The notes under the pieces were generated by a model. The model saw only the letters and a program-made list of their open reading frames with translations, had not been told where the DNA came from and made no database searches. This document shows, piece after piece, positions 1 through 64,000 of a stretch of DNA of 64,000 nt. The translations under genes and the position numbers were made by a program. The DNA is from Pomacea canaliculata (Eukaryota > Mollusca > Gastropoda > Architaenioglossa > Ampullariidae), in assembly GCF_003073045.1 (NCBI RefSeq), contig NC_037597.1, positions 23,202,158 through 23,266,157 on the forward strand. Reading direction: 5' to 3'. Positions within the stretch are counted from its first letter, which is position 1, and each line of letters starts with the position of its first letter.

Positions 1-272
1 GACGTGTCCATGAATATGTTTACATTGTTGGGGTTTCATCTAAATGGGAACCATACGTGAATTAACCGTTATCTGTTTACAAACGTGACGTCACGGTTTT
101 GTTGACCTCTTTGTGTGTGTGGGAGATGTTTTGTAGGCGGGTATCGAGAACATGACGGAGAGTATTTACCCAGTTTGGGACACTATTTCTTGCACTGAGG
201 CTTACACAATCATTAGAAACAAATATCTGGCACTACCATAAACCTTTACAGAAAATTATTTTATTCTCGCAG

Positions 273-3200
273 ACGGTTGGAGTACACCATGATAGAGGAA
301 ATTGAAGACTACGCGTTTAAGGGATCTCAGATCTTTAACCTGTGAGTATTTTATCATAAAACATTTGCGTGATTTACAAGTAATTTTCAAGTAATTGATA
401 CAACGAAACATAAGTTACATGTTTCATAAGTTAGAGAAGTTCCCTCGACATTTGCTCAATATCCTTGACAATTACATTTCTTGAACAAAGGAATTTTCCG
501 TTTGCTAGTTTTGCGATCGGACCGGCTAATAATTTTGAAATTTCTGTTTGAAGGATGAAGGATCGTCTTTTTTAAACTTTGTCCAAAAAAAAATGTCAGG
601 ACAAGGTTGTGAAAAAGGTCTTGTGACTTTCCAGACCCGCTGTCACGTGTTTCTGGTCTGTTTGCAGTGATTTCCAAAACAACCCAAACCTGCAGGTCCT
701 TGGAGAAAACGCCTTCAGCGGCATCGCGGACCTCAACAGTCTGTGAGTTCTTCTTTCGTTTGTCTCTGTCGGTGTCATTGCTTCTTGAGATGCAGTGTCC
801 CTGGATGAGAGAGACTATAGTCAACCACACAACAGTAGTTGTGTCATAGACAGACCTCCCCATAACCCTAACCCTTCTTATGGGGGAGCTTGACCCTTCA
901 CACACACACATCACCACCACCACCACCATACAACACCACCGCCACCATACTGCCCTCTTGTGATTGGAAAATTCACCTGCTGGTATTTAATTCTACAATT
1001 AAAATTTCTCCAAGCTTTCTAATTACCTGTACTCCCAACTCGATCGACGGAGTGGTGCTGGGAAAGAAAGATAATTTGCCATGTGGTGCAAACACGAGGA
1101 TTGCTATTTTAGCACTCATTGACAGAAAGGACGGTACACTTTTCACAAACGGTGCAAGAATTTGAAGAAAACCTAAGAAAAACTAATTAAATTTTTTTCA
1201 TGCCTTCATCCCCACCCCACAAATAAAATCATGGAATCGTTGCCTGGTTATGACCAAGAATGAGAAGAAAAGAGCGATTATTTACCAAGTATAACATTTA
1301 TTTATAAATTACACTTGTAAATGTCATCACCAGTGGGTTCTTATTCGTGTAGGTCTGTATGTGCGCGTGCACGAGCGGCTGCGAGTATAAGTATCATTTT
1401 TTTCCGGTGGTCAAGCGAGTGGCTCACTGTTTCTAGGAACCTGTCGAAGACGCGCATCTCCTACCTGCCGACGGAGGGTCTGAGCAACATCAGCGAACTG
1501 AATGTGGAGGATACTCCCAGCCTCAAGCAGTTCCCCTCCGTCTTCAAGTTCTCGCGCATCGACGTGGCGCGACTGACCTACCCGCACCACTGCTGCGCCT
1601 TCCAGCACCCGGAGAAGCAGAACCCTCTGGAATACCTGGAGCACGAGGCCCGGCGCCAGAAGATGATGCTGCAGCACCTGTGCGTCACCTCCTCCCCAGC
1701 TCCACACCTGTCTCCCTCCTCACCTCCAGACGACGGCGGCGGCGGCTTAGGGGGGTTCCACGACTTCCACCCCGCGGTGTCGCTGCGTCGTCGGCGCCGC
1801 CGCAGCAGCAGGGATGATGAGTTCGAGGACGAGAACATCGAGGACCACGGAGGGCAGCTGCACAGCACGCCGCGATCCAACCCAATCGTCGGGTTCGACT
1901 CCGTGGCTGGGACACAGTCGCAGCGGGGTGCCTAGCAACGGGTTCCGCCACTTCTCGTATGGGAAAACCCACTACGCATGCGCCTGCTCGGGACGGGGTG
2001 GGCGGGCCTGAGGGTAACTTCATGCTGTTTCCACAGTATGCACAGCACAGCAGTACAGGTGTGTGTGTGTGTGTGAGTGTGAGTGTGTGATTGTGGTGTG
2101 TGTGTATGCTTGTGTGTCTGCATCTGTGTGTAGTTTGTCTTGTTGACAGCATGCCTATATAATATATGCAGAGACAAATGTAGGTGTTTAGCTGTCAACA
2201 GAAGTTCTTATTACTGCGTGATTGAGTGTGTGATGAAAAAAACGTATGTAATGAGTAATTCAGAATGTTTCAGCTTGACCTAGTTATCTAACATGAAGAA
2301 TTTCACACACCACCCCACCATCTCATGTTGTCAGGCGGCCACAACGACGAGTGGTGGGGGGAGGCCACTAACGTCACGGTCGAGCACGACACCTGCTCCA
2401 CCTTCACCGTCCGCAAGAACTACGCCAACGTCATCTGCACCCCGCAGCCCAACGCCTTCAACCCTTGCGAGGATGTCATGGGGTAAAACGAAAACTGTGG
2501 GACGAGGAGTGTGTGTGTGGTGGGGTGGGGTTAAGTTATGGGTTGTGACCGAGGGTTGGAGAGATCGGAGTGATTTGTGTGGAGGGGTGGGTGTGAGATG
2601 CACTGTGGTCTGTGATGGGGGTTGAGGACTGATGATGAGGGTTGGGGTGGCTGGACGATGACTGGCTGGAAGGACGGGAGAAGAGGAAATTAACGCGATG
2701 AGGAGATAAGGGGAGATGGTGAGATGAAGGGGGTGGCGGAGGAAATGGGTTGCTAACATCACCAGCTGACTAGGTATTAGTGGACCAGGGGGGAGGGATG
2801 AATGGTTTAGACTAGAGGAAGTAAACTGTTTAGGGGTAGTAGAAGTAGGGGTAGGCCTAATGGAACGGCTTGATGGATGACGGGTATCGAGATAAAATCA
2901 TCTTGACGAAAACGGTAAAGTGATGTGGTGGTAACGTGATGAGGTAGAGCGGGTCAGGGAATCGAGTCGATGGGGTTTAAGTCTAACACGTTTTACCATT
3001 GCTATTTCGGTGACGTGGACTACTTTTGTCATAAACTATCTTCTGATTGGTGTCTTGTCACTCGCAATTCTCTATTTCTCTCTCTCTCTCCCTTGCTTGC
3101 AGGTACGAGTGGCTGCGGGTCGTGGTGTGGTTCGTGCTGCTGGCGGCGCTGTGCGGCAACATGGTGGTCATCGTGGTGCTGGTGACGGGCCGGGGCAAGA

Positions 3201-6200
3201 TGACGGTGCCCAAGTTCCTGATGTGCAACTTGTCCTTCGCCGACCTGCTGATGGGGTTGTACCTGCTGCTGTTGGCCTCCATCGACGTGCACTCGCTGGG
3301 AGAGTACTTCACACACGCCGTCAGCTGGCAGAACGATGGGGGATGTCAGGTACCCACAGCCCCGCCAACGGCCTCCTGGACCCTGTGGTCCCACGCCACA
3401 CTACTCTCTTGTCATCCTGTCCTCTTGTCAAACTTTCCTCTGCTTTCATGTTCCAGCCATCCTACCTTCTTTCCTTAACCTTCCTAATTTCTCTTGTCAC
3501 ATCTTTCCAGCCTTCTCTGGCCCCAACATTCCTGCCCTCTAGTCACAATCTTTCTGCCCTATAACCCAGCCTTCCCCATCTTTCTTTCTTGTCATGGTGC
3601 TGTTCCTCTCTTTCTCCCCAGAATCATCGCCGTATGTTCGTCGTGTTACATAATACATCGAAAGACTTCTAGTAACCACCCTTTCATTATTCAAGAGAAA
3701 CATATTTATTATTCAATCTGAAATTATGTTTTTACTGACTTAGTTTCACAGTTTCTAGGGACCTCAGTCTGGTCATCTGTTCCAAATTTTCAGAGTTAGG
3801 CTAAACACACTTTGTATATAATGTACAGACAATTCTCGCTTTATGCAAAATCCACTTTACCTAAAAAAAAAATGTTAAAAATCCAAAATTGTTTCAAGAT
3901 CCTACTTATTTTGGTTAATACCCCAGGCCACCCTCCTTGGTGATTTTAACGATAATGTAAAAATTATCCACCTTCCCCATAACACTTCGTCATTATGACA
4001 ACCTATGGATCAGGGAGAGAGTGCAATGTTCAAGGCGTATTATTTACACATTTACACGCTATTTCTGACAACTCAATGGAGCTCTAGATGCAGATAATAC
4101 ACCGAGAGATTTCTGGAAGTCCAATAATATTTACTATCCACTCCAGAATATTGCTTAGGGGAGACAGATGTAGAAGAAATATGAAGGCAGAGAGCTTGTG
4201 GGGACAGGAGTGAGCATGCAGTTTGTTCCAATTTTCTTGGATTTGACAAAAGATAAAACGTTTGAAGTGAGCAACAAGAATGTACAATTACCACAAGAAC
4301 TGGAGCTAGAAGTGGACGAGACCGATGTGGAGGAGCTGATTTGGTCTGAAGAAGAACTGTGGAATGAGGGGTTGATTAAGCTTCGGAAATTCCAGAAGAA
4401 CTGTCGAAGGAGGATCTGATGAAGCTGTGAAGATTGCTGAAGAAGAAATAAGAACAAGAGATCGAACCAAAATGGTTCACAATGAAACATTTGACAGAAG
4501 CAGCTCATTATTACATTCTTTTCTACTGAAAATATGGGTAAAAATACTTCAATACTTCTATCCTTGGAGATTTTTAAAACTCGTAGGGTAGTTGAGGATA
4601 ATATTTCTTGCTGTCTGCAGTTATAAAAAGGGAAAAAAAAAGAGAACCACTGCTCAAACAGTCTATATACGTTTTTGTTTATTATATTGTTTATTCTAGG
4701 TGAAGTATACCTGTTTATTATTCACACTAGGAGACCTGTCTGTGTAATTATACTTTATTTTACAATGACAGAATAAACTAACTACATTTGACTGTGCAAC
4801 TTTATAGTTAACGTATCAAACATCAGCTCCTAACAGTATGGACTAGTGATGGCAGCTCATCAGGGACGGTAGCCAGGGTAAGCCGTTGCCCTGGGGCATC
4901 ATGGGGGAAACTCAAGGACAAGCATCTTGTTTCCAAAATTTTAAACCGGTGTTCAGATCCCACAGATGTTTTATCTTTGGAGTCATAAAGTGGTGACAAA
5001 AGTACCCAAGGATACAGAAACATGAAGTAGTGTCCTCGGGGTCTGGACATCGTTTTACAACTTCGGAAACAAGATGCTTCTCCTCGCTGTCCTCATTTTG
5101 CCCTGTGGGCTGTGTCTGTAAAAGAGGACCATGCTTAGCAATCTACTAAAAGTTCTAATTAAATAGTAAGCCTTTTAGTTGATTGCTAGGCTAGCACGTC
5201 CATGCACCCAGCCACTTCTAGTCGGGCTCTTGCCGTATGCCTACTGTACAGGTCGTCGCCATGTTCTCTATGTTGATGTTGTTGTTGTTATTATGCAGGT
5301 GGCTGGGTTCCTGACGGTCTTCTCCAGCGAGTTATCGGTGTTTGTGCTGATGGTCATCACGGTGGAGCGCTGGTACGCCATCAGCTACGCCATCCACCTG
5401 ACCAAGCGACTCCGCATCAAGCAGGCCTGGGGGCTGATGCTCACGGGGTGGCTGTACGCCAGCACCATGGCGCTTCTACCCTTGGTGGGTGTTTCGGGGT
5501 ACGGGGCCGTCAGCATGTGCTTGCCCATGGAGGCCAAGGACATCTGGGACAAGCTCTACATCGTCGCCATCCTCCTGCTCAACGGCCTGGCCTTCACCGT
5601 CATCTGCGGCTGCTACATCAGCATGTTCATGAAGGTGCGGGCCAGCGACACCATGGCTCGCAGCAACGACGCCACCATCGCCAAGAGGATGTCAATCCTG
5701 GTGTTGACCAACTTTATCTGCTGGGCGCCCATCGCCTTCTTCGGGCTCACCGCTTCCTTCGGCTTCCCCATGATCGACATCAGCAACTCTAAGATCCTGT
5801 TGGTCTTCTTTTACCCGCTCAACTCCTGTGCCAACCCGTTTCTCTACGTCATCCTCACCAAGCAGTTCCGCAAGGACGTCTTCATCCTGTTGGGCCGCTA
5901 CGGGGTGTGCACGCAGCGCGCCAACCAGTACAAGGGCACCCTGACCCGCAAGTCCGTCACCACCTCGCGCCACAACGGTCTGGTGCTGCAGAGCGTGCCG
6001 CACCACCACTCGGATCTCACCTTCCTGTCGCACGTCAGCACCAAGAGTTCGCGCTGCTCCCTCAACGGCAACACACCAAAGCACTCCCCACAAGGCACGC
6101 CGCACGCCTCGCCGCGCCAGTCACCGCGCGAGGCGTTCAAGCGGCTGGGCTTTCTTCAGGCCGCCTCCTCGCTGGTGTCTCAGGCGGCGGCGGCGGCAGT

Positions 6201-6984
6201 TTCTGCTGCGGCGAGCGGTGGCGGTGGCGGAGGAGGAGGCGGAGCGGCGCTCAACGGCAGCAGCTCGGCACCGGAGACGCCCAATAGCGGAGGCGGCGGT
6301 GTCAAGCACGGCGCTGGCAAGGAGCGGAGGCTCAGCGTTGTACCGGAGTCGAGCCAGGTGTCTGATGATGGCGGCAGCGGCACACACGAGGAGCGCGTGC
6401 TCGAGGCACGTGACTCGCTCCGCGATCTTTTCGACGGCAAACCGCTGGGCCGCGTGCGGAGCGCCAGCGAGTACGTTGTGCTGTACCCCCCTGCTGCCGC
6501 AGCCGCCGCCGCCGCCAAGGACCGAGATCTTGGTCGCGAAGGCCGGCGCCGCTCCTCCCGATACTTGCTGGACAAGCAGCCGTCACTGGACACCAGCATC
6601 AGCAGCAACACTGAGACCTCCTACATCAGCGACTCCTCCTGGACGCGGATGGACAGCTTCGGCTCTGGGCAGGAGGGGGAGTGGCCGGGAACTGCCCGGG
6701 CGGTGGCCACCTCCCGCAAGACGTCCATGGAGAGCGGTTGCGGCGAGCGGGTAGGCAGCCCCTCCTTGGCCTGTGCGCGCATCCGCACTCGTAGTAGTGA
6801 CGTCACGGCGGCCGCTCGTCAGCGCCTGGCCTCCGACGGCGACAGCCCCACCCGCCCCTTGCCCCACTACCAGCTGGTGCGCATCACGCACGGCTCCACC
6901 ATCTTGCAAGACGACAACTGCTCGTCCGGCACCGATGAAGACTACTTGGACGATGAGAGTAAGGTCAAACAGTCGCTACTGTAG
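273..6984 (+). CDS. Type A LGR: glycoprotein-hormone (thyrostimulin-like) receptor, 5' end outside window
   Basis: This is a leucine-rich-repeat GPCR of the TSHR/FSHR/LHCGR family, a plasma-membrane receptor for a GPA2/GPB5-like hormone. Six exons with GT-AG ends and matching phases are visible: 273-341, 668-742, 1437-1927, 2335-2482, 3103-3349 and 5299-6984, giving about 904 residues. The first two are single LRRs (NPNLQVLGENAFSGIADLNS). Exon 3 carries the hinge hallmark YPHHCCAF, and exon 4 the second hinge signature ending NAFNPCEDVMG. Exon 5 holds TM1-TM2 (FLMCNLSFADLLMG). The last exon holds TM3-TM7, with ERW in place of DRY, SICLP-like MCLPMEA in loop 2, and NSCANPFLY in TM7. About 360 tail residues follow, rich in Ser, Ala and Gly. 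Earlier LRR exons and the signal peptide lie to the left. The donor at 1927/1928 is weak (G|GTGCCT) and was chosen because it keeps phase. Whether the ligand is thyrostimulin is inferred from the family. Confidence 0.95.
2056..2125. repeat. TG-rich microsatellite in a receptor intron
   Basis: An imperfect run of TG dinucleotides with interspersed GA lies in the intron between the hinge exons. It is simple-sequence DNA with no coding role. Confidence 0.8.
3826..4560 (+). mobile_element. pogo/Tigger DNA transposon remnant in a receptor intron
   Basis: The segment begins with CAGACAATTCTCGCTTTATG preceded by TA, which resembles a Tigger inverted terminal repeat at a TA target. From about 4200 the plus strand encodes the acidic C-terminal end of a Tigger/JRK-type DDE transposase: ETDVEELIWSEEELW is read, and about 60 bases on, in another frame, EQEIEPKWFTMKHLTEA. 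The two pieces are in different frames, so the copy is decayed, and the catalytic core is missing. A convincing right terminal repeat was not found, so the right boundary is approximate. It lies in the 3350-5298 intron between the TM2 and TM3 exons. Confidence 0.6.
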
Positions 6985-8900
6985 GGTCAGTGCGGATCCC
7001 AGGGGCTCACCAGGGACACGAACATTGAATACTACTTACCCTTCGGAGGTCTTGGGTCTCTCCAGTTCTTCTCATCCCCTACTAACCTACCCGACTTTAA
7101 AAAAAAAACGGTATTGAGAGGTCTGAGCTTTTTTCGAAAGCGACACTGTGACGAAGGCTCTGTAATGTAAGTTCTGTAAGTGTGTGTGTGTTGCTGTCGG
7201 TGACTCTTCTTGTGGTCCCAGCATTACAAGTGGATAATTCTCATCTGCGCATGCGTGTAGCTCCACTTTCTCACCTCCACAATTGCTGTAGTCCGCCCTG
7301 ATGAAAGAAGAACCCCATTGTCAGTGCTGAAGGATGCATAGATGGTTGAGGGTTGAGGGTTGCTGAGGTCGAACGCTTGTTTTGTTTGTTTTTTTTTCAA
7401 TACGATGGTGCTGTTGCGACCATGGATGGCAAGAGCTATTCATGCACGCTGGTACAAACAGACATACACACCTGCCAGTCCCAAACACACATACGGTCAA
7501 ATCTGTCCCCATTACATTTCTCTCTGTCACACACACACATGCCAGTCACATAAACACTACCCAACACACACAAGCACACATCAATTCCCCTAACACATAC
7601 TCTTTCATTCACACACACACACAGCTCTGCCAGTCCCAAAAGTTACTACTCATCACACGTACACACACACACACGCAGGCATGCGCACGAGTGAGCAGCC
7701 CTCACCACACTCGCAGACCACTGTCACTGTCCCACTCCGCCCTTCACAGTGCAGCTTTCATGTCATATCCACCAGTTCCTGTTGCCTCCCTTTACCCACT
7801 TCATCCGGTTCCGTTTCCAACTGTTCATCTTGCATTCCTGATCCCACTTCCTCCTTTCTTCCCTTTCCTCAGTATCTCCCCTCCACCACCCCTTTATTAA
7901 GTTTTGTTCTGCATTTATTCTTTTCTTTTAACTGAAAACACGAGAGCGTCGACCCCAGTGACGTCATCGGTAGGTCACGTGTCATCCAGACGGACTTTCG
8001 TGTGGTGCAACTACATTCCGGACAGGAGATTCCCCTCCCCAGCCCCACTCCTACCGTGGGGGGCTTACCAGGTGTCAACATTGGAAACACGCAGAAATGT
8101 TTTATCTCTGGTCAGACCACAGGCTTTGTCTGAACCAAGTTCACGCCAAGACCGACGTGCCTCAAATTATCCTTGTGTCCCACCTGCTTCACTATGTTGT
8201 TGATATTATTCTAAGATCTCTGTTGATACTGAAGATATATATATCTCCTCTCTCCTTTCTTTATCTCTCTCTCTCGCTTCTTCTCTTGAACGAACAAGTG
8301 TAGGCTTATAGAGAACATTTAAACCCTGATCTCAGCTTAAGTCGGTGGGGACCCTCCATCTGTCGCCCCGCCCCCAGCACTACCACCACCATTCCAACAA
8401 CTTCCCCACCTGTCCGATCTCAGGGTTTGCTTTCATTTACACGTTGAATATTTTGTTAACTTCTCACTGATGCGTTCTCAGCTTCTTCTCCTCGTTACAC
8501 TTACCTACCCCTTCCTTCACTCTCCCACAATGTCCCTCACCCCCCAGCGCACCCCTCGCTATACTCAGACCGGATATCGGAGCATAGTGCCGGAAATGAG
8601 AACCATTAGCACACTTGCCAATCACAGCGAATCACAACCTGAAAGAACTGTCGGCAGGCCCCGTTAATTTATGAGTACTTGGCAGGCTTTAAGCCCGTTT
8701 CCCTGACAAGGGCTCATTGCGTTTTGTACGGTTTCGTCTAGGGTGCGACCAGACCAGCGTTCCTCGCGCTGGAACTTTGGGCCGGTGCGCGCGCAGTCCT
8801 GTGTTCCAGCGGTCCGCAGTTAAAGGATGACCCGAGTCGAACAGGAAATCAAGTGCAATGTTGCTAGCTAACACAAACTGTTCTTAGGTCCTTAAAAAAA
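6985..8900 (+). other. Receptor 3' UTR/flank
   Basis: No coding exon is recognised after the receptor stop codon. The stretch is pyrimidine- and CA-rich and probably contains the 3' UTR. No AATAAA was placed with confidence, so the end of the transcript is not known. Confidence 0.4.
7440..7690. repeat. CA-rich microsatellite region
   Basis: Repeated CACACA runs, separated by short unique segments such as CATGCCAGTC, cover about 250 bases. All six frames here are low complexity. Confidence 0.8.
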
Positions 8901-8954
8901 ATGTTCTAGTGAATTTTTTTTTTAATTACTTTACAAAAGAACACGTGGATGGAC

Positions 8955-9215
8955 CAAAAGTTCGGATACTAAAGGTTGCAGCCAGGACTTTGAGCATAAT
9001 TATATTAATGATTGGGGCGTTGCTCAGTCAGCTACCCGATACTTGTGACATCTTTGCAGGTGACTTGTATTTCCTGAACGAAACACAATGCTTCTCTCAG
9101 ACTGAGGCGGAAGTGGAGGGAAAGAATCTTTTAATGAATGAAACCCACTCATTTATAAATACTTTTGAGCTTGGGTTAGCCTTTAACACCTACCCTGATT
9201 GCCAACCTGTAAGTG
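8955..9215 (+). other. Orphan exon-like ORF segment, function unknown
   Basis: An open frame on the plus strand includes GKNLLMNETHSFINTF and NTYPDC. It is flanked by an acceptor-like CTTTGCAG at about 9059 and a donor-like CCT|GTAAGTG at about 9210. It contains several N-linked glycosylation motifs (NET). I do not recognise the family. A second segment near 15.05-15.22 kb reads similarly. Both may be exons of an extracellular protein or chance ORFs. Confidence 0.25.
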
Positions 9216-9713
9216 TATTCACTTTACATTTTTTAATGACAAATTGTTTTGCGGGTTGCATATTGTTCTGACACGATTGTCTCTTCTGCATCACAGAAGC
9301 ATCAAGAAACATTTCAAGCACATGGGCACCTAGACACGTGCGCTGTAGCATGGAATAATATTCCGTTTCGACAAAGACGCATTTGCTTATTATTCTGATT
9401 CATGTAATGGCGTTGCTATAGTGATTTGAAGATGTGTAGGGGACCGGTGCTTCGTCTCTCAGGTTGTTTATATTAACTCCGTGTGCAATGGTGGTGGATG
9501 GCCTTGCCCCCAAGGGGAAACAAAGTAATGGCGCGAAATCACATTTTCTTGGTTAAAATGCGCGACCTGTGGTCCCCACTGAAAATTGGAGGGATCAAAT
9601 GTCCTTTTACGGCCATCTCTCTATCACAGCACTCCATCGTGTGCCTGGCAGTTGATAGGTTGTCAAGGGAGTCAAAATGGTCTTGTCTCAATATAGCGTC
9701 AGCATTTGGGAGT

Positions 9714-9896
9714 TTTGTTTTTGTTTTTTGTTTTGGTTTGGTTTTTTTTTTTTTTGTTTTGTTTTTTGTTGTTTTTGTTTTTGTTTTTGTTTTTTTTTTT
9801 TGTTTTTGTTTTTTTTTTGTTTGTTTGTTGTTTTTGTTTGTTTGTTTGTTTTTTTGTTTGTTTTTGTTTTTGTTTTTTGTTTTTTTGGTTAGGTTT
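9714..9896. repeat. T-rich (TTTTTG)n-like low-complexity tract
   Basis: About 180 bases consist almost only of T with regularly spaced single G. The apparent Phe/Phe-Cys-rich and Lys/Asn-rich ORFs here are artefacts of this composition. Related shorter tracts occur at 10538-10559 and 10932-10960. Confidence 0.9.
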
Positions 9897-9899
9897 GTT

Positions 9900-12800
9900 T
9901 TTGTAACGTGCGTTGACGGTCTGGTCGTGTTTGTGTGTGTGATTCTCCACCCAGCACGTGCTATGTAGTATGAAAAGTGGGTTCGCATCCTTTTCTTCCA
10001 ATATTCCTGCCTGTGGCTCAATAAATGAAATGAAAAGCTGTTTTGTGGGTTCTCACGATGCAGTTCATAAGCGACTTCTCTCCAAGACCCTACCCTACTC
10101 ACTCCAAGCAGCGTAAATGTGCCACCACAATGATGTCAGGAAGACCGTTGCTTGATTTATTGGGGTCACGTGATCCTATGATACACCGTGCGACTGTTGT
10201 GCTTCGTGCCATCAGCAGATTTGTCAAGCCCGGTGCCAGCCTGCAAGTAGCTAAGCGCCTGACAATGATGCGACTGATAGGGACCATGGTTCCCACACGA
10301 CTTTCAAGAGTTTCCCCATCCCGGGTGACACCATTTAGTGTTGGACAGGCTTCAGACTGTAGTAACCTTACAGGGGACACTCACACACATATCGGACTCC
10401 ATTTTGATCCACACAGCTTTTACTGGCTTCATCTCTTCCACGGCTGTTGTGTAAACAAAAAATCTACCAAACATGACAGCGAGTTAGACAAGAATGTTAA
10501 AACTGTTGAATTGGACTTTGGGGAATTTGGAATCCCTTTTTTTTTTTTTTTTTTTTTTTGTAGACTGCTCTGCCCCTGGTCTATCTCCTGGACAATGGGG
10601 GAAAATTGTTTCCCCTATGACGACACAAACAATGTGCATTGGTTCTCGCCCTTTCTCGATGCTCCGTTCGTCTAGCAGCATTCGCGGATAATATTGGGAG
10701 GAAAGGGGTGAAATTGAGGGCTGTCTGTTTAAGCCCTCATGAATAGGTTGTCTGCGAGATAAGAAATCGCGCGAGAAAAAGTGCGAACGCGAGCAATGTT
10801 CATCCGCGAATAAGCTTTGGTTAGTCCACAAGATTCAATGCGAGGAGCAACATAATCGTTGCTGCTCCTGCTGCAGCAACATTGTCGTCCCCGTGTTGCT
10901 GCATTGACGACAACAGAAGACAAGAGCCAAATGTTTTGTTTTGTTTTGTTTTGTTTTGTTGCAGCAGGCCATTTGCGGAGTAAGAGCGAGAAAATATCAT
11001 TGTCAGAGAACAGTGTAAACAGTCAGATGGAAATCTCACTGAAAACCCGTTGTTGTTCTTATTGTTGTTGTTGGAAATATCTACTATTCCTATGTCAAAG
11101 GCAAACACTTGAAGTCTGGTCTAAAAGGGTTACAAGCATCAGTCCACCTTAAACAGAAATACTACCTGACCATCTCCAGGCATCCCTCAGCTTCGCTGTT
11201 CCTCAAACCTACTCTGTGGCGACTACCGCTGGACCAACGAGTGCCTTCCTCCTGCGTCTAGACAGCTACAGGAAACTTCAGCTTCTGCTCTTGCATCCTC
11301 CCTTGGACAGTAACACACCACCACCTTCCCCGCCTTCTCTCTCTCTCAGCATTTCATTTCCCTGGGAAGCCGTAGGGTGCACATCCTACTGAAATGTCTC
11401 GTCATTGGACTTCACTTCGGTATTTACTTACCTGTGCGGGCTGTCGCTGTTTAGGTACATCTACAACAGTCATCACTTGCCTCTACTGTAGTTATTATTT
11501 ACTTGCATTTAAAGTAGTTCCTTCCTCTTGTTACTTCTGAAGCAGTCACCTCTGCAGAGTTCAATAGATACGCTAGAGACATGAATGACTGCTGCAGAGG
11601 AAACTCAAATAGTGACAACCCCCACAGGTAAGTAAATACCAAAGGAAAGTCCAGTGATTAAATGTGGAATAAGTGTTTCGCTTTAAGTACGTATACATCA
11701 TTCCTGTAACCAGGTGTACATGTGTACCTGTATTTTTTACACGTGTGAACTTACATCCAACCCCAAGTAATGTAAGGCAGTCGTCTTAGGTATATATATA
11801 TAGTCGTTTTCACACCCCTGACTCACACTGGAGCGCAGTATGTAACAGATATATGTCATATTCTCTCACCCTCGCCATCCCAACCCACACACACACATAC
11901 ATCATATAATCGCGAATTCAAACAGCCATTTTCTCCGGCTTCACAAGCCGTAAGCCATTGCGAGAAGCCTGTGGCCAGACTCCAGTCTGACAAGAGAAGA
12001 TTAATCTCGATAATGTGACACATCCCTCAGGACCGCGCCTCCAAGCTCGAGCGGGAATAATACCGCGACGTGGACGAACATATCGCCTCCATCTTGCACA
12101 GGGAGGACCCGGCGACCAAAATTACTTTCCCCTGTTTCGCGCCCGGAAGAGGGCGCTGGTGTTCTTTCATCTGGAAAAATATTTCAGGACTGGGGAAGTC
12201 GGGGGACAGGTCTTGAGGAGGACAGGGAAAGTGCGGACGATAAAAGCATGTCACAAACCAAACAGCGATGGCGTTCATGCAGATAAATGGATTTAAAGAA
12301 GCGAAGTGGAGGGACTGAGGAAAGAAGGTATAAAGGACAAAGTAAATCCTGAAGGTGGGAACCAATGTTTTTGCCCACAGCACGAAACGCGGAGTGTCCC
12401 TTTTTCTTGGTAGCTCTTGTTATGTTGATACTCCGTCAGGCCCTTAGAATATAATGCTGTTTTTTCAGACCCATTCAATCCCTTAACAGGTTGATTTTGT
12501 ACACTCTGTCATGCCCCTAACGGGGTATTCTTTTCTGGGTGTTTGCTGGCGGCGGCGAACGGTAGGGAAGAGCAGCAACGGGACCACCGCGTTCGTAGGG
12601 AAAATACAGGCTTGACATAAATTTTACCTCCATGACAATATCTCGCACATAATCTTCCTTCTCTGGACTGGCATCCGTCTGACCTGTAGCAGGATTTTCT
12701 ATCCCAGTCCTGGTCGACCCATAATAAGTTGTCCTCTACACCAGCCCCCACCTGCCTCCATCGTAAGAGGTACGATGTTTCCCTCTTCTTTTATTCGATT

Positions 12801-15000
12801 ATAGAAGTGTCCAGAAAGCTAGAACTAGAAAAAAGATGTTTGGATTTTTTTTATTCCCGTGTCAACTTTATTGCTTGCCAGGGGTCAAACCACTTACTTA
12901 TGTCCATTCGTTTGAATGATATCTTGAGGTGGAGGTGCTACGTGGCGCGTTGTTAGTCAAAAACGTTTTGACGATCTACACGACTACGCTCCAAGATAAA
13001 GCAAATATGCGAAGACTATTAAACTCTAGGATTACGAAACTCTAAATTGTCAGGATAATGTAAGATTTATTACTACACCTATAGTAACAATTAAAGTTAG
13101 ATGCTGGCAGTTAGACATGGAAAAAGCATAAAATGTAGTGAAGATGTCATCTGAATTTTGTTGTTTTTTGTTGTTTTTGTTTTTGTTTTTTTTTTTGAGG
13201 AATGAAGACTGAAAAAGATTTTAACAAAAAAAATAAGTGTTCGTTCTCTCTCCTTCTATCTATATACACTATTATTAGGTTTCCACTATCCTCTAGCGTT
13301 ATTTTTCTATCCTTTCTTGTACTTGACTATGGGGGTACTCTCTTTCTTAACACTTCCCAGAAGCAACTACAGTTCGCTCTCTCCCTGGTGACCCGACTGC
13401 TTGATTTATGTAACAGGAAAGTGAGGGCTTTCACCTAACGGTGATTTTGCACTATGAATAGACAACCAGCCTTGTAAAAGATGGGCCACATCCTGGCAGA
13501 AATATGTCTTCAGACGAGGTCTTTAACTAGATGTGTGTCTTCAGACGAGAGCTGGACATCAATCCCCCTCCCCAACCTCATAAACCATGACGTCACTCTA
13601 GAATACCCGTTTCTAGACAACACCCCCGCAACCCCTATTACAAGCTCGAAATAAGAAGACTGGTGTGACAGGCAGTTATAGGCTACAAGACATTAGAAAA
13701 AGTAAGACAGACAATGTTCACAGGGTTCTGGCTGAACGTATACGGCCTACACTTGATGACTCCTGTTATCCATAATAAGATCTGCTGCATTTCATATTAT
13801 TATATAACACACTGCAGGTGTTTTAACCTCGTATATTTTCTTAGTGCTGTCAAAATGTGCCTTCTGTGCAAGACAATGGCTGTGGGAGTACCTTTTAGAA
13901 ATTGTAAATATTCAAAGAGAAGTTCCCGACAGATGGCCATCAGGAAATCCAGCAGAAAATATTTCCATTATTGGTTAGTTCTCACTCACATAATCAATCA
14001 ATCCCCTGTCCATATGAATACGTTCAACGTGCGCACACACATTCTCTCTCAACTGACAGGAGAAAATAATGTCTGTCTCCCAGGACTCCCAAAACCTCAC
14101 AATTGAGGTAATAGACGCCTAGAGCAACTTTCTGGCGATTTCAATGGTCGCAAGCAACTATAGTGAGTCCCGTCACTCACCCCGTCCCTTATCCCCCAGC
14201 CAGAAACCTTGGTGACAGTAGCATCCCCCACAGACTTCCACCAACCGCGTATTGAGCACTAAGGTCTATAACCGCCATGGCAAATGGCTACTGACTTCCG
14301 GTACAGGCAAGGAGCGCCGACTTTAATGTTGTCTTAGTGATAAAAACACTGGAGTCACGGTCTACTTTTCTGTCTTCCTACATAACGAATTAGTCTCAAA
14401 TCGACTTTTAATAGAAGTTAAGGAGTACAGTGTAGGTTTATTAAGCCGTGGTCCATTAATCCGCGAATTCTCATTTCTGAGCAAAATGCTTGGATCCCAA
14501 TTGTTTGACACTGTGGATCGTACATGGCCTCTCAAACACTCGAGACAGGTGTGGACACCGTTTGTTTTGGCATTTCGAATGTTCGAGATCGACATGCTAT
14601 GTACTATCGTGGATTAACTATTTAAATGCTGGCTTATAATTTCAAAGAGGTATTGTATAAAAGATTAGTCTGATATAAAAGATTAGTCTGCCATGAGTCT
14701 CCTGGAAAGTTCGTGATCGTGAAATGTATGGCTGTGTTCTCACCTTGTTCTTTGCCGTCCACCCGTCCTTTTGTTTTCAAACCATTTACACACTCTAGGG
14801 TCGAGGAAATTTTCAAGCAGCTATGTTTGAAAAGGGAGAAACAGTTGAAGCAAAGTTTTTACGCCTTTGTTATGTTGTTGTAATTACAAAAATTATGAGA
14901 TGTTCATCTCACCCCTTCAACATTGTTCTCCCAGTACTTCGTTAACGCGGTGATTTGTAGTAAAACACTGTATTGTTTTGTTTTATTGTGTTGTTGTTGT
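9900..15000. other. Intergenic stretch, no gene recognised
   Basis: I see no exon with recognisable protein similarity on either strand. Content is moderate-GC unique sequence with short homopolymers and scattered ORFs under 130 codons. An AATAAA occurs near 10020, but nothing ties it to the receptor transcript. Confidence 0.4.
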
Positions 15001-15039
15001 TGTTTATTTCAATACACTGCAAGTCTGTTGCCTGCAATT

Positions 15040-15255
15040 TTTTTAACCATAGTCTTTTCTCTTTCTGCTGCCCCCTTGGTGTCAAAAGACTACTCAGATC
15101 TTTCAGTTATCGCCCGTGTGGATGCGAGTGGTCAAAAGATACTAATGAACTGTAATCAATCTTATGTAAATAAAATAAATATTCCATCCAGGCCAGATTG
15201 TTCTCAACTGTTTTCTTTTAATGATATGGGGGGAAGGGACTTCTTACTTCTTTGA
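15040..15255 (+). other. Second orphan ORF segment resembling the one near 9 kb
   Basis: The plus-strand frame contains DASGQKILMNCNQSYVNK and SRPDC, reminiscent of GKNLLMNETHSFINTF and NTYPDC in the 9-kb segment. The spacing from the LMN motif to PDC is similar but not equal. No family is recognised and no complete exon boundary is convincing. Confidence 0.2.
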
Positions 15256-17169
15256 GAAAAAAAAATAAGGGTAAAAAATCTTCCGCGCCCTGGAGGCGAA
15301 TCGTGATTATCCACATTCTGTAGCGTCGGCGTACAACGAGAAATTGTTCCTTTCGTCTTTTTCTAAATTCCTTCCGGCAGCGAGAACCCTCCAATGAGGC
15401 CAAATGGCATGACTTTCTTGAAGAAAGGGGAAGTTCCTGGAGGCAAAAAAAAAATAATGTCACCAGTGCCGAGCATCCAGTGACGGGGTCGTTTCTGCCA
15501 ACGAAGCTTCTGGTAACGTGGCTGCCATGCAAAGGCCAGGGTATGCCATTTGGTTGTCTGCGCTGCGGGCGACGTGCGGTGACCCTACCCCCAAAACCTG
15601 AGCGACCACGAAGTTGCATTACAGCAGAAAGGGGTGTGGAGGAGAAAAAATCTGTGAACATACTGAGACGGCGAAAGTTTGTACTTGTGTGTGAGAGAGA
15701 GAGATGGGGGAAGAGGTGAGGAGGGTGTTGTCTCCAGGCTCCTGAAGCTGCTGGTGGGCGAGCAAGCAGGTCGAGGGAGCGGCACCATGCTGACTGGCAG
15801 TTCCTGCAGGTCCGCAGGCACGTGATGGGTTGAAGATGTGAGTGGCACGCAGTCACGAAGAAAGTAGGGATGGTGGGGAGGAAGGTCCTGCAGCCACACT
15901 GCGGGCGGGTCACAGCAGTCGGAATGCCAGGGTCACAGACAACGCGGCCACTGAGGCCACACTCCTGTCGTCATTAGGCTTCGTGCAGAGAGTTCGTTAA
16001 GGGTATCAAAGTTTTACCTTATGTAGGTCCCAAAAAAAACGAAGAATTTCTACTTCAGAAAGTTTTGTGTAAGCTTGCATTTTTTTTATTTGCTTATTTA
16101 CGTTGAACCATCATATCTAAGAAATGCCCTGCGTTTTATCCAACTGGTTCTTCTACATTACCCTTATCTAAGTAAATCACAAATGTAACTAAACGCAAAA
16201 TAAGTGATGTTCATTTAAGAAAAGATTTGCTCCCACAGAAAGAACTAAAACGAAGAATCATACTCTATTACTTTAGGTCGGTCTACACGGCAAAGAAATC
16301 TTTTGGTGAACTTTTCACTTTAGGAATGAAGGACAAGAATTTTTCAAGCGTTCAGGAAAGCTGAGAAAGGTAAAAAATAGGATTCCATGCATTATGAAAC
16401 GGTGTACGAATAAATTCATTGAAAACGGTAGAGATTATGTTAAGAAGTGATTAATGAAGTAAGACTTTATAGTCAGCAACAGAAAATAAATGTCATTTTT
16501 CATATTTTTTAATTTTTTAAACCCTTTCCCCGAAACAAACATGAAAAAAATAAGAAAATGACTTTTTTCTGTCTGTTTATGAATGCAGGTTCTTTCTAAT
16601 TTAATGATGCAGAAGAAATGTGGCAACACTTGCTAAGCAAAATATATACACGATGAAACAGAAGAAACAATAAATCAAAGCAATCACTTAAAAAAATTAC
16701 TCATTATAAAACACATGACACTCACAACAATAAGTTTTTCAACCAAAAAAGGTCAACAGGATCTGAAGAATACCAAGAATTACTTCGGCAAGTACTCACT
16801 AAATTTGTCGAACACCGCTGATGACACACTGCTTGGAAGACGAGCCTCCACTTTACTCATGACACAGTTGCAGTCACTGAGCGCTGGCCGGTGATGGTTA
16901 TAATTATATTGTCTTTCATCTTATTTTAGCATCTTTTTTTAAAAAAACTTGTTACTCATTTTACACTGGCGCTGCCTCTTGGGGACGAGCGACCACACCC
17001 TCTTTCCATTGTCTTGCCAACTCTTAGGAAAACAAAATCTTCTTTTAGGATTAGTTGCTCATTTGCTGCGCGAGCAGTTACTGAAAAATAGCATATGACC
17101 GAATCTCTATTTAAAGTTCTTGAGAAAAAAAATACAAAATTCTAACATTTGAAGAACTTCACTAATGTG

Positions 17170-17286
17170 ATTTTTTTTTTTTGTTGTTTGTTTGTTTGTT
17201 TTGTTTTGTTTTTTTTTTTTTTGTTTTGTTTTGTTTTTGTTGTGTGTTGTTTTTTTTTTTTTTTTTTGTTTTGTTTTTTTTTTTTA
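17170..17286. repeat. T/G low-complexity tract
   Basis: A run of T with scattered G (TTTGTTTTG-like) about 115 bases long. The Phe-rich ORF that covers it is compositional. Confidence 0.9.
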
Positions 17287-17423
17287 TGCGCAAAGACATT
17301 CTAACCTAAGAAACAGTAATTTAGGTTTGGCTAACGACCACAACAAAAATTACGATTGTATCACAGACGCGTTCGGTGTCACGATCTGAACCTTCGCCTC
17401 AGGTGGTCCAACGACCCGCTCAG

Positions 17424-17467
17424 TGCGCATGCGCCGGCAGGCGAGAGAATGCGCATGCGCAGGCAAG
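17424..17467. promoter_or_regulatory. Two tandem palindromic NRF-1-type sites
   Basis: GCGCATGCGC occurs at 17425-17434 and again at 17451-17460. Each is followed by a similar GGCA(G)G stretch, so the pair looks like a short tandem duplication of about 26 bases. The decamer matches the known NRF-1 core TGCGCATGCGC, a common CpG promoter element in animals. No gene start is visible nearby, so promoter function is only a possibility. Confidence 0.35.
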
Positions 17468-17590
17468 TTCGAAACGTTATCTTGACATAATAATAATAAC
17501 AAATGCAGAATTTGTGAAGCGCATACTCACACTCCTTAAGGAGCACGCTGCTATGTGGACAGCATACTAGGGACATGATAATAAACAAAT
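17466..17590 (-). mobile_element. SINE copy (TTA-tailed family), minus orientation
   Basis: Read on the minus strand, the segment contains TGTCCCTAGTATGCTGTCCA, then GCTCCTTAAGGAGTGTGAG, then ATGCGCTTCACAAATTCTGC and a TTATTATTATTA tail. The same blocks occur in the same order at 40960-41100 on the plus strand, so this is a dispersed repeat. The end structure is that of a SINE with a short simple-repeat tail. Exact ends and target duplication are unclear. Confidence 0.65.
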
Positions 17591-17599
17591 AACATATGA

Positions 17600-19640
17600 A
17601 CTACAAAAGAATAAACAACCCTACTAAACAAAGAATAAAAGATAAAATACAGAAAACACAAAGAGGAACGAAATAACAAGAACAAGAGCTGAGAGTAACA
17701 TGATATTACCCAAGGAAGGGTGTGACAGAGGGAAAGGGAAAGTTTGTTAGGAGTAATGTGTACGGAAGAGGAGATAAGCGCAAACTCCCTAATAAACTTC
17801 TGAAACGCTTATATATTGTTGGCTAAATAACAGCAATTATATGCCTAGAAATAGATGTAATCCACTGTAAGACGAGAAATCCCGATATATAGCGCGGACA
17901 ATGTATGTATGGAATCAAATGATGTAATGTGCTAACACGATCATTCTCTCATATATGCTATTGCTAGGACACTATGTCCCCCGAATTCAACGATCTGATC
18001 CGCTAAGACAAAAGCTAAAATATCCGGCACCAGACAAAGTTTATCTATTACCTACAAACATTCGTGAGGCGATGACGAGTTGATACCCTACTACCAAAAA
18101 AAAAATCATAAATAAAACTTCGTCATGGAGACCTTAGCCGCACTGAGTGTTAACAAAAGCATTAACCTCGCGGAGGTCACTGCAAGAAGAGACTTCGCAT
18201 TACGAATGCAAGGGTCGTAAGGGCCATAAATATGAATGGCTTTTTTACCTGGTCCACGTGCATTTCGTGAAGCGTGAAAGTGCTGGAAACATTTTCACTT
18301 TATGAGCATTTCTGCCAACAGATCATTATCAATCAAATATTTCTCGCCTATCAGTTCAAACCATTTTGGCGAGGACACGACACCAGAAAGCATGATTCCT
18401 CAGGTAATAGGTTCTGACAGCCCTACATCCTGCATCGACCACCGTTTCCAATTTTTTTCCCCTCACCCTCTGCCTCTTCCTCATCATGCTAGTCGATAAC
18501 TGCCTAAAGGGTGAAAAGACGTTAGAGAAAGTAACTTTTGCAATTTCATACTTGCAAGAGGAACCAAAAGGTTATGGATCAGGTGATGGAGGGAAAAAAT
18601 CACATTTCGAGTTATTTTCTCTTCCAGTCTATGGAATGAACACGTAGAGTAACCATCCCCCACACCACAGGCCCGACCACTCTACGCAGTTACTCCAGTT
18701 CTGTAAAGCAGTCTGGTGGTGCATCTGTCACCGATGTCGTGAGGACTGCTGTCCTAGGTTAATCTCTTCTTAGACACGCTGTTCTTTCCCTGTATACCGC
18801 ACCTCTTACAGGGCTGTGTTGTGATAAAGCTTTAGCTGCTGGCTCGGGGTCCAACATGTTTCCTCCCTCCACACAAGCATCGCCACTATTCCTGTAGTGC
18901 ATTGTGGGGTTTGCGCTACAATGACTCGAGACAAAAGATGGTATTGTCAGAATGCCTGCACTTTTTTGACATTCGACTACCAATGAACCACAGAATTCAG
19001 AACGACGGGCTTCCACTGAAACCTACTGATCCCATATTACACCCCTGTTACACCTTCTTTGGTATCCACACTGTTATCCCCTTCCCCTTGCTACATACTC
19101 TAAATCCAGCAAACGGGTAAAGTTGGTGAACGTAGCCAAACGGTTGTACATGATATAGTGAAAATAAATAGAGGAATGCGTCAAAACATGTCCTGGCGAT
19201 AGCATTTGTTGGAAAATAAAATGTAGAATGCAGGCAACAGAAATATCCACACTATCCTAAAACATGCAAAGACATAAAGCCATAACCAAAGTTTGTCACC
19301 ATTTAATATTCAAGTTCATACAACAGTACACGTTTGTTTCAGGATCTGGACTTCTCTTTTTCAGAACAGAAGGCATTTGAAAAGATATCTCAAGGTATCT
19401 TACAGTGTTTATCAAAATACCTAAATATTGGTTCACAACTTCCAGCATCCCTGTGTATGTCAAGGACAAGTTTCAGTCATAAAATCATGGCCCAACACAA
19501 GAGACAAGTGGTCATCCACCAAAACTCATGCTTACAATCCTCACTCAACATCTCCATCTCACAGGCACACTAGGGTGGCAGGGGGAAGGGGCAGTGTTAT
19601 GTGCAGCACAGTAGTGCAGACATCACCTGTCTTGCTTTAA
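17600..19640. other. Intergenic stretch, nothing recognised
   Basis: AT-rich unique sequence. No exon, RNA gene or repeat family is recognised on either strand. Confidence 0.4.
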
Positions 19641-22600
19641 TATGTCACATACTGTAAATAACATTTGTGCAAGGAGATCTATGCATATTTTCATTTCTTT
19701 AATAATCTATACATTATATCATTAATATTGAATTACCTTGGCCTCTTGACATCACAATCACATCTGGTTCATTTAGGACAGAACAGGTTGCATACAGAAG
19801 AATCCCTAAGTTTCATTTAAACAATGGAATACTTTATAAAAACACACACACGTTATAACACACACACATAAAAAAATGGGCATATTTTGTCAACATAATT
19901 ATGACAAATATCAGCAGAGGTATTATTATGAATTTACAAAATATTTTAAAGAAAAACAAAAGCCCCTTCCAGTAATACACATAAAGCATTATGACCATGC
20001 TTAAATAGTTTTTTCCAGCAATCTACTTTCACTAAAAGTTGTCTTATAAGACTTTGCACACATACTATCACCACATTCCACAAAGAAAACCCTTTACCAC
20101 CGTCTTCCCTTTACTATTAAGATCAATTTTGATATACTCTTTAACTTAAAAACAACAATTTATACCAGACAAATAATCCAAGCATCTCAAATATCATGAA
20201 ATGTGTCGCACCATCACCCTACCCCATTAGAATCAATGTTTTTATGGGAAATTCAGAGCACAGCAAAAATATTTAACATTTAGTAATAAACAATGCTAGC
20301 AAATGTAGGTGGGGAGTTTTTTTTTCTTTAAAACACAAAATATTGCAATTACAACAGTCTGCACATCACATCTCATGGTCATAACAAAACCTTCATAGAA
20401 ATAATACATGAAAAGAAGAAAATCACACATTAGATTCTATGACACTCTTGGTAAAAAGAGAAAAGGTCAACTTACTAAAATTTGCAAATCCCCTAAGCTA
20501 GCTGTCACCAGTTAGACAAACTTGCACAAGTGTTAAGGAAGGGATGTTTTGCCATAATGTTTTTACACTAAGCAGCTAATAGCAGCAAACAAGCATCTCT
20601 TATTTGCATCTGAAGCTATCAAGTAAAAATAAGGTAAAATTATGTTAGCAAGATTGCATAAAAAAGCTGTTTCAAATACTCTTTGTTCATCAAAACTTTC
20701 CCTTCCATTTCAGATCAAGTCAAAATGGTACGAATTTGGTCGGTTTGCGTATTCAGTGATACTGCTGTTAAGATATATGAAACCTGAAATGAATCACATG
20801 AAGACCTGACAGTTGATATCATAATTACTGGTTCCATAATTAATACAGAAAAAACAAATCTGGTTATAAGTGCTAGGAAAATATATGTGAACATACATAA
20901 ATGACTCAAGCGGTTTACAAATTCGCAACTATTGCTAATCAAAGCACAAAAAAAAAAAGTAATACCATTGCACTAGGCAAATTTTTGTCAAATGTTTTAG
21001 TTCAGAGTAAATTCATAGTAGCTCAAAGGACATTATTTGTTTAAATGTATGCTCTCTTGTGCATACCAATATGCATTATTCTTAATGAACATTAGACAGC
21101 TTGCTTTAGAAACTTTGAATTATGGCTAGCCAGTGAATCCACACTTAGCAGTTTAAGAAACATGTTTTTCTTCTTCCTGCTCCCAAACATTCAGCAAGTA
21201 TGTTTAGCACCTATAGAACAGTAAATATATAGTGCCAGACAGAGGTAGCAATAACTGAAGTCCTCATTCTGGATATTATTCTTTACCCTACTTTACTTAT
21301 GCAGCATTGTAACTGAGCCACAGCAGTTTACATTTTAAGTGATGCTATTAAAAAAAGCATCGTGAGTGGCATGCAATGCCAAATGAAAACTTTTGGCACT
21401 CCTGTAACACTACTGAGTGGTTTTTCCCACCAAAATGCCCTGCACAGTAAGAAATATCCAGATGCTTTAACTACAAGAAAATGTAAATCTCAGGCACTTA
21501 GATATCAAACCTTATGTCAGCTAATTCCTTTACCACTGCCTCTCTCTTTTTTTCCCTTCGAAAACATGATTGTGTAAAAGACATCCTGTCTCTTTTAAAC
21601 ATGTAACCTGGGTATTCTTCAGGACAAGTTCTTTGTTTAACATTGCAATTTAAAACCTACTGCAACTCAAAAACAAGTCTATATAATATATTGATATATT
21701 GTGAATTTTGCATTTCAATCAGTATACATATATTACTACATACATCTTCGCAACTTGGGGGGAAAATGCATCACAATTCTAAAACATACTATAAAATTTA
21801 AGAAAATGTATCCATAACTGTGAACTGTAAAGAGCAGGGTGTGTGTACTTTTTTATCTGCTATACAAATAATAGTGAGATTACTAGATATCAATGAAATG
21901 CACACAATGGAAAATCAATGGCAAAGAACTAAAAAAAATGTGTCTGATATGCTCTAGGGAGGAAAAGTCTAATGATGTATGGCTTCTCTTTTTTCTTTAA
22001 AGCATGCAGATGTGTGTATGGGTGCATGCATGAACACACAAACAATGCTTGCACTTGTGCACTCACAATCTAAGACAACAGAAAAGAAGTCAAGAAGAAA
22101 ACAGAAATCTTGAGCTTAACGGGAATTTTTACCAGGCAAAAATCTCCAAATATGGCACAAGACAAATCCACAATTTAAAAAAACAATTTAAAATTTGTCT
22201 CATCCATTCTTTCACAATTTTTACCCTGAGTTTTAGTAGTTCTCTTAAACAGTTTAGAGGCGTTTAGATAATTATATGCAGCTGGATGAAACGAGAGTAA
22301 AAGGCCAAAAGAAAATGTATGAAGAAGTGCAAAGGACAGTAAAATAACAATTCTTTTGCTAAGGACCATGTATCCCTAGCACATAAATTATCACACATTA
22401 TGTAACGAGAGTGGAAAGGCTGCAGTATCTCCACACTAGAAAATCTAGTGACTTCTCAAATTAGCAGATCAACTGGTCATCTTTTTTCTCCACAAGGGCG
22501 GCATGATGTAAGAAAACACAGTGTGTTCATCAGCGTAGCAACATCAGAATGAGCATGCAGTAGTTCAGCAGCCAAAGTGTCACATAAGGGAAATGTTATG

Positions 22601-22667
22601 TTGTCATAAACCTGGCTGTGCTGCAAGATGATGTTCACCTATAGTATGGCACACAAAACAGCTGCTG
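19640..22667 (-). other. Probable long 3' UTR/flank of the TFIIA gene
   Basis: The sequence downstream of the TFIIA stop codon is uniformly AT-rich, lacks coding signal, and differs in composition from the DNA left of about 19.6 kb. This suits a long 3' UTR of up to 3 kb. TTTAAT near 19636, which is ATTAAA on the minus strand, is one possible poly(A) signal, but the true end cannot be fixed. Confidence 0.35.
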
Positions 22668-25600
22668 CTACCATTCTGCATCTCCACTGGCTTTTTGAAA
22701 GACAAAATCCCTTCCATTTAGATTCATGATGCCATCCTTCAGAGTAAACTTCCATTTGTTTTTGTTTCTGTTGATCTGCAAACATGGCATTCAAACTGAA
22801 TTATTTTTCACTTACAGTACAGTGTGGGGTAATTGCCTTGTTCCTTTTGAAAAAAAAATTTGAAAAATTTGTAAGCACAGAAAAATCTAAAATAGTCATA
22901 AACTATAAGTGTTAGACACTCATTTAAGCACAGAACCACTAAATTTAAACATGTTCCTCACTTGCATTCACAACTAGAAACAGATCACTACCTTAACTGT
23001 CAAGTCCCTTAAAGATGTTAGCAAACAATATATATATGTAGCAAATCCTATCAACAATTTCTGAAAGCATTTTTATTTGTGAAACTATTATGCCCAGACT
23101 GAGCAAAATAACATACAATAAACATGCACATGTGCAAGTTCACACAACACACATGCCTGTGCTCCACAGACACGGAGTGGGGATGGGTGTTTTTGTCTAG
23201 TTGTTAACACACTTTGAGGAGCATGTGTTTAAAATTTTAAAACTTCGCCTTTCATGCTTGAGTCAAGTTTATATATAGTCAAGCCATACCTCAATTTTTT
23301 ATTAACAATATTCTGTGTTGGCTGCCATAAGACTGGATGAAACATTGTCATTTAGATTGAATGATCATGCCTACCTTGTCATACTGACACACCACAACAT
23401 TCTCAGCATCAAATAGTTCTGTGGGGTCTTCTTCACTGACATCATCTGCAGAGTTTAAAGGTTCCTGAAACAAAAAGAACAGGATGTACCTTCTCTTCTC
23501 AGGGCTTGTATCCCACCACAGGACACGTAGTTGTCCTCTGCTACTAACATAACCAAATAAGCTGCAAGAATCTGAATGCAGTACAGGACATATGTAACAT
23601 AAAATTCTACTCTCCCACTTAAGACTCACTTCCTCTTCTCCTTGTTCTGCATCCTCATCATTCTGTTCCTCTTCATTATCATCATCATTTTCATCATTGT
23701 CAAAATCTTCGTCTTCTGACGAGCTGGTGTCACCTGTGCCATCAAGCTGGATGATACCAGACTGGTTCTAAAATGTAAGAAAGAAAAATGACTTACACAG
23801 AAAAGTCAGGCAGACCCAGGTCAAGCTATAACACATAGCTTCAAGTTGTACCACTGAATGCTATATTATGCTGTACACATTTATCACAATTGTTCAAACA
23901 TTTAATGCAGGCAAAATTACAGCAGACAATTTTTCTGAAAATATGCTAACATATACATTTCAACAATCAACAAAAACTGGCCACTCACTGGGGCTGCCAC
24001 CTGTGCTATGTTTGCCACATGCTGCCCTGACTGGCTCTGCACAAATGTCTGTTGAGGAATGGTAATTGTGGCAGTAAGTCCTTGAGCTCCACCAGCAAGA
24101 TTCTGTACTATGAAATGTCCATTACCTGGTAATCCACAAAAAGAATACATACCCTTATCACACACACAAAATTCTATGTAAAGTCAATCTTCAGTGATAA
24201 AAGACCAAGGAATCAGCAGAGAGAGATTGCACAAAAGTGAGAGGTTTATTCTTCTCCCTAAAAAAATTCATCTACTCATGATCAGAAGCATATCAGCACT
24301 ATACGCAGATTAATCATGCGCATACAACAGCCAATGACTTACCAGTGGGCTGCAGTGTTACATTCTGTGCCTGACCTGCTCCCAATGCAGCGATCTGGTG
24401 CTGGAACAAGCCCACCGGAAGAGCCATTGTTGCTGCAGCTGCTGCTCCTGACTGGGTGTAGAAGAGGAAAAGATGATTATGATCTCTGTTTGGCTTTAAT
24501 ACAAATTACTTGCAATTTGATCACAAGCAACATCTCACGACCAGTTTCAGAATTCTCTACTAAAATTCATTTCAAGTATTAAGACTTCTATTTTTCTGAT
24601 GAAGGAAATAAGAAAAACAGGGGGGAAAAATACTGGAAATTGGTACATCTTGTAAACAACATTACAAAAAGCTTTTTAGACTTTGTACATTAACACTATG
24701 TTATGCATAATGGTGTAAAAGGCTGCAGAGCAGTGCCTCACGTAATGCAAAATTTAATTCTCAGGACACATACAACTCATCTAAACACAACATTATGACA
24801 GACATACTAACAACAATAACCTTCTAGGGCAGACCTGGGCAAAGGCCGGCCCGCGGGCAGGATCCGGCCCGCCTCCTGTCTCTGACCGGCCCGCCCGCTG
24901 GCCCGCCCGCCAGTATATATATATACTATGTATACAGTATTGGGTAAAACTGAGTTAGCTATATTAGTCCGGCCCTCTAAAAACATCCCAATTTCTCATG
25001 CGGCCCCTTGGGAAAATTAATTGCCCACCCCTGTTCTAGGGCATACCCCTGAGAAAATTCGTTTAAAAGTCCAGTAATTATTAAGTAGTCTGTACAAAAA
25101 GACAAGAATGCGGAGCCCTAGAGCAATAGCACATTCAAACTGTTTACTCACCAGCTCCCTAGCTTGATTTGTGATAGACACAGGGAATGTTTGCTGTGGC
25201 TGCTGTGCCGCTGTTGCCAGCACTAAAGGAAAATATACCAAAAAAAAAAAAAAAGGAATAAATCAAACACAGACCTAGGATCTAAAGAGTAAAGAGTCTA
25301 TTATAACAAGATCAAAAATTTATCACAACAGTACAGCTGACTGCTAACACCAGATTTTCAAACATAATAACAAAAAGTCCAAAACACCTGTTCCTTAATT
25401 AATATTACTTCCTGCACAAAACATCTTTCTAGAACAGGGGTGGGCAAATAGCGGCCCGCGGGCCGCATGCGGCCCCCCAAGTGGTTCTCTGCGGCCCGCA
25501 GAAGCCCTTTGGCAACACAAAAAAAATATTACCGAAAACAAGTTACGCTTAGTCCCTTCCCATGCCTGCTGCGTACGTAATGGCCGGCCTTGATGCACCT

Positions 25601-28600
25601 GATGAATTACAACTTGAACTGATACACCTTCAATCAGATCATGCATTGAAGGAAAGGTTTTATTCCCTGTCACTGGTTGAGTTTTTATAAGTGCCTCTCC
25701 AACAAATCATTTCCTTGTTTAAGAGTATTTGCTGCCCAGCTATTTCAATATTTGGTTCAAGTTACATCTGTGGCAAAGTTTTTCCTGCATGAATATAAAC
25801 AAGTCAAAGAACAGGTCATTGCTTTCAGATGCAAAACTTGCAGTCAGTTATGAGAGTATTTCTATCAGTTTATAATTTTGAGCCAAATTTTAAAAGAATT
25901 GTTCAGCAAAAATGTATTCAAAACATTTTTTCTCATTAAATTGTGTGTTGCTTAATTGTTCATTCTGGTTTTCTATTTATTCTACAGTGTTACATATTTA
26001 ATGTGCTCATTATTAAATAAATGCGTTTGTTTACAATTTGGCGATTTTACGTCGTTTTTGTATTCAATTACAAGGTGCGGCCCTCGGACTAGTCATGACC
26101 CAGCAATGCGGCCCTCGCAACAAAAAAGTTTGCCCACCCCTGTTCTAGAATATTTCAAGACGCAATTCTTAGAGTACATCTCAAGGTTTTACTTTTCATT
26201 TTCAACTAACCATCAGAATAGGTACTAGCACACAAAAATTGGGTTTTTTATGTGTTTCTGTTATTTTAACAAGAAAGTACATGAAAATATAAGAAAAACG
26301 AAACAGAGTCTCTATCTCTGTTTTGGAGATATTGCTAATTGAAAATGGTGATTTGCCTCACAGCTTTACTTTGGATCATGTTTGAAATATCTGAAGATCT
26401 CAGAAGTACCCAAATACTTTGTATGAGGAGTTACCAACACTTTCTTTCAATTCAAGTGACTAAAAAGCTAATTTGCAAAAATGACATACTGGAAAATACA
26501 CATCAAAAGTTTGAAGAGCTTTGTACTTTGTGTTGTCTCTTATTGTGCATTAGAACTGTTATAGTCTTTAAAAAATACATAGGCATTTTTTCCAATGTTT
26601 AATTCATTTAATTCATATATTTATCAATATCCATGAAAAAGCTAGTGAACAAGAACACAAATACCAACCCAACCACCAAAACACATTGCAAAGCACACAG
26701 AAAATGGCCACCGCCTGTATGTCGGGTACCATTTATCTTCCCAATGATTTTTTCCAGTCACACAAAACAATGAGATCTGTTATTCAACTGATGAAAAGTT
26801 GTTCTTTAATGTGATATATAAAATACTTTGATTCTCCTGCCTTCATGACCTTAGCAATTAGCACATAAAGACACTAAAACAGTATAAACAAAATCTGTAT
26901 AACAGGCACTTAATTAAAAAAAATATTTAAGAAACTACCTCCACGGGGAACATAACCCTGGTGTAGTGCTTGTGACTGTGACTGTTGCAGAATGAGAGGG
27001 TAGGAGGTGGGCAAGTGCACTTCTGTTTCAACATTTGCTGGTTCCATTGCCTTTGATGCACTCAGTTTGGTTTCCCATAACTGCAAAAAGGACACCAGGT
27101 ATTATGATTTAGCTCAAACTGTGTTTAGCTCTGTGACTCTTAATTTTTGCTGCATAATATATGCCACCATAACCATATCAGCATAAAGCTTATGTCATGT
27201 CCACTTAAAGAAACAGCATTAATGTGTTGAACATCTTAAATGCATTTTCTACAAAAAATAAAAATATTTTGCTTGCATCAAATTAAACAATCAATATTAC
27301 ATTCAAGCCGTCTCTCTAAACAAGTATATGCTTATGATACATATCTTTTATTCTGCTATATAGCTGCAGCATAATCATCAGGTTCCACATCATAATTCCT
27401 TGATCCACACTTTTATTCATTCTGACAGACTTAAAACTTTCTCAGCTGTGCAAAGGTATTACAAACACAGAAATGAATCAATTTATTTTTGTTATATTTA
27501 ATTTGAACTATAATAAAGGTAATTCACATCTAAAAATTTATTGCCATTATTTTATGCATTGAAAAAACAGCAAAATGCAAGATAGTTTAAGATAAACTGT
27601 TCTTAAGAACCCTAGTGCAGTCTGCACAAAACTGCATAAAAATGGGTGTGAGTAAAACCATACCTCATCATTATTAAACTGTATATTAATAAATGTTTTA
27701 AAAAATTAATTTAAATAATGCTTAACAACATATCTCTATACTGAGTTATGCAAGGGACAAAGCCCACTGCATAGGTTTAAAAATGCACATGCAGATTGCC
27801 TCCCTTGAACTGTTAGCATTTAATTTTGTATACACAACAAATATAAAAATGTGCATACGCCATAAGATAAAATACACCACTGTCACTACAACCAGTGTGG
27901 TCCAGAACTGACGAATTCAAAAATTAATGTTATGCCATTGCCTTTTATTGCTGACCACAACATTGTCATTTATGCTATGATTAAGATTACACCCATGACT
28001 GAGACATCAATTTTTTTTCCATGATATAAAACTAATAAAACCAATTAAGACCTATTATAATAGTTAACTTCCAACACAATGATCTCAAAATTAAGTAACA
28101 ACACTACAAATATAATCAGACATCAAAGCAGTGTAAGACAGGTACCAAACAATATTAATCATTGGAATTGATATTTAGCATTTAAGGAATTCAAATTAGT
28201 CAGTAATAAAATAATGTACCTGTCTCAGCTCCTGAAGCACCTGCTCATCAACACCTTCATCCAGAAAGGCTTCTTTCACATTGTTAATAACATCATCCAC
28301 AACTGTTTTATACAGTGAACTCTGTTAAAAACAAAATATTTCAATCATAATTAAAAGTAGCACACTTTCATTTTGATCTTTGTTAAACCAATAAAATTAA
28401 ATAGGGGATTAATTTCTATCAATAAATTAGTTTTTTAAGTATTTCATATGCAAATGTAAACCATGCAAAAACTAAGATTCTGTTTATCTTCTTTTCAGTA
28501 TATTGTTTTTGTTCTTTCTTTCACTTGCTCATATTTTCAACCTTGTAACTTGAAATTATTTGTAACTAGAACTTTTAGATATAGTAACTGAGCACATCTC

Positions 28601-30080
28601 CCATTTTAAATTGCCCATTGGGATTAACAAGTTGGTCATTGTCATTGTGAATATATCTCTAAACACATGAACAGGCATGGAGTTGCACACAACACTGCAG
28701 CATTTCATTCTGTTGCACGCATCATCATACAGTAATCCTTTGTTTATTGCGGAAGAAGCGTTCCAGAACCACCAGCGATAACCGAAAATCCACGAAATAG
28801 AAACAGTATATTTATTTATGTAATTATACACTATATTAAGGCTTTATAAACCCTCCCTGATACTTTTACGCTACATAAACCTTTCCCATTTCCTTAATAA
28901 CCATTCACACACTGTTGTTTACAATGCGTGTAGCATCTCAGGTAAGCGATGCTGGTTCTCGTTTCAGAGTTAATACATACACTATTTTCTGTAATCATAT
29001 TAATTTTATTATTTATATTTCTTTAGTGTTAGAATTAATATTAATAATATAGTTTGATACCCTTTGGGCTTTTTTCATCTAGAAATATTTTTTTTGATGT
29101 CCACTGATTGAATTTTGCAGAAAGTCCGCGAATCAATTTTCCCATTAATTTCTTATAAAAACCTGCAAAATAGTGAAGTCGCGAAAGGTGAGGCGCGAAG
29201 TGGAAAAGGATTACTGTATTGCTACATAAAAAAAATTATGAAGATAACAACAAATGTATGTGCATGGTTCTAACTTTTTCAAAAAAGGCAAATATACTTA
29301 TTTCACTTTTACCAGATTATATATATTTTTTCCTTTTTGGATCCACTTATTTGTTCATACAGCACCAATAGGTACTAGAACTGTTATGAACTAATTTTAC
29401 TAGTTTAATATTGTTGGTGTGAAAATTTATATGGGAAATCTCTTGAAAACCACTGATTCAGGAGAAATCATACGATCAAGTCAATTGTCACTTGAGAGGC
29501 ATTCAATTCTGGGAGTTTGAAATGTCGATGCTCTTTCCAATACAGGAGACATTGTTGCCATGTGCTCGTAGTCTTTGTATCGTTATGGTCTGTTCTTATC
29601 TTTCATTTTCGACAAAAACGCAGCAATAATAACTTTTGTCTACACTTATGGATGCTCTTTACGACCTACATGTGATAAAAAAATTTCGTATTACTAAGCA
29701 TCACTTTTGGAATATGTGCTCATGACATCAGTACACAGGTATCTGTTGTAAATTTTTTGCTTGTCTATGAGAGGGAGTTTAATGCGTCGCATTGGGGTGT
29801 GAAGGTAACACCGACAGACTCGACTTTTATCTTGAGAAGATTATTAGTTACAGCAGCATTACAATAGGAATAATGAACCATGAAAACAATTCAAAATATT
29901 CTCCTCTTTATTCTGACCCGATTGTTTCTCTAGTTCTAGGTCAAACTGCGCTATGATTTCAGCTTATCGTGTTCAGACGCTGACGAGAATTAAGGCAAGT
30001 GAAAATCTCTTTCTAATAAAGAGAGGGAGTTGAAATTATATATTACACCAAACACTCACGACTTGATTTGCGGTGGACAT
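22668..30080 (-). CDS. GTF2A1: General transcription factor TFIIA alpha/beta precursor, complete
   Basis: TFIIA binds and stabilises TBP on promoter DNA in the nucleus, and this precursor is normally cleaved into alpha and beta chains. Nine exons on the minus strand join in frame to 305 residues (human about 376): 30060-30080, 28220-28321, 26939-27080, 25152-25222, 24343-24451, 23989-24125, 23630-23767, 23375-23464 and 22668-22775. The start reads MSTANQV. Exon 2 is the conserved four-helix bundle (SSLYKTVVDDVINNV, FLDEGVDEQVLQEL). The middle is a Gln/Ala-rich linker. Exon 7 holds GTGDTSSSEDEDFDNDE and an acidic run. The last two exons hold the beta-barrel (LFDAENVVVCQYDK, NKWKFTLKDGIMNLNGRDF) ending SGDAEW, like human. 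The acidic DG(T)GDTSSxED region around the usual taspase-1 cleavage site is present. All splice junctions are GT-AG and keep phase, so the gene looks intact. Confidence 0.97.
24830..25033. mobile_element. hAT-type MITE, 204 bp, in a TFIIA intron
   Basis: The element runs from CAGACCTGGGCAAAGG to TTGCCCACCCCTG and is bounded by perfect 8-bp direct repeats TTCTAGGG at 24822-24829 and 25034-25041. Eight-base targets containing CTAG are typical of hAT transposons. It has a GC-rich left part with repeated GGCCCGCC blocks and a TATA-rich centre. A second copy lies at 57992-58146, and the termini resemble those of the 708-bp element at 25435. It has no coding capacity. Confidence 0.9.
25435..26142 (+). 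mobile_element. Internally deleted hAT transposon, 708 bp, with a transposase remnant
   Basis: The ends CAGGGGTGGGCAAA and TTTGCCCACCCCTG form a perfect 14-bp inverted repeat. The flanks are perfect 8-bp repeats TTCTAGAA (25427-25434 and 26143-26150), the signature of hAT insertion. From about 25580 the plus strand encodes a hAT transposase C-terminal piece (DAPDELQLELIHLQSD, then RFYSLSLVEF) of the kind found in GTF2IRD2/FAM200-like domesticated genes. The frame shifts soon after at about 25681, so it is dead. The remainder is AT-rich. It sits in the TFIIA intron between 25222 and 26939 and is probably the source type for the shorter MITEs. Confidence 0.9.
28730..29216. mobile_element. Tigger/pogo-type MITE, 487 bp, in TFIIA intron 1
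   Basis: The ends CAGTAATCCTTT and AAAGGATTACTG are inverted copies flanked by TA on both sides, as expected for Tc1/mariner-superfamily pogo elements. Inside the left end the motif TATTGCGG and inside the right end CGCGAAGTGG match the usual Tigger subterminal pattern imperfectly. No transposase remains. It lies in the TFIIA intron between exons 1 and 2. Confidence 0.85.
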
Positions 30081-30155
30081 GATTAGTCCGTGACGAAATC
30101 TATGAACTTCTGTTGCTGGCTTCTCAGAAGCCGCCCTGCAGCTGTCGTGTCGTCC

Positions 30156-30163
30156 TTATATAC
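30156..30163 (-). promoter_or_regulatory. TATA box of the TFIIA gene
   Basis: On the minus strand the sequence reads GTATATAAGG, about 75 bases upstream of the TFIIA start codon at 30080. A start site 25-30 bases downstream would give a 5' UTR of about 50 bases. Position and strand fit a core promoter, but no transcript is available to confirm it. Confidence 0.5.
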
Positions 30164-30643
30164 AGGCAAGCAGTTACTTTGCTAGAGGGGGGTACTACAA
30201 TAAAGAAACTTCGCGTACATTCCGAGTGAATGCGAAGTCTCGCGGTACGAAGCGAGAGAATGCTTAATGAGGTTTACACAGGTTTGGTGTGTATGTGTGT
30301 GAAAGGAAGGTCACTGGCAAAGTACGCTTTTTAACAATTATTTTAGTGGTTATTATCTACATTTGACGAGTTGCGAAAAAGGAAATAGAAAAAATTTACA
30401 TACCTTTGACCAGGGCCGCCGAGAGTCAGTACGGGTTCCGGGTCAGACGACTTTCCGGGCCCCTTCACTGTCATCGTGAATTATTTTCTCAATCTTTAAT
30501 AATTTGTTAACAATTCGATCGTCGAAATCTACATTTCATTCAGTAAAGTAATATAAACTGCAAACATTAGGACAAGTGTACTAGGATTTACATCGCTACT
30601 TGTAACATAGAGTTTCCAAACAGGTGGTTATTATTTACAGTAC

Positions 30644-30980
30644 TGTCTTCAAGTGGCATAGGCAGTTTTGCGTGGTGGTGTGGTTATTTCAGGGTGCGCA
30701 CACTAAGCACACTTGGCCCACCACCTCCGACTTCAGCACTCATGGACCACTCTTTGTCTGGTCTCTACCCTTCGACCTGTCCGACTTGGGTGACCCTGCT
30801 AGGAGCTGATGCTCCTGTCGGCATAGCTCTTAGGGTCATCGAGACACGCAAGCCCCCCGACCGCGGCGAGGTGGTGATCCAACAGGGGGCCGGTGGAGTC
30901 TCTGCAGAAGACCACTGATTTCATATCAAGAGCTGGTCTCCAAGTGTGAAAGAGGCGAACGACAAAAAAAAAAAAAAAAA
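30644..30980 (+). mobile_element. Poly(A)-tailed retroelement insertion, 337 bp (SINE or truncated LINE)
   Basis: The segment ends in an A run of 17-18 bases and is flanked by perfect 11-bp repeats ATTTACAGTAC at 30633-30643 and 30981-30991, proving target-primed insertion. The body includes a GC-rich block reading FDLSDLGDPA and ALRVIETRKPPD on the plus strand, which I recall as a common gastropod repeat. No clear RNA polymerase III A/B boxes are seen, so SINE versus LINE 3' fragment is unresolved. The intact repeats suggest a fairly recent insertion. Confidence 0.8.
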
Positions 30981-31552
30981 ATTTACAGTACAAGGATCGA
31001 CAGTGTCGGGAATTACCCAAATACAACACTGCCCGCTCTAATAATGTAGGTCCATACAATACCTTGTGCATCCATTGCCTTATATATATATATTGTCGTT
31101 GCGAGTCGAGACCTCTATCAGTCACTATCCGTTCAAATATTTGTTTAATTTTAGCAAACATTTGCTTTGTTATAACCATCAGTAACTGTTATTAACTTTA
31201 ATATTATAAGTAGATCAAAAGGAGAGGGTTTGTGACAATGACAAAAGTATACTTGTATATTTTGGCTCATCGATCATTCACTATAACACTGAATTGTAAT
31301 AAAAACAAGTTATGCGGTCAGGCCTTAAACTAAGTGTATGTAGCTATCTCTAATGTCCAACCGTCCAAGCTTTCTTTGGTCCAAGGACGCCGAGCAAAAG
31401 GGAGGGGGAAATTAAGTGTCAAACACTCAGCGACTTTGACTGATGACGTCTAAATAGCTCATAAAGGTTGGTCGATGTACCTCAAAACTCCGACCATTTA
31501 TTTCCCATGAAATCCCGTCGAGTCTTCCAGAAACTATAAATCACCCCCTTAC

Positions 31553-34500
31553 CTTCTTGTCAGGTGGGCAGCAACAATGCATTCCGGCCCATGGGTGGAA
31601 GTTGCTGTCATCACTCTCACTGGCCTCTAATTAAAACAGGGCCAATATAAAAATTACATAATTAGCATGTGCCTGGATTGTTGGTGTCCAGAAAAAGAGC
31701 AGTTTAATGAAAACCTTGCCCCTGTGGGACCCCGGGGTATGCTTGCCTAGCAAGCATTGCAAGAATAGGGTCCCTGCCATCCAGCCAGGCATGTCGTAAG
31801 AGGCGACTAAGGTGGACACCTCACCTAGAGGTAAAATAGGTTGTGGTAGGGCTAACAACCCCACCATGTAAAAAAAATCCTGTTACAGAAACTAAAACCA
31901 GAGAACTCGTCACAGATGGCGAAGGTAATGAAGCACACCAGGAGACTGGACTAATGACGGACGACAGCCAAACCCGAAAGGGAGCTGGCGCCCCGACAGC
32001 GGATTTACTGAAGCCGAGGCAGAAGTTGAGGGTGGGGTGCTGGAACGTCAGACCTTGTACAGACTGGCAGGATGCTCCAATTAGTCAAGGAGTTTGACAA
32101 CTACAACTTGGACATCCTGGGAGTCAGTGAGGTCAGATGGACCGGCACGGGAAAGAGGAGACTAGCGTCAGGACATACCATCTTGTTTTCTCAGGAAGAT
32201 CAGACGCTCAGGCACTCTGAAGGAGTAGCTCTACTCCTCAACAAGAAACGGAAAGGCACTGCTGGAATGGAAGCCTTATGGACCCAGGCTTTTGAGAGCA
32301 AGATTCCATTCCAAGTACACCAAGCTGACAGTGCTAGCCTGCTATGCACCAACAAATGACTCTGAGGCAGAAGACAAGGATGCTTTTTACGATCAGCTCC
32401 AGGCAGCCTCAGAAAGCGTTCCAGCCCACGACATGTTGCTCATCATCGGCGATCTCAATGCCAAGGTGGGAAGTGACAACACCTGCAGGGAGCATGTCAT
32501 GGGCAAACATGGAATCGGAAGCATCAATGACAACGGAGAGAGACTGGCAGACTTTTGTGAAGAAAACAACCTACTGATTGGAGGCACACTCTTCCCACAC
32601 AAAGACATCCACAAGGCAACATGGACATCACCAGATGGGATCACAAAGAACCAGATAGACCATGTCATCATCAACCGAAAATGGAGGAGCTCACTTCAAG
32701 ATGTTAGAGCCTACAGAGGAGCAGACATTGCCAGTGACCACACTCTTGTGATAGCCACAGTTTCTCTGAAGCTGCGTCGATCACGAGGAAAACAGGCACG
32801 TCAGCAGAGAGTGGACTCCGGCAACTGAAAAAAATCCAGCCACCGAAAGGGCCTTTGCTATGGAAGTAAAGAACAGGTTCCAGGCACTAGGAGACCAACA
32901 AGAGATGACCTTAGACGACTTCAATCGAGTATTACAGGAATCAGGAGAGAAAATACTGGGCTTCCAACGGAAAAAGAAAGAACAGTGGATCAGAGAAGAG
33001 ACATGGAAGAAGATAGAAGAGAGAAAGTCAGCCAAACAAAGAATCAACAGCACCAGATCTGAACGCCTGAAGGAACAACACAGACAAAGATATGCAAAAC
33101 TGAACAAAGAGGTAAAGAGGATGACAAGAACCGACAAAATATATCACATAGAGAAACTGGCAGATGAAGCAGAAAATGCAGCAAGTAAAAATGACCTGAA
33201 GACACTGTACAAGATAAACAAACAGCTAAACAACGGGTTTAAGAACAGTGATGTGCCAGTGAAAGACGTGAACGGTAATGTCGTCGAGGGAGAGGCAGGA
33301 AAACTACAGCGCTGGAGGGAGCATTTTGAGTCAGTTCTGAACAGACCAGATCCCCCTCAGCTTGCAGACATCCAGCCAGCAGCTATAGACCTTGACATCT
33401 GCACAGACCCACAAGCTGGAAGAAGTGACAGCAGCAGTCAAGACAAATGAAGAGCGGCAAAGCACCAGGGGCAGATGGAATAACAGCAGAGATGTTGAAA
33501 GCAGACGTGAATGTGACAGCTCCCAAGCTGACTGAAATCTTCAGGCAAATTTGGGAATCAGGGCAGGTCCTGTTGCGTGGAAGACAGGGCTCATCTTCAA
33601 GTTACCCAAGAAAGGAGATCTTGGAGACTGCAATAATTGGAGGGGCATAACACTTCTTTCCCTCACCAGCAAGGTCTTCAGCAAGATTGTTTTGTCAAGA
33701 CTGACGGCAACTCTTGAGAAAGACCCTCCGACCACAGCAAGCAGGATTTCGCCCTGGGCGATCCTGCTCCGAACACATCTTCATTCTGCGACAGATTCTG
33801 GAGCAGAGCAACGAATGGAACACACCGCTGTACATCAATTTCATCGACCTGGAGAAGGCTTTTGACAGCATCCACCGCGAGTCCTTATGGAAGATCTGAG
33901 GCATTACGGAGTCCCTGCAAAACTTGTTCAGGTCATTGCAATGCTGTACAGCGATTTCAAATCCAGGTTGTCTGTGACACGGAGCTCACAGACCCCTTCA
34001 ACGTCAGTACCGGGGTGAAGCAGGGCTGCATTCTGTCGCCGTTCCTCTTCATCCTGGCCATGGACTGGATCATGAAGACTTCCACCGACAGCGAGAGGAG
34101 AGGGCTCAGATGGACCATGACTATGACAGCAACAACAGCACTGGAAGACTTGGACTTTGCTGATGACATTGCCCTGCTGTCACACCGCCACCAAGACATG
34201 CAGGAAAAAACAAAGGCCTTCTCAGAAACAGCTGGAAACCTTGGCTTGAAGGTCAGCACAAAAAAGACTAACAGTATGAGAGTGAACGCCAGAGTCCAAG
34301 ACAGCATCAAACTAAATGGAGAAGAGATTGAGGAAGTTGACAGTTTCACCTATCTTGGGTCCAAAATGTCAAACACTGGGGATGCGGAGGTGGAGATTCG
34401 AGCCCGACTGGCGAAAGCCAGTCAGGCCTTTGCCTCACTCAGGAGCACATGGAAGGCAAAAAACATCAGCCAGAAGATCAAGCTGAGAATCTTCAAGTCA

Positions 34501-35271
34501 AATGTGATCAGCACCCTCCTTTACGGATCAGAATCTTGGAAGATGACCAAAACCATCAGTAACAAGCTTGACGTCTTCCAAAACAGATGCCTCAGGCGCA
34601 TACTTAACATCTTTTGGCCAAACACCATCACCAACGAAGAACTCCACCGAAGAAGTGAAACCGAGTCCATCACCACGCAGGTTCAACGAAGGCGTTGGCG
34701 ATGGATTGGACATGTGCTCCGCCAGCAGACAGCAGACCTTTCCAGAGTCGCCCTACGATGGACTCCAGACGGCCGAAGAAAACGAGGCCGCCCAAAGGAA
34801 ACTTGGAGAAGAACAGTGGAAAGGGAGATGAAAGGAAAGGGCTGGACATGGGGTCACCTAGAGCGTGTTTCAGCCGATCGACATCGGTGGCGGACTCTGG
34901 TTGAGGCCTTATGTGCAACCTGATGCACAAAGAGGAATAGATATAGATAGAATGAAAACCTTGACAACCTAAGTTAACATTTGTGTCATAAACTGCTCCT
35001 CCTCCCTTCTTCATCGTGCAACATATATATATATTACACAAAGCTCCTTAAAAACGACATTAAAATATAAGCATATGATTAATCGGAAAACTAATTTAGC
35101 AGCCACCACAAAACTGTATACAACAGCATCTGTGACAGCTTCCTTGAATACAACTATATATAGTGAACGATAAGAACGATTCTGCGGTTGTTTGGGAGGG
35201 AGGGGCGGATGGTGAGTAATCTCCTTACCCGGGTGCTGCTTGGACGAAGAGCGAGAGAAGGTCGGGTACAT
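31553..35271 (-). CDS. Two candidate 5' exons of an unknown gene or alternative TFIIA start
   Basis: Exon A (35229-35271) starts with ATG and reads MYPTFSRSSSKQHP, then splices at G|GTAAGG. Exon B (31553-31626) has the acceptor TTTTAATTAG and continues in phase as EASESDDSNFHPWAG then MHCCCPPDKK, ending in phase 0 at AAG|GTAAGG. The phases agree, and the 39 residues contain no stop. I do not recognise the protein. No third exon was found before the TFIIA promoter. TFIIA exon 2 (28220-28321) is also phase 0, so these could form an alternative N terminus; a separate small gene is equally possible. The intron between the exons contains the full LINE. Confidence 0.4.
31719..34950 (+). mobile_element. 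Full-length non-LTR retrotransposon (LINE, probably RTE-like), 3232 bp, inactive
   Basis: The element is bounded by perfect 13-bp target duplications AATGAAAACCTTG (31706-31718 and 34951-34963). The 5' region contains GTCGTAAGAGGCGACTAA. An AP endonuclease follows (LRVGCWNVR, LDILGVSEVRWTGTG, GDLNAKVGSD, NQIDHVIINRKW, SDHTLV), about 32020-32790. Next comes a basic linker and a reverse transcriptase (SGKAPGADGITAEML near 33450, FADDIALL near 34160, FTYLGSKMSNTGDAEVEIRA), then GRPKETWRRTVE near the C terminus. It ends in a short ATAGAT-type simple repeat. Length and tail suit RTE elements, but the clade is not proven. The coding region is split by about six frame changes, so it cannot encode a working protein, though it has clean ends. 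Confidence 0.92.
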
Positions 35272-35279
35272 CACCGAAT

Positions 35280-36565
35280 TAGGTTAATTGTCTGATCGTC
35301 CCCTTTAGCTACGGTTGTCGGAGTCCTCCCATTCCCGGGAGCATTAAATTTCCTCCCTACCTCATACCCGCCCATCCACCTATACCTCGCCGACACCTTC
35401 GCTAGTTTAAACATAAATTATCTTTCTCATGCTAACCTCCTCTTTTTTTCCTCATCCAGCATGATATAGCCTTAGTTGTTGGCTCGGCCTAAAAACACCA
35501 AGAGAGACGGAGATGATCGAGGTGGACGTACAGCAAGTCCGTGAAGACACATCAGGGCCGTGATCATATGACATGTTCAAAGGGGTTCCTTTGCAAGACC
35601 GTTTTTTTTTTTTTTTATCATTAATATATATATAGCGAATGCAGCAACATTTACATGTAAACTGATTAAAAGAAATGATTGTATAACAGACCATTATTAT
35701 TTACTATGGGCGGTTAAGTTCCATGTGAACTTCAGGGACATTTTTATTGCTAGATTCACCCTTCAAAAAATAAAATCCACAGATTTTCCCACAGTGGATA
35801 ATCATGTTAATCGAGTTAAGGCATTTTTTGTTCCTGAAACTAATCCAAGAATGAACACTCGGCAGCACAGACTTCAGTCGTGATAAAAGTCTGTGCTCGA
35901 GAGTCAGCTAGCGGTTGCCTCCCCTTCTCCTATCTATTATTACGACTTTTCTTAGGAGAGTGGATAAATCTAAGGGACACTACTGTAGAAAAGCTGATCG
36001 GCGATGTGAGTTGAAACAAGAAAATAGTTAATGCAGCTTATATAATGCAAATAAAAAAAGACCAGACGCTTGCACTTATAAGGTAAATAAAATTGTGTAC
36101 TTCTGATGTATTGTGAATCATAGCTGTAGTATGCCCTCCTAAAATAACTTAGTTACGTTCCTTGACCGATTTTAGTTTTGGTGTGTTATATATATCTTAC
36201 TTCAATACATCTACAGAGCCTGTGCCGAGACTAACAACTTAATTTACCATTTTGCGAAAGGGGCAGACAGAAAGCAGTTATTTATTAGTTCACTTTCGTT
36301 TAACGGTACTTATCAGTCGATCTAACTTTCAACCACTGCTGTTGCCGTAGGTGCAGTGGATAAATATGTTACGAAAACAAGCAATTGTGTATCACAACTG
36401 TTTGAACTCATAGATTAATAGAAGCTTACTTAAAATAAAAAGTACCAAAGTGTTAAGTAATAATTCTGAAAATGTATGAAACAGCTAGAATCCTAGGACA
36501 CCTGTCAATACTTAATGTGTATTAATATTAATTGCATTCAGTAATCACTTTTATCTTGTTGATAG
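35280..36565 (+). other. Upstream region of the DCAF4-like gene
   Basis: This interval lies between exon A on the minus strand and the first coding exon of the DCAF4-like gene. An acceptor (TTGTTGATAG) at 36565 precedes the coding exon, so a non-coding first exon should lie here. A donor-like GAT|GTGAGT near 36005 is one candidate. No promoter element is convincing. A T run and TA repeats occur at 35602-35636. Confidence 0.35.
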
Positions 36566-36570
36566 GAATC

Positions 36571-39500
36571 ATGTACCAGAAGCATAGAACAAGATACGGA
36601 AGGAAAAAGCAGTGTTCTTCAGATGACACATCTCTAAAAAATGAATTTCAAAATCAAAACACGGGCACACCTGACAGCCAACAATGCCCAACTGCTAGTG
36701 TTGTCATTGCTTCTTCTTCAGCATGTTCACATCACATACCGTCAGGAACATCGCTCTGTCAAATAGTTAGTAAGGCAAAAGATCGCAGTAGTTGTGACCT
36801 TGGAGAAAGTAATCAGTCCTCAGATACTAATAAAAGACCTAGCTTTTCAAGAAAAGATGCATTATCGACCAAGTCTATGTGTGAATCAACAGCACAGAGC
36901 ACCGTAACTCAAGCTTTGCGTAAAGGAATTAGATCAACGGATAATAATACAAGCAGCTGTCATGGTCATGGTCATCAACAAGCTGAAACAAAGAGACCAA
37001 AGAAAGGCCTTAGCCCTACCAAAGGTCAAACATCTGGGAATAGACAGACCCATTGGAGGAAATCAGTTGGTGGACATCCAGTTAACGTCAGTACAGGCAA
37101 TGCAAGTGTTACTGGCTGGGGTTCATACAAAGAGCATACTGAAAGAAGAAGGTATGGTCAACGCAAAGCTGAAAATTTGAAAAAGCAAATGTATGATCAT
37201 GGCACTGGGAAACACAATAAACAAAGAGTCAAGAGCAGACATGTGAAGTACTCTGGCCCCCAGAAGGTATCGAGGCTGAATGACACAAAGCATTCTTGCA
37301 ATCAGAGTGAAATTAATAATAGCAGCACATCCACTTCAGAGCTGGGCAACAGTTCAGTTGCCCAGGCTTGTGACACAGCCCTTGGTATCCTTTGTGTATG
37401 AATATCCCTTTAAAATATTTTAAAAGGAATTTCCTAAAGCATCTCAAACATAAAACTATTTTACTTATTGTCCTTCAAGTCATTTAAAGGATACATGTAA
37501 TATATTGCTACCTAGTTATCTGGCAACAAATAAAAATTTTAGATAATTTATTTAGTTTAATTTGTTTAGTTTAAAGACTTCTTGCACTGCATTTTGTTGT
37601 AGAGCAGAGAGTATAGGTTTAAAATCTGCCAAGCTTCAGGCTGGAAAAATTGCCCTGCCAATCCAGCAGCTGTCTAAATCTTGTCAGAGATGGGTACCTG
37701 AATTATCAGGGAAAGTAAGTTAAGGCAGCAGATGAGAGGACCTGTACAGTCAGCCCCTTGCATTCACTGCCTCTATTACCTTTAGGCTGTGGAAATTTTT
37801 TAAAATTGAGGATAAGTGTTAGTCTGTTTTATACCTTTGAGCAAAAACCCACCCTTTTTTCAATTTTGCTTTAACAACAGTGTAGAAATTCCAGGATTTT
37901 ACTATGATGATGTGAAGAAAAGATATTTCAAGATCCTGCCAAGTCATGGGAACGTTAACATTATTACAAGGGAAGGACTGGCCAAGCAAAAGGCTGAATT
38001 ACAGCGTCAGAAAGATTTGCAGTCTATGAACTCTAATCATTTGGTTAAATCCCTTGCTACATCCAAACCAGGACTATCCTCAAAACATTGCAGCTCAGTA
38101 ATGTCCTTGGCCAATATTTTTATGAGCGGTTACCAGAAGGGAGAGTACAGCCAGTCAGTACTTGAGAGAAAACTGACACAAATGAATGCTACTAACCTAA
38201 GACAGGTCAGCCACAAATCTGTCTTTAGTGAACCACTGGGAGTGTATGAAAGAATAGAGCACACGCTGCAGCTGGAGTCCAGCAAAGAGCATGACAAGCT
38301 TCTTTGCCATTGGTCTATTAAAGACAGCATGATTCAGCGTCTTCAGCTAGTAACTGTTAAGGAGGTTCCAAGAACTCGACCTGGTCACATGTCTGTGGCA
38401 TTTGACCCTGGTCATACTACAGTGCTGCAGTCGTGGAATAAGATAACCAATGTTTGCTGGTCAGATTTTCCTCAGTATCCAGGGAAAAAGTACATCTTGT
38501 ACACTACTATGTGCCACACAAGCCAGGCTGTCAGTCTTGCTTTCATCCGCAACATGGACCCTGCTTACAGGGATGAAGTGCATTACTTTGATTTTAACCT
38601 TGGCCATCGTGCAACCTGGACATGTGCCTGGAACCGTCAGAAGCAGCAGTTTGGTGTTGGAACAGAGAAAGGATGTCTTGTCATTGATGTTAACACAAGA
38701 TGTCTTTGGCAGTTTAAGACCTTAAACAGTGATGCAATAGCACAAGTCTTCTCCCAGGTTGGTAACAATTTCCAAGAAACTGAATAATGGAAACACTGCA
38801 CCATAATTGTGTGCTGCAATTTATTCATTTCTTTTCACTTAGTAGAGTTTAATTAACTCTCACACTTAAGTTGAATAATTATAGTAAAAAAACACATTTA
38901 CTTAGTGGTTGAGCAAAAATTTCCAAACTGTAAAGAGTTAACTCAGTGGACGCTGATAATTTACTGTGTAATTCTGGCTGATGATGTGTTACCAAACAGT
39001 GACCAAATGACAACTATAGTTGCAGGCAGAGTCTGTTAATATTGTGTGATACATATGACATGCATAAGCAGAAAAAAAACTTAATGCCAGATTTGCTTAC
39101 AACAAACCACTTTTTTTTAAAGGATGATGGGAATCTGATGTATACAGGAACACGGCGAGGCAATATTCTGTTACATGATCTACGCAGCAGAAGCACTTTC
39201 CCCCAGACACTTATGTGTCACAAGTCCAGCATCAGCTATCTGCGGCTTTCTCCTGATGATGCCTACCTCTATGCCAGTGATTTTAGTGGAAAGGTTTCTC
39301 CCTTTTATTATGGTTACTTTTCATCTCATAGATAATTGTAAAAAAATATATAAATCTAGGGGTCACAAAGTCCATTTCTCTGTTTTATTAAAATAGACTC
39401 AAGATTTTTGAGTATATCTAGTAAGTAGAATATTTATTTTTGTATCATAATATTGAAAAACTTTTATTCAAAATTTACCAGGAGCTACCATTGCTGCCAA

Positions 39501-41417
39501 CTGAATATTGAGAAAGTGGCTTGGATGTTTGTATATAGATACATGCTTGCATGTTTATAAGGAAACAGGTAAGTGGTTAGACTAGAGCACCGGTGTCCAA
39601 GCCTAGCAGTACACTGGTTCAATTCCTAGCTGTTGAAAATGGGTACTTGACTGCATAGAGGGTTTGGATAGGTAGGACAGCGAGGGGGAGGAGATGAACG
39701 CTACCCTCACAAAAAAGAAAAAAAAAATGCTGGCTCTAAGAAAAGTGGAATCTCTAATACCTCACACCCCAATGACCTAAAGATTTTTTTTGCCTTTACC
39801 TTTTTTTCTCTGTGTACACATCATTTTTTTTATCATCCAAAGGCAAATTATGTTCAATACAAACATAAAATGTGCAAAGGTATTAATGCAGCTATTCCTC
39901 AGAAGACTTGCAGTGTTCATTTGTAGAGTATGTCCCGTTCTCTAAAAGACCGAATGAGGCAGCTCTCTCTGTTTTTCTGTTTTGTCTACGATCTGTACTG
40001 GTTTTATCGTCATCAACTTGTGGATCTACATCTTCCTTTAGTTCTTCTGTTTGCTGGCTTGCCTGTGGCTTTCTGCCTTAACAAATGATGATATCGAAGA
40101 TTTTTGTGACTAACGGTCTCTGTACCTGCCACGTCCTTCGCGGTCTGTGATTTGTACCATTCAATTCTACAATTGTCGTTATTCATAGAGTGCTTTGTAA
40201 ACACTTGTTTACACGAAGAAATGGTTCAGTGCTGCTTCAACTTCTTTACTTGCATGCATTGATGGAAATATTGAACAACAAACAATTATATTGAGATTCA
40301 TAGTCTGACGTCGTGGATTGTGGTAATCTCCCTTTTGTTAACTGGTTGAAGATGATTTCTACACTTTGTTCTTCACGCTGATTGTATTCACTTGGCTTGA
40401 TCTTCTTACATCCTTCCTAAGAAAAACTGGCTATCGCCACAGTATATGCTGTTGTGTTAGATCACCGCTTCATATTCGCATTTTGTTTTTTCGTTGGACA
40501 GTTATTTGCTCTTCCCGTGCAGAGCACTGAGCTTGTCTTTTTGATAGCGAAGCAAATTGTACAAGTGTACTCGTTATTACTATAAAGCACTCTTTCCTGC
40601 TGTTGCTGGAAAAAGGCGCTATACAAATACGATCATCGTCATCGTTGTCGTCATCATCGTCATCATCATCATTATTATTGGTATGTGATTAGTTCACTTT
40701 TTATTGTAAATTGTTAAAATTAAAAGATGTTATCCATTAACATCTTAAATTCTTTTTTGATAGATCCACAAGTGGGATATGCGCAATCGTGAGCCAGTTG
40801 TAAGCTATGATGGCCTCTTCAACGAGTACACCAAACTTCCGTTTCACATTGATGAGACACAGTCACTGTTATATGGAAGTAAGTAGATGTTGCTTGGTTC
40901 CTTATTGCGTTTTCTTTTGTTTTGTTTTGTATTATTATTCAATGGTACTGTTCTTTATCCTTCAGTACTAGATATCCTTGTTTATTCTTCTGTCCCTCAT
41001 ATGCTGTCCATGTCTCGCTCTTGTTCTTCAGCGCTAAGACCATGCTCCTTAGGAGTGTGAGAATGCGCTATACAAATTTTGCTTTTATTATTATCGTGAA
41101 AGATCACAGCTTCACAAGTAAGTAAAGGTAACAGCAATTTTAGCAAAAATATTTGCAGCCGATCACCTGTTCATCTTTTTTTTTTGCCCCGTCATTCTTT
41201 TGCAGCTGGTCAGGACTGCTACACTAAGTTCTGGTGTCTGAAGACGGGAAAGTTGCTGCGGACTATCCCTCCTCCATGCCCAGCTTCAAGGGAGACCATT
41301 CCAGCAGTTCAGTACTCTTCCCAGTGGGGATGTGCTAAGGGCAACCAGGGACTGATCATGGGACAGAACGACACATTTTATCTTTATAGCTGTGGTGTTG
41401 AAGATTCTGAAAACTGA
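36571..41417 (+). CDS. DCAF4: DCAF4-like WD-repeat protein (DDB1- and CUL4-associated factor)
   Basis: DCAF4 family proteins act as substrate receptors of CUL4-DDB1 ubiquitin ligases. Exons 36571-37384, 37886-38757, 39123-39293, 40764-40878 and 41206-41417 join in frame to about 727 residues. The start is the first ATG (MYQKHRTRYGRKK) after the 36565 acceptor. The first 270 residues are Ser/Thr/Lys-rich with no domain. The DCAF4 core follows: EIPGFYYDDVKKRYFKILP, then a helical segment, then WD repeats with TGTRRGNILLHDLRS, YASDFSGK, IHKWDMRNREPV, GQDCYTKFWCLKTGKLLRT and a C-terminal NDTFYLYSCG. The human protein is about 500 residues, so the N terminus is longer here. An extra splice-flanked open block at 37605-37714 does not keep frame with the downstream exon. 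The identity of the core is firm; the 5' structure is less so. Confidence 0.88.
37605..37714 (+). other. Possible alternative exon within the DCAF4 gene
   Basis: The block has acceptors (TTGTTGTAG, or two bases later AG) and a perfect donor AAA|GTAAGT, and one frame is open throughout (GLKSAKLQAGKIALPIQQLS). It accepts the phase from the preceding exon but leaves phase 0, which puts the FYYDD exon out of frame at either visible acceptor. It may be an alternative, poison or spurious exon. Confidence 0.3.
39568..39730 (+). mobile_element. tRNA-derived SINE in a DCAF4 intron
   Basis: The segment contains an A-box-like TAAGTGGTTAG followed about 45 bases later by a B box GGTTCAATTCC at 39616-39626, the layout of a tRNA-type polymerase III promoter. 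An A-rich tail with single G lies at 39711-39728. The tRNA fold is degenerate, so it is a SINE rather than a tRNA gene. Target duplications were not found. Confidence 0.6.
40600..40682 (+). repeat. SINE-type tail with CAT/CGT trinucleotide repeats
   Basis: GGCGCTATACAAATACGAT is followed by about 55 bases of ATC, GTC and ATT triplets. The GCGCTATACAAAT motif plus simple-repeat tail is a recurrent 3' end of metazoan SINEs. The body upstream is too diverged to bound. Confidence 0.55.
40960..41100 (+). mobile_element. SINE copy (TTA-tailed family), plus orientation
   Basis: The sequence contains TATGCTGTCCATG, AGCGCTAAGACCATGCTCC, TTAGGAGTGTGAG, ATGCGCTATACAAATTTTGC and a TTATTATTAT tail. It matches the minus-strand copy at 17466-17590 block by block, with a short insertion of about 20 bases in the middle. 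It lies in the last DCAF4 intron. Confidence 0.7.
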
Positions 41418-42333
41418 TCAAGCAGAAGCATGCTACACTGGTGATGCTGAAATTTTGTGTTTTGGAAAAAGCTCTTGACGCAGTCACCGTGTTACCAGTA
41501 AAATGGAAGCAAAGGGAGAAAGATGCATAATCTATGTCTACCTTTGACTGTTCTATGCTTTGTGATTTACAAGCGGTACTTTCCATCTTGCCTCCAGAAA
41601 TGTGTTAGTGTGCACTGCATTAAACCTCTGCGTTCGAAATGGCACATGTTGCCGTGACTTTGATGAAGTTAGTGTGTCAGAAAGTTTGGTAGCAGATAGT
41701 ACAAAATGATGTCTTTTTAAAGGTTGTCTCTCGAGTACGATTTTGAAAATCATTATTTTAATGCATTCTCTATTCTTTTCTAGTCGTTTGATAAAAGTCT
41801 GGAAAATTGTTGAATACATTTGTTTTTAAACTGGATGGAATACTTCTGTAGCACCAAGTTACATTTTATAATGAGCAGCAAAAGCTGAACAGACTGTGAT
41901 CAACTGATAATTTAATCCAAATAACCTTAACAGCATCTGTTAAATATTTGTTTGATTCAGCAGTAAGAAAACTGTGAAAACATTGTTTTTCATGAGGGGT
42001 GTATGTGTGTGTGTGTGCAGATGCATGCTTGAGTTCTTTAACTAGTCTTTGTTCACCATGGCGGACCTACCACACCACTATAAATAGGGTCTACAAACAT
42101 TAGGCCTGTGCCTAAACTGGGCCTACATAGGGTTTACCGTTGATTTCCACACTTGTAGTACATGCAGCTATGATAGCGTGCCCTTTAAAAAAAAATATGT
42201 ATCCGCCTGGCATTTGTTGCGCAAGAATAGTTCCCCTCTTGCAGAGTCCTGATTTCAATCATAAAGATTTGATTTTTGTAAGCTCGCCGCAAAATACAGT
42301 CGCCAATGTCTGATTAAATAATCTGCATACTGC

Positions 42334-42339
42334 AATAAA
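42334..42339 (+). terminator. Candidate poly(A) signal of the DCAF4 gene
   Basis: AATAAA lies about 920 bases after the stop codon, the clearest signal I noted in this 3' region. Cleavage is unverified. Confidence 0.3.
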
Positions 42340-42370
42340 CAATGGCAGACACGGGATGATAAAAACACTT

Positions 42371-42376
42371 TTTATT
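42371..42376 (-). terminator. Candidate poly(A) signal of the Kunitz gene
   Basis: TTTATT on the plus strand is AATAAA on the minus strand, about 530 bases after the Kunitz stop codon. If both signals are used, the two convergent transcripts end within a few tens of bases of each other or overlap. Confidence 0.35.
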
Positions 42377-42901
42377 CAATCCAAAATTGCAACATGTGCG
42401 TGTGCATATGTATTATCTAACGACACTTAACTCACTAAGCCATAAAGCATAAAAGAAGATGATGGTACAATAGTGCTGAATCGACGTCATGTCAATCATC
42501 TCATGCGCACTTATGTTTTACATTCTGACACGAATGGATGACATAGTATCCCAGATCTTCCTAAGAGATTACTTAAAAATGTTATTAAGGTCACTAACAA
42601 GACAAAAATCAGTTCAAGTGCTTCCTTGTGGTGTTAAAACGAAATCCGAGAGAAGGCAAGGAAAATAAATTCAAACGTCAATATTTTGTAGTGAAAACTA
42701 TTTTAATTTTGACAGTAAATGATAGAAAAGCTACTTACTTAAAACATGCTAAACAGTTCTGTGCTGATGTCTTCGCAAACCTTTTCTTCGAAGGTTTCGT
42801 AATACTAATATAAAAAATAATAACTAATCAGAATTCAATATGCATTTCTTGACAGAGTCATGTAACAACTACAACTGTTAAAAGTATATTTGCTCCACTT
42901 G

Positions 42902-44309
42902 CTACTCCTGTACACAAGCCCTCCGACACGCCTGTGCGCTGTTAAATCGGTTTGCGTTGCCCCGACAACCGCCGTAAGTGAACTTTGTGCACTGCCCGGT
43001 TTGGGCGTTGTAGTAAAACTTGGGGAAGCTCGCCTTGCAAGGCCCTGGGGCCGCCGGCAGCAAGCAGCGGTTGGTTTTTCTGGGCGTGGCCGGGGAGTTT
43101 GCTGATGTGGCTTTTGGTGTCGTCTTGGTTCCTTTGCATGTTTGTTCGCACGCGGCTACAGTGTCGAATCTGTTGCCGTTGCCCTGGCAGCCGCCGTACA
43201 CAAAGCTTTCGCACTCTCCTGTGGCGGAGTTGTAAAAGAAGGAAGGAAAGTAGGCAAAACACACACCCGGAGCTTTGGGCAGGCTACAAACATCCCCAAC
43301 TAGGGAACCAGTTGTTGGTGGGGTAGATCGTGGTGAAGCCCTACATTTGCTCTCACATTCCTTTTTCGTATCAAATCGGTTTTCATTCCCCCCGCATCCT
43401 CCGTAAATGAATTCTTCACACGCTCCTGTCCGGGCGTTGAAAAAAAAGATGGGAAGTACCCTAGACACAGGCCTGACTGCGCAGGTAGAGTACAGGTGTC
43501 GACCTCAGATGATGGACTAGGTATGACAGGAGTAATGCCAGTAAGGCAAATTTTCTCGCATTCGTCTATGTTTGGAAAGTTGTTGGCATTGCCGTTACAA
43601 CCACCGTAGTCAAATTGTTGGCAGGTACCATCAGTATGATTAAAGAAGAAGCGCGGAATAGCTGCTCTGCAAGGGCCGATCACCTTGGGCAAGCTGCATG
43701 CTGCACAAAGAGAGTGAAGAAATGTATCAATCAGGCTCCATTGCAACTGAACGTATAGCACATTTATCCAATTTTATATCATTGATGATAAATTAAATAT
43801 TTCTTCAGTCGAAATCCAACCTGCAGAAATGACGACTAAACTTTGAACAATATTAGTGCTGTATTTCTGGAAGCCAGTTAATTTGTTTTTAGTATAACAA
43901 ATTCAAGAATCTATGCTGTATTAGAAAGGTAGCTGCCATTGACTTCTAGCTATGAAAAACGTGTTATCACTAAAGGGCCATGCAAGAAGAAGGGTTACTG
44001 TAACACGTACGTGTTCTTTGCCGCATCTTTTGAACTTTGTACAAAGTGGAACCCGTACAGTCAGTTTTATGGATTATTGAAAAATTAGTATCACCGAAGA
44101 GCACCAAAGCAGAAATAATTCATTTGATGACATTTCAAAGATACGAAAACATCCCGAATAAGGTACTTATGATTTAAGTATCACATATGTTAGCACCAAG
44201 AAATATACAACATATCACACTTACGATTTACATCAGCCCCTTTCAAGAAGCAGGTGCAGTGTAGAAGGAGGACGAGACACAGAATGCTCACACCTTGATT
44301 GCTACCCAT
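42902..44309 (-). CDS. Secreted four-domain Kunitz-type serine protease inhibitor
   Basis: A first coding exon (44225-44309) gives a signal peptide (MGSNQGVSILCLVLLLHCTC). It splices in phase to one large exon (42902-43700) with four BPTI/Kunitz domains: 43546-43698, 43343-43494, 43136-43288 and 42914-43066. Each keeps the six-cysteine pattern and the YGGC core. The residues after the second Cys, the P1 position, are Arg, Leu, Phe and Lys, predicting trypsin-, elastase/chymotrypsin-, chymotrypsin- and trypsin-directed sites. Linkers are Ser/Thr/Pro-rich. The second domain reads through in frame only if the run of eight A at 43440-43447 (T on the coding strand) is one base longer; this may be a homopolymer base-calling error or a real mutation. 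Such inhibitors act outside the cell in haemolymph, mucus, shell matrix or secretions; which applies here is unknown. Confidence 0.92.
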
Positions 44310-44518
44310 CGTCACTGTCTGGAGAAGAGATAAATGGTTGTTTTTAAAAAGTCACTAATGCAGAAGAAGAAGAACAACAACAACAAGTCAGTGATCACAG
44401 CTACGTTTTGATACCAATATGGAACGCATTTAAAGTTAGACATTTAAGCCCCTTCCTAGGGGCAGCATCAACCTAGGAAAGAGGATGAGTTTGACGCATG
44501 CAAATGCCTTGTACTTAC

Positions 44519-44612
44519 CTGTCAAGCGTCTCCACCAAAATTTGCAAGTCTACCGCTTCGTTTGCAAACGACTGTGGACATATGTTGTTGGGACGGAGCA
44601 GTCGCTATTTAT
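44519..44612 (-). promoter_or_regulatory. 5' non-coding exon and TATA-like promoter of the Kunitz gene
   Basis: A perfect donor (ACAG|GTAAGT on the minus strand) ends an upstream non-coding exon at 44519. The matching acceptor CTTCTCCAG lies just before the coding exon at 44318. An AT-rich ATAAATAG at 44605-44612 (minus strand) could be the TATA box, placing transcription start near 44577. A CRE-like TGACGTCA occurs further upstream at 44772-44779. Confidence 0.45.
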
Positions 44613-44619
44613 TCTTTCC

Positions 44620-47040
44620 TTCGAAGGCATCCGGTTTCAATTTTCGCCTCCTCGTTTCCTTCGGGAAGTGCCCCAGGTTGCACTCACGCCGCGCGCGCAG
44701 CCAATCACGATGAGCAACAACAAGGTGAGGTTGGACAAGAAAGCCCACTCGCTCCGTCACTGGTTGTATGTTGACGTCACTGAGCTTCGCAAACAGTGGC
44801 AGGTCCGCTGCACACGTTCCACTACGTCAGAAATTACGTGAGCACTTCAGCCGTTTGTTGATTCATCAGCTTTACTCCTACACTAAGGATATTGAATATG
44901 CTAATCCAAACTTCATTATTCAAGATGACTGAGCTGATTGTTGCCAGCTGAATGCTGGATGGGCAGTTGGTGCATGGAGTGTATCGTTCGTGGTAGGTAC
45001 GAGTTGATACAGCCGGATAAAGAAACGAAAAACACCAACAACTCGTATCCGCATTTCTGTGATTTGTTTGCGTGTGTGTGTGTACTTTACACGTCTTTTT
45101 ATCCTCACATTATTCCAACCTCAACCACTGATATTAAACTAAAGGTCGATGACTCCAATGGAAGTGTCCCACTAACTTGTCTTTCGTGTGACCATGGATG
45201 TGTGTAGGTGGATTGCTGTCTGTCTGCCAAGACCAACGCTTATAGCCTCTACTTGCGAAGTGATCCGCTGTTAGTCTCGGCGAGCTTAAACAAAGAATGT
45301 GAATAAACCGGAAGCTTTGTTGTCTAATGCCTCGTTTTAGCAGTTAATTGGAAAAAATCGTCTACCAGCAGTCCAGTAATACAAGTTCGTGGTGTGACTG
45401 TAGAACCAGCATTCAAAACTACCTTAGAACATAAGTAGACAATACTGTTCTTAACATGGATAGACTAGTTGGTATCAAGCAGATAGATTTAGCTTCCTTT
45501 TGGATTACTAAATTGTCAGAAAGGTTTTCACCATTTTGTTCATACCAGAACATGATCTAGCAGGAGAATTTGTTTCATTGAGTTCAGCTAAACGTTATGT
45601 TATGTCTATGCAAACGTAACAGGCACTTGAAATTGTTTGTACCCTCTGCAATCCAGCTGCTCAACTGTAGAAGAACCATTTCCTATTATGTTTGCACACT
45701 AATTTATTGCACTCATAAATTTGATTTTTTTGTCCTTCAAGAATTTTTGTTCTTCGTCTTTCTTCTTATATTATCCAAAGATGGACACATTTTCAGTGAA
45801 AATAACAAACGCAAACCCTGAAAATAAGAGAAAAATGCCCTTAGTACATGAAAGGTACTCTGGGGTCCATTTGACCTCAAACGGAAATAAACATAAAAAA
45901 TAAGCAGAATAAATTTCAAAGGCGAGTTGATCGTGTTTAGAAGAAAATATGGATCAAAGAGGGCTGGGGTCACAGAGACCCCATGGTACCACAGTGAGGC
46001 GTAACTTGACTTTATTCTCCTCTCTTTTAATTTTTTTTCTGTTCCTTTCTGTTAATTCATTTCTTTTCTTCCTTCTTTTCTTTCAACTGTACCGATATTA
46101 TTTAAAGAACTCTACACATTTAGCAGAGAATCTTCATTTCGCATCCGCAGGAAGGATATGATTCTGGACGACCTTCAAGATCCGCAGCACGTCAGCAAAT
46201 GAGTGAACAATGATGTGATTGAAAGTAGCCTTCTCCCACTCGACGAATGATCCTGGATGCCTGAATAGTTCTCGCCTAGCAGGCGACACGATAATTAAAT
46301 CATGTTGGTTGTTGTGTGATGTGTCAAGGCTACGGAAGTGCATCACCGCCCTGGCCATCCTGTATCACCCCGTCGTGGCCACCCTGCGGACAGAAGTACT
46401 CGCTGTATCAGAAGAGAAGAATGTTCCAATCGTGTCTGCTGAGATTTAAGTTCATCGCACTAAGTTCATGGTTACTGACGCCGTTGAGGCGTGCGATTAT
46501 TTTTGCTTTCTCAAGCATCGACAGAACTGGGCAAACATAATTCACATAACATTTAAAATCCTTTCCCCTTATTTGCTATGCCACCATACACCATCTGGAA
46601 AGAAGTAATGATGTAAACAGATGTGATTTATTATGGAAGCCTTACTTTGAACAACTGCTATAAAGTCAGTTGGCACCAGATGTTTTTATGTACATCTATA
46701 AATAATCCTAGTATGGAATTTGTTGGCTAACTATAAAAATATAATCAATTGAAGGAAATTTTTTAGTTGTATGATTGGTACATGTGTAGTTGGTAATTAG
46801 AACACTAGTAACTTTTTTTATCCTTTTATAACAAATCCAGCATGTTTTAAAAAGTTTCCCATAAATGTGGCGCAGGAATATGTTCGGCTTTGGGGGAAGG
46901 GGGCAAACTCCATGCTGACAGTGATCGAACGACGTTCGCATTCGCACATTACAGACAAAGCAGAGGCCTTCAACCCAAAATAAACACCCATTACTAACAA
47001 TGAGAAAATGATCATGAACCAAATATTACTTATTCGTTAG
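44620..47040. other. Intergenic stretch, no confident gene
   Basis: Mostly AT-rich unique sequence between the Kunitz promoter and a LINE fragment. One minus-strand ORF at 46134-46358 (SPARRELFRHPGSFVEWEK, then FNHIIVHSFADVLRIL) looks protein-like but matches nothing I recognise and has no clear splice sites. It may be a gene relic. Confidence 0.35.
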
Positions 47041-47059
47041 TCAAAAATCGCTGTCTAGT

Positions 47060-47285
47060 TTATTCCTTGTTACTCCTCGAGGAGCAATAGGGCCGCAACA
47101 ACACCTCGCCAGTTGACACGGTTTTGGGCACCACCCTTCAGTTGGGCTCATGTGGTTCCGATCTCCTTTGCCTCGCTCTCTACTGTTCTTTTCCAAGTCT
47201 GCTTTGGTCTCCCAACTGTCCTCTTCCCTTGAGGATTCCAGTCAAGTGCCTGCTTGGCATACCTGTTTTCCTTCTTTAATTTTTC
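47060..47285 (-). mobile_element. 3' fragment of an RTE-like LINE
   Basis: On the minus strand the frame reads ALDWNPQGKRTVGRPKQTWK, then VESEAKEIGTT, then QNRVNWRGVVAAL. This is the conserved C-terminal end of endonuclease-reverse transcriptase LINEs and is related to the C terminus of the 31719 element. One in-frame stop is present, and only the 3' end survives, as expected of a 5'-truncated copy. Confidence 0.75.
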
Positions 47286-47289
47286 CTTT

Positions 47290-48300
47290 TCAATCTCTTT
47301 GTTTTGTAGTAGTGTTTCGATCAGTTTCTTTTGTTTTAGATTGAGGGCTAGATTTTAAAAAAGCAATTTTGATTATTCTGCTACCATCATAAATAAAGAT
47401 TCGTCATGTATCTCTATCTCTCAGCTTCTACCGTTTTTGCACTCTGTGAAGAATCTGCACGTACCTCTCACGCATTGATCGAGCCGGTGGGGGGAAGGGG
47501 TGGCAAAAAGTTAGTCTTGCCACCTTAGTATCGTTTTTGAGAGAGCAACTACACCCTTGCCCCCTTCTTCTGGTTCCTACTGAATGAGTAAGATGAGTTT
47601 GATTAACACACTTCTACAATATGAAGTTGTCCATGATTTATATTACAAAAATATAATATGCGTTCAACTAAGGGAGGTAAAAAAAAAGAAAATCTGGTTT
47701 TGTCAGGTTTCTTCCCTTGATTAGAGGCAGACTGGTACTGTGCTTTATATATGAAGACATTGTTTGGTATGATTTTACTGAACTTAATGGGTTTTACTAA
47801 GAGCGCAAGAATTTATTTTGAAAGTTGGCAATATACAGGAGAATAAAGGCATTTCTACCTTCTCTTTCCATCATTAGTGTAACGCTAAAAAATTTTTTTT
47901 TTAATAAGTATCAGCTAGAATGCTAGATTACGAACAGATATGCAAAAAGACAAACTCAAAGTAAGAATTTTACGGCAATGGCAATCTTATCAAGTCAATA
48001 ATTTCATCCCAAATAGTTGATTTGTTGTCGTTTGTTATTTCATGTGGTCTAGAAGATATATAAGAGAGACGGAATTTTCAATGTACTATGATCAGTTTGA
48101 AGTTCGCTCAGTCATGTTAAATGTACACACAGAAGTATAGATGTTGAGCAACACTATATTGGATAAATGAAGGTCCGCGATATTGTTTCTTTTCTTCCCT
48201 TAATAATTCTCCTATCCAACGACGAACAGAAAATTTATAGCTTAGTGCTTCCAAGAACTTGTATCATACACATCCATGGTCCTTCCACTGTCAATCAAGC
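47290..48300. other. AT-rich intergenic stretch
   Basis: No exon or repeat family is recognised. The right part probably contains the promoter of the hydrolase gene, but I see no clear core element. Confidence 0.4.
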
Positions 48301-48664
48301 CAATCGAGGTGAAGCCTGTAAAAAGTGAAAGTGTAACGATCGTTGTAACTTTACAAAAATTTACTACTGTAGGATTAACTATCCAGTCAACTTATCGAAA
48401 ACTATACCAGATAAGCCTGTAAAGTGAATTTATACAAAACATTCCGGAAAATCGATTGCCTTCTATCCCGTCACCCCCACTGGACTGGCATCAAAGTAAT
48501 AATGGTCGCAACCCATCGACGGTAGAAGCTCTTCCGCCTCCGGCTTCTGTGCATGAAGGTCTATACATCACCTGTTCATTAGCGCCTTGCAGATCGTCTC
48601 ACAGAAATAAATTTAGCGTTCCTGCTTTACTCAAAGTAGTGTGTGGCATCTGGCGATCGGCAGG

Positions 48665-51600
48665 ATGCCTAGTGGGCTTGATGCGCTCAAGGCTAAATAT
48701 AAATTGAACCAAGAGAGCGAGACCTATCTTCAGCAACGGCTAGAGAAGACAGGCAAGCTTTTGGATACAGGAGCCACTGTTGAGGAAGCTAGGCACGCCC
48801 ACGAAGAAGTCACCTTAAAGTATGCAGGCGACTTTGATTTTGAAGGTGATGTAAAGGAATTCTTTGTACCTTCGCCTTCTGTTAAAGGTAAGTGCATGAC
48901 TTAAACATAAATACTTGCATCTAAGTTGTTAGCTCCACTTCCAGTTTTATTGATAACCGCATACCGGCTGTTTACGATAGGCTATTAGTATGCCACTCTG
49001 AAGAATCAGGAATGTCAAACTGGGTTTCCTGTAAAGATTTGCTGTTATGACTGCATTAAGTATCACCAATAATGCACTGTGTATGGCACTAACACTCCAG
49101 TTGCCTTAATTGTACCTCAGCAATCAACACATGAAAATGTCAACTGTATTATTTATTATAACATGTTATAAAAAAAAAAAAAAGCATTTCAGTATCATGT
49201 CACTAGTTTTGTATACTTTTCTTGCAATACTTACACCTTTCAGCCATTTTTGATTGATGATAATAAGAATTCATCTTTACATCATTTTATTTAGTTGTGC
49301 ATTGTTCATAGTGAGGAATTAAAAGTTTTTACTCAGTCTGTTAATTAATTAGGTTACTGCCTGTTTTAGTTTTTTTTAAAATAGATATCAGGGATATGAT
49401 GGCAATATTAGGGAAGGTATGTGGAGATAGTAAAACCCACAAATGCCAGAGGACATTAAATTGAGATGCTACACAAACACAAAATCATGTGTGAATTTCA
49501 GTGACATGTGTATGTACATATATGCAGCACTGAGCAGGGTGGTGAGTTAGGTCCTTGAGTCATGTTTTGTATGATACTAATTAACATACAACTCACAAGA
49601 ACAAACTCTTGTTTGCATTCACGAAGTGTTTTATCAGCCATTTGTCAGGATTCTAGATTCTGTGATGCCCTTTCTGCAAATGTCAGGTGTACTTCTTCTA
49701 GTCTGTTTCAGTGTTCTCCATCCATAAAATGCAACACGTTTTCAGGCTCCTATTTTAAAAATTGCTGGAGTTGTAGAAAAAAAGTGTAAATCAATATATT
49801 TTCAGTAGACTATCAAAGTCTTAAGTGTAACTATCACCTGATAGGTATTGTGTTTTTTAATTGCAGTGTATTGGATTAATCACATTAGTTATGCATAAGC
49901 ATTGTGGTCAGAGTGAACAAACATTATAGAACAGCTATGTTAATCCAGCTGTCTGTATTCCAGTTGACTAAACCATGCATTTCTTGACAGATTCTTTGTT
50001 TTGTCATGCAGAAGTCTTGATCTTTTTGTTGGGTTTTTCTTTTTGGTTTTCTAGTCATCCTTGCAACACAGAAGCTACTACTTTACCTGATTTACTTTGC
50101 ATAAATAGTTTTCATTAGGTACTGAATAATGATAGAGATTTCCTAACAATATAGGTAAATTTCATATATATATATATTCTGTTGTTCTAGTTCCATTCGG
50201 ACTACAGAGAGAACTGTTGAAAGTTCTACCATAGGTTATTTTGTTTGTTTGTTGTTGTGTTTTTTGTTTTTTTATACTTAACAGATGGCATACCAATAGA
50301 TGTTCTGAAGCCATTGCTGGTCAACAGACGCCCAAACATTCTTATTTACTTCCATGATGGTGCCATGGTGTTTGGCTCCAGAAAGACATCAAGCATAATA
50401 TGCAAGATACTTGCAATGTAATTCTTTTTTCCACAATTATTTGTAATTGGGAAGTCCAGATTGATGCCGTTATTAGTAATTAGCAGAAAATGAAGTTCTT
50501 ACTACCAGTTCCATTTATGTTACTTGCAAAGCTGAAGTAAACTGATATCATTTTGTATTAACAGTTTGGAATTAGATGTTGTTTTGCCCTATTCTGATTT
50601 ATTTTCTTATTTCTTTTTGTTAGTGTTTTCTTCTTTTAATCATTAGTTACCTTTCAAAGTGAAGACGCTAATTCTCTTTCACTGTCACTTTTTTGCAGAT
50701 AATGTGCTTTTTTGCAGAAAATATACTTAGCTTCAATTGAAATTTTGGTTGTGGTGATCAAACCTAAGAAATCTTTTTAGTGTTAGTAAATACAGTATGC
50801 AAAAATGTGCATCTTTTAGGACAAATACATGTATTCACACATAATGTTGAACTTGTTTGGGGGGATTTCGTTTAAATGTGTTTGTGTGTGTGTGTGCATG
50901 CAAACGTTTGCCTGGGTCCTTTTTTGTACTCACTGACAATCACATGCAATTGAGTATAATTTGTGTACAACGTCCAAATATAAATTAAAAGGTCATTGTG
51001 ACACCTAATTTTAGGAAATTTCAGATCCTGGATGATTCTTTCTTCCTTCTCTGTTCCTTTTCTCTGCTTTTTCTCTATCTCTTCCGCAATTTATGTTAAT
51101 TTAAAACTTTCTGTTGCAGTGAGGCTCGCTGTATAGTCATCAATGTGGAATATCGCCTGGCTCCAGAGTTTAAGTTTCCAGCATGCTATGATGATGCTAA
51201 ATGTGTTGTTCGATGGGTCATGATGAACAAGGCTTTGATAGGTGATACTTCGTTCCCATTTTATTTTTGTGAAAACACATCTGCTGCTTTTTTAAGCCGC
51301 AGCACTGAATCATATTATAGATTTAATCTATGGTCCATCGTTCTTAGCATTGTATACCAAGAGCAAACTGCAAGTTGTAACTATTTCAACATTTTCAAAT
51401 TTTGTGCAAAATGGTATAAGTTAAACAAAAGTTCCACCATTATTTATGCCAAAGAGTACAGACTTATAAAGCTTGCATCACCTTTACCAAATTATCATTC
51501 TTTCCTGAGTACTTATTTTGACAGGCATCTGATGTTGGTGCCGCTTAAAAATTTTCTTTCCAAGCTAAAATAGGTTAAAGTTGTTTTTAATTTTGTATGA

Positions 51601-53576
51601 AAGGATAATGAGGTTTGTTTTGTCTGTTTGCCTTCTCTCTTCAGCACACACAAAGACACAGGGAGTTACCTAATTTTATGATGTATCTAAAGACCAGGCC
51701 AAGAGATGGAACACATTTTAACTTCTTTTAATTTGGTTCATTCAGGGGCAGGGAATGAGAGCAAGGTTGGTGTGGCAGGGTCTGGAGCTGGTGGAAATAT
51801 TGCTGCCACTGTGGCACATGAAGTTCCAGGCATTGCTTACCAGGTGTGTTGACATTGTGCATTATAAAAGAGCTGATTTGTATTAAACATTATGTATAAC
51901 TGCTTTTGCTTTGGAGCAGCTTGAGTTAATGTTGTTCTGTGTTCACCCATATGTTCAAGCAAATGTGCTGTTATAGTTGTTCTTGCAACTGACATTTTTC
52001 TGGCACTTTAGTTCTTTCTCCATTTGTATCTGACTGTAGGGTAAAAGTTCCTTCTGTAGAAATGCTACAAGAAATAGGATAAATGTATAGTGCATGGAGG
52101 TTAATTTTGTCTATAATCATTGAAAACAAACTGAATCTAAAATTATGCTAGAGAGTAAGGGGTGTAGTCTTGTACAATGTACAGTGATGATTTTTGTTTG
52201 AACAGGTTCTCATCTACCCCTTTGTTGATTTTCGCTTTGGTCAGCCATCAGTTGAAGAATTTCATGTGGGACTGAAATCACAAGAACATTTGACATGGTG
52301 AGGCAGCAATTTGACAAAAGCAGTTTTAATAGTTTTCTTACGTTTTTAATTGTTTCTGTAGTACAAGTAGCACAACAAATCCAAGAAAAAAATGAAAACG
52401 CGGAGAGCTGGCCTCCTCAAGGCTGTTAGGCGAAGGAACACCACTCTCCATGTAATAATGGTTATATTTATGTAAACATTTTTTCTTCATTTTTTGATGA
52501 CAGGTGTACTGAGCAGTTCCTGAATACCGCAGAGGAAGTTACCAACCCTCGTGTGTCTCCTCTCTTGCAGCCAAATTTTACAAAACTTCCACCTACACTT
52601 ATTATTGTTGCGGAGATAGACTCTTTGAGGGATGCTTGCTATGGTGAGAAAGCACAAGAATTTGTATTGTCACTTGTTTTGTATATAGATATAAAGTTTC
52701 AACCATTACTGAATCATTCACACTTTTCATAATATGTCATAAATCTTTCTATTTGAAAAATTAGAATAAATTTATTAAGTAGCAAATGAGTAGCAGGCCA
52801 CATCAGACTGGGAGATTTCAACACTGCCACTGGCTTCATATAAATGAAATTTTATCCACTATTTATAAGGGAATCATATCAAAATAGGCTGAGTAATACA
52901 GTCATGAAGAGTCAGGTGGAAAATTTACATTTGCAGAAATATGTTATCAGCTCTTAATGATATCACATTCTGCCACTGTTTCTATAATTGCTCAAAAAGG
53001 ATAAAAAAAAAATGTTAAAATCTAGGTAAACTGAGAGCAGATCTGACAGTTAAATGTGCAATGTGTTCTGCTGACTTTGTTGTTGTTTCTTCCAGAATAT
53101 AAAAAGAAAGTCAAGGAGGCAGGGATATCAGTGGAAAGTATGCTGTGCAAAGGAACAGTTCATGGTTTCTTTTCACAACCAGGTGCAACTTGAATATTTT
53201 CTTAAATTCTAGTTGTAAAAAAAAAATTTTTTATTGTAGTCCGTTATTTCTGTGTAATGTGTCTATATTCATCAGGGTATGTTGGCTCTAGCAATCTAAA
53301 ATGTTTACTGTTCAACATTGTTAGGTTTTTCAGAGTTGAGAGAGAGAATACTTTAAAAAGGGTGGGAAAGGTGATAACAAACACTGACATGTGAAAAAGA
53401 TACCCTGCTGTGTCTATTGTATTTGTTAAATTGTTTGCTGCTCTTAAATCATTACTTTTATTCTTTGAGTCTTATTTATTTGTTGTTTTTGTAATTTGTC
53501 TTCAGGCCACTTCAAGGAGACCAACAGAAGAGCTCGAGAAAAGATAATAAATTTTATGAAAAAGTATGGATCTTAA
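48665..53576 (+). CDS. HSL/AADAC-type alpha/beta hydrolase, probable pseudoenzyme
   Basis: Eight exons join in frame to 321 residues: 48665-48887, 50285-50417, 51120-51241, 51746-51843, 52206-52297, 52504-52643, 53096-53182 and 53506-53576. The start ATG (MPSGLDALKAKYKLN) has no signal peptide, suggesting a cytosolic protein. Family marks are VINVEYRLAPEFKFPA, NIAATVAHEV, LIYPFVDFRFG, the Asp motif AEIDSLRD and the His motif GTVHGFF. Two key sites differ. The oxyanion motif HGGG is HDGA (YFHDGAMVFG). The nucleophile elbow, normally GDSAGG, reads GSGAGG, so the catalytic Ser is Gly while Asp and His remain. The exons look otherwise intact, so this is not simple decay. The last three exons match in length and phase those of the paralog at 63270-63972. 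Family is firm; loss of hydrolase activity is inferred. Confidence 0.9.
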
Positions 53577-56500
53577 GCTAGATAGGGAAAAATTTCTACC
53601 ATGCCTTCTGCCAGTAGCTCTTGCAAAGTGTGCAGTTGTGACAAACTGTACAAGAACAGAATATTTTCAAACATTTTATGTTTACCTACTCAAGGCATTT
53701 CTTCTGTGTCATATCATATAGATTGAAATATGGCATCCATACATTGGATTTTTTAATCACCGAAACATTATCATTTAGGCAATGTTTAAAAAACACTTGC
53801 ACATTTGTGTTAAAAAGCTTGCAAAAGTTTCACTTAAATAACCTGTTTTCTGCATATGAAATAAGGAGATTTTGTTTTTCATGTGAAGCAATGTAAACAA
53901 CTCCCACAAAAACATACTCATTTCTCTGACTATTTCTCAGACTTTTACTTTTTAGATTTTGTAGTATTTACATATAAACCATATCACAGACTAGAGGGCA
54001 ATTTAATTTTTTCTAGGATATCTTTGAATACAAATCTGCTTGCTTGCAAAGTAAAACATGATGTATATCTTTTCATGATCGTCAGCTTTATTTTTTCTTG
54101 TATTCTAAGTTGCCTACTGTTAGTAGATGACACATGTAATGTATGGAGTATTATTAGCCAGAACTTTCACAAGTTCAAGACTAGTAGTAGCTTAGCAAAA
54201 AGGGGTGGAGTGCCCAGTGTATGTCCTGCATATATGTACACACAAAATTACCATTGTCTTAAAATTCTAATGGATGTCCGTAAAGATAGTAAAGAAGTTG
54301 ACAAAAGGTGGGATTATTCATTTTTCCCTTTTCTTTTCTCAAAATGAGTAGTCAGTTTCACGTAACATTTGGAACACCAGCAAGAGGCCTAAGAGGCAAG
54401 TATTGTGGCAACTTTTTATGAACAACCTTGAGAGGCATGCAAAGTCAAACTTTAGAGGCATGCGAAGTCAAAACAAAGAAACTAAAGCATATGAGCTAAC
54501 AGAAGCCTTAGAGCTTTTCTTAGCTCTTTATCGACTGTTTTACTCACATTGCTTTTCAACAGCTACAGTCATGTTGATTCACAGCATATAGCTGACATCT
54601 AAAGGGTTTTTCTTAGACAAACCAATAGCATTCAGTTACTTGCATGTTCAAAATTTTGTGTAAATGTTATTACCTGTATTTAAAATCCTGTAGCAAATGT
54701 TTAAATCTGTTATTTTGCTGTATATTTTTCATATTCATGTATTTTTTATAAGCAGGATTTTGCTCAAGAAACCCACATAGCCCTTATTGATGGTTGATAA
54801 TGGTATGTAACACAATGAAGACAGTTCATATGAGTGACATGATTTGCATATACTGTAACACACATCTCCAACTAGCAGTGTTACTGAAACTATAACATGC
54901 AAAAGTGGCACAAAACTGTACATACCCTTGTAAGAAAATTTGGCATCATGAGCTATGCCACTCTTGTGAACACGGCAAGAAAGAAAATAGAAATCCTATG
55001 TGTGTTGATCTTAAAAGCATTGAAAAGTCTTTCTTTTGCCATTAGGATCTCCAATACTTGTAATTAAATAAAACCTATAAGAATAAGTATTTCCATCTAA
55101 AACTAAATGTATTTTAAAGTTTCTTTAATTTGTTCTAAAAAAAAGCCTTTGTGCTGCCTTACAAAAATTGTGTATAATGATTTTTTTTCTTGCACATAGT
55201 CTCTATATTCAATAACAGTGTTAAGCAATTCGTGGAACAAGCTAGCAAAAGACTTTTTTTTTGTTTCAATGCAAGAGTGGTATGGGAAGATTCTGGCCAG
55301 AGAATACAGACAAAAATAGTAATGAGCAAGATTTTTTAGTTTTGTTTTGCCTTATGTTTTTTAACCTGCAAGTTGTAATCCATTTGTGAATCTACAAAGC
55401 TATAAGATTTATTCTTTATCAAACTTGAATTAAGTGGATGTTGAGGATTGATCAAGTTTTGAATGTAATTAACATTTGTATGACTTCTAGTGCCTATGTG
55501 TGCTGAACTATTCAAAGCAATCATGGTATGAAATTCTATTTCTCATGTACATGCATTCACATCACCCGTGTTGATGTGCCATCAGGATACATATATATAT
55601 ATGCAGATATTTTATCATAAATTAGCCATGTAAATGCAGCGTCTATTCTTTGTGAGAAGCGGCTATACAATGCATCAAGCCTCCTGAGCAAGACTTGTTT
55701 GTTTGAGCAGCTTGCGTGGATGACAATTCCTTGCTTGAAATTCTTTCATAAGCACGCATACACATTGCACATGTTTCAACGTTAAAAAAGTGCAGTTTTC
55801 ACAAGGTCCTTCAACAGATTAATGTGCTTTGAATGTTCTCTTCATGAAGACACAGTTCTTTGTGTTCAGCATTATTGTGAGCTTTTATGCTTGTATGAAG
55901 TATCCTGCTAGTTGTTAATTATTGTGATGAGGTGGAAACAGTACACAGGCCAAACCAATGGAATAATCTCCAAGACCAGCAATTGATGGTGTGCACACTG
56001 TTAGACCGGTCTGTAGGAAAAGACATAAACGGGAAAATTTTTTCAGGCTTTTGTGGAAAATGAACTTAGTGCCTTTTTGACAGGCTTTCTACCCAGTGCT
56101 ATAACCGTGACAAACACAAGCAGTAATTTTAACCAGAAAACTCTACAGATGTGCCTCCATATATGCTGATTCAGAATATGTGGATGTAATATGGTCTGCT
56201 ATTCGCCTACAGGAAACAACATGATTGGCTTTATTCTGAGCCCTTTAAAGTTTGTCCAATAGGCAGTTAGGGAGATCAGCAAATAGAGAGTTGCAGTAAT
56301 GCAGCCCGGACAACACAAAAGCAGACATAAGCATTTTGGTGGCAGAAACGGACAGGGCAGGTCAGATATGACTTATCCTGCGAAGCGCAAGATGGATTTA
56401 CAGACTGCTTTGATTTGAGATTCAAGAGATAATGATGCGTGGATCGTAATGCCAAGATTCTGGATGATCTGGGACAGAGAGGAAAATGTTATTTCCAGAG

Positions 56501-57990
56501 AAAGTAAAGATAGTACAGGATGGCACATATTTAATGTCGCTATCTTTGAATTTTTTTGTGTTGTTCAAGTAGTTAAGAAAAATGCTGGTTTATTCAGATT
56601 TTTTAAATTTTTGCAAAATGCATTTTTTTATGTTACTGCCTTTAATGGGTTAACTTTGTAACAGGAGTGGGTTATTGTTTGTGTAGATATGTATTATGAG
56701 TCATTGCTTAGACTTTTTTAACATGTACAAAACTGTCAAATTGTTTTCTAGATATTTTGAGATAATGGAGACAAAAGGTCAAAAATGACTGTCATTTGCA
56801 TTCAAGGAAATTTACACGGGAAAAGCCAAGCACAAAGTTATGGCTATTACACAGTGGTGTGCCATTCCAGACCGAGCGTTGACATTTTAGGAGATCTTTC
56901 CCATCCTGTCCCCTTCATATTATTCATTTTGCAACCATTGGGATCAACAGTTTAGATTTAAGATTCAAGTGAATGTCCAACGTAAAAAGTATGTTTGTGT
57001 GAGTGAGAAAGAAAGCGAAAGAGAGTAAGGTTGTGCACCTGCATTGATGTCCATTTACAATGGTGTGTATTAAATTTTTATCTTTAATTTTGGTTAACGT
57101 TTAGTCTTTTGTCTAAGATGTAAACATCTTGTGCTACTGAAAATGTTTTCACAGGACATTCTTTCCAATCGGAAAGGCCTCCTTATGACTAAAACTCATA
57201 AAGTTTCTAGTCAAGATTGCTGAAAAAGTGAAAATCAAAACAGACAAGAATGTCTCCTTATGCCTAGCAGATTTCTGTGCAAATAATTGTATGTTGCTTG
57301 CCGTGCCGTTTTTAGTTATAAATATTTTGCTTATTGCAACACACTGCCTTCCACATCAAAATAAGAGATAAGTATTATGAGGATGAACGAATGAATGAAA
57401 AACAAACACAGATTGCTATTTGACAACATCTGTTGTGTGGATACTCATGAACCATTTTAGTATTCAACATATTTGGATATAGCTGGCTCTGTTTTGAACC
57501 AGATTATCCTTATCCATGTATACAATTTAAGTAAACCATCAGTACTAATGGTGAGTCAGTTTTCTGAAGAAGCTCACATTCTTCTGCCTCAAAGCTTGTT
57601 GGTATAGATTCGGGTGCTCTTATTCCAAATCACTGCATGTTGATAGTTATTGTTTAACCAAAAGGACAGTTGTGACAGTTGACTTTTTGTTGGCAATTTT
57701 TTTTATTCATTTCCTTGAGGTTGTTTACGCCTCACATTTTAATTTTGACAGACATGAAAATGCATATTAAAACTTATTTATAAATGTATTGTGCTTTACA
57801 CCCTTTTGTATACTTGCATTGTTTAGTGCTGCTCAGCTGTACAATGTTATTATTTTTCATGAACTGCATTACCTATGTACTAAGGCAGTTCTTGCTGTTT
57901 AATTATAGAATTAAATATTTATGATCATGTAAACAGATTTTGTTTCTTCTGGATTTTATTTATTTGCTCTTCCAGTGACCATGGCTTAGA
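53577..57990 (+). other. AT-rich 3' UTR/flank of the hydrolase gene
   Basis: About 4.4 kb of AT-rich DNA without recognised exons. AATAAA at 55067-55072 is a plausible poly(A) signal, which would give a 3' UTR of about 1.5 kb. A decayed LINE piece lies at about 56150-56470. Confidence 0.4.
56150..56470 (-). mobile_element. Decayed CR1/L2-like LINE fragment
   Basis: Read on the minus strand, the segment gives ARNLGITIHASLSLESQIKA followed by VCKSILRF and, in another frame, a piece resembling the LDYCN region. This matches the usual RT thumb region of CR1/L2-type LINEs (NLGV-D-LSF...I..V.K). Several frame changes and stops show that it is old. Confidence 0.6.
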
Positions 57991-57991
57991 T

Positions 57992-58146
57992 CAGACCTGG
58001 GCAAAGGTCTCTGACCGGCCCGCCCGCCAGTATATATACTATATATACAGTAGTGGGTAAAACTGAGTTAACTATATTAGTCCGGCCCTCTAAAACCATC
58101 CCAATTTCTCATGCGGCCCCTTGGGAAAATTAATTGCCCACCCCTG
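57992..58146. mobile_element. hAT-type MITE, 155 bp
   Basis: The element starts CAGACCTGGGCAAAGG and ends TTGCCCACCCCTG. It is flanked by perfect 8-bp repeats GCTTAGAT (57984-57991 and 58147-58154). It is nearly identical to the 24830-25033 copy across the TATA-rich centre and right part, but lacks about 45 bases of the GC-rich left block. Confidence 0.92.
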
Positions 58147-58159
58147 GCTTAGATATTAA

Positions 58160-60100
58160 AAGTACCCTTATTTTTAGTTTCTCCTCCCTCACCACTCTGT
58201 CCCTTCCTATCTCGTTGTATCTTCTATGTGCCTCAGTCTGTACTGTTTTACAGAATAAATAATACCAAAATCAATCTTCACTAACCATATTGACGGCTTT
58301 TAATGGCACTGAAAAAAATTACCAGCGATGGGTTTATAGGATGGGTGATTGCATACCCAATTGCTTTGTGTAGAAATGTGATGTGCTGCACAAAATGGAA
58401 TCTTGTCATCTAAGGATGTTAAATCTTCACTGGCAAGACAAGAAAAGGCAAAGTATTATAACAAATGCAGAAGCTACATGAATGTTGGATTAGGGAATGT
58501 TAACAGGAAAATGTTAAGAGCACCATAACTAAGTGGTTATGGAACAATGTATAGAAGTGGTTCAAGCTGTTCATGACATGCACCCAGCTCTCTTTTTTTT
58601 CCAATGATTTTTTTTTTTTTTAGCAGGGTGGTGATGGTGTGGGGTTATTTTGTAGTGGGAACTGACAAGCGTGCCCATGACTTTGAGCCTGGAAATAAAA
58701 TGCACTAATTATTAGGCTATGGCTCTTCCTGCTTAATAAAAAAGGAAATATTAACATAGGTGACCAGTCCACAGGCATAATAAACTGGTCTGCTACACTG
58801 TACAAGCAAGGCCAGACAGAGAGCTGGTCAGCAGGTGGCACGACATGAGCTGATGTCTCGAAGAAGCTCATGTAGCAGTCAGTGAAATGAGGTTGTTTGA
58901 AAGCAGTTGAAACATGATCTTGGTTGGTGAAAAATGCATTTGGTCAATAGAGGCCAGCGACTTCAAGCCCGATGATTGAGATCTCTGTGCATCACCAGGC
59001 AAAAGCTTTCCACAATGAAAGCACCTACTCAGTTTCAATGTGTTCACAACCAGGTATATTTGTCCTTTCAGTTGTTACCATTGTCCAAGTCCACACTCTG
59101 ACTTCAACGCATGTTGACCATGAAGTGGAATAGTTCTGCAATGACGATAGTTCATTTACACAGTCGAAGGGACATGGCGTTGACAATAACTCAGCTAAGC
59201 TGTTTCAGGGATGCAAGACATGGACTGTGCTTGCTGCTATACAAGAACATAGGCATTCAATACTAAAAGCCTTGTAAAATTGCTCTGAATTTCCACACAC
59301 AGAACATAAGACCAACAAATACGATCATCGCATTTCTAATTACTTCTGACAACAGTCATCTGGTTCAGCCATAGCACCCAGCATGACACTCTAAGACTGT
59401 CCTTGAAGGATGGTGGACGCTGATGCAGAAAACATCGGCTGCATGGCTACCATTAAAGAACTGACTGGCCATACCCCTTCAGGCTTTCTTATTGCCTTAG
59501 TGAAGAACCTTTTCAGCCACTTGACCACTTCCCCTGAACGCCTATTATCGGCAGAACAACTAGCATAGCTGGTACCAGTCAAAAGAAGAATGATGACAAC
59601 AAAGGGAAGTAACAAGCGAGACCCATCTTTTGCCTCCTTATTTCCCTTTGATTGTTACATGCTCTTGTCTGGTAACCGCTAAACTTGACTAAGTCGTTAT
59701 TTCGCCGATCCACCACAATTCGAGTCTTGAATTTACCCTACATCACTAGTTATCTCTAGCATCTATCTTCTTTTTGCCGCCACCCTCGCCTCTCGAACAT
59801 CTGCTTTGGACGAATGGTGGCAATTAGACATCGAGCTAAACAGGAACTAAAATGTGTCGATCCTGAAGTTGTTATATATCAACAAAAAGTACGGACACAT
59901 TAATTATTGTCAGCAGTGCAAAAATGTGGGTAAGTGGTTACTCTCAATTTCCGTTAGTACATGGTATTAATCATGTATTGTGGACTACTGGGAGACTCGT
60001 TATACTTTTCCTTACAATCCTTTGGCGTGACTATCGACAATCACAAAGCTAATTAAATACTCTTGAGAAAAAAATAACATGAACGGAGTTTTTTAACCTG
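58160..60100. other. Intergenic stretch with one secretory-looking ORF
   Basis: No gene is recognised. At 59391-59615 a minus-strand frame begins with a hydrophobic run (LLPFVVIILLLTGTSYA) like a signal peptide, followed by a basic amphipathic part (VVKWLKRFFTKAIRK). It has no in-frame ATG, so it would need an upstream exon or is a relic. Confidence 0.3.
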
Positions 60101-60109
60101 TAAATTCAA

Positions 60110-60620
60110 CAGATTGTTCTCTTCTGCCATCCTCTCTCGCATTGACTATTGCGACTGTTTTCTGCCATCGATGTTCTTCAACTGAGGCTTCTACTGCTTT
60201 ACCAAGCAGGACCGATCACCTGGCGGCAACTTAATTAGGTCTCTAGAAGAGAGGTCGTGGGAGAAGGAGAGAAAACCCATGCCAGTCACCTGGCGACAAC
60301 CGAATTTTGGACTGCTCTACCTATAACAGGACCTGTCACCTTGTGGCAGGTCGGGTGGAAGCGCTGCATGATTTTATCCTCTACTAATATACTCAATTTG
60401 GAGCTCTACGTCATCCGCTCCATGGACGTTTGTCGGGACCATCTCGGGATGCAGGGGTGAGGCACGAGGTTCTAATCAAAAGGTGCCCCGTTATAGCACA
60501 TTTGGTCTACGTTCCTTTTCTGTCTTTGACCCACTCAACCGGAACACACTGTCCCTTCAAATTCTCCAGAAATTCCCTCTTTCTTCATGCAAAACATATA
60601 TAATTACTAGGAGCGACACT
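60110..60620 (+). mobile_element. 3' fragment of a CR1/L2-like LINE
   Basis: The plus strand reads FSSAILSRIDYCDCFLPS near 60120, like the SRLDYCN motif of CR1/L2 reverse transcriptases. Near 60495 it reads YSTFGLRSFSVFDPLN, like the FG.RSF....P..WN end of such ORFs. The segment between them contains repeated GGACC(G/T)(A/G)TCACCT-like blocks and is not coherent. The copy is old and truncated. Confidence 0.6.
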
Positions 60621-63160
60621 GTATATATTATATGTTCTTGTATTTATTTTTCATGAACACGTCTACGGGGGTGTCAAGGGATGAATTCGTATCGTTTTCT
60701 TTCTCTAGCTGTACAGTTCACTTTATAATTATAGAATGTAAGCCCCATTCACGTCTTGGTATTTGAGTGTGCGCGCGCTCAATATGTATCTGTGTATGTG
60801 TATGCGAGCGCTTTGAATAGCTCGTGCAAGAGTTGACACTTTACAATATTTATATTATTATTAGATGTGTGTGAATCGATTCTTTCCACTTGTGATCAGA
60901 CATCCTTTAAGTGATCAAAGCAGGAGATAATCACCCATGAGAGATCTTGTCAAGGGAGACATGGATTTGATGGGGGAAGCTGAATTTTGTGTGAACCAAT
61001 CATGTTCAATGACTCATAGATGACGGTTGGGGATGCAAGCAAAACGTTATTAATTCTTGCTACAAGAAATGTGGAACAAGCCGAGAAAGTCACTTCCGAA
61101 GAAAAAAAAAAAAGAGTTAAGTCAAACAATGGTCAATGGGGATCGAGAGATCGAGATGACACTAGAAAAATAAAATAAATATCACAATCAAAGTAACAAC
61201 TAATGCATGACGTGTTTAACTATCACATCATTTGTCCATCCATGTAAAACTTGTTTTGGTCTGTCTCAGTGATGACTATTCAAGTACACTCAAGTACAAT
61301 GAACGCGGAAATGAATGCCTGCCTGCTTGCCACGTAAAATGAACAAAAACAGGAAATGGATGCAGTTTCAATACACGATATCCGCTAATTATCGGATAAT
61401 GAAAGACACGTTCGTGCCTAACAGCGTGCGTTGTGTGCAGACTGTCAAGGAAGAATGAATGATGTCTTTAGTCAAGCGTTTCGCTGCTAAAAATCATTCC
61501 TTGCCTTTCAAACCGGAAGTGCTCATTGCCGCCATTTTTAAAAAAATATATTCCGCATTCGCACTGACTCATGTTGGCAAAGCCACAGGCTACAGTCATT
61601 TAATTAACAGTGATGTCGGCATTGCGTCACTGGTGGGGGAATCTCGGGGGGAAAAAAACCAACAGGTTTGCAATAACAAAGATTTCCTACCATTGTAGCG
61701 GGACAGGCTCGATCTGCGTCTACCACCAAGACTACTTTACATCCTCTTCTGCTGGTTGCCAAGTCGTCAGCATTGTCCAAGGATAAAAGGAGGATGTGCG
61801 ACAATTTGATTATACTTAACGGTTGTAAAATAAATACATAAATTTATTAATGTCCAAACACAAAAAATACGGGTGGTTATAGTGGCAGCAGACGATGTGA
61901 CCGGTCCTACCAACATGGGTGAGTCGAATCAGTCATTAAGATACCATTTGTCATTAATCACACTTTCGCGAGTGGAACTAGCTGTGAATTTTGTGATTTG
62001 CTCGAGGAAGTCTCCTATCCACGCAGATAGTCAAGATTTCATAAGAACTTTGTGAAAGTAATGATGATTCATGGGTAACAATTATAAAACTGTGAAGTAA
62101 AATAATCCTGCTTACGAAAACTTCTTCACGAGAGTTTTTTTCCTCGCTGCATAATGTTTAATACAGCCAGATCTATGTTTTATCTTTTGTAATGTCCTCA
62201 TGTATTGAGTTACTTCCACATAAACTTGGTAGTGTGCTTTTCCTGGCAAAATCCATGGCACGAAATCAGTCGAAAGTACGTTAGTTTTGATAACTGCTCT
62301 TATTATCGTATTAAGCTGATTATTTTTAGAATCCAGCTGTGCGTCTGTAGTACCGGAAGAATTATATGGAGGCCAATCCATCTGATGCAGTTGATAAGCT
62401 TTCATGCTACAAGTAACAGACCATACATTCATAATACATATTCCCTGACTGCACGTGCAGGAAAGAAAATTTACCATTCACTCTCTTGCCTAGAGTAAAG
62501 GATGATGGAAAAAGAGCAGTAGAAAAACTAAACGAAGATGAAATAAATGGAAAAGCAAGACAAGACAAGGAAACTGTTTTCGGAGAAAGGACTGCTCGAA
62601 AAGTTTTAAGGTTAACTTCTTTTTGAGAAAAGTGTCTCACTGCTTCTCCCTTTTTTTTTTGAGAGCGGGTTGGGGTAGTTTTCTCATTTCAAGCAAAGTC
62701 TTCTTCTTGGGGGAAAAAGAATATTTCATCTGTTCTGCGAGCATACTAAACAGAAAGCCAGGTCAACGACGTCAGGATATGATGTCCAAAGCCACGTGAC
62801 ACCATCGCGACAAGATCGTAAGTCAGATTGCCAGAGTCAGGTAAAATTTAAAATGCATCCTAACAGACAGCAAAGTTCATTGCTTATAACGCTAAAAATC
62901 AACAAATTCTTATTTAGGCTGAAATAATTGAATGTTTACCTGATTAACTGCGACACTCAAAGTTTACTAAATTAAATAAACAACTGCGCTTTTGCTGAAA
63001 GTGGACACACCATCACAAATATCTTGAGAATTTATTTGCTAACAACAATCCTGCATACTTTTTGGACAAAACAAACAACAATAATAATAGTAATATATAT
63101 TGAGTCTCTGGTACCAAACGTGAGGTACATCAAACTACAAAGGCTCTGTTTAAATACAAA
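60620..63160. other. Intergenic stretch with one possible exon
   Basis: AT-rich DNA without a confident gene. On the minus strand, 62112-62448 is open after a good acceptor (CTGCACGTGCAG): QGICIMNVWSVTCSMKAYQ, then IIRAVIKTNVLSTDFVPW and GKAHYQVYVEVTQY. The composition looks protein-like, but I do not recognise the family. Confidence 0.3.
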
Positions 63161-63269
63161 GTTGTTTTTGTTTGTTTTTTTGTTTTTGTTTTGTTTTTTG
63201 TAGTTGTGATTTGTCCAGAACTTTTTCCTTCACTAAAGTCAAAGTCTGCCTTGAAGGAGTAGGGTCATC

Positions 63270-63972
63270 TTATGTCTGAAAGCGTTGAACGAACTCAACG
63301 ATTTTTTCGTACGGCTCGCGGCAAAGCTCTTTGAAGTGACCTGGAAAATCAGCAGATAGTCGAGTTAATGTCCTACTACTTTCTGTTAAGTTGACCATAA
63401 TTATACATACTAGATATTTATCAAACCTCTGGAGTATTCTTTGATAATGACGAGAAGGCTTTGTTCGTCCCGTTCTTAGCAGATAGGTCAGATTGAGGAC
63501 TTTACCCCGCGTTGCTTAAATTATCCGTAAATCTGGTGACTCACCTGGCAGGTGGAAAAAGACGTGAGGTGCTCCGTGAACCACCAGAATGTCAGTCGGT
63601 ACACCCGCTTCCTGCATCTTTTTTGCATACGCTGAGAGCAGTGACAGAAGAAAGGAGGAATTATGGTAGACTTTACGTCTTTCGCTCCATACAGGATATT
63701 CATTCACATGAAGAACTCGGCTATACATGTGCACAAGGATGTGTGTGTGTGCGTGTGAGTGAGAGAGTGAATGTAAGTGTATGAAAGTGTGCATTTTGTG
63801 TGTCCTTCTGTTGCTCTGTTGGTTTCACTTACCAAGTCCATCATCCCTTATGGGATCCAGCTCCGCCAGTATGACTAAAGCTGGAGGAAGACCTATAAAA
63901 CTGGGCCGGAAGTAAGGTGAGACAACGGGGTCTGTGACCTGATCTTCATTTTCCAGGAACTGCTTCATGAAC
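63270..63972 (-). CDS. Paralogous HSL/AADAC-type alpha/beta hydrolase, 3' end only
   Basis: Three terminal exons are visible on the minus strand: 63833-63972, 63545-63631 and 63270-63340 (140, 87 and 71 bases). They have the same lengths and phases as the last three exons of the hydrolase at 48665-53576. They read FMKQFLENEDQVTDPVVSPY, LPPALVILAELDPIRDDGL with the catalytic Asp, AYAKKMQEAGVPTDILVVHG then APHVFFHLPG with the His, and GHFKELCREPYEKIVEFVQ to the stop. The nucleophile region lies beyond the right edge, so activity cannot be judged. The two genes face each other and probably arose by inverted duplication. Confidence 0.88.
63729..63795. repeat. TG/GA-rich microsatellite in a hydrolase intron
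   Basis: A GTGTGTGTGTGCGTGTGAGTGAGAGAG-type run inside the intron between the two hydrolase exons. It is simple-sequence DNA. Confidence 0.75.
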
Positions 63973-64000
63973 CTGCGCAAACACACACACTCTTTATATC

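Follow-up and report, generated by a model that had tools for sequence, protein, structure and literature searches.

The receptor and TFIIA alpha/beta genes

At the left end of the window, by which we mean the whole 64,000-nucleotide stretch analysed, lies a plus-strand receptor gene of the type-A LGR class. Two LRR-type exons were recognised by eye at approximately 273-342 (core IEEIEDYAFKG) and 670-743 (core LQVLGENAFSG), and by pattern a further one lies to the left of the window, a type-A ectodomain having about ten repeats. The hinge was likewise read by eye: an open frame at 1321-1932, with exon borders that are not fixed, contains HCCAF and had no match in a Pfam scan, and an open frame at 2292-2483, also recognised from chain matches, contains the hinge end, CTPQPNAFNPCEDVMG, with FNPCED, which is present in the PDB chains as well. 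CCAF and FNPCED are the names of the hinge motifs, and CCAF occurs in vertebrate receptor chains. Joined to the TM1-TM2 exon (open frame 3047-3475; Pfam 7tm_1 5e-7, slightly below the curated cut-off), the hinge end matched LHCGR at 1.7e-40, FSHR at 8e-40 and TSHR at 8e-39. The open frame at 5179-6984, which encodes TM3-TM7 and the C-terminal tail and closes with the stop codon ending at 6984, matched 7tm_1 at 1e-22 and, among PDB chains, LHCGR (2.8e-75), TSHR (1e-72) and FSHR (4e-68) and, more weakly, LGR4 (7e-25) and relaxin receptor 1 (4e-16); its seven-transmembrane part is thus nearer to TSHR/FSHR/LHCGR than to LGR4 or the relaxin receptors. In searches of the snail's own genome (a 440-Mb, 24-contig assembly, with the window on contig C8 and the pair described here at 23.2 Mb), the receptor exon scored 540 bits against itself and 95 against the next match. 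The gene extends leftwards past the span first assigned to it, to a signal-peptide exon roughly 53 kb beyond the window's left edge that was recognised by eye and is without a Pfam match.

The minus strand carries a TFIIA alpha/beta gene at 22668-30080, with a complete reading frame of 305 residues in nine exons joined via GT/AG. In the model, exon 1 (30060-30080) encodes MSTANQV and is followed by GTGAGT, exon 2 (28220-28321) matches the N end of the Pfam family at 4e-12, exon 3 (26939-27080, with LWETKL) has a Pfam match of 0.016 that is weak alone, and exons 4 (25152-25222, with the least certain donor site), 5 (24343-24451) and 6 (23989-24125) lead to the acidic exon 7 (23630-23767), with QLDGTGD, a motif that we take to be a taspase-1-like site. 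Exons 7 and 8 (23375-23464) share a frame that matches Pfam TFIIA at 2e-13, and exon 9 (22668-22775), with the stop codon, matches the C end at 1e-21 and the TFIIA subunit 1 chain at 1.6e-16. All 360 of the enumerated splice paths are open as far as DAEW and the stop, and they differ only in the choice among nearby splice sites. The conserved N- and C-terminal domains of an alpha/beta precursor are therefore found within one intact gene. When 96 of 1006 candidates in the genome were scored for TFIIA, one locus, represented by three exons of this gene, was above the cut-off; a second locus above it was looked for and not found, the fourth match, on C1, falling below.

The receptor ends at 6984 and the TFIIA stop codon lies at 22668, so that the two genes stand tail to tail with 15.7 kb between their stop codons. 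The original prediction had named a glycoprotein-hormone receptor and TFIIA alpha/beta in convergent orientation with no recognised gene between them; domain and chain matches confirm the identities, the exon coordinates confirm the layout, and a Pfam scan of all 100 gap ORFs of at least 55 aa (6985-22667) yielded three marginal matches (E 0.003-0.005) and no plausible intervening gene. Assuming 21,500 genes (the published count is 21,533; PMC6129957), two given genes would be immediate convergent neighbours by chance with a probability of about 2e-5 genome-wide; given that both lie on C8, the figure is about 1.4e-3 for adjacency and 3.5e-4 with convergent orientation. The immediate adjacency of receptor and TFIIA in a mollusc is thus beyond chance.

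Orthology of the receptor

The snail has a second receptor, on C3, which shares 53% identity with the window receptor. If the window gene were of the mollusc bursicon-receptor type rather than the counterpart of TSHR/FSHR/LHCGR, its likeness to the human pair would be one between paralogues. The closeness of the C3 receptor speaks for such an assignment, as does the AU test, which gave 0.91 for grouping the window receptor with LHCGR/FSHR/TSHR versus 0.13 and 0.085 for the alternatives and significantly rejected none, including placement with the C3 receptor. However, in the best tree the window receptor joins the LHCGR/FSHR/TSHR chains (aLRT/UFBoot 86.5/79), its identity to the three vertebrate receptors is 52-55% compared with 49-51% for the C3 gene, and it has FNPCED as they do, whereas the C3 gene has MPCDD. 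We therefore consider a bursicon-receptor identity of the window gene highly improbable.

The wider block on contig C8

Ten conserved families were recognised within about 255 kb, and nine of them have a relative on human 14q. For this enrichment we obtained a rough P of 2e-9 and, leaving aside the three families of the original prediction (6/7), of 2e-6; both values rest on presumed human positions and numbers of relatives, assume that 14q holds 3.2% of genes and treat genes as independent. The ten are the recognisable families; the count excludes unidentified ORFs (for example those around -88 to -83 kb and at 137 kb), a Kunitz gene and a histone cluster, both multi-copy, and a retroelement. 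GPATCH2 was assigned tentatively from motifs and sequence likeness, with a first exon lacking a Pfam match, and KNL2/MIS18BP1, also tentatively, from weak domain matches. The Pfam scans covered 92 of 105 ORFs of at least 86 aa on the right flank, 98 of 110 on the left (L005-L009) and 57 of 86 on the plus strand of L027-L028; the left-flank scan returned only DEAD (6e-5) and nSTAND3 (2e-4). Within the window, a DCAF4-type WD40 gene lies at 37816-41417 on the plus strand (Beta-prop_DCAF4 2e-20, above the cut-off, with further matches of 1e-5 and 3e-4 below it), for which the open frame at 36532-37401 is a candidate first exon. The remark that DCAF4 is also on human 14q was correct and understated the case, DCAF4 being one of nine such families in the block. 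The block contains a second pair, Pecanex/MLK, arranged head to head.

Elsewhere in the genome, C8 also carries TTC7 and two of the three SIX genes; the third SIX gene is on C4 and the sole Cys_knot match on C5. The latter is the only candidate for a ligand gene, and no candidate was found on C8, the receptor's own contig. The genes around human GPHB5 belong to a single chordate linkage group that is conserved in limpet (PMC4079206).

Comparison with vertebrates

In human, TSHR and GTF2A1 are taken to be convergent neighbours on 14q31, and FSHR/LHCGR-GTF2A1L-STON1 on 2p16 is a paralogous copy of the pair. Papers do group these genes together in dog, chicken and human, which bears out part of the vertebrate side of the original prediction. 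Compared with the TSHR-GTF2A1-STON2 block, the snail likewise has the receptor close to TFIIA alpha/beta, in the convergent orientation taken to hold in human, but its pair is without an adjoining stonin gene. Compared with the 2p16 block, the same receptor-TFIIA pair is present, but there are two tandem receptors there and one in the snail. CEP128 was not recognised to the left of the snail pair, which is a weak test. In Drosophila and C. elegans the receptor and TFIIA genes are not known to adjoin each other.

A stonin gene near the pair, proposed as a check in the original prediction, was not found: the snail stonin lies on C8 at 4.06 Mb, 19 Mb away. Of the 15 PF00928 matches, which include a further gene on C8 at 2.05 Mb and others on C2, C7, C10 and C11, none is closer, and a stonin beside TFIIA is therefore rejected.

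In dog, one 1.5-Mb haplotype holds five known genes, CEP128, TSHR, GTF2A1, STON2 and SEL1L, and in chicken the same five and DIO2 lie within 500 kb around TSHR. STON1, GTF2A1L, LHCGR and FSHR are named among the genes affected by one human locus (PMC11048332), and in Nile tilapia ston1 is located on the 5' side of lhcgr1 (PMC4536197). Two vertebrate receptor-synteny papers make no mention of gtf2a1 in their main text, and, as far as our searches show, the literature holds no report of TSHR-GTF2A1 linkage outside vertebrates.

Origin of the adjacency

The best explanation is common descent: the window receptor is very probably the pre-duplication counterpart of TSHR/FSHR/LHCGR, with its adjacency to TFIIA inherited from the mollusc-vertebrate ancestor, and the linkage is likely older than the protostome-deuterostome split. 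Because one mollusc was the only invertebrate genome examined, this date rests on one mollusc and the vertebrates. An ancestral chromosome would have carried the pair, and most of its genes would today be found on human 14q and 2p and on snail C8; neighbouring genes would have been shuffled inside it while receptor-TFIIA and Pecanex/MLK remained adjacent, most likely through slow decay of neighbourhoods in a conserved chromosome, with or without mild regulatory constraint. Common descent is supported by the best receptor tree, the single TFIIA locus above the cut-off, the low chance of adjacency, the 14q relatives of the wider block and the presence of TTC7, two of three SIX genes and stonin on C8 with the pair; the SIX gene on C4, the Cys_knot match on C5 (given the GPHB5 linkage group), the distance of stonin, which adjoins GTF2A1/GTF2A1L in vertebrates, the AU result for the C3 receptor, the silence of the two synteny papers on gtf2a1 and the arrangement in Drosophila and C. 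elegans count against it. Local order kept since the bilaterian ancestor is known from ancient microsyntenic blocks: 256 new blocks were assigned to that ancestor versus 45-56 in shuffled genomes, and vertebrates lost 84% of its blocks, so that survival of such pairs is not the rule (PMC8851819). Chromosome content has similarly been kept in the scallop, which retains chordate linkage groups (PMC7269912). Ancient bilaterian microsynteny is a known kind of phenomenon, and the snail pair would be a good but ordinary gene-order fossil.

Alternatively, both genes could always have been on the same ancestral chromosome and have become neighbours separately in the snail and in vertebrates. Because genes move within a conserved chromosome, some chance neighbours are unavoidable genome-wide, and the distant stonin and the scatter of the block's human relatives over 14q fit such a history. 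We nevertheless judge it quite unlikely, since the chance of adjacency is low even given that both genes are on C8, and both human copies (14q31 and 2p16) are taken to show the pair, as papers partly attest. Compatible with common descent, as an addition to it, is a regulatory lock (genomic regulatory block), in which putative receptor enhancers within or past the TFIIA introns would make separation harmful and TFIIA would be a bystander. A housekeeping gene adjoining a regulated receptor, the gap free of recognised genes and the presumed retention of the pair in both vertebrate copies are consistent with such a lock, a mechanism described for other pairs (PMC8851819); slow decay alone could, however, preserve many pairs, and we regard a lock as possible but rather unlikely. 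The stronger proposal, that receptor and TFIIA form a functional regulatory unit more than 500 million years old, in which putative receptor control elements in or beyond the TFIIA gene kept the molluscan copy and both post-doubling vertebrate copies together, seems to us doubtful.

If common descent is confirmed in further phyla, gene order at this pair would anchor the origin of the pituitary-hormone receptor family, and comparative endocrinologists would gain a marker with which to separate true LGR1 from LGR2. It would also suggest that snail C8 derives from an ancestral chromosome of 14q/2p type. The TSHR and FSHR/LHCGR loci would then represent duplicates of a single ancestral bilaterian locus, which stonin either joined later in chordates or left in the snail.

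The receptor and TFIIA genes are convergent neighbours

The window corresponds to G000:C8:23202158-23266157 in the whole assembly G000 (440,159,624 bases, 24 contigs), where contig C8 measures 29.5 Mb and makes up 6.7% of the genome; the genome report gives 440 Mb, 14 chromosomes of 27.2-45.4 Mb and 21,533 gene models (PMC6129957). Among solved chains, LHCGR, TSHR and FSHR were much closer matches to the 7TM open frame at 5179-6984 (+) than were LGR4 and relaxin receptor 1, and the hinge and TM1-2 exons ranked alike (LHCGR/FSHR/TSHR 1.7e-40 to 8e-39 versus LGR4 4e-13); identity is 52-55% to these three vertebrate receptors versus 32% to LGR4. By eye, a signal-peptide exon was read in the flanking stretch L009, ~53 kb to the left of the window's start, giving a gene span of ~60 kb. 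The C-terminal tail contains alanine and glycine runs within 6180-6620, which the vertebrate receptors are not known to have.

The TFIIA alpha/beta gene (-) has nine exons, the first opening with MSTANQV at 30080 and the last closing with GDAEW before a stop at 22668; they join via GT/AG sites into a 305-residue frame. Its two ends both matched the TFIIA Pfam model, the last exon matched TFIIA subunit 1 at 1.6e-16, and the gene retains a taspase-1-like site, QLDGTGD. Genome-wide, three TFIIA exon matches exceeded the cut-off, all at this locus, with a fourth on C1 below it (96 of 1006 candidates scored). The two stops are 15.7 kb apart, and a Pfam scan of all 100 ORFs of at least 55 aa in this gap returned no convincing gene, the marginal matches being Pex24p (0.0027), ZNF512_C2HC (0.0047) and a viral family (0.0047). 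The original prediction of a tail-to-tail receptor/TFIIA pair with no recognised gene between is borne out by the domain and chain matches and the gap scan.

Most gene families recognised around the pair have a probable relative on human 14q

Right of TFIIA, a non-LTR element in several frames (32030-34923; endonuclease 7e-8, reverse transcriptase 2e-14) precedes DCAF4, which was identified in the window by domain matches. A multi-domain Kunitz inhibitor gene (42902-43504, -; 3e-56) and AADAC-type esterase exons (51100-52732, +; Abhydrolase_3 2e-10 and 3e-7) follow, with weaker signs of such exons at the right end (63516-66300, -; 0.013, and 1e-4 for one right-flank ORF). Outside the window, through stretches L015-L029, the order of 14q-type genes after DCAF4 is PPM1A/B (73 kb; PPM1B 1.4e-97, PPM1A 6e-90), Pecanex (about 90-115 kb, -; Pecanex_C 5.9e-42 and 2e-20, N terminus by eye), an MLK-type kinase (from 115.8 kb, +; MAP3K9 1.6e-59, MLK4 6e-51), a GPATCH2-type gene (146-152 kb; G-patch and an N-terminal motif read, no Pfam match in the first exon), HIF-alpha (167-178 kb; bHLH_HIF1A 4e-27, HIF1A 6e-26) and a KNL2/MIS18BP1-type gene (about 190-200 kb; in a scan of 57 ORFs SANTA reached 1.2e-4 and Myb 0.0065, with no match in its largest frames; exons by eye), and then a histone cluster (H2B, H4, H3, H2A; 205-211 kb, by eye). 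Beyond the receptor's first exon on the left, a scan of 98 of the 110 ORFs gave just two weak matches.

We take the human relatives to lie at 14q31.1 (TSHR, GTF2A1), 14q24.2 (DCAF4, MAP3K9, PCNX1), 14q24.3 (GPATCH2L), 14q23.1 (PPM1A), 14q23.2 (HIF1A) and 14q21.2 (MIS18BP1), with 2p copies FSHR/LHCGR, GTF2A1L, PPM1B and EPAS1, and AADAC relatives off 14q. With these positions, nine of the ten families recognised in this one stretch have a 14q relative (rough chance 2e-9); excluding the three families of the original prediction leaves six of seven (rough chance 2e-6). Pecanex and MLK (L017-L021, ~90-130 kb) are head to head, with likely start codons ~640 bases apart. Human MAP3K9/PCNX1 share the head-to-head layout, and linkage extends to MAP3K21/PCNX2 and MAP3K11/PCNX3.

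Origin of the pair

Human TSHR and GTF2A1 are taken here to be convergent neighbours. In dog, one haplotype of 1.5 Mb has CEP128, TSHR, GTF2A1, STON2 and SEL1L as its known genes (PMC3375262); these same genes, with DIO2, lie within 500 kb round TSHR in chicken (PMC4460094); human STON1, GTF2A1L, LHCGR and FSHR are among the genes affected by one locus (PMC11048332). Vertebrate receptor synteny is described elsewhere with gtf2a1 unnamed in the main text (PMC4536197, PMC4227674), and among the paper listings searched, none names the TSHR-GTF2A1 pair outside vertebrates.

The chance of the two snail genes being tail-to-tail neighbours is only ~3.5e-4 even given that both are on C8, and the stretch is rich in 14q relatives. 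The favoured explanation is that the adjacency was inherited from a shared bilaterian neighbourhood, which, for one invertebrate genome compared with vertebrates, is probable. Gradual erosion of gene order within a conserved chromosome would be enough to account for the pair's retention, and it is rather unlikely that a regulatory lock holds receptor and TFIIA together. Were C8 as a whole the descendant of a single ancestral chromosome, the 14q-rich block of about 255 kb round the pair would be expected to be typical of most of it. TTC7 has its single locus on C8, which also carries two of three SIX genes (the other is on C4). The sole Cys_knot match, on C5, counts against common descent; the genes round GPHB5 are reported to form a single chordate linkage group that amphioxus and limpet retain (PMC4079206).

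A stonin gene had been expected near the pair. One of the 15 PF00928 matches in the genome lies at 4.06 Mb on C8 (L030, C8:4057000-4064400) in a 1207-aa NPF-rich open frame and is a stonin gene; it shares the contig with the pair, 19 Mb away, and the expected proximity does not hold. A further PF00928 gene lies at 2.05 Mb on C8.

Placement of the receptor and a second LGR

Searched against the whole genome, the 7TM exon scored 540 bits with itself and 95 bits at 33% identity with the next best match (150 scored of 278 candidates). A short match of 48% identity on C3 led to a second LGR (L031, C3:14816000-14822000) with split TM exons, its TM pieces in five open frames, one of them nearest FSHR/TSHR/LHCGR. 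This gene is 53% identical to the window receptor, and its PCDDLFGWW hinge and AVCLPFE loop resemble those of the insect bursicon receptor; it is probably of bursicon-receptor (LGR2) type. The best tree groups the window receptor with LHCGR/FSHR/TSHR and leaves the C3 gene outside (support 86.5/79), but the AU test keeps alternative placements (best tree 0.91; alternatives 0.13 and 0.085).

The receptor query gave at least 150 matches (150 scored of 278 candidates), two of them on C8, some 0.26 and 0.60 Mb beyond the right edge of the window, and many in arrays of long open frames (C14 4-7 Mb, C11 10.6-11 Mb, C2 3.3-3.6 Mb, C9 3.8 Mb, C7 11 Mb, C6 28 Mb), in which LGR-like or rhodopsin-type receptors would have greatly expanded.
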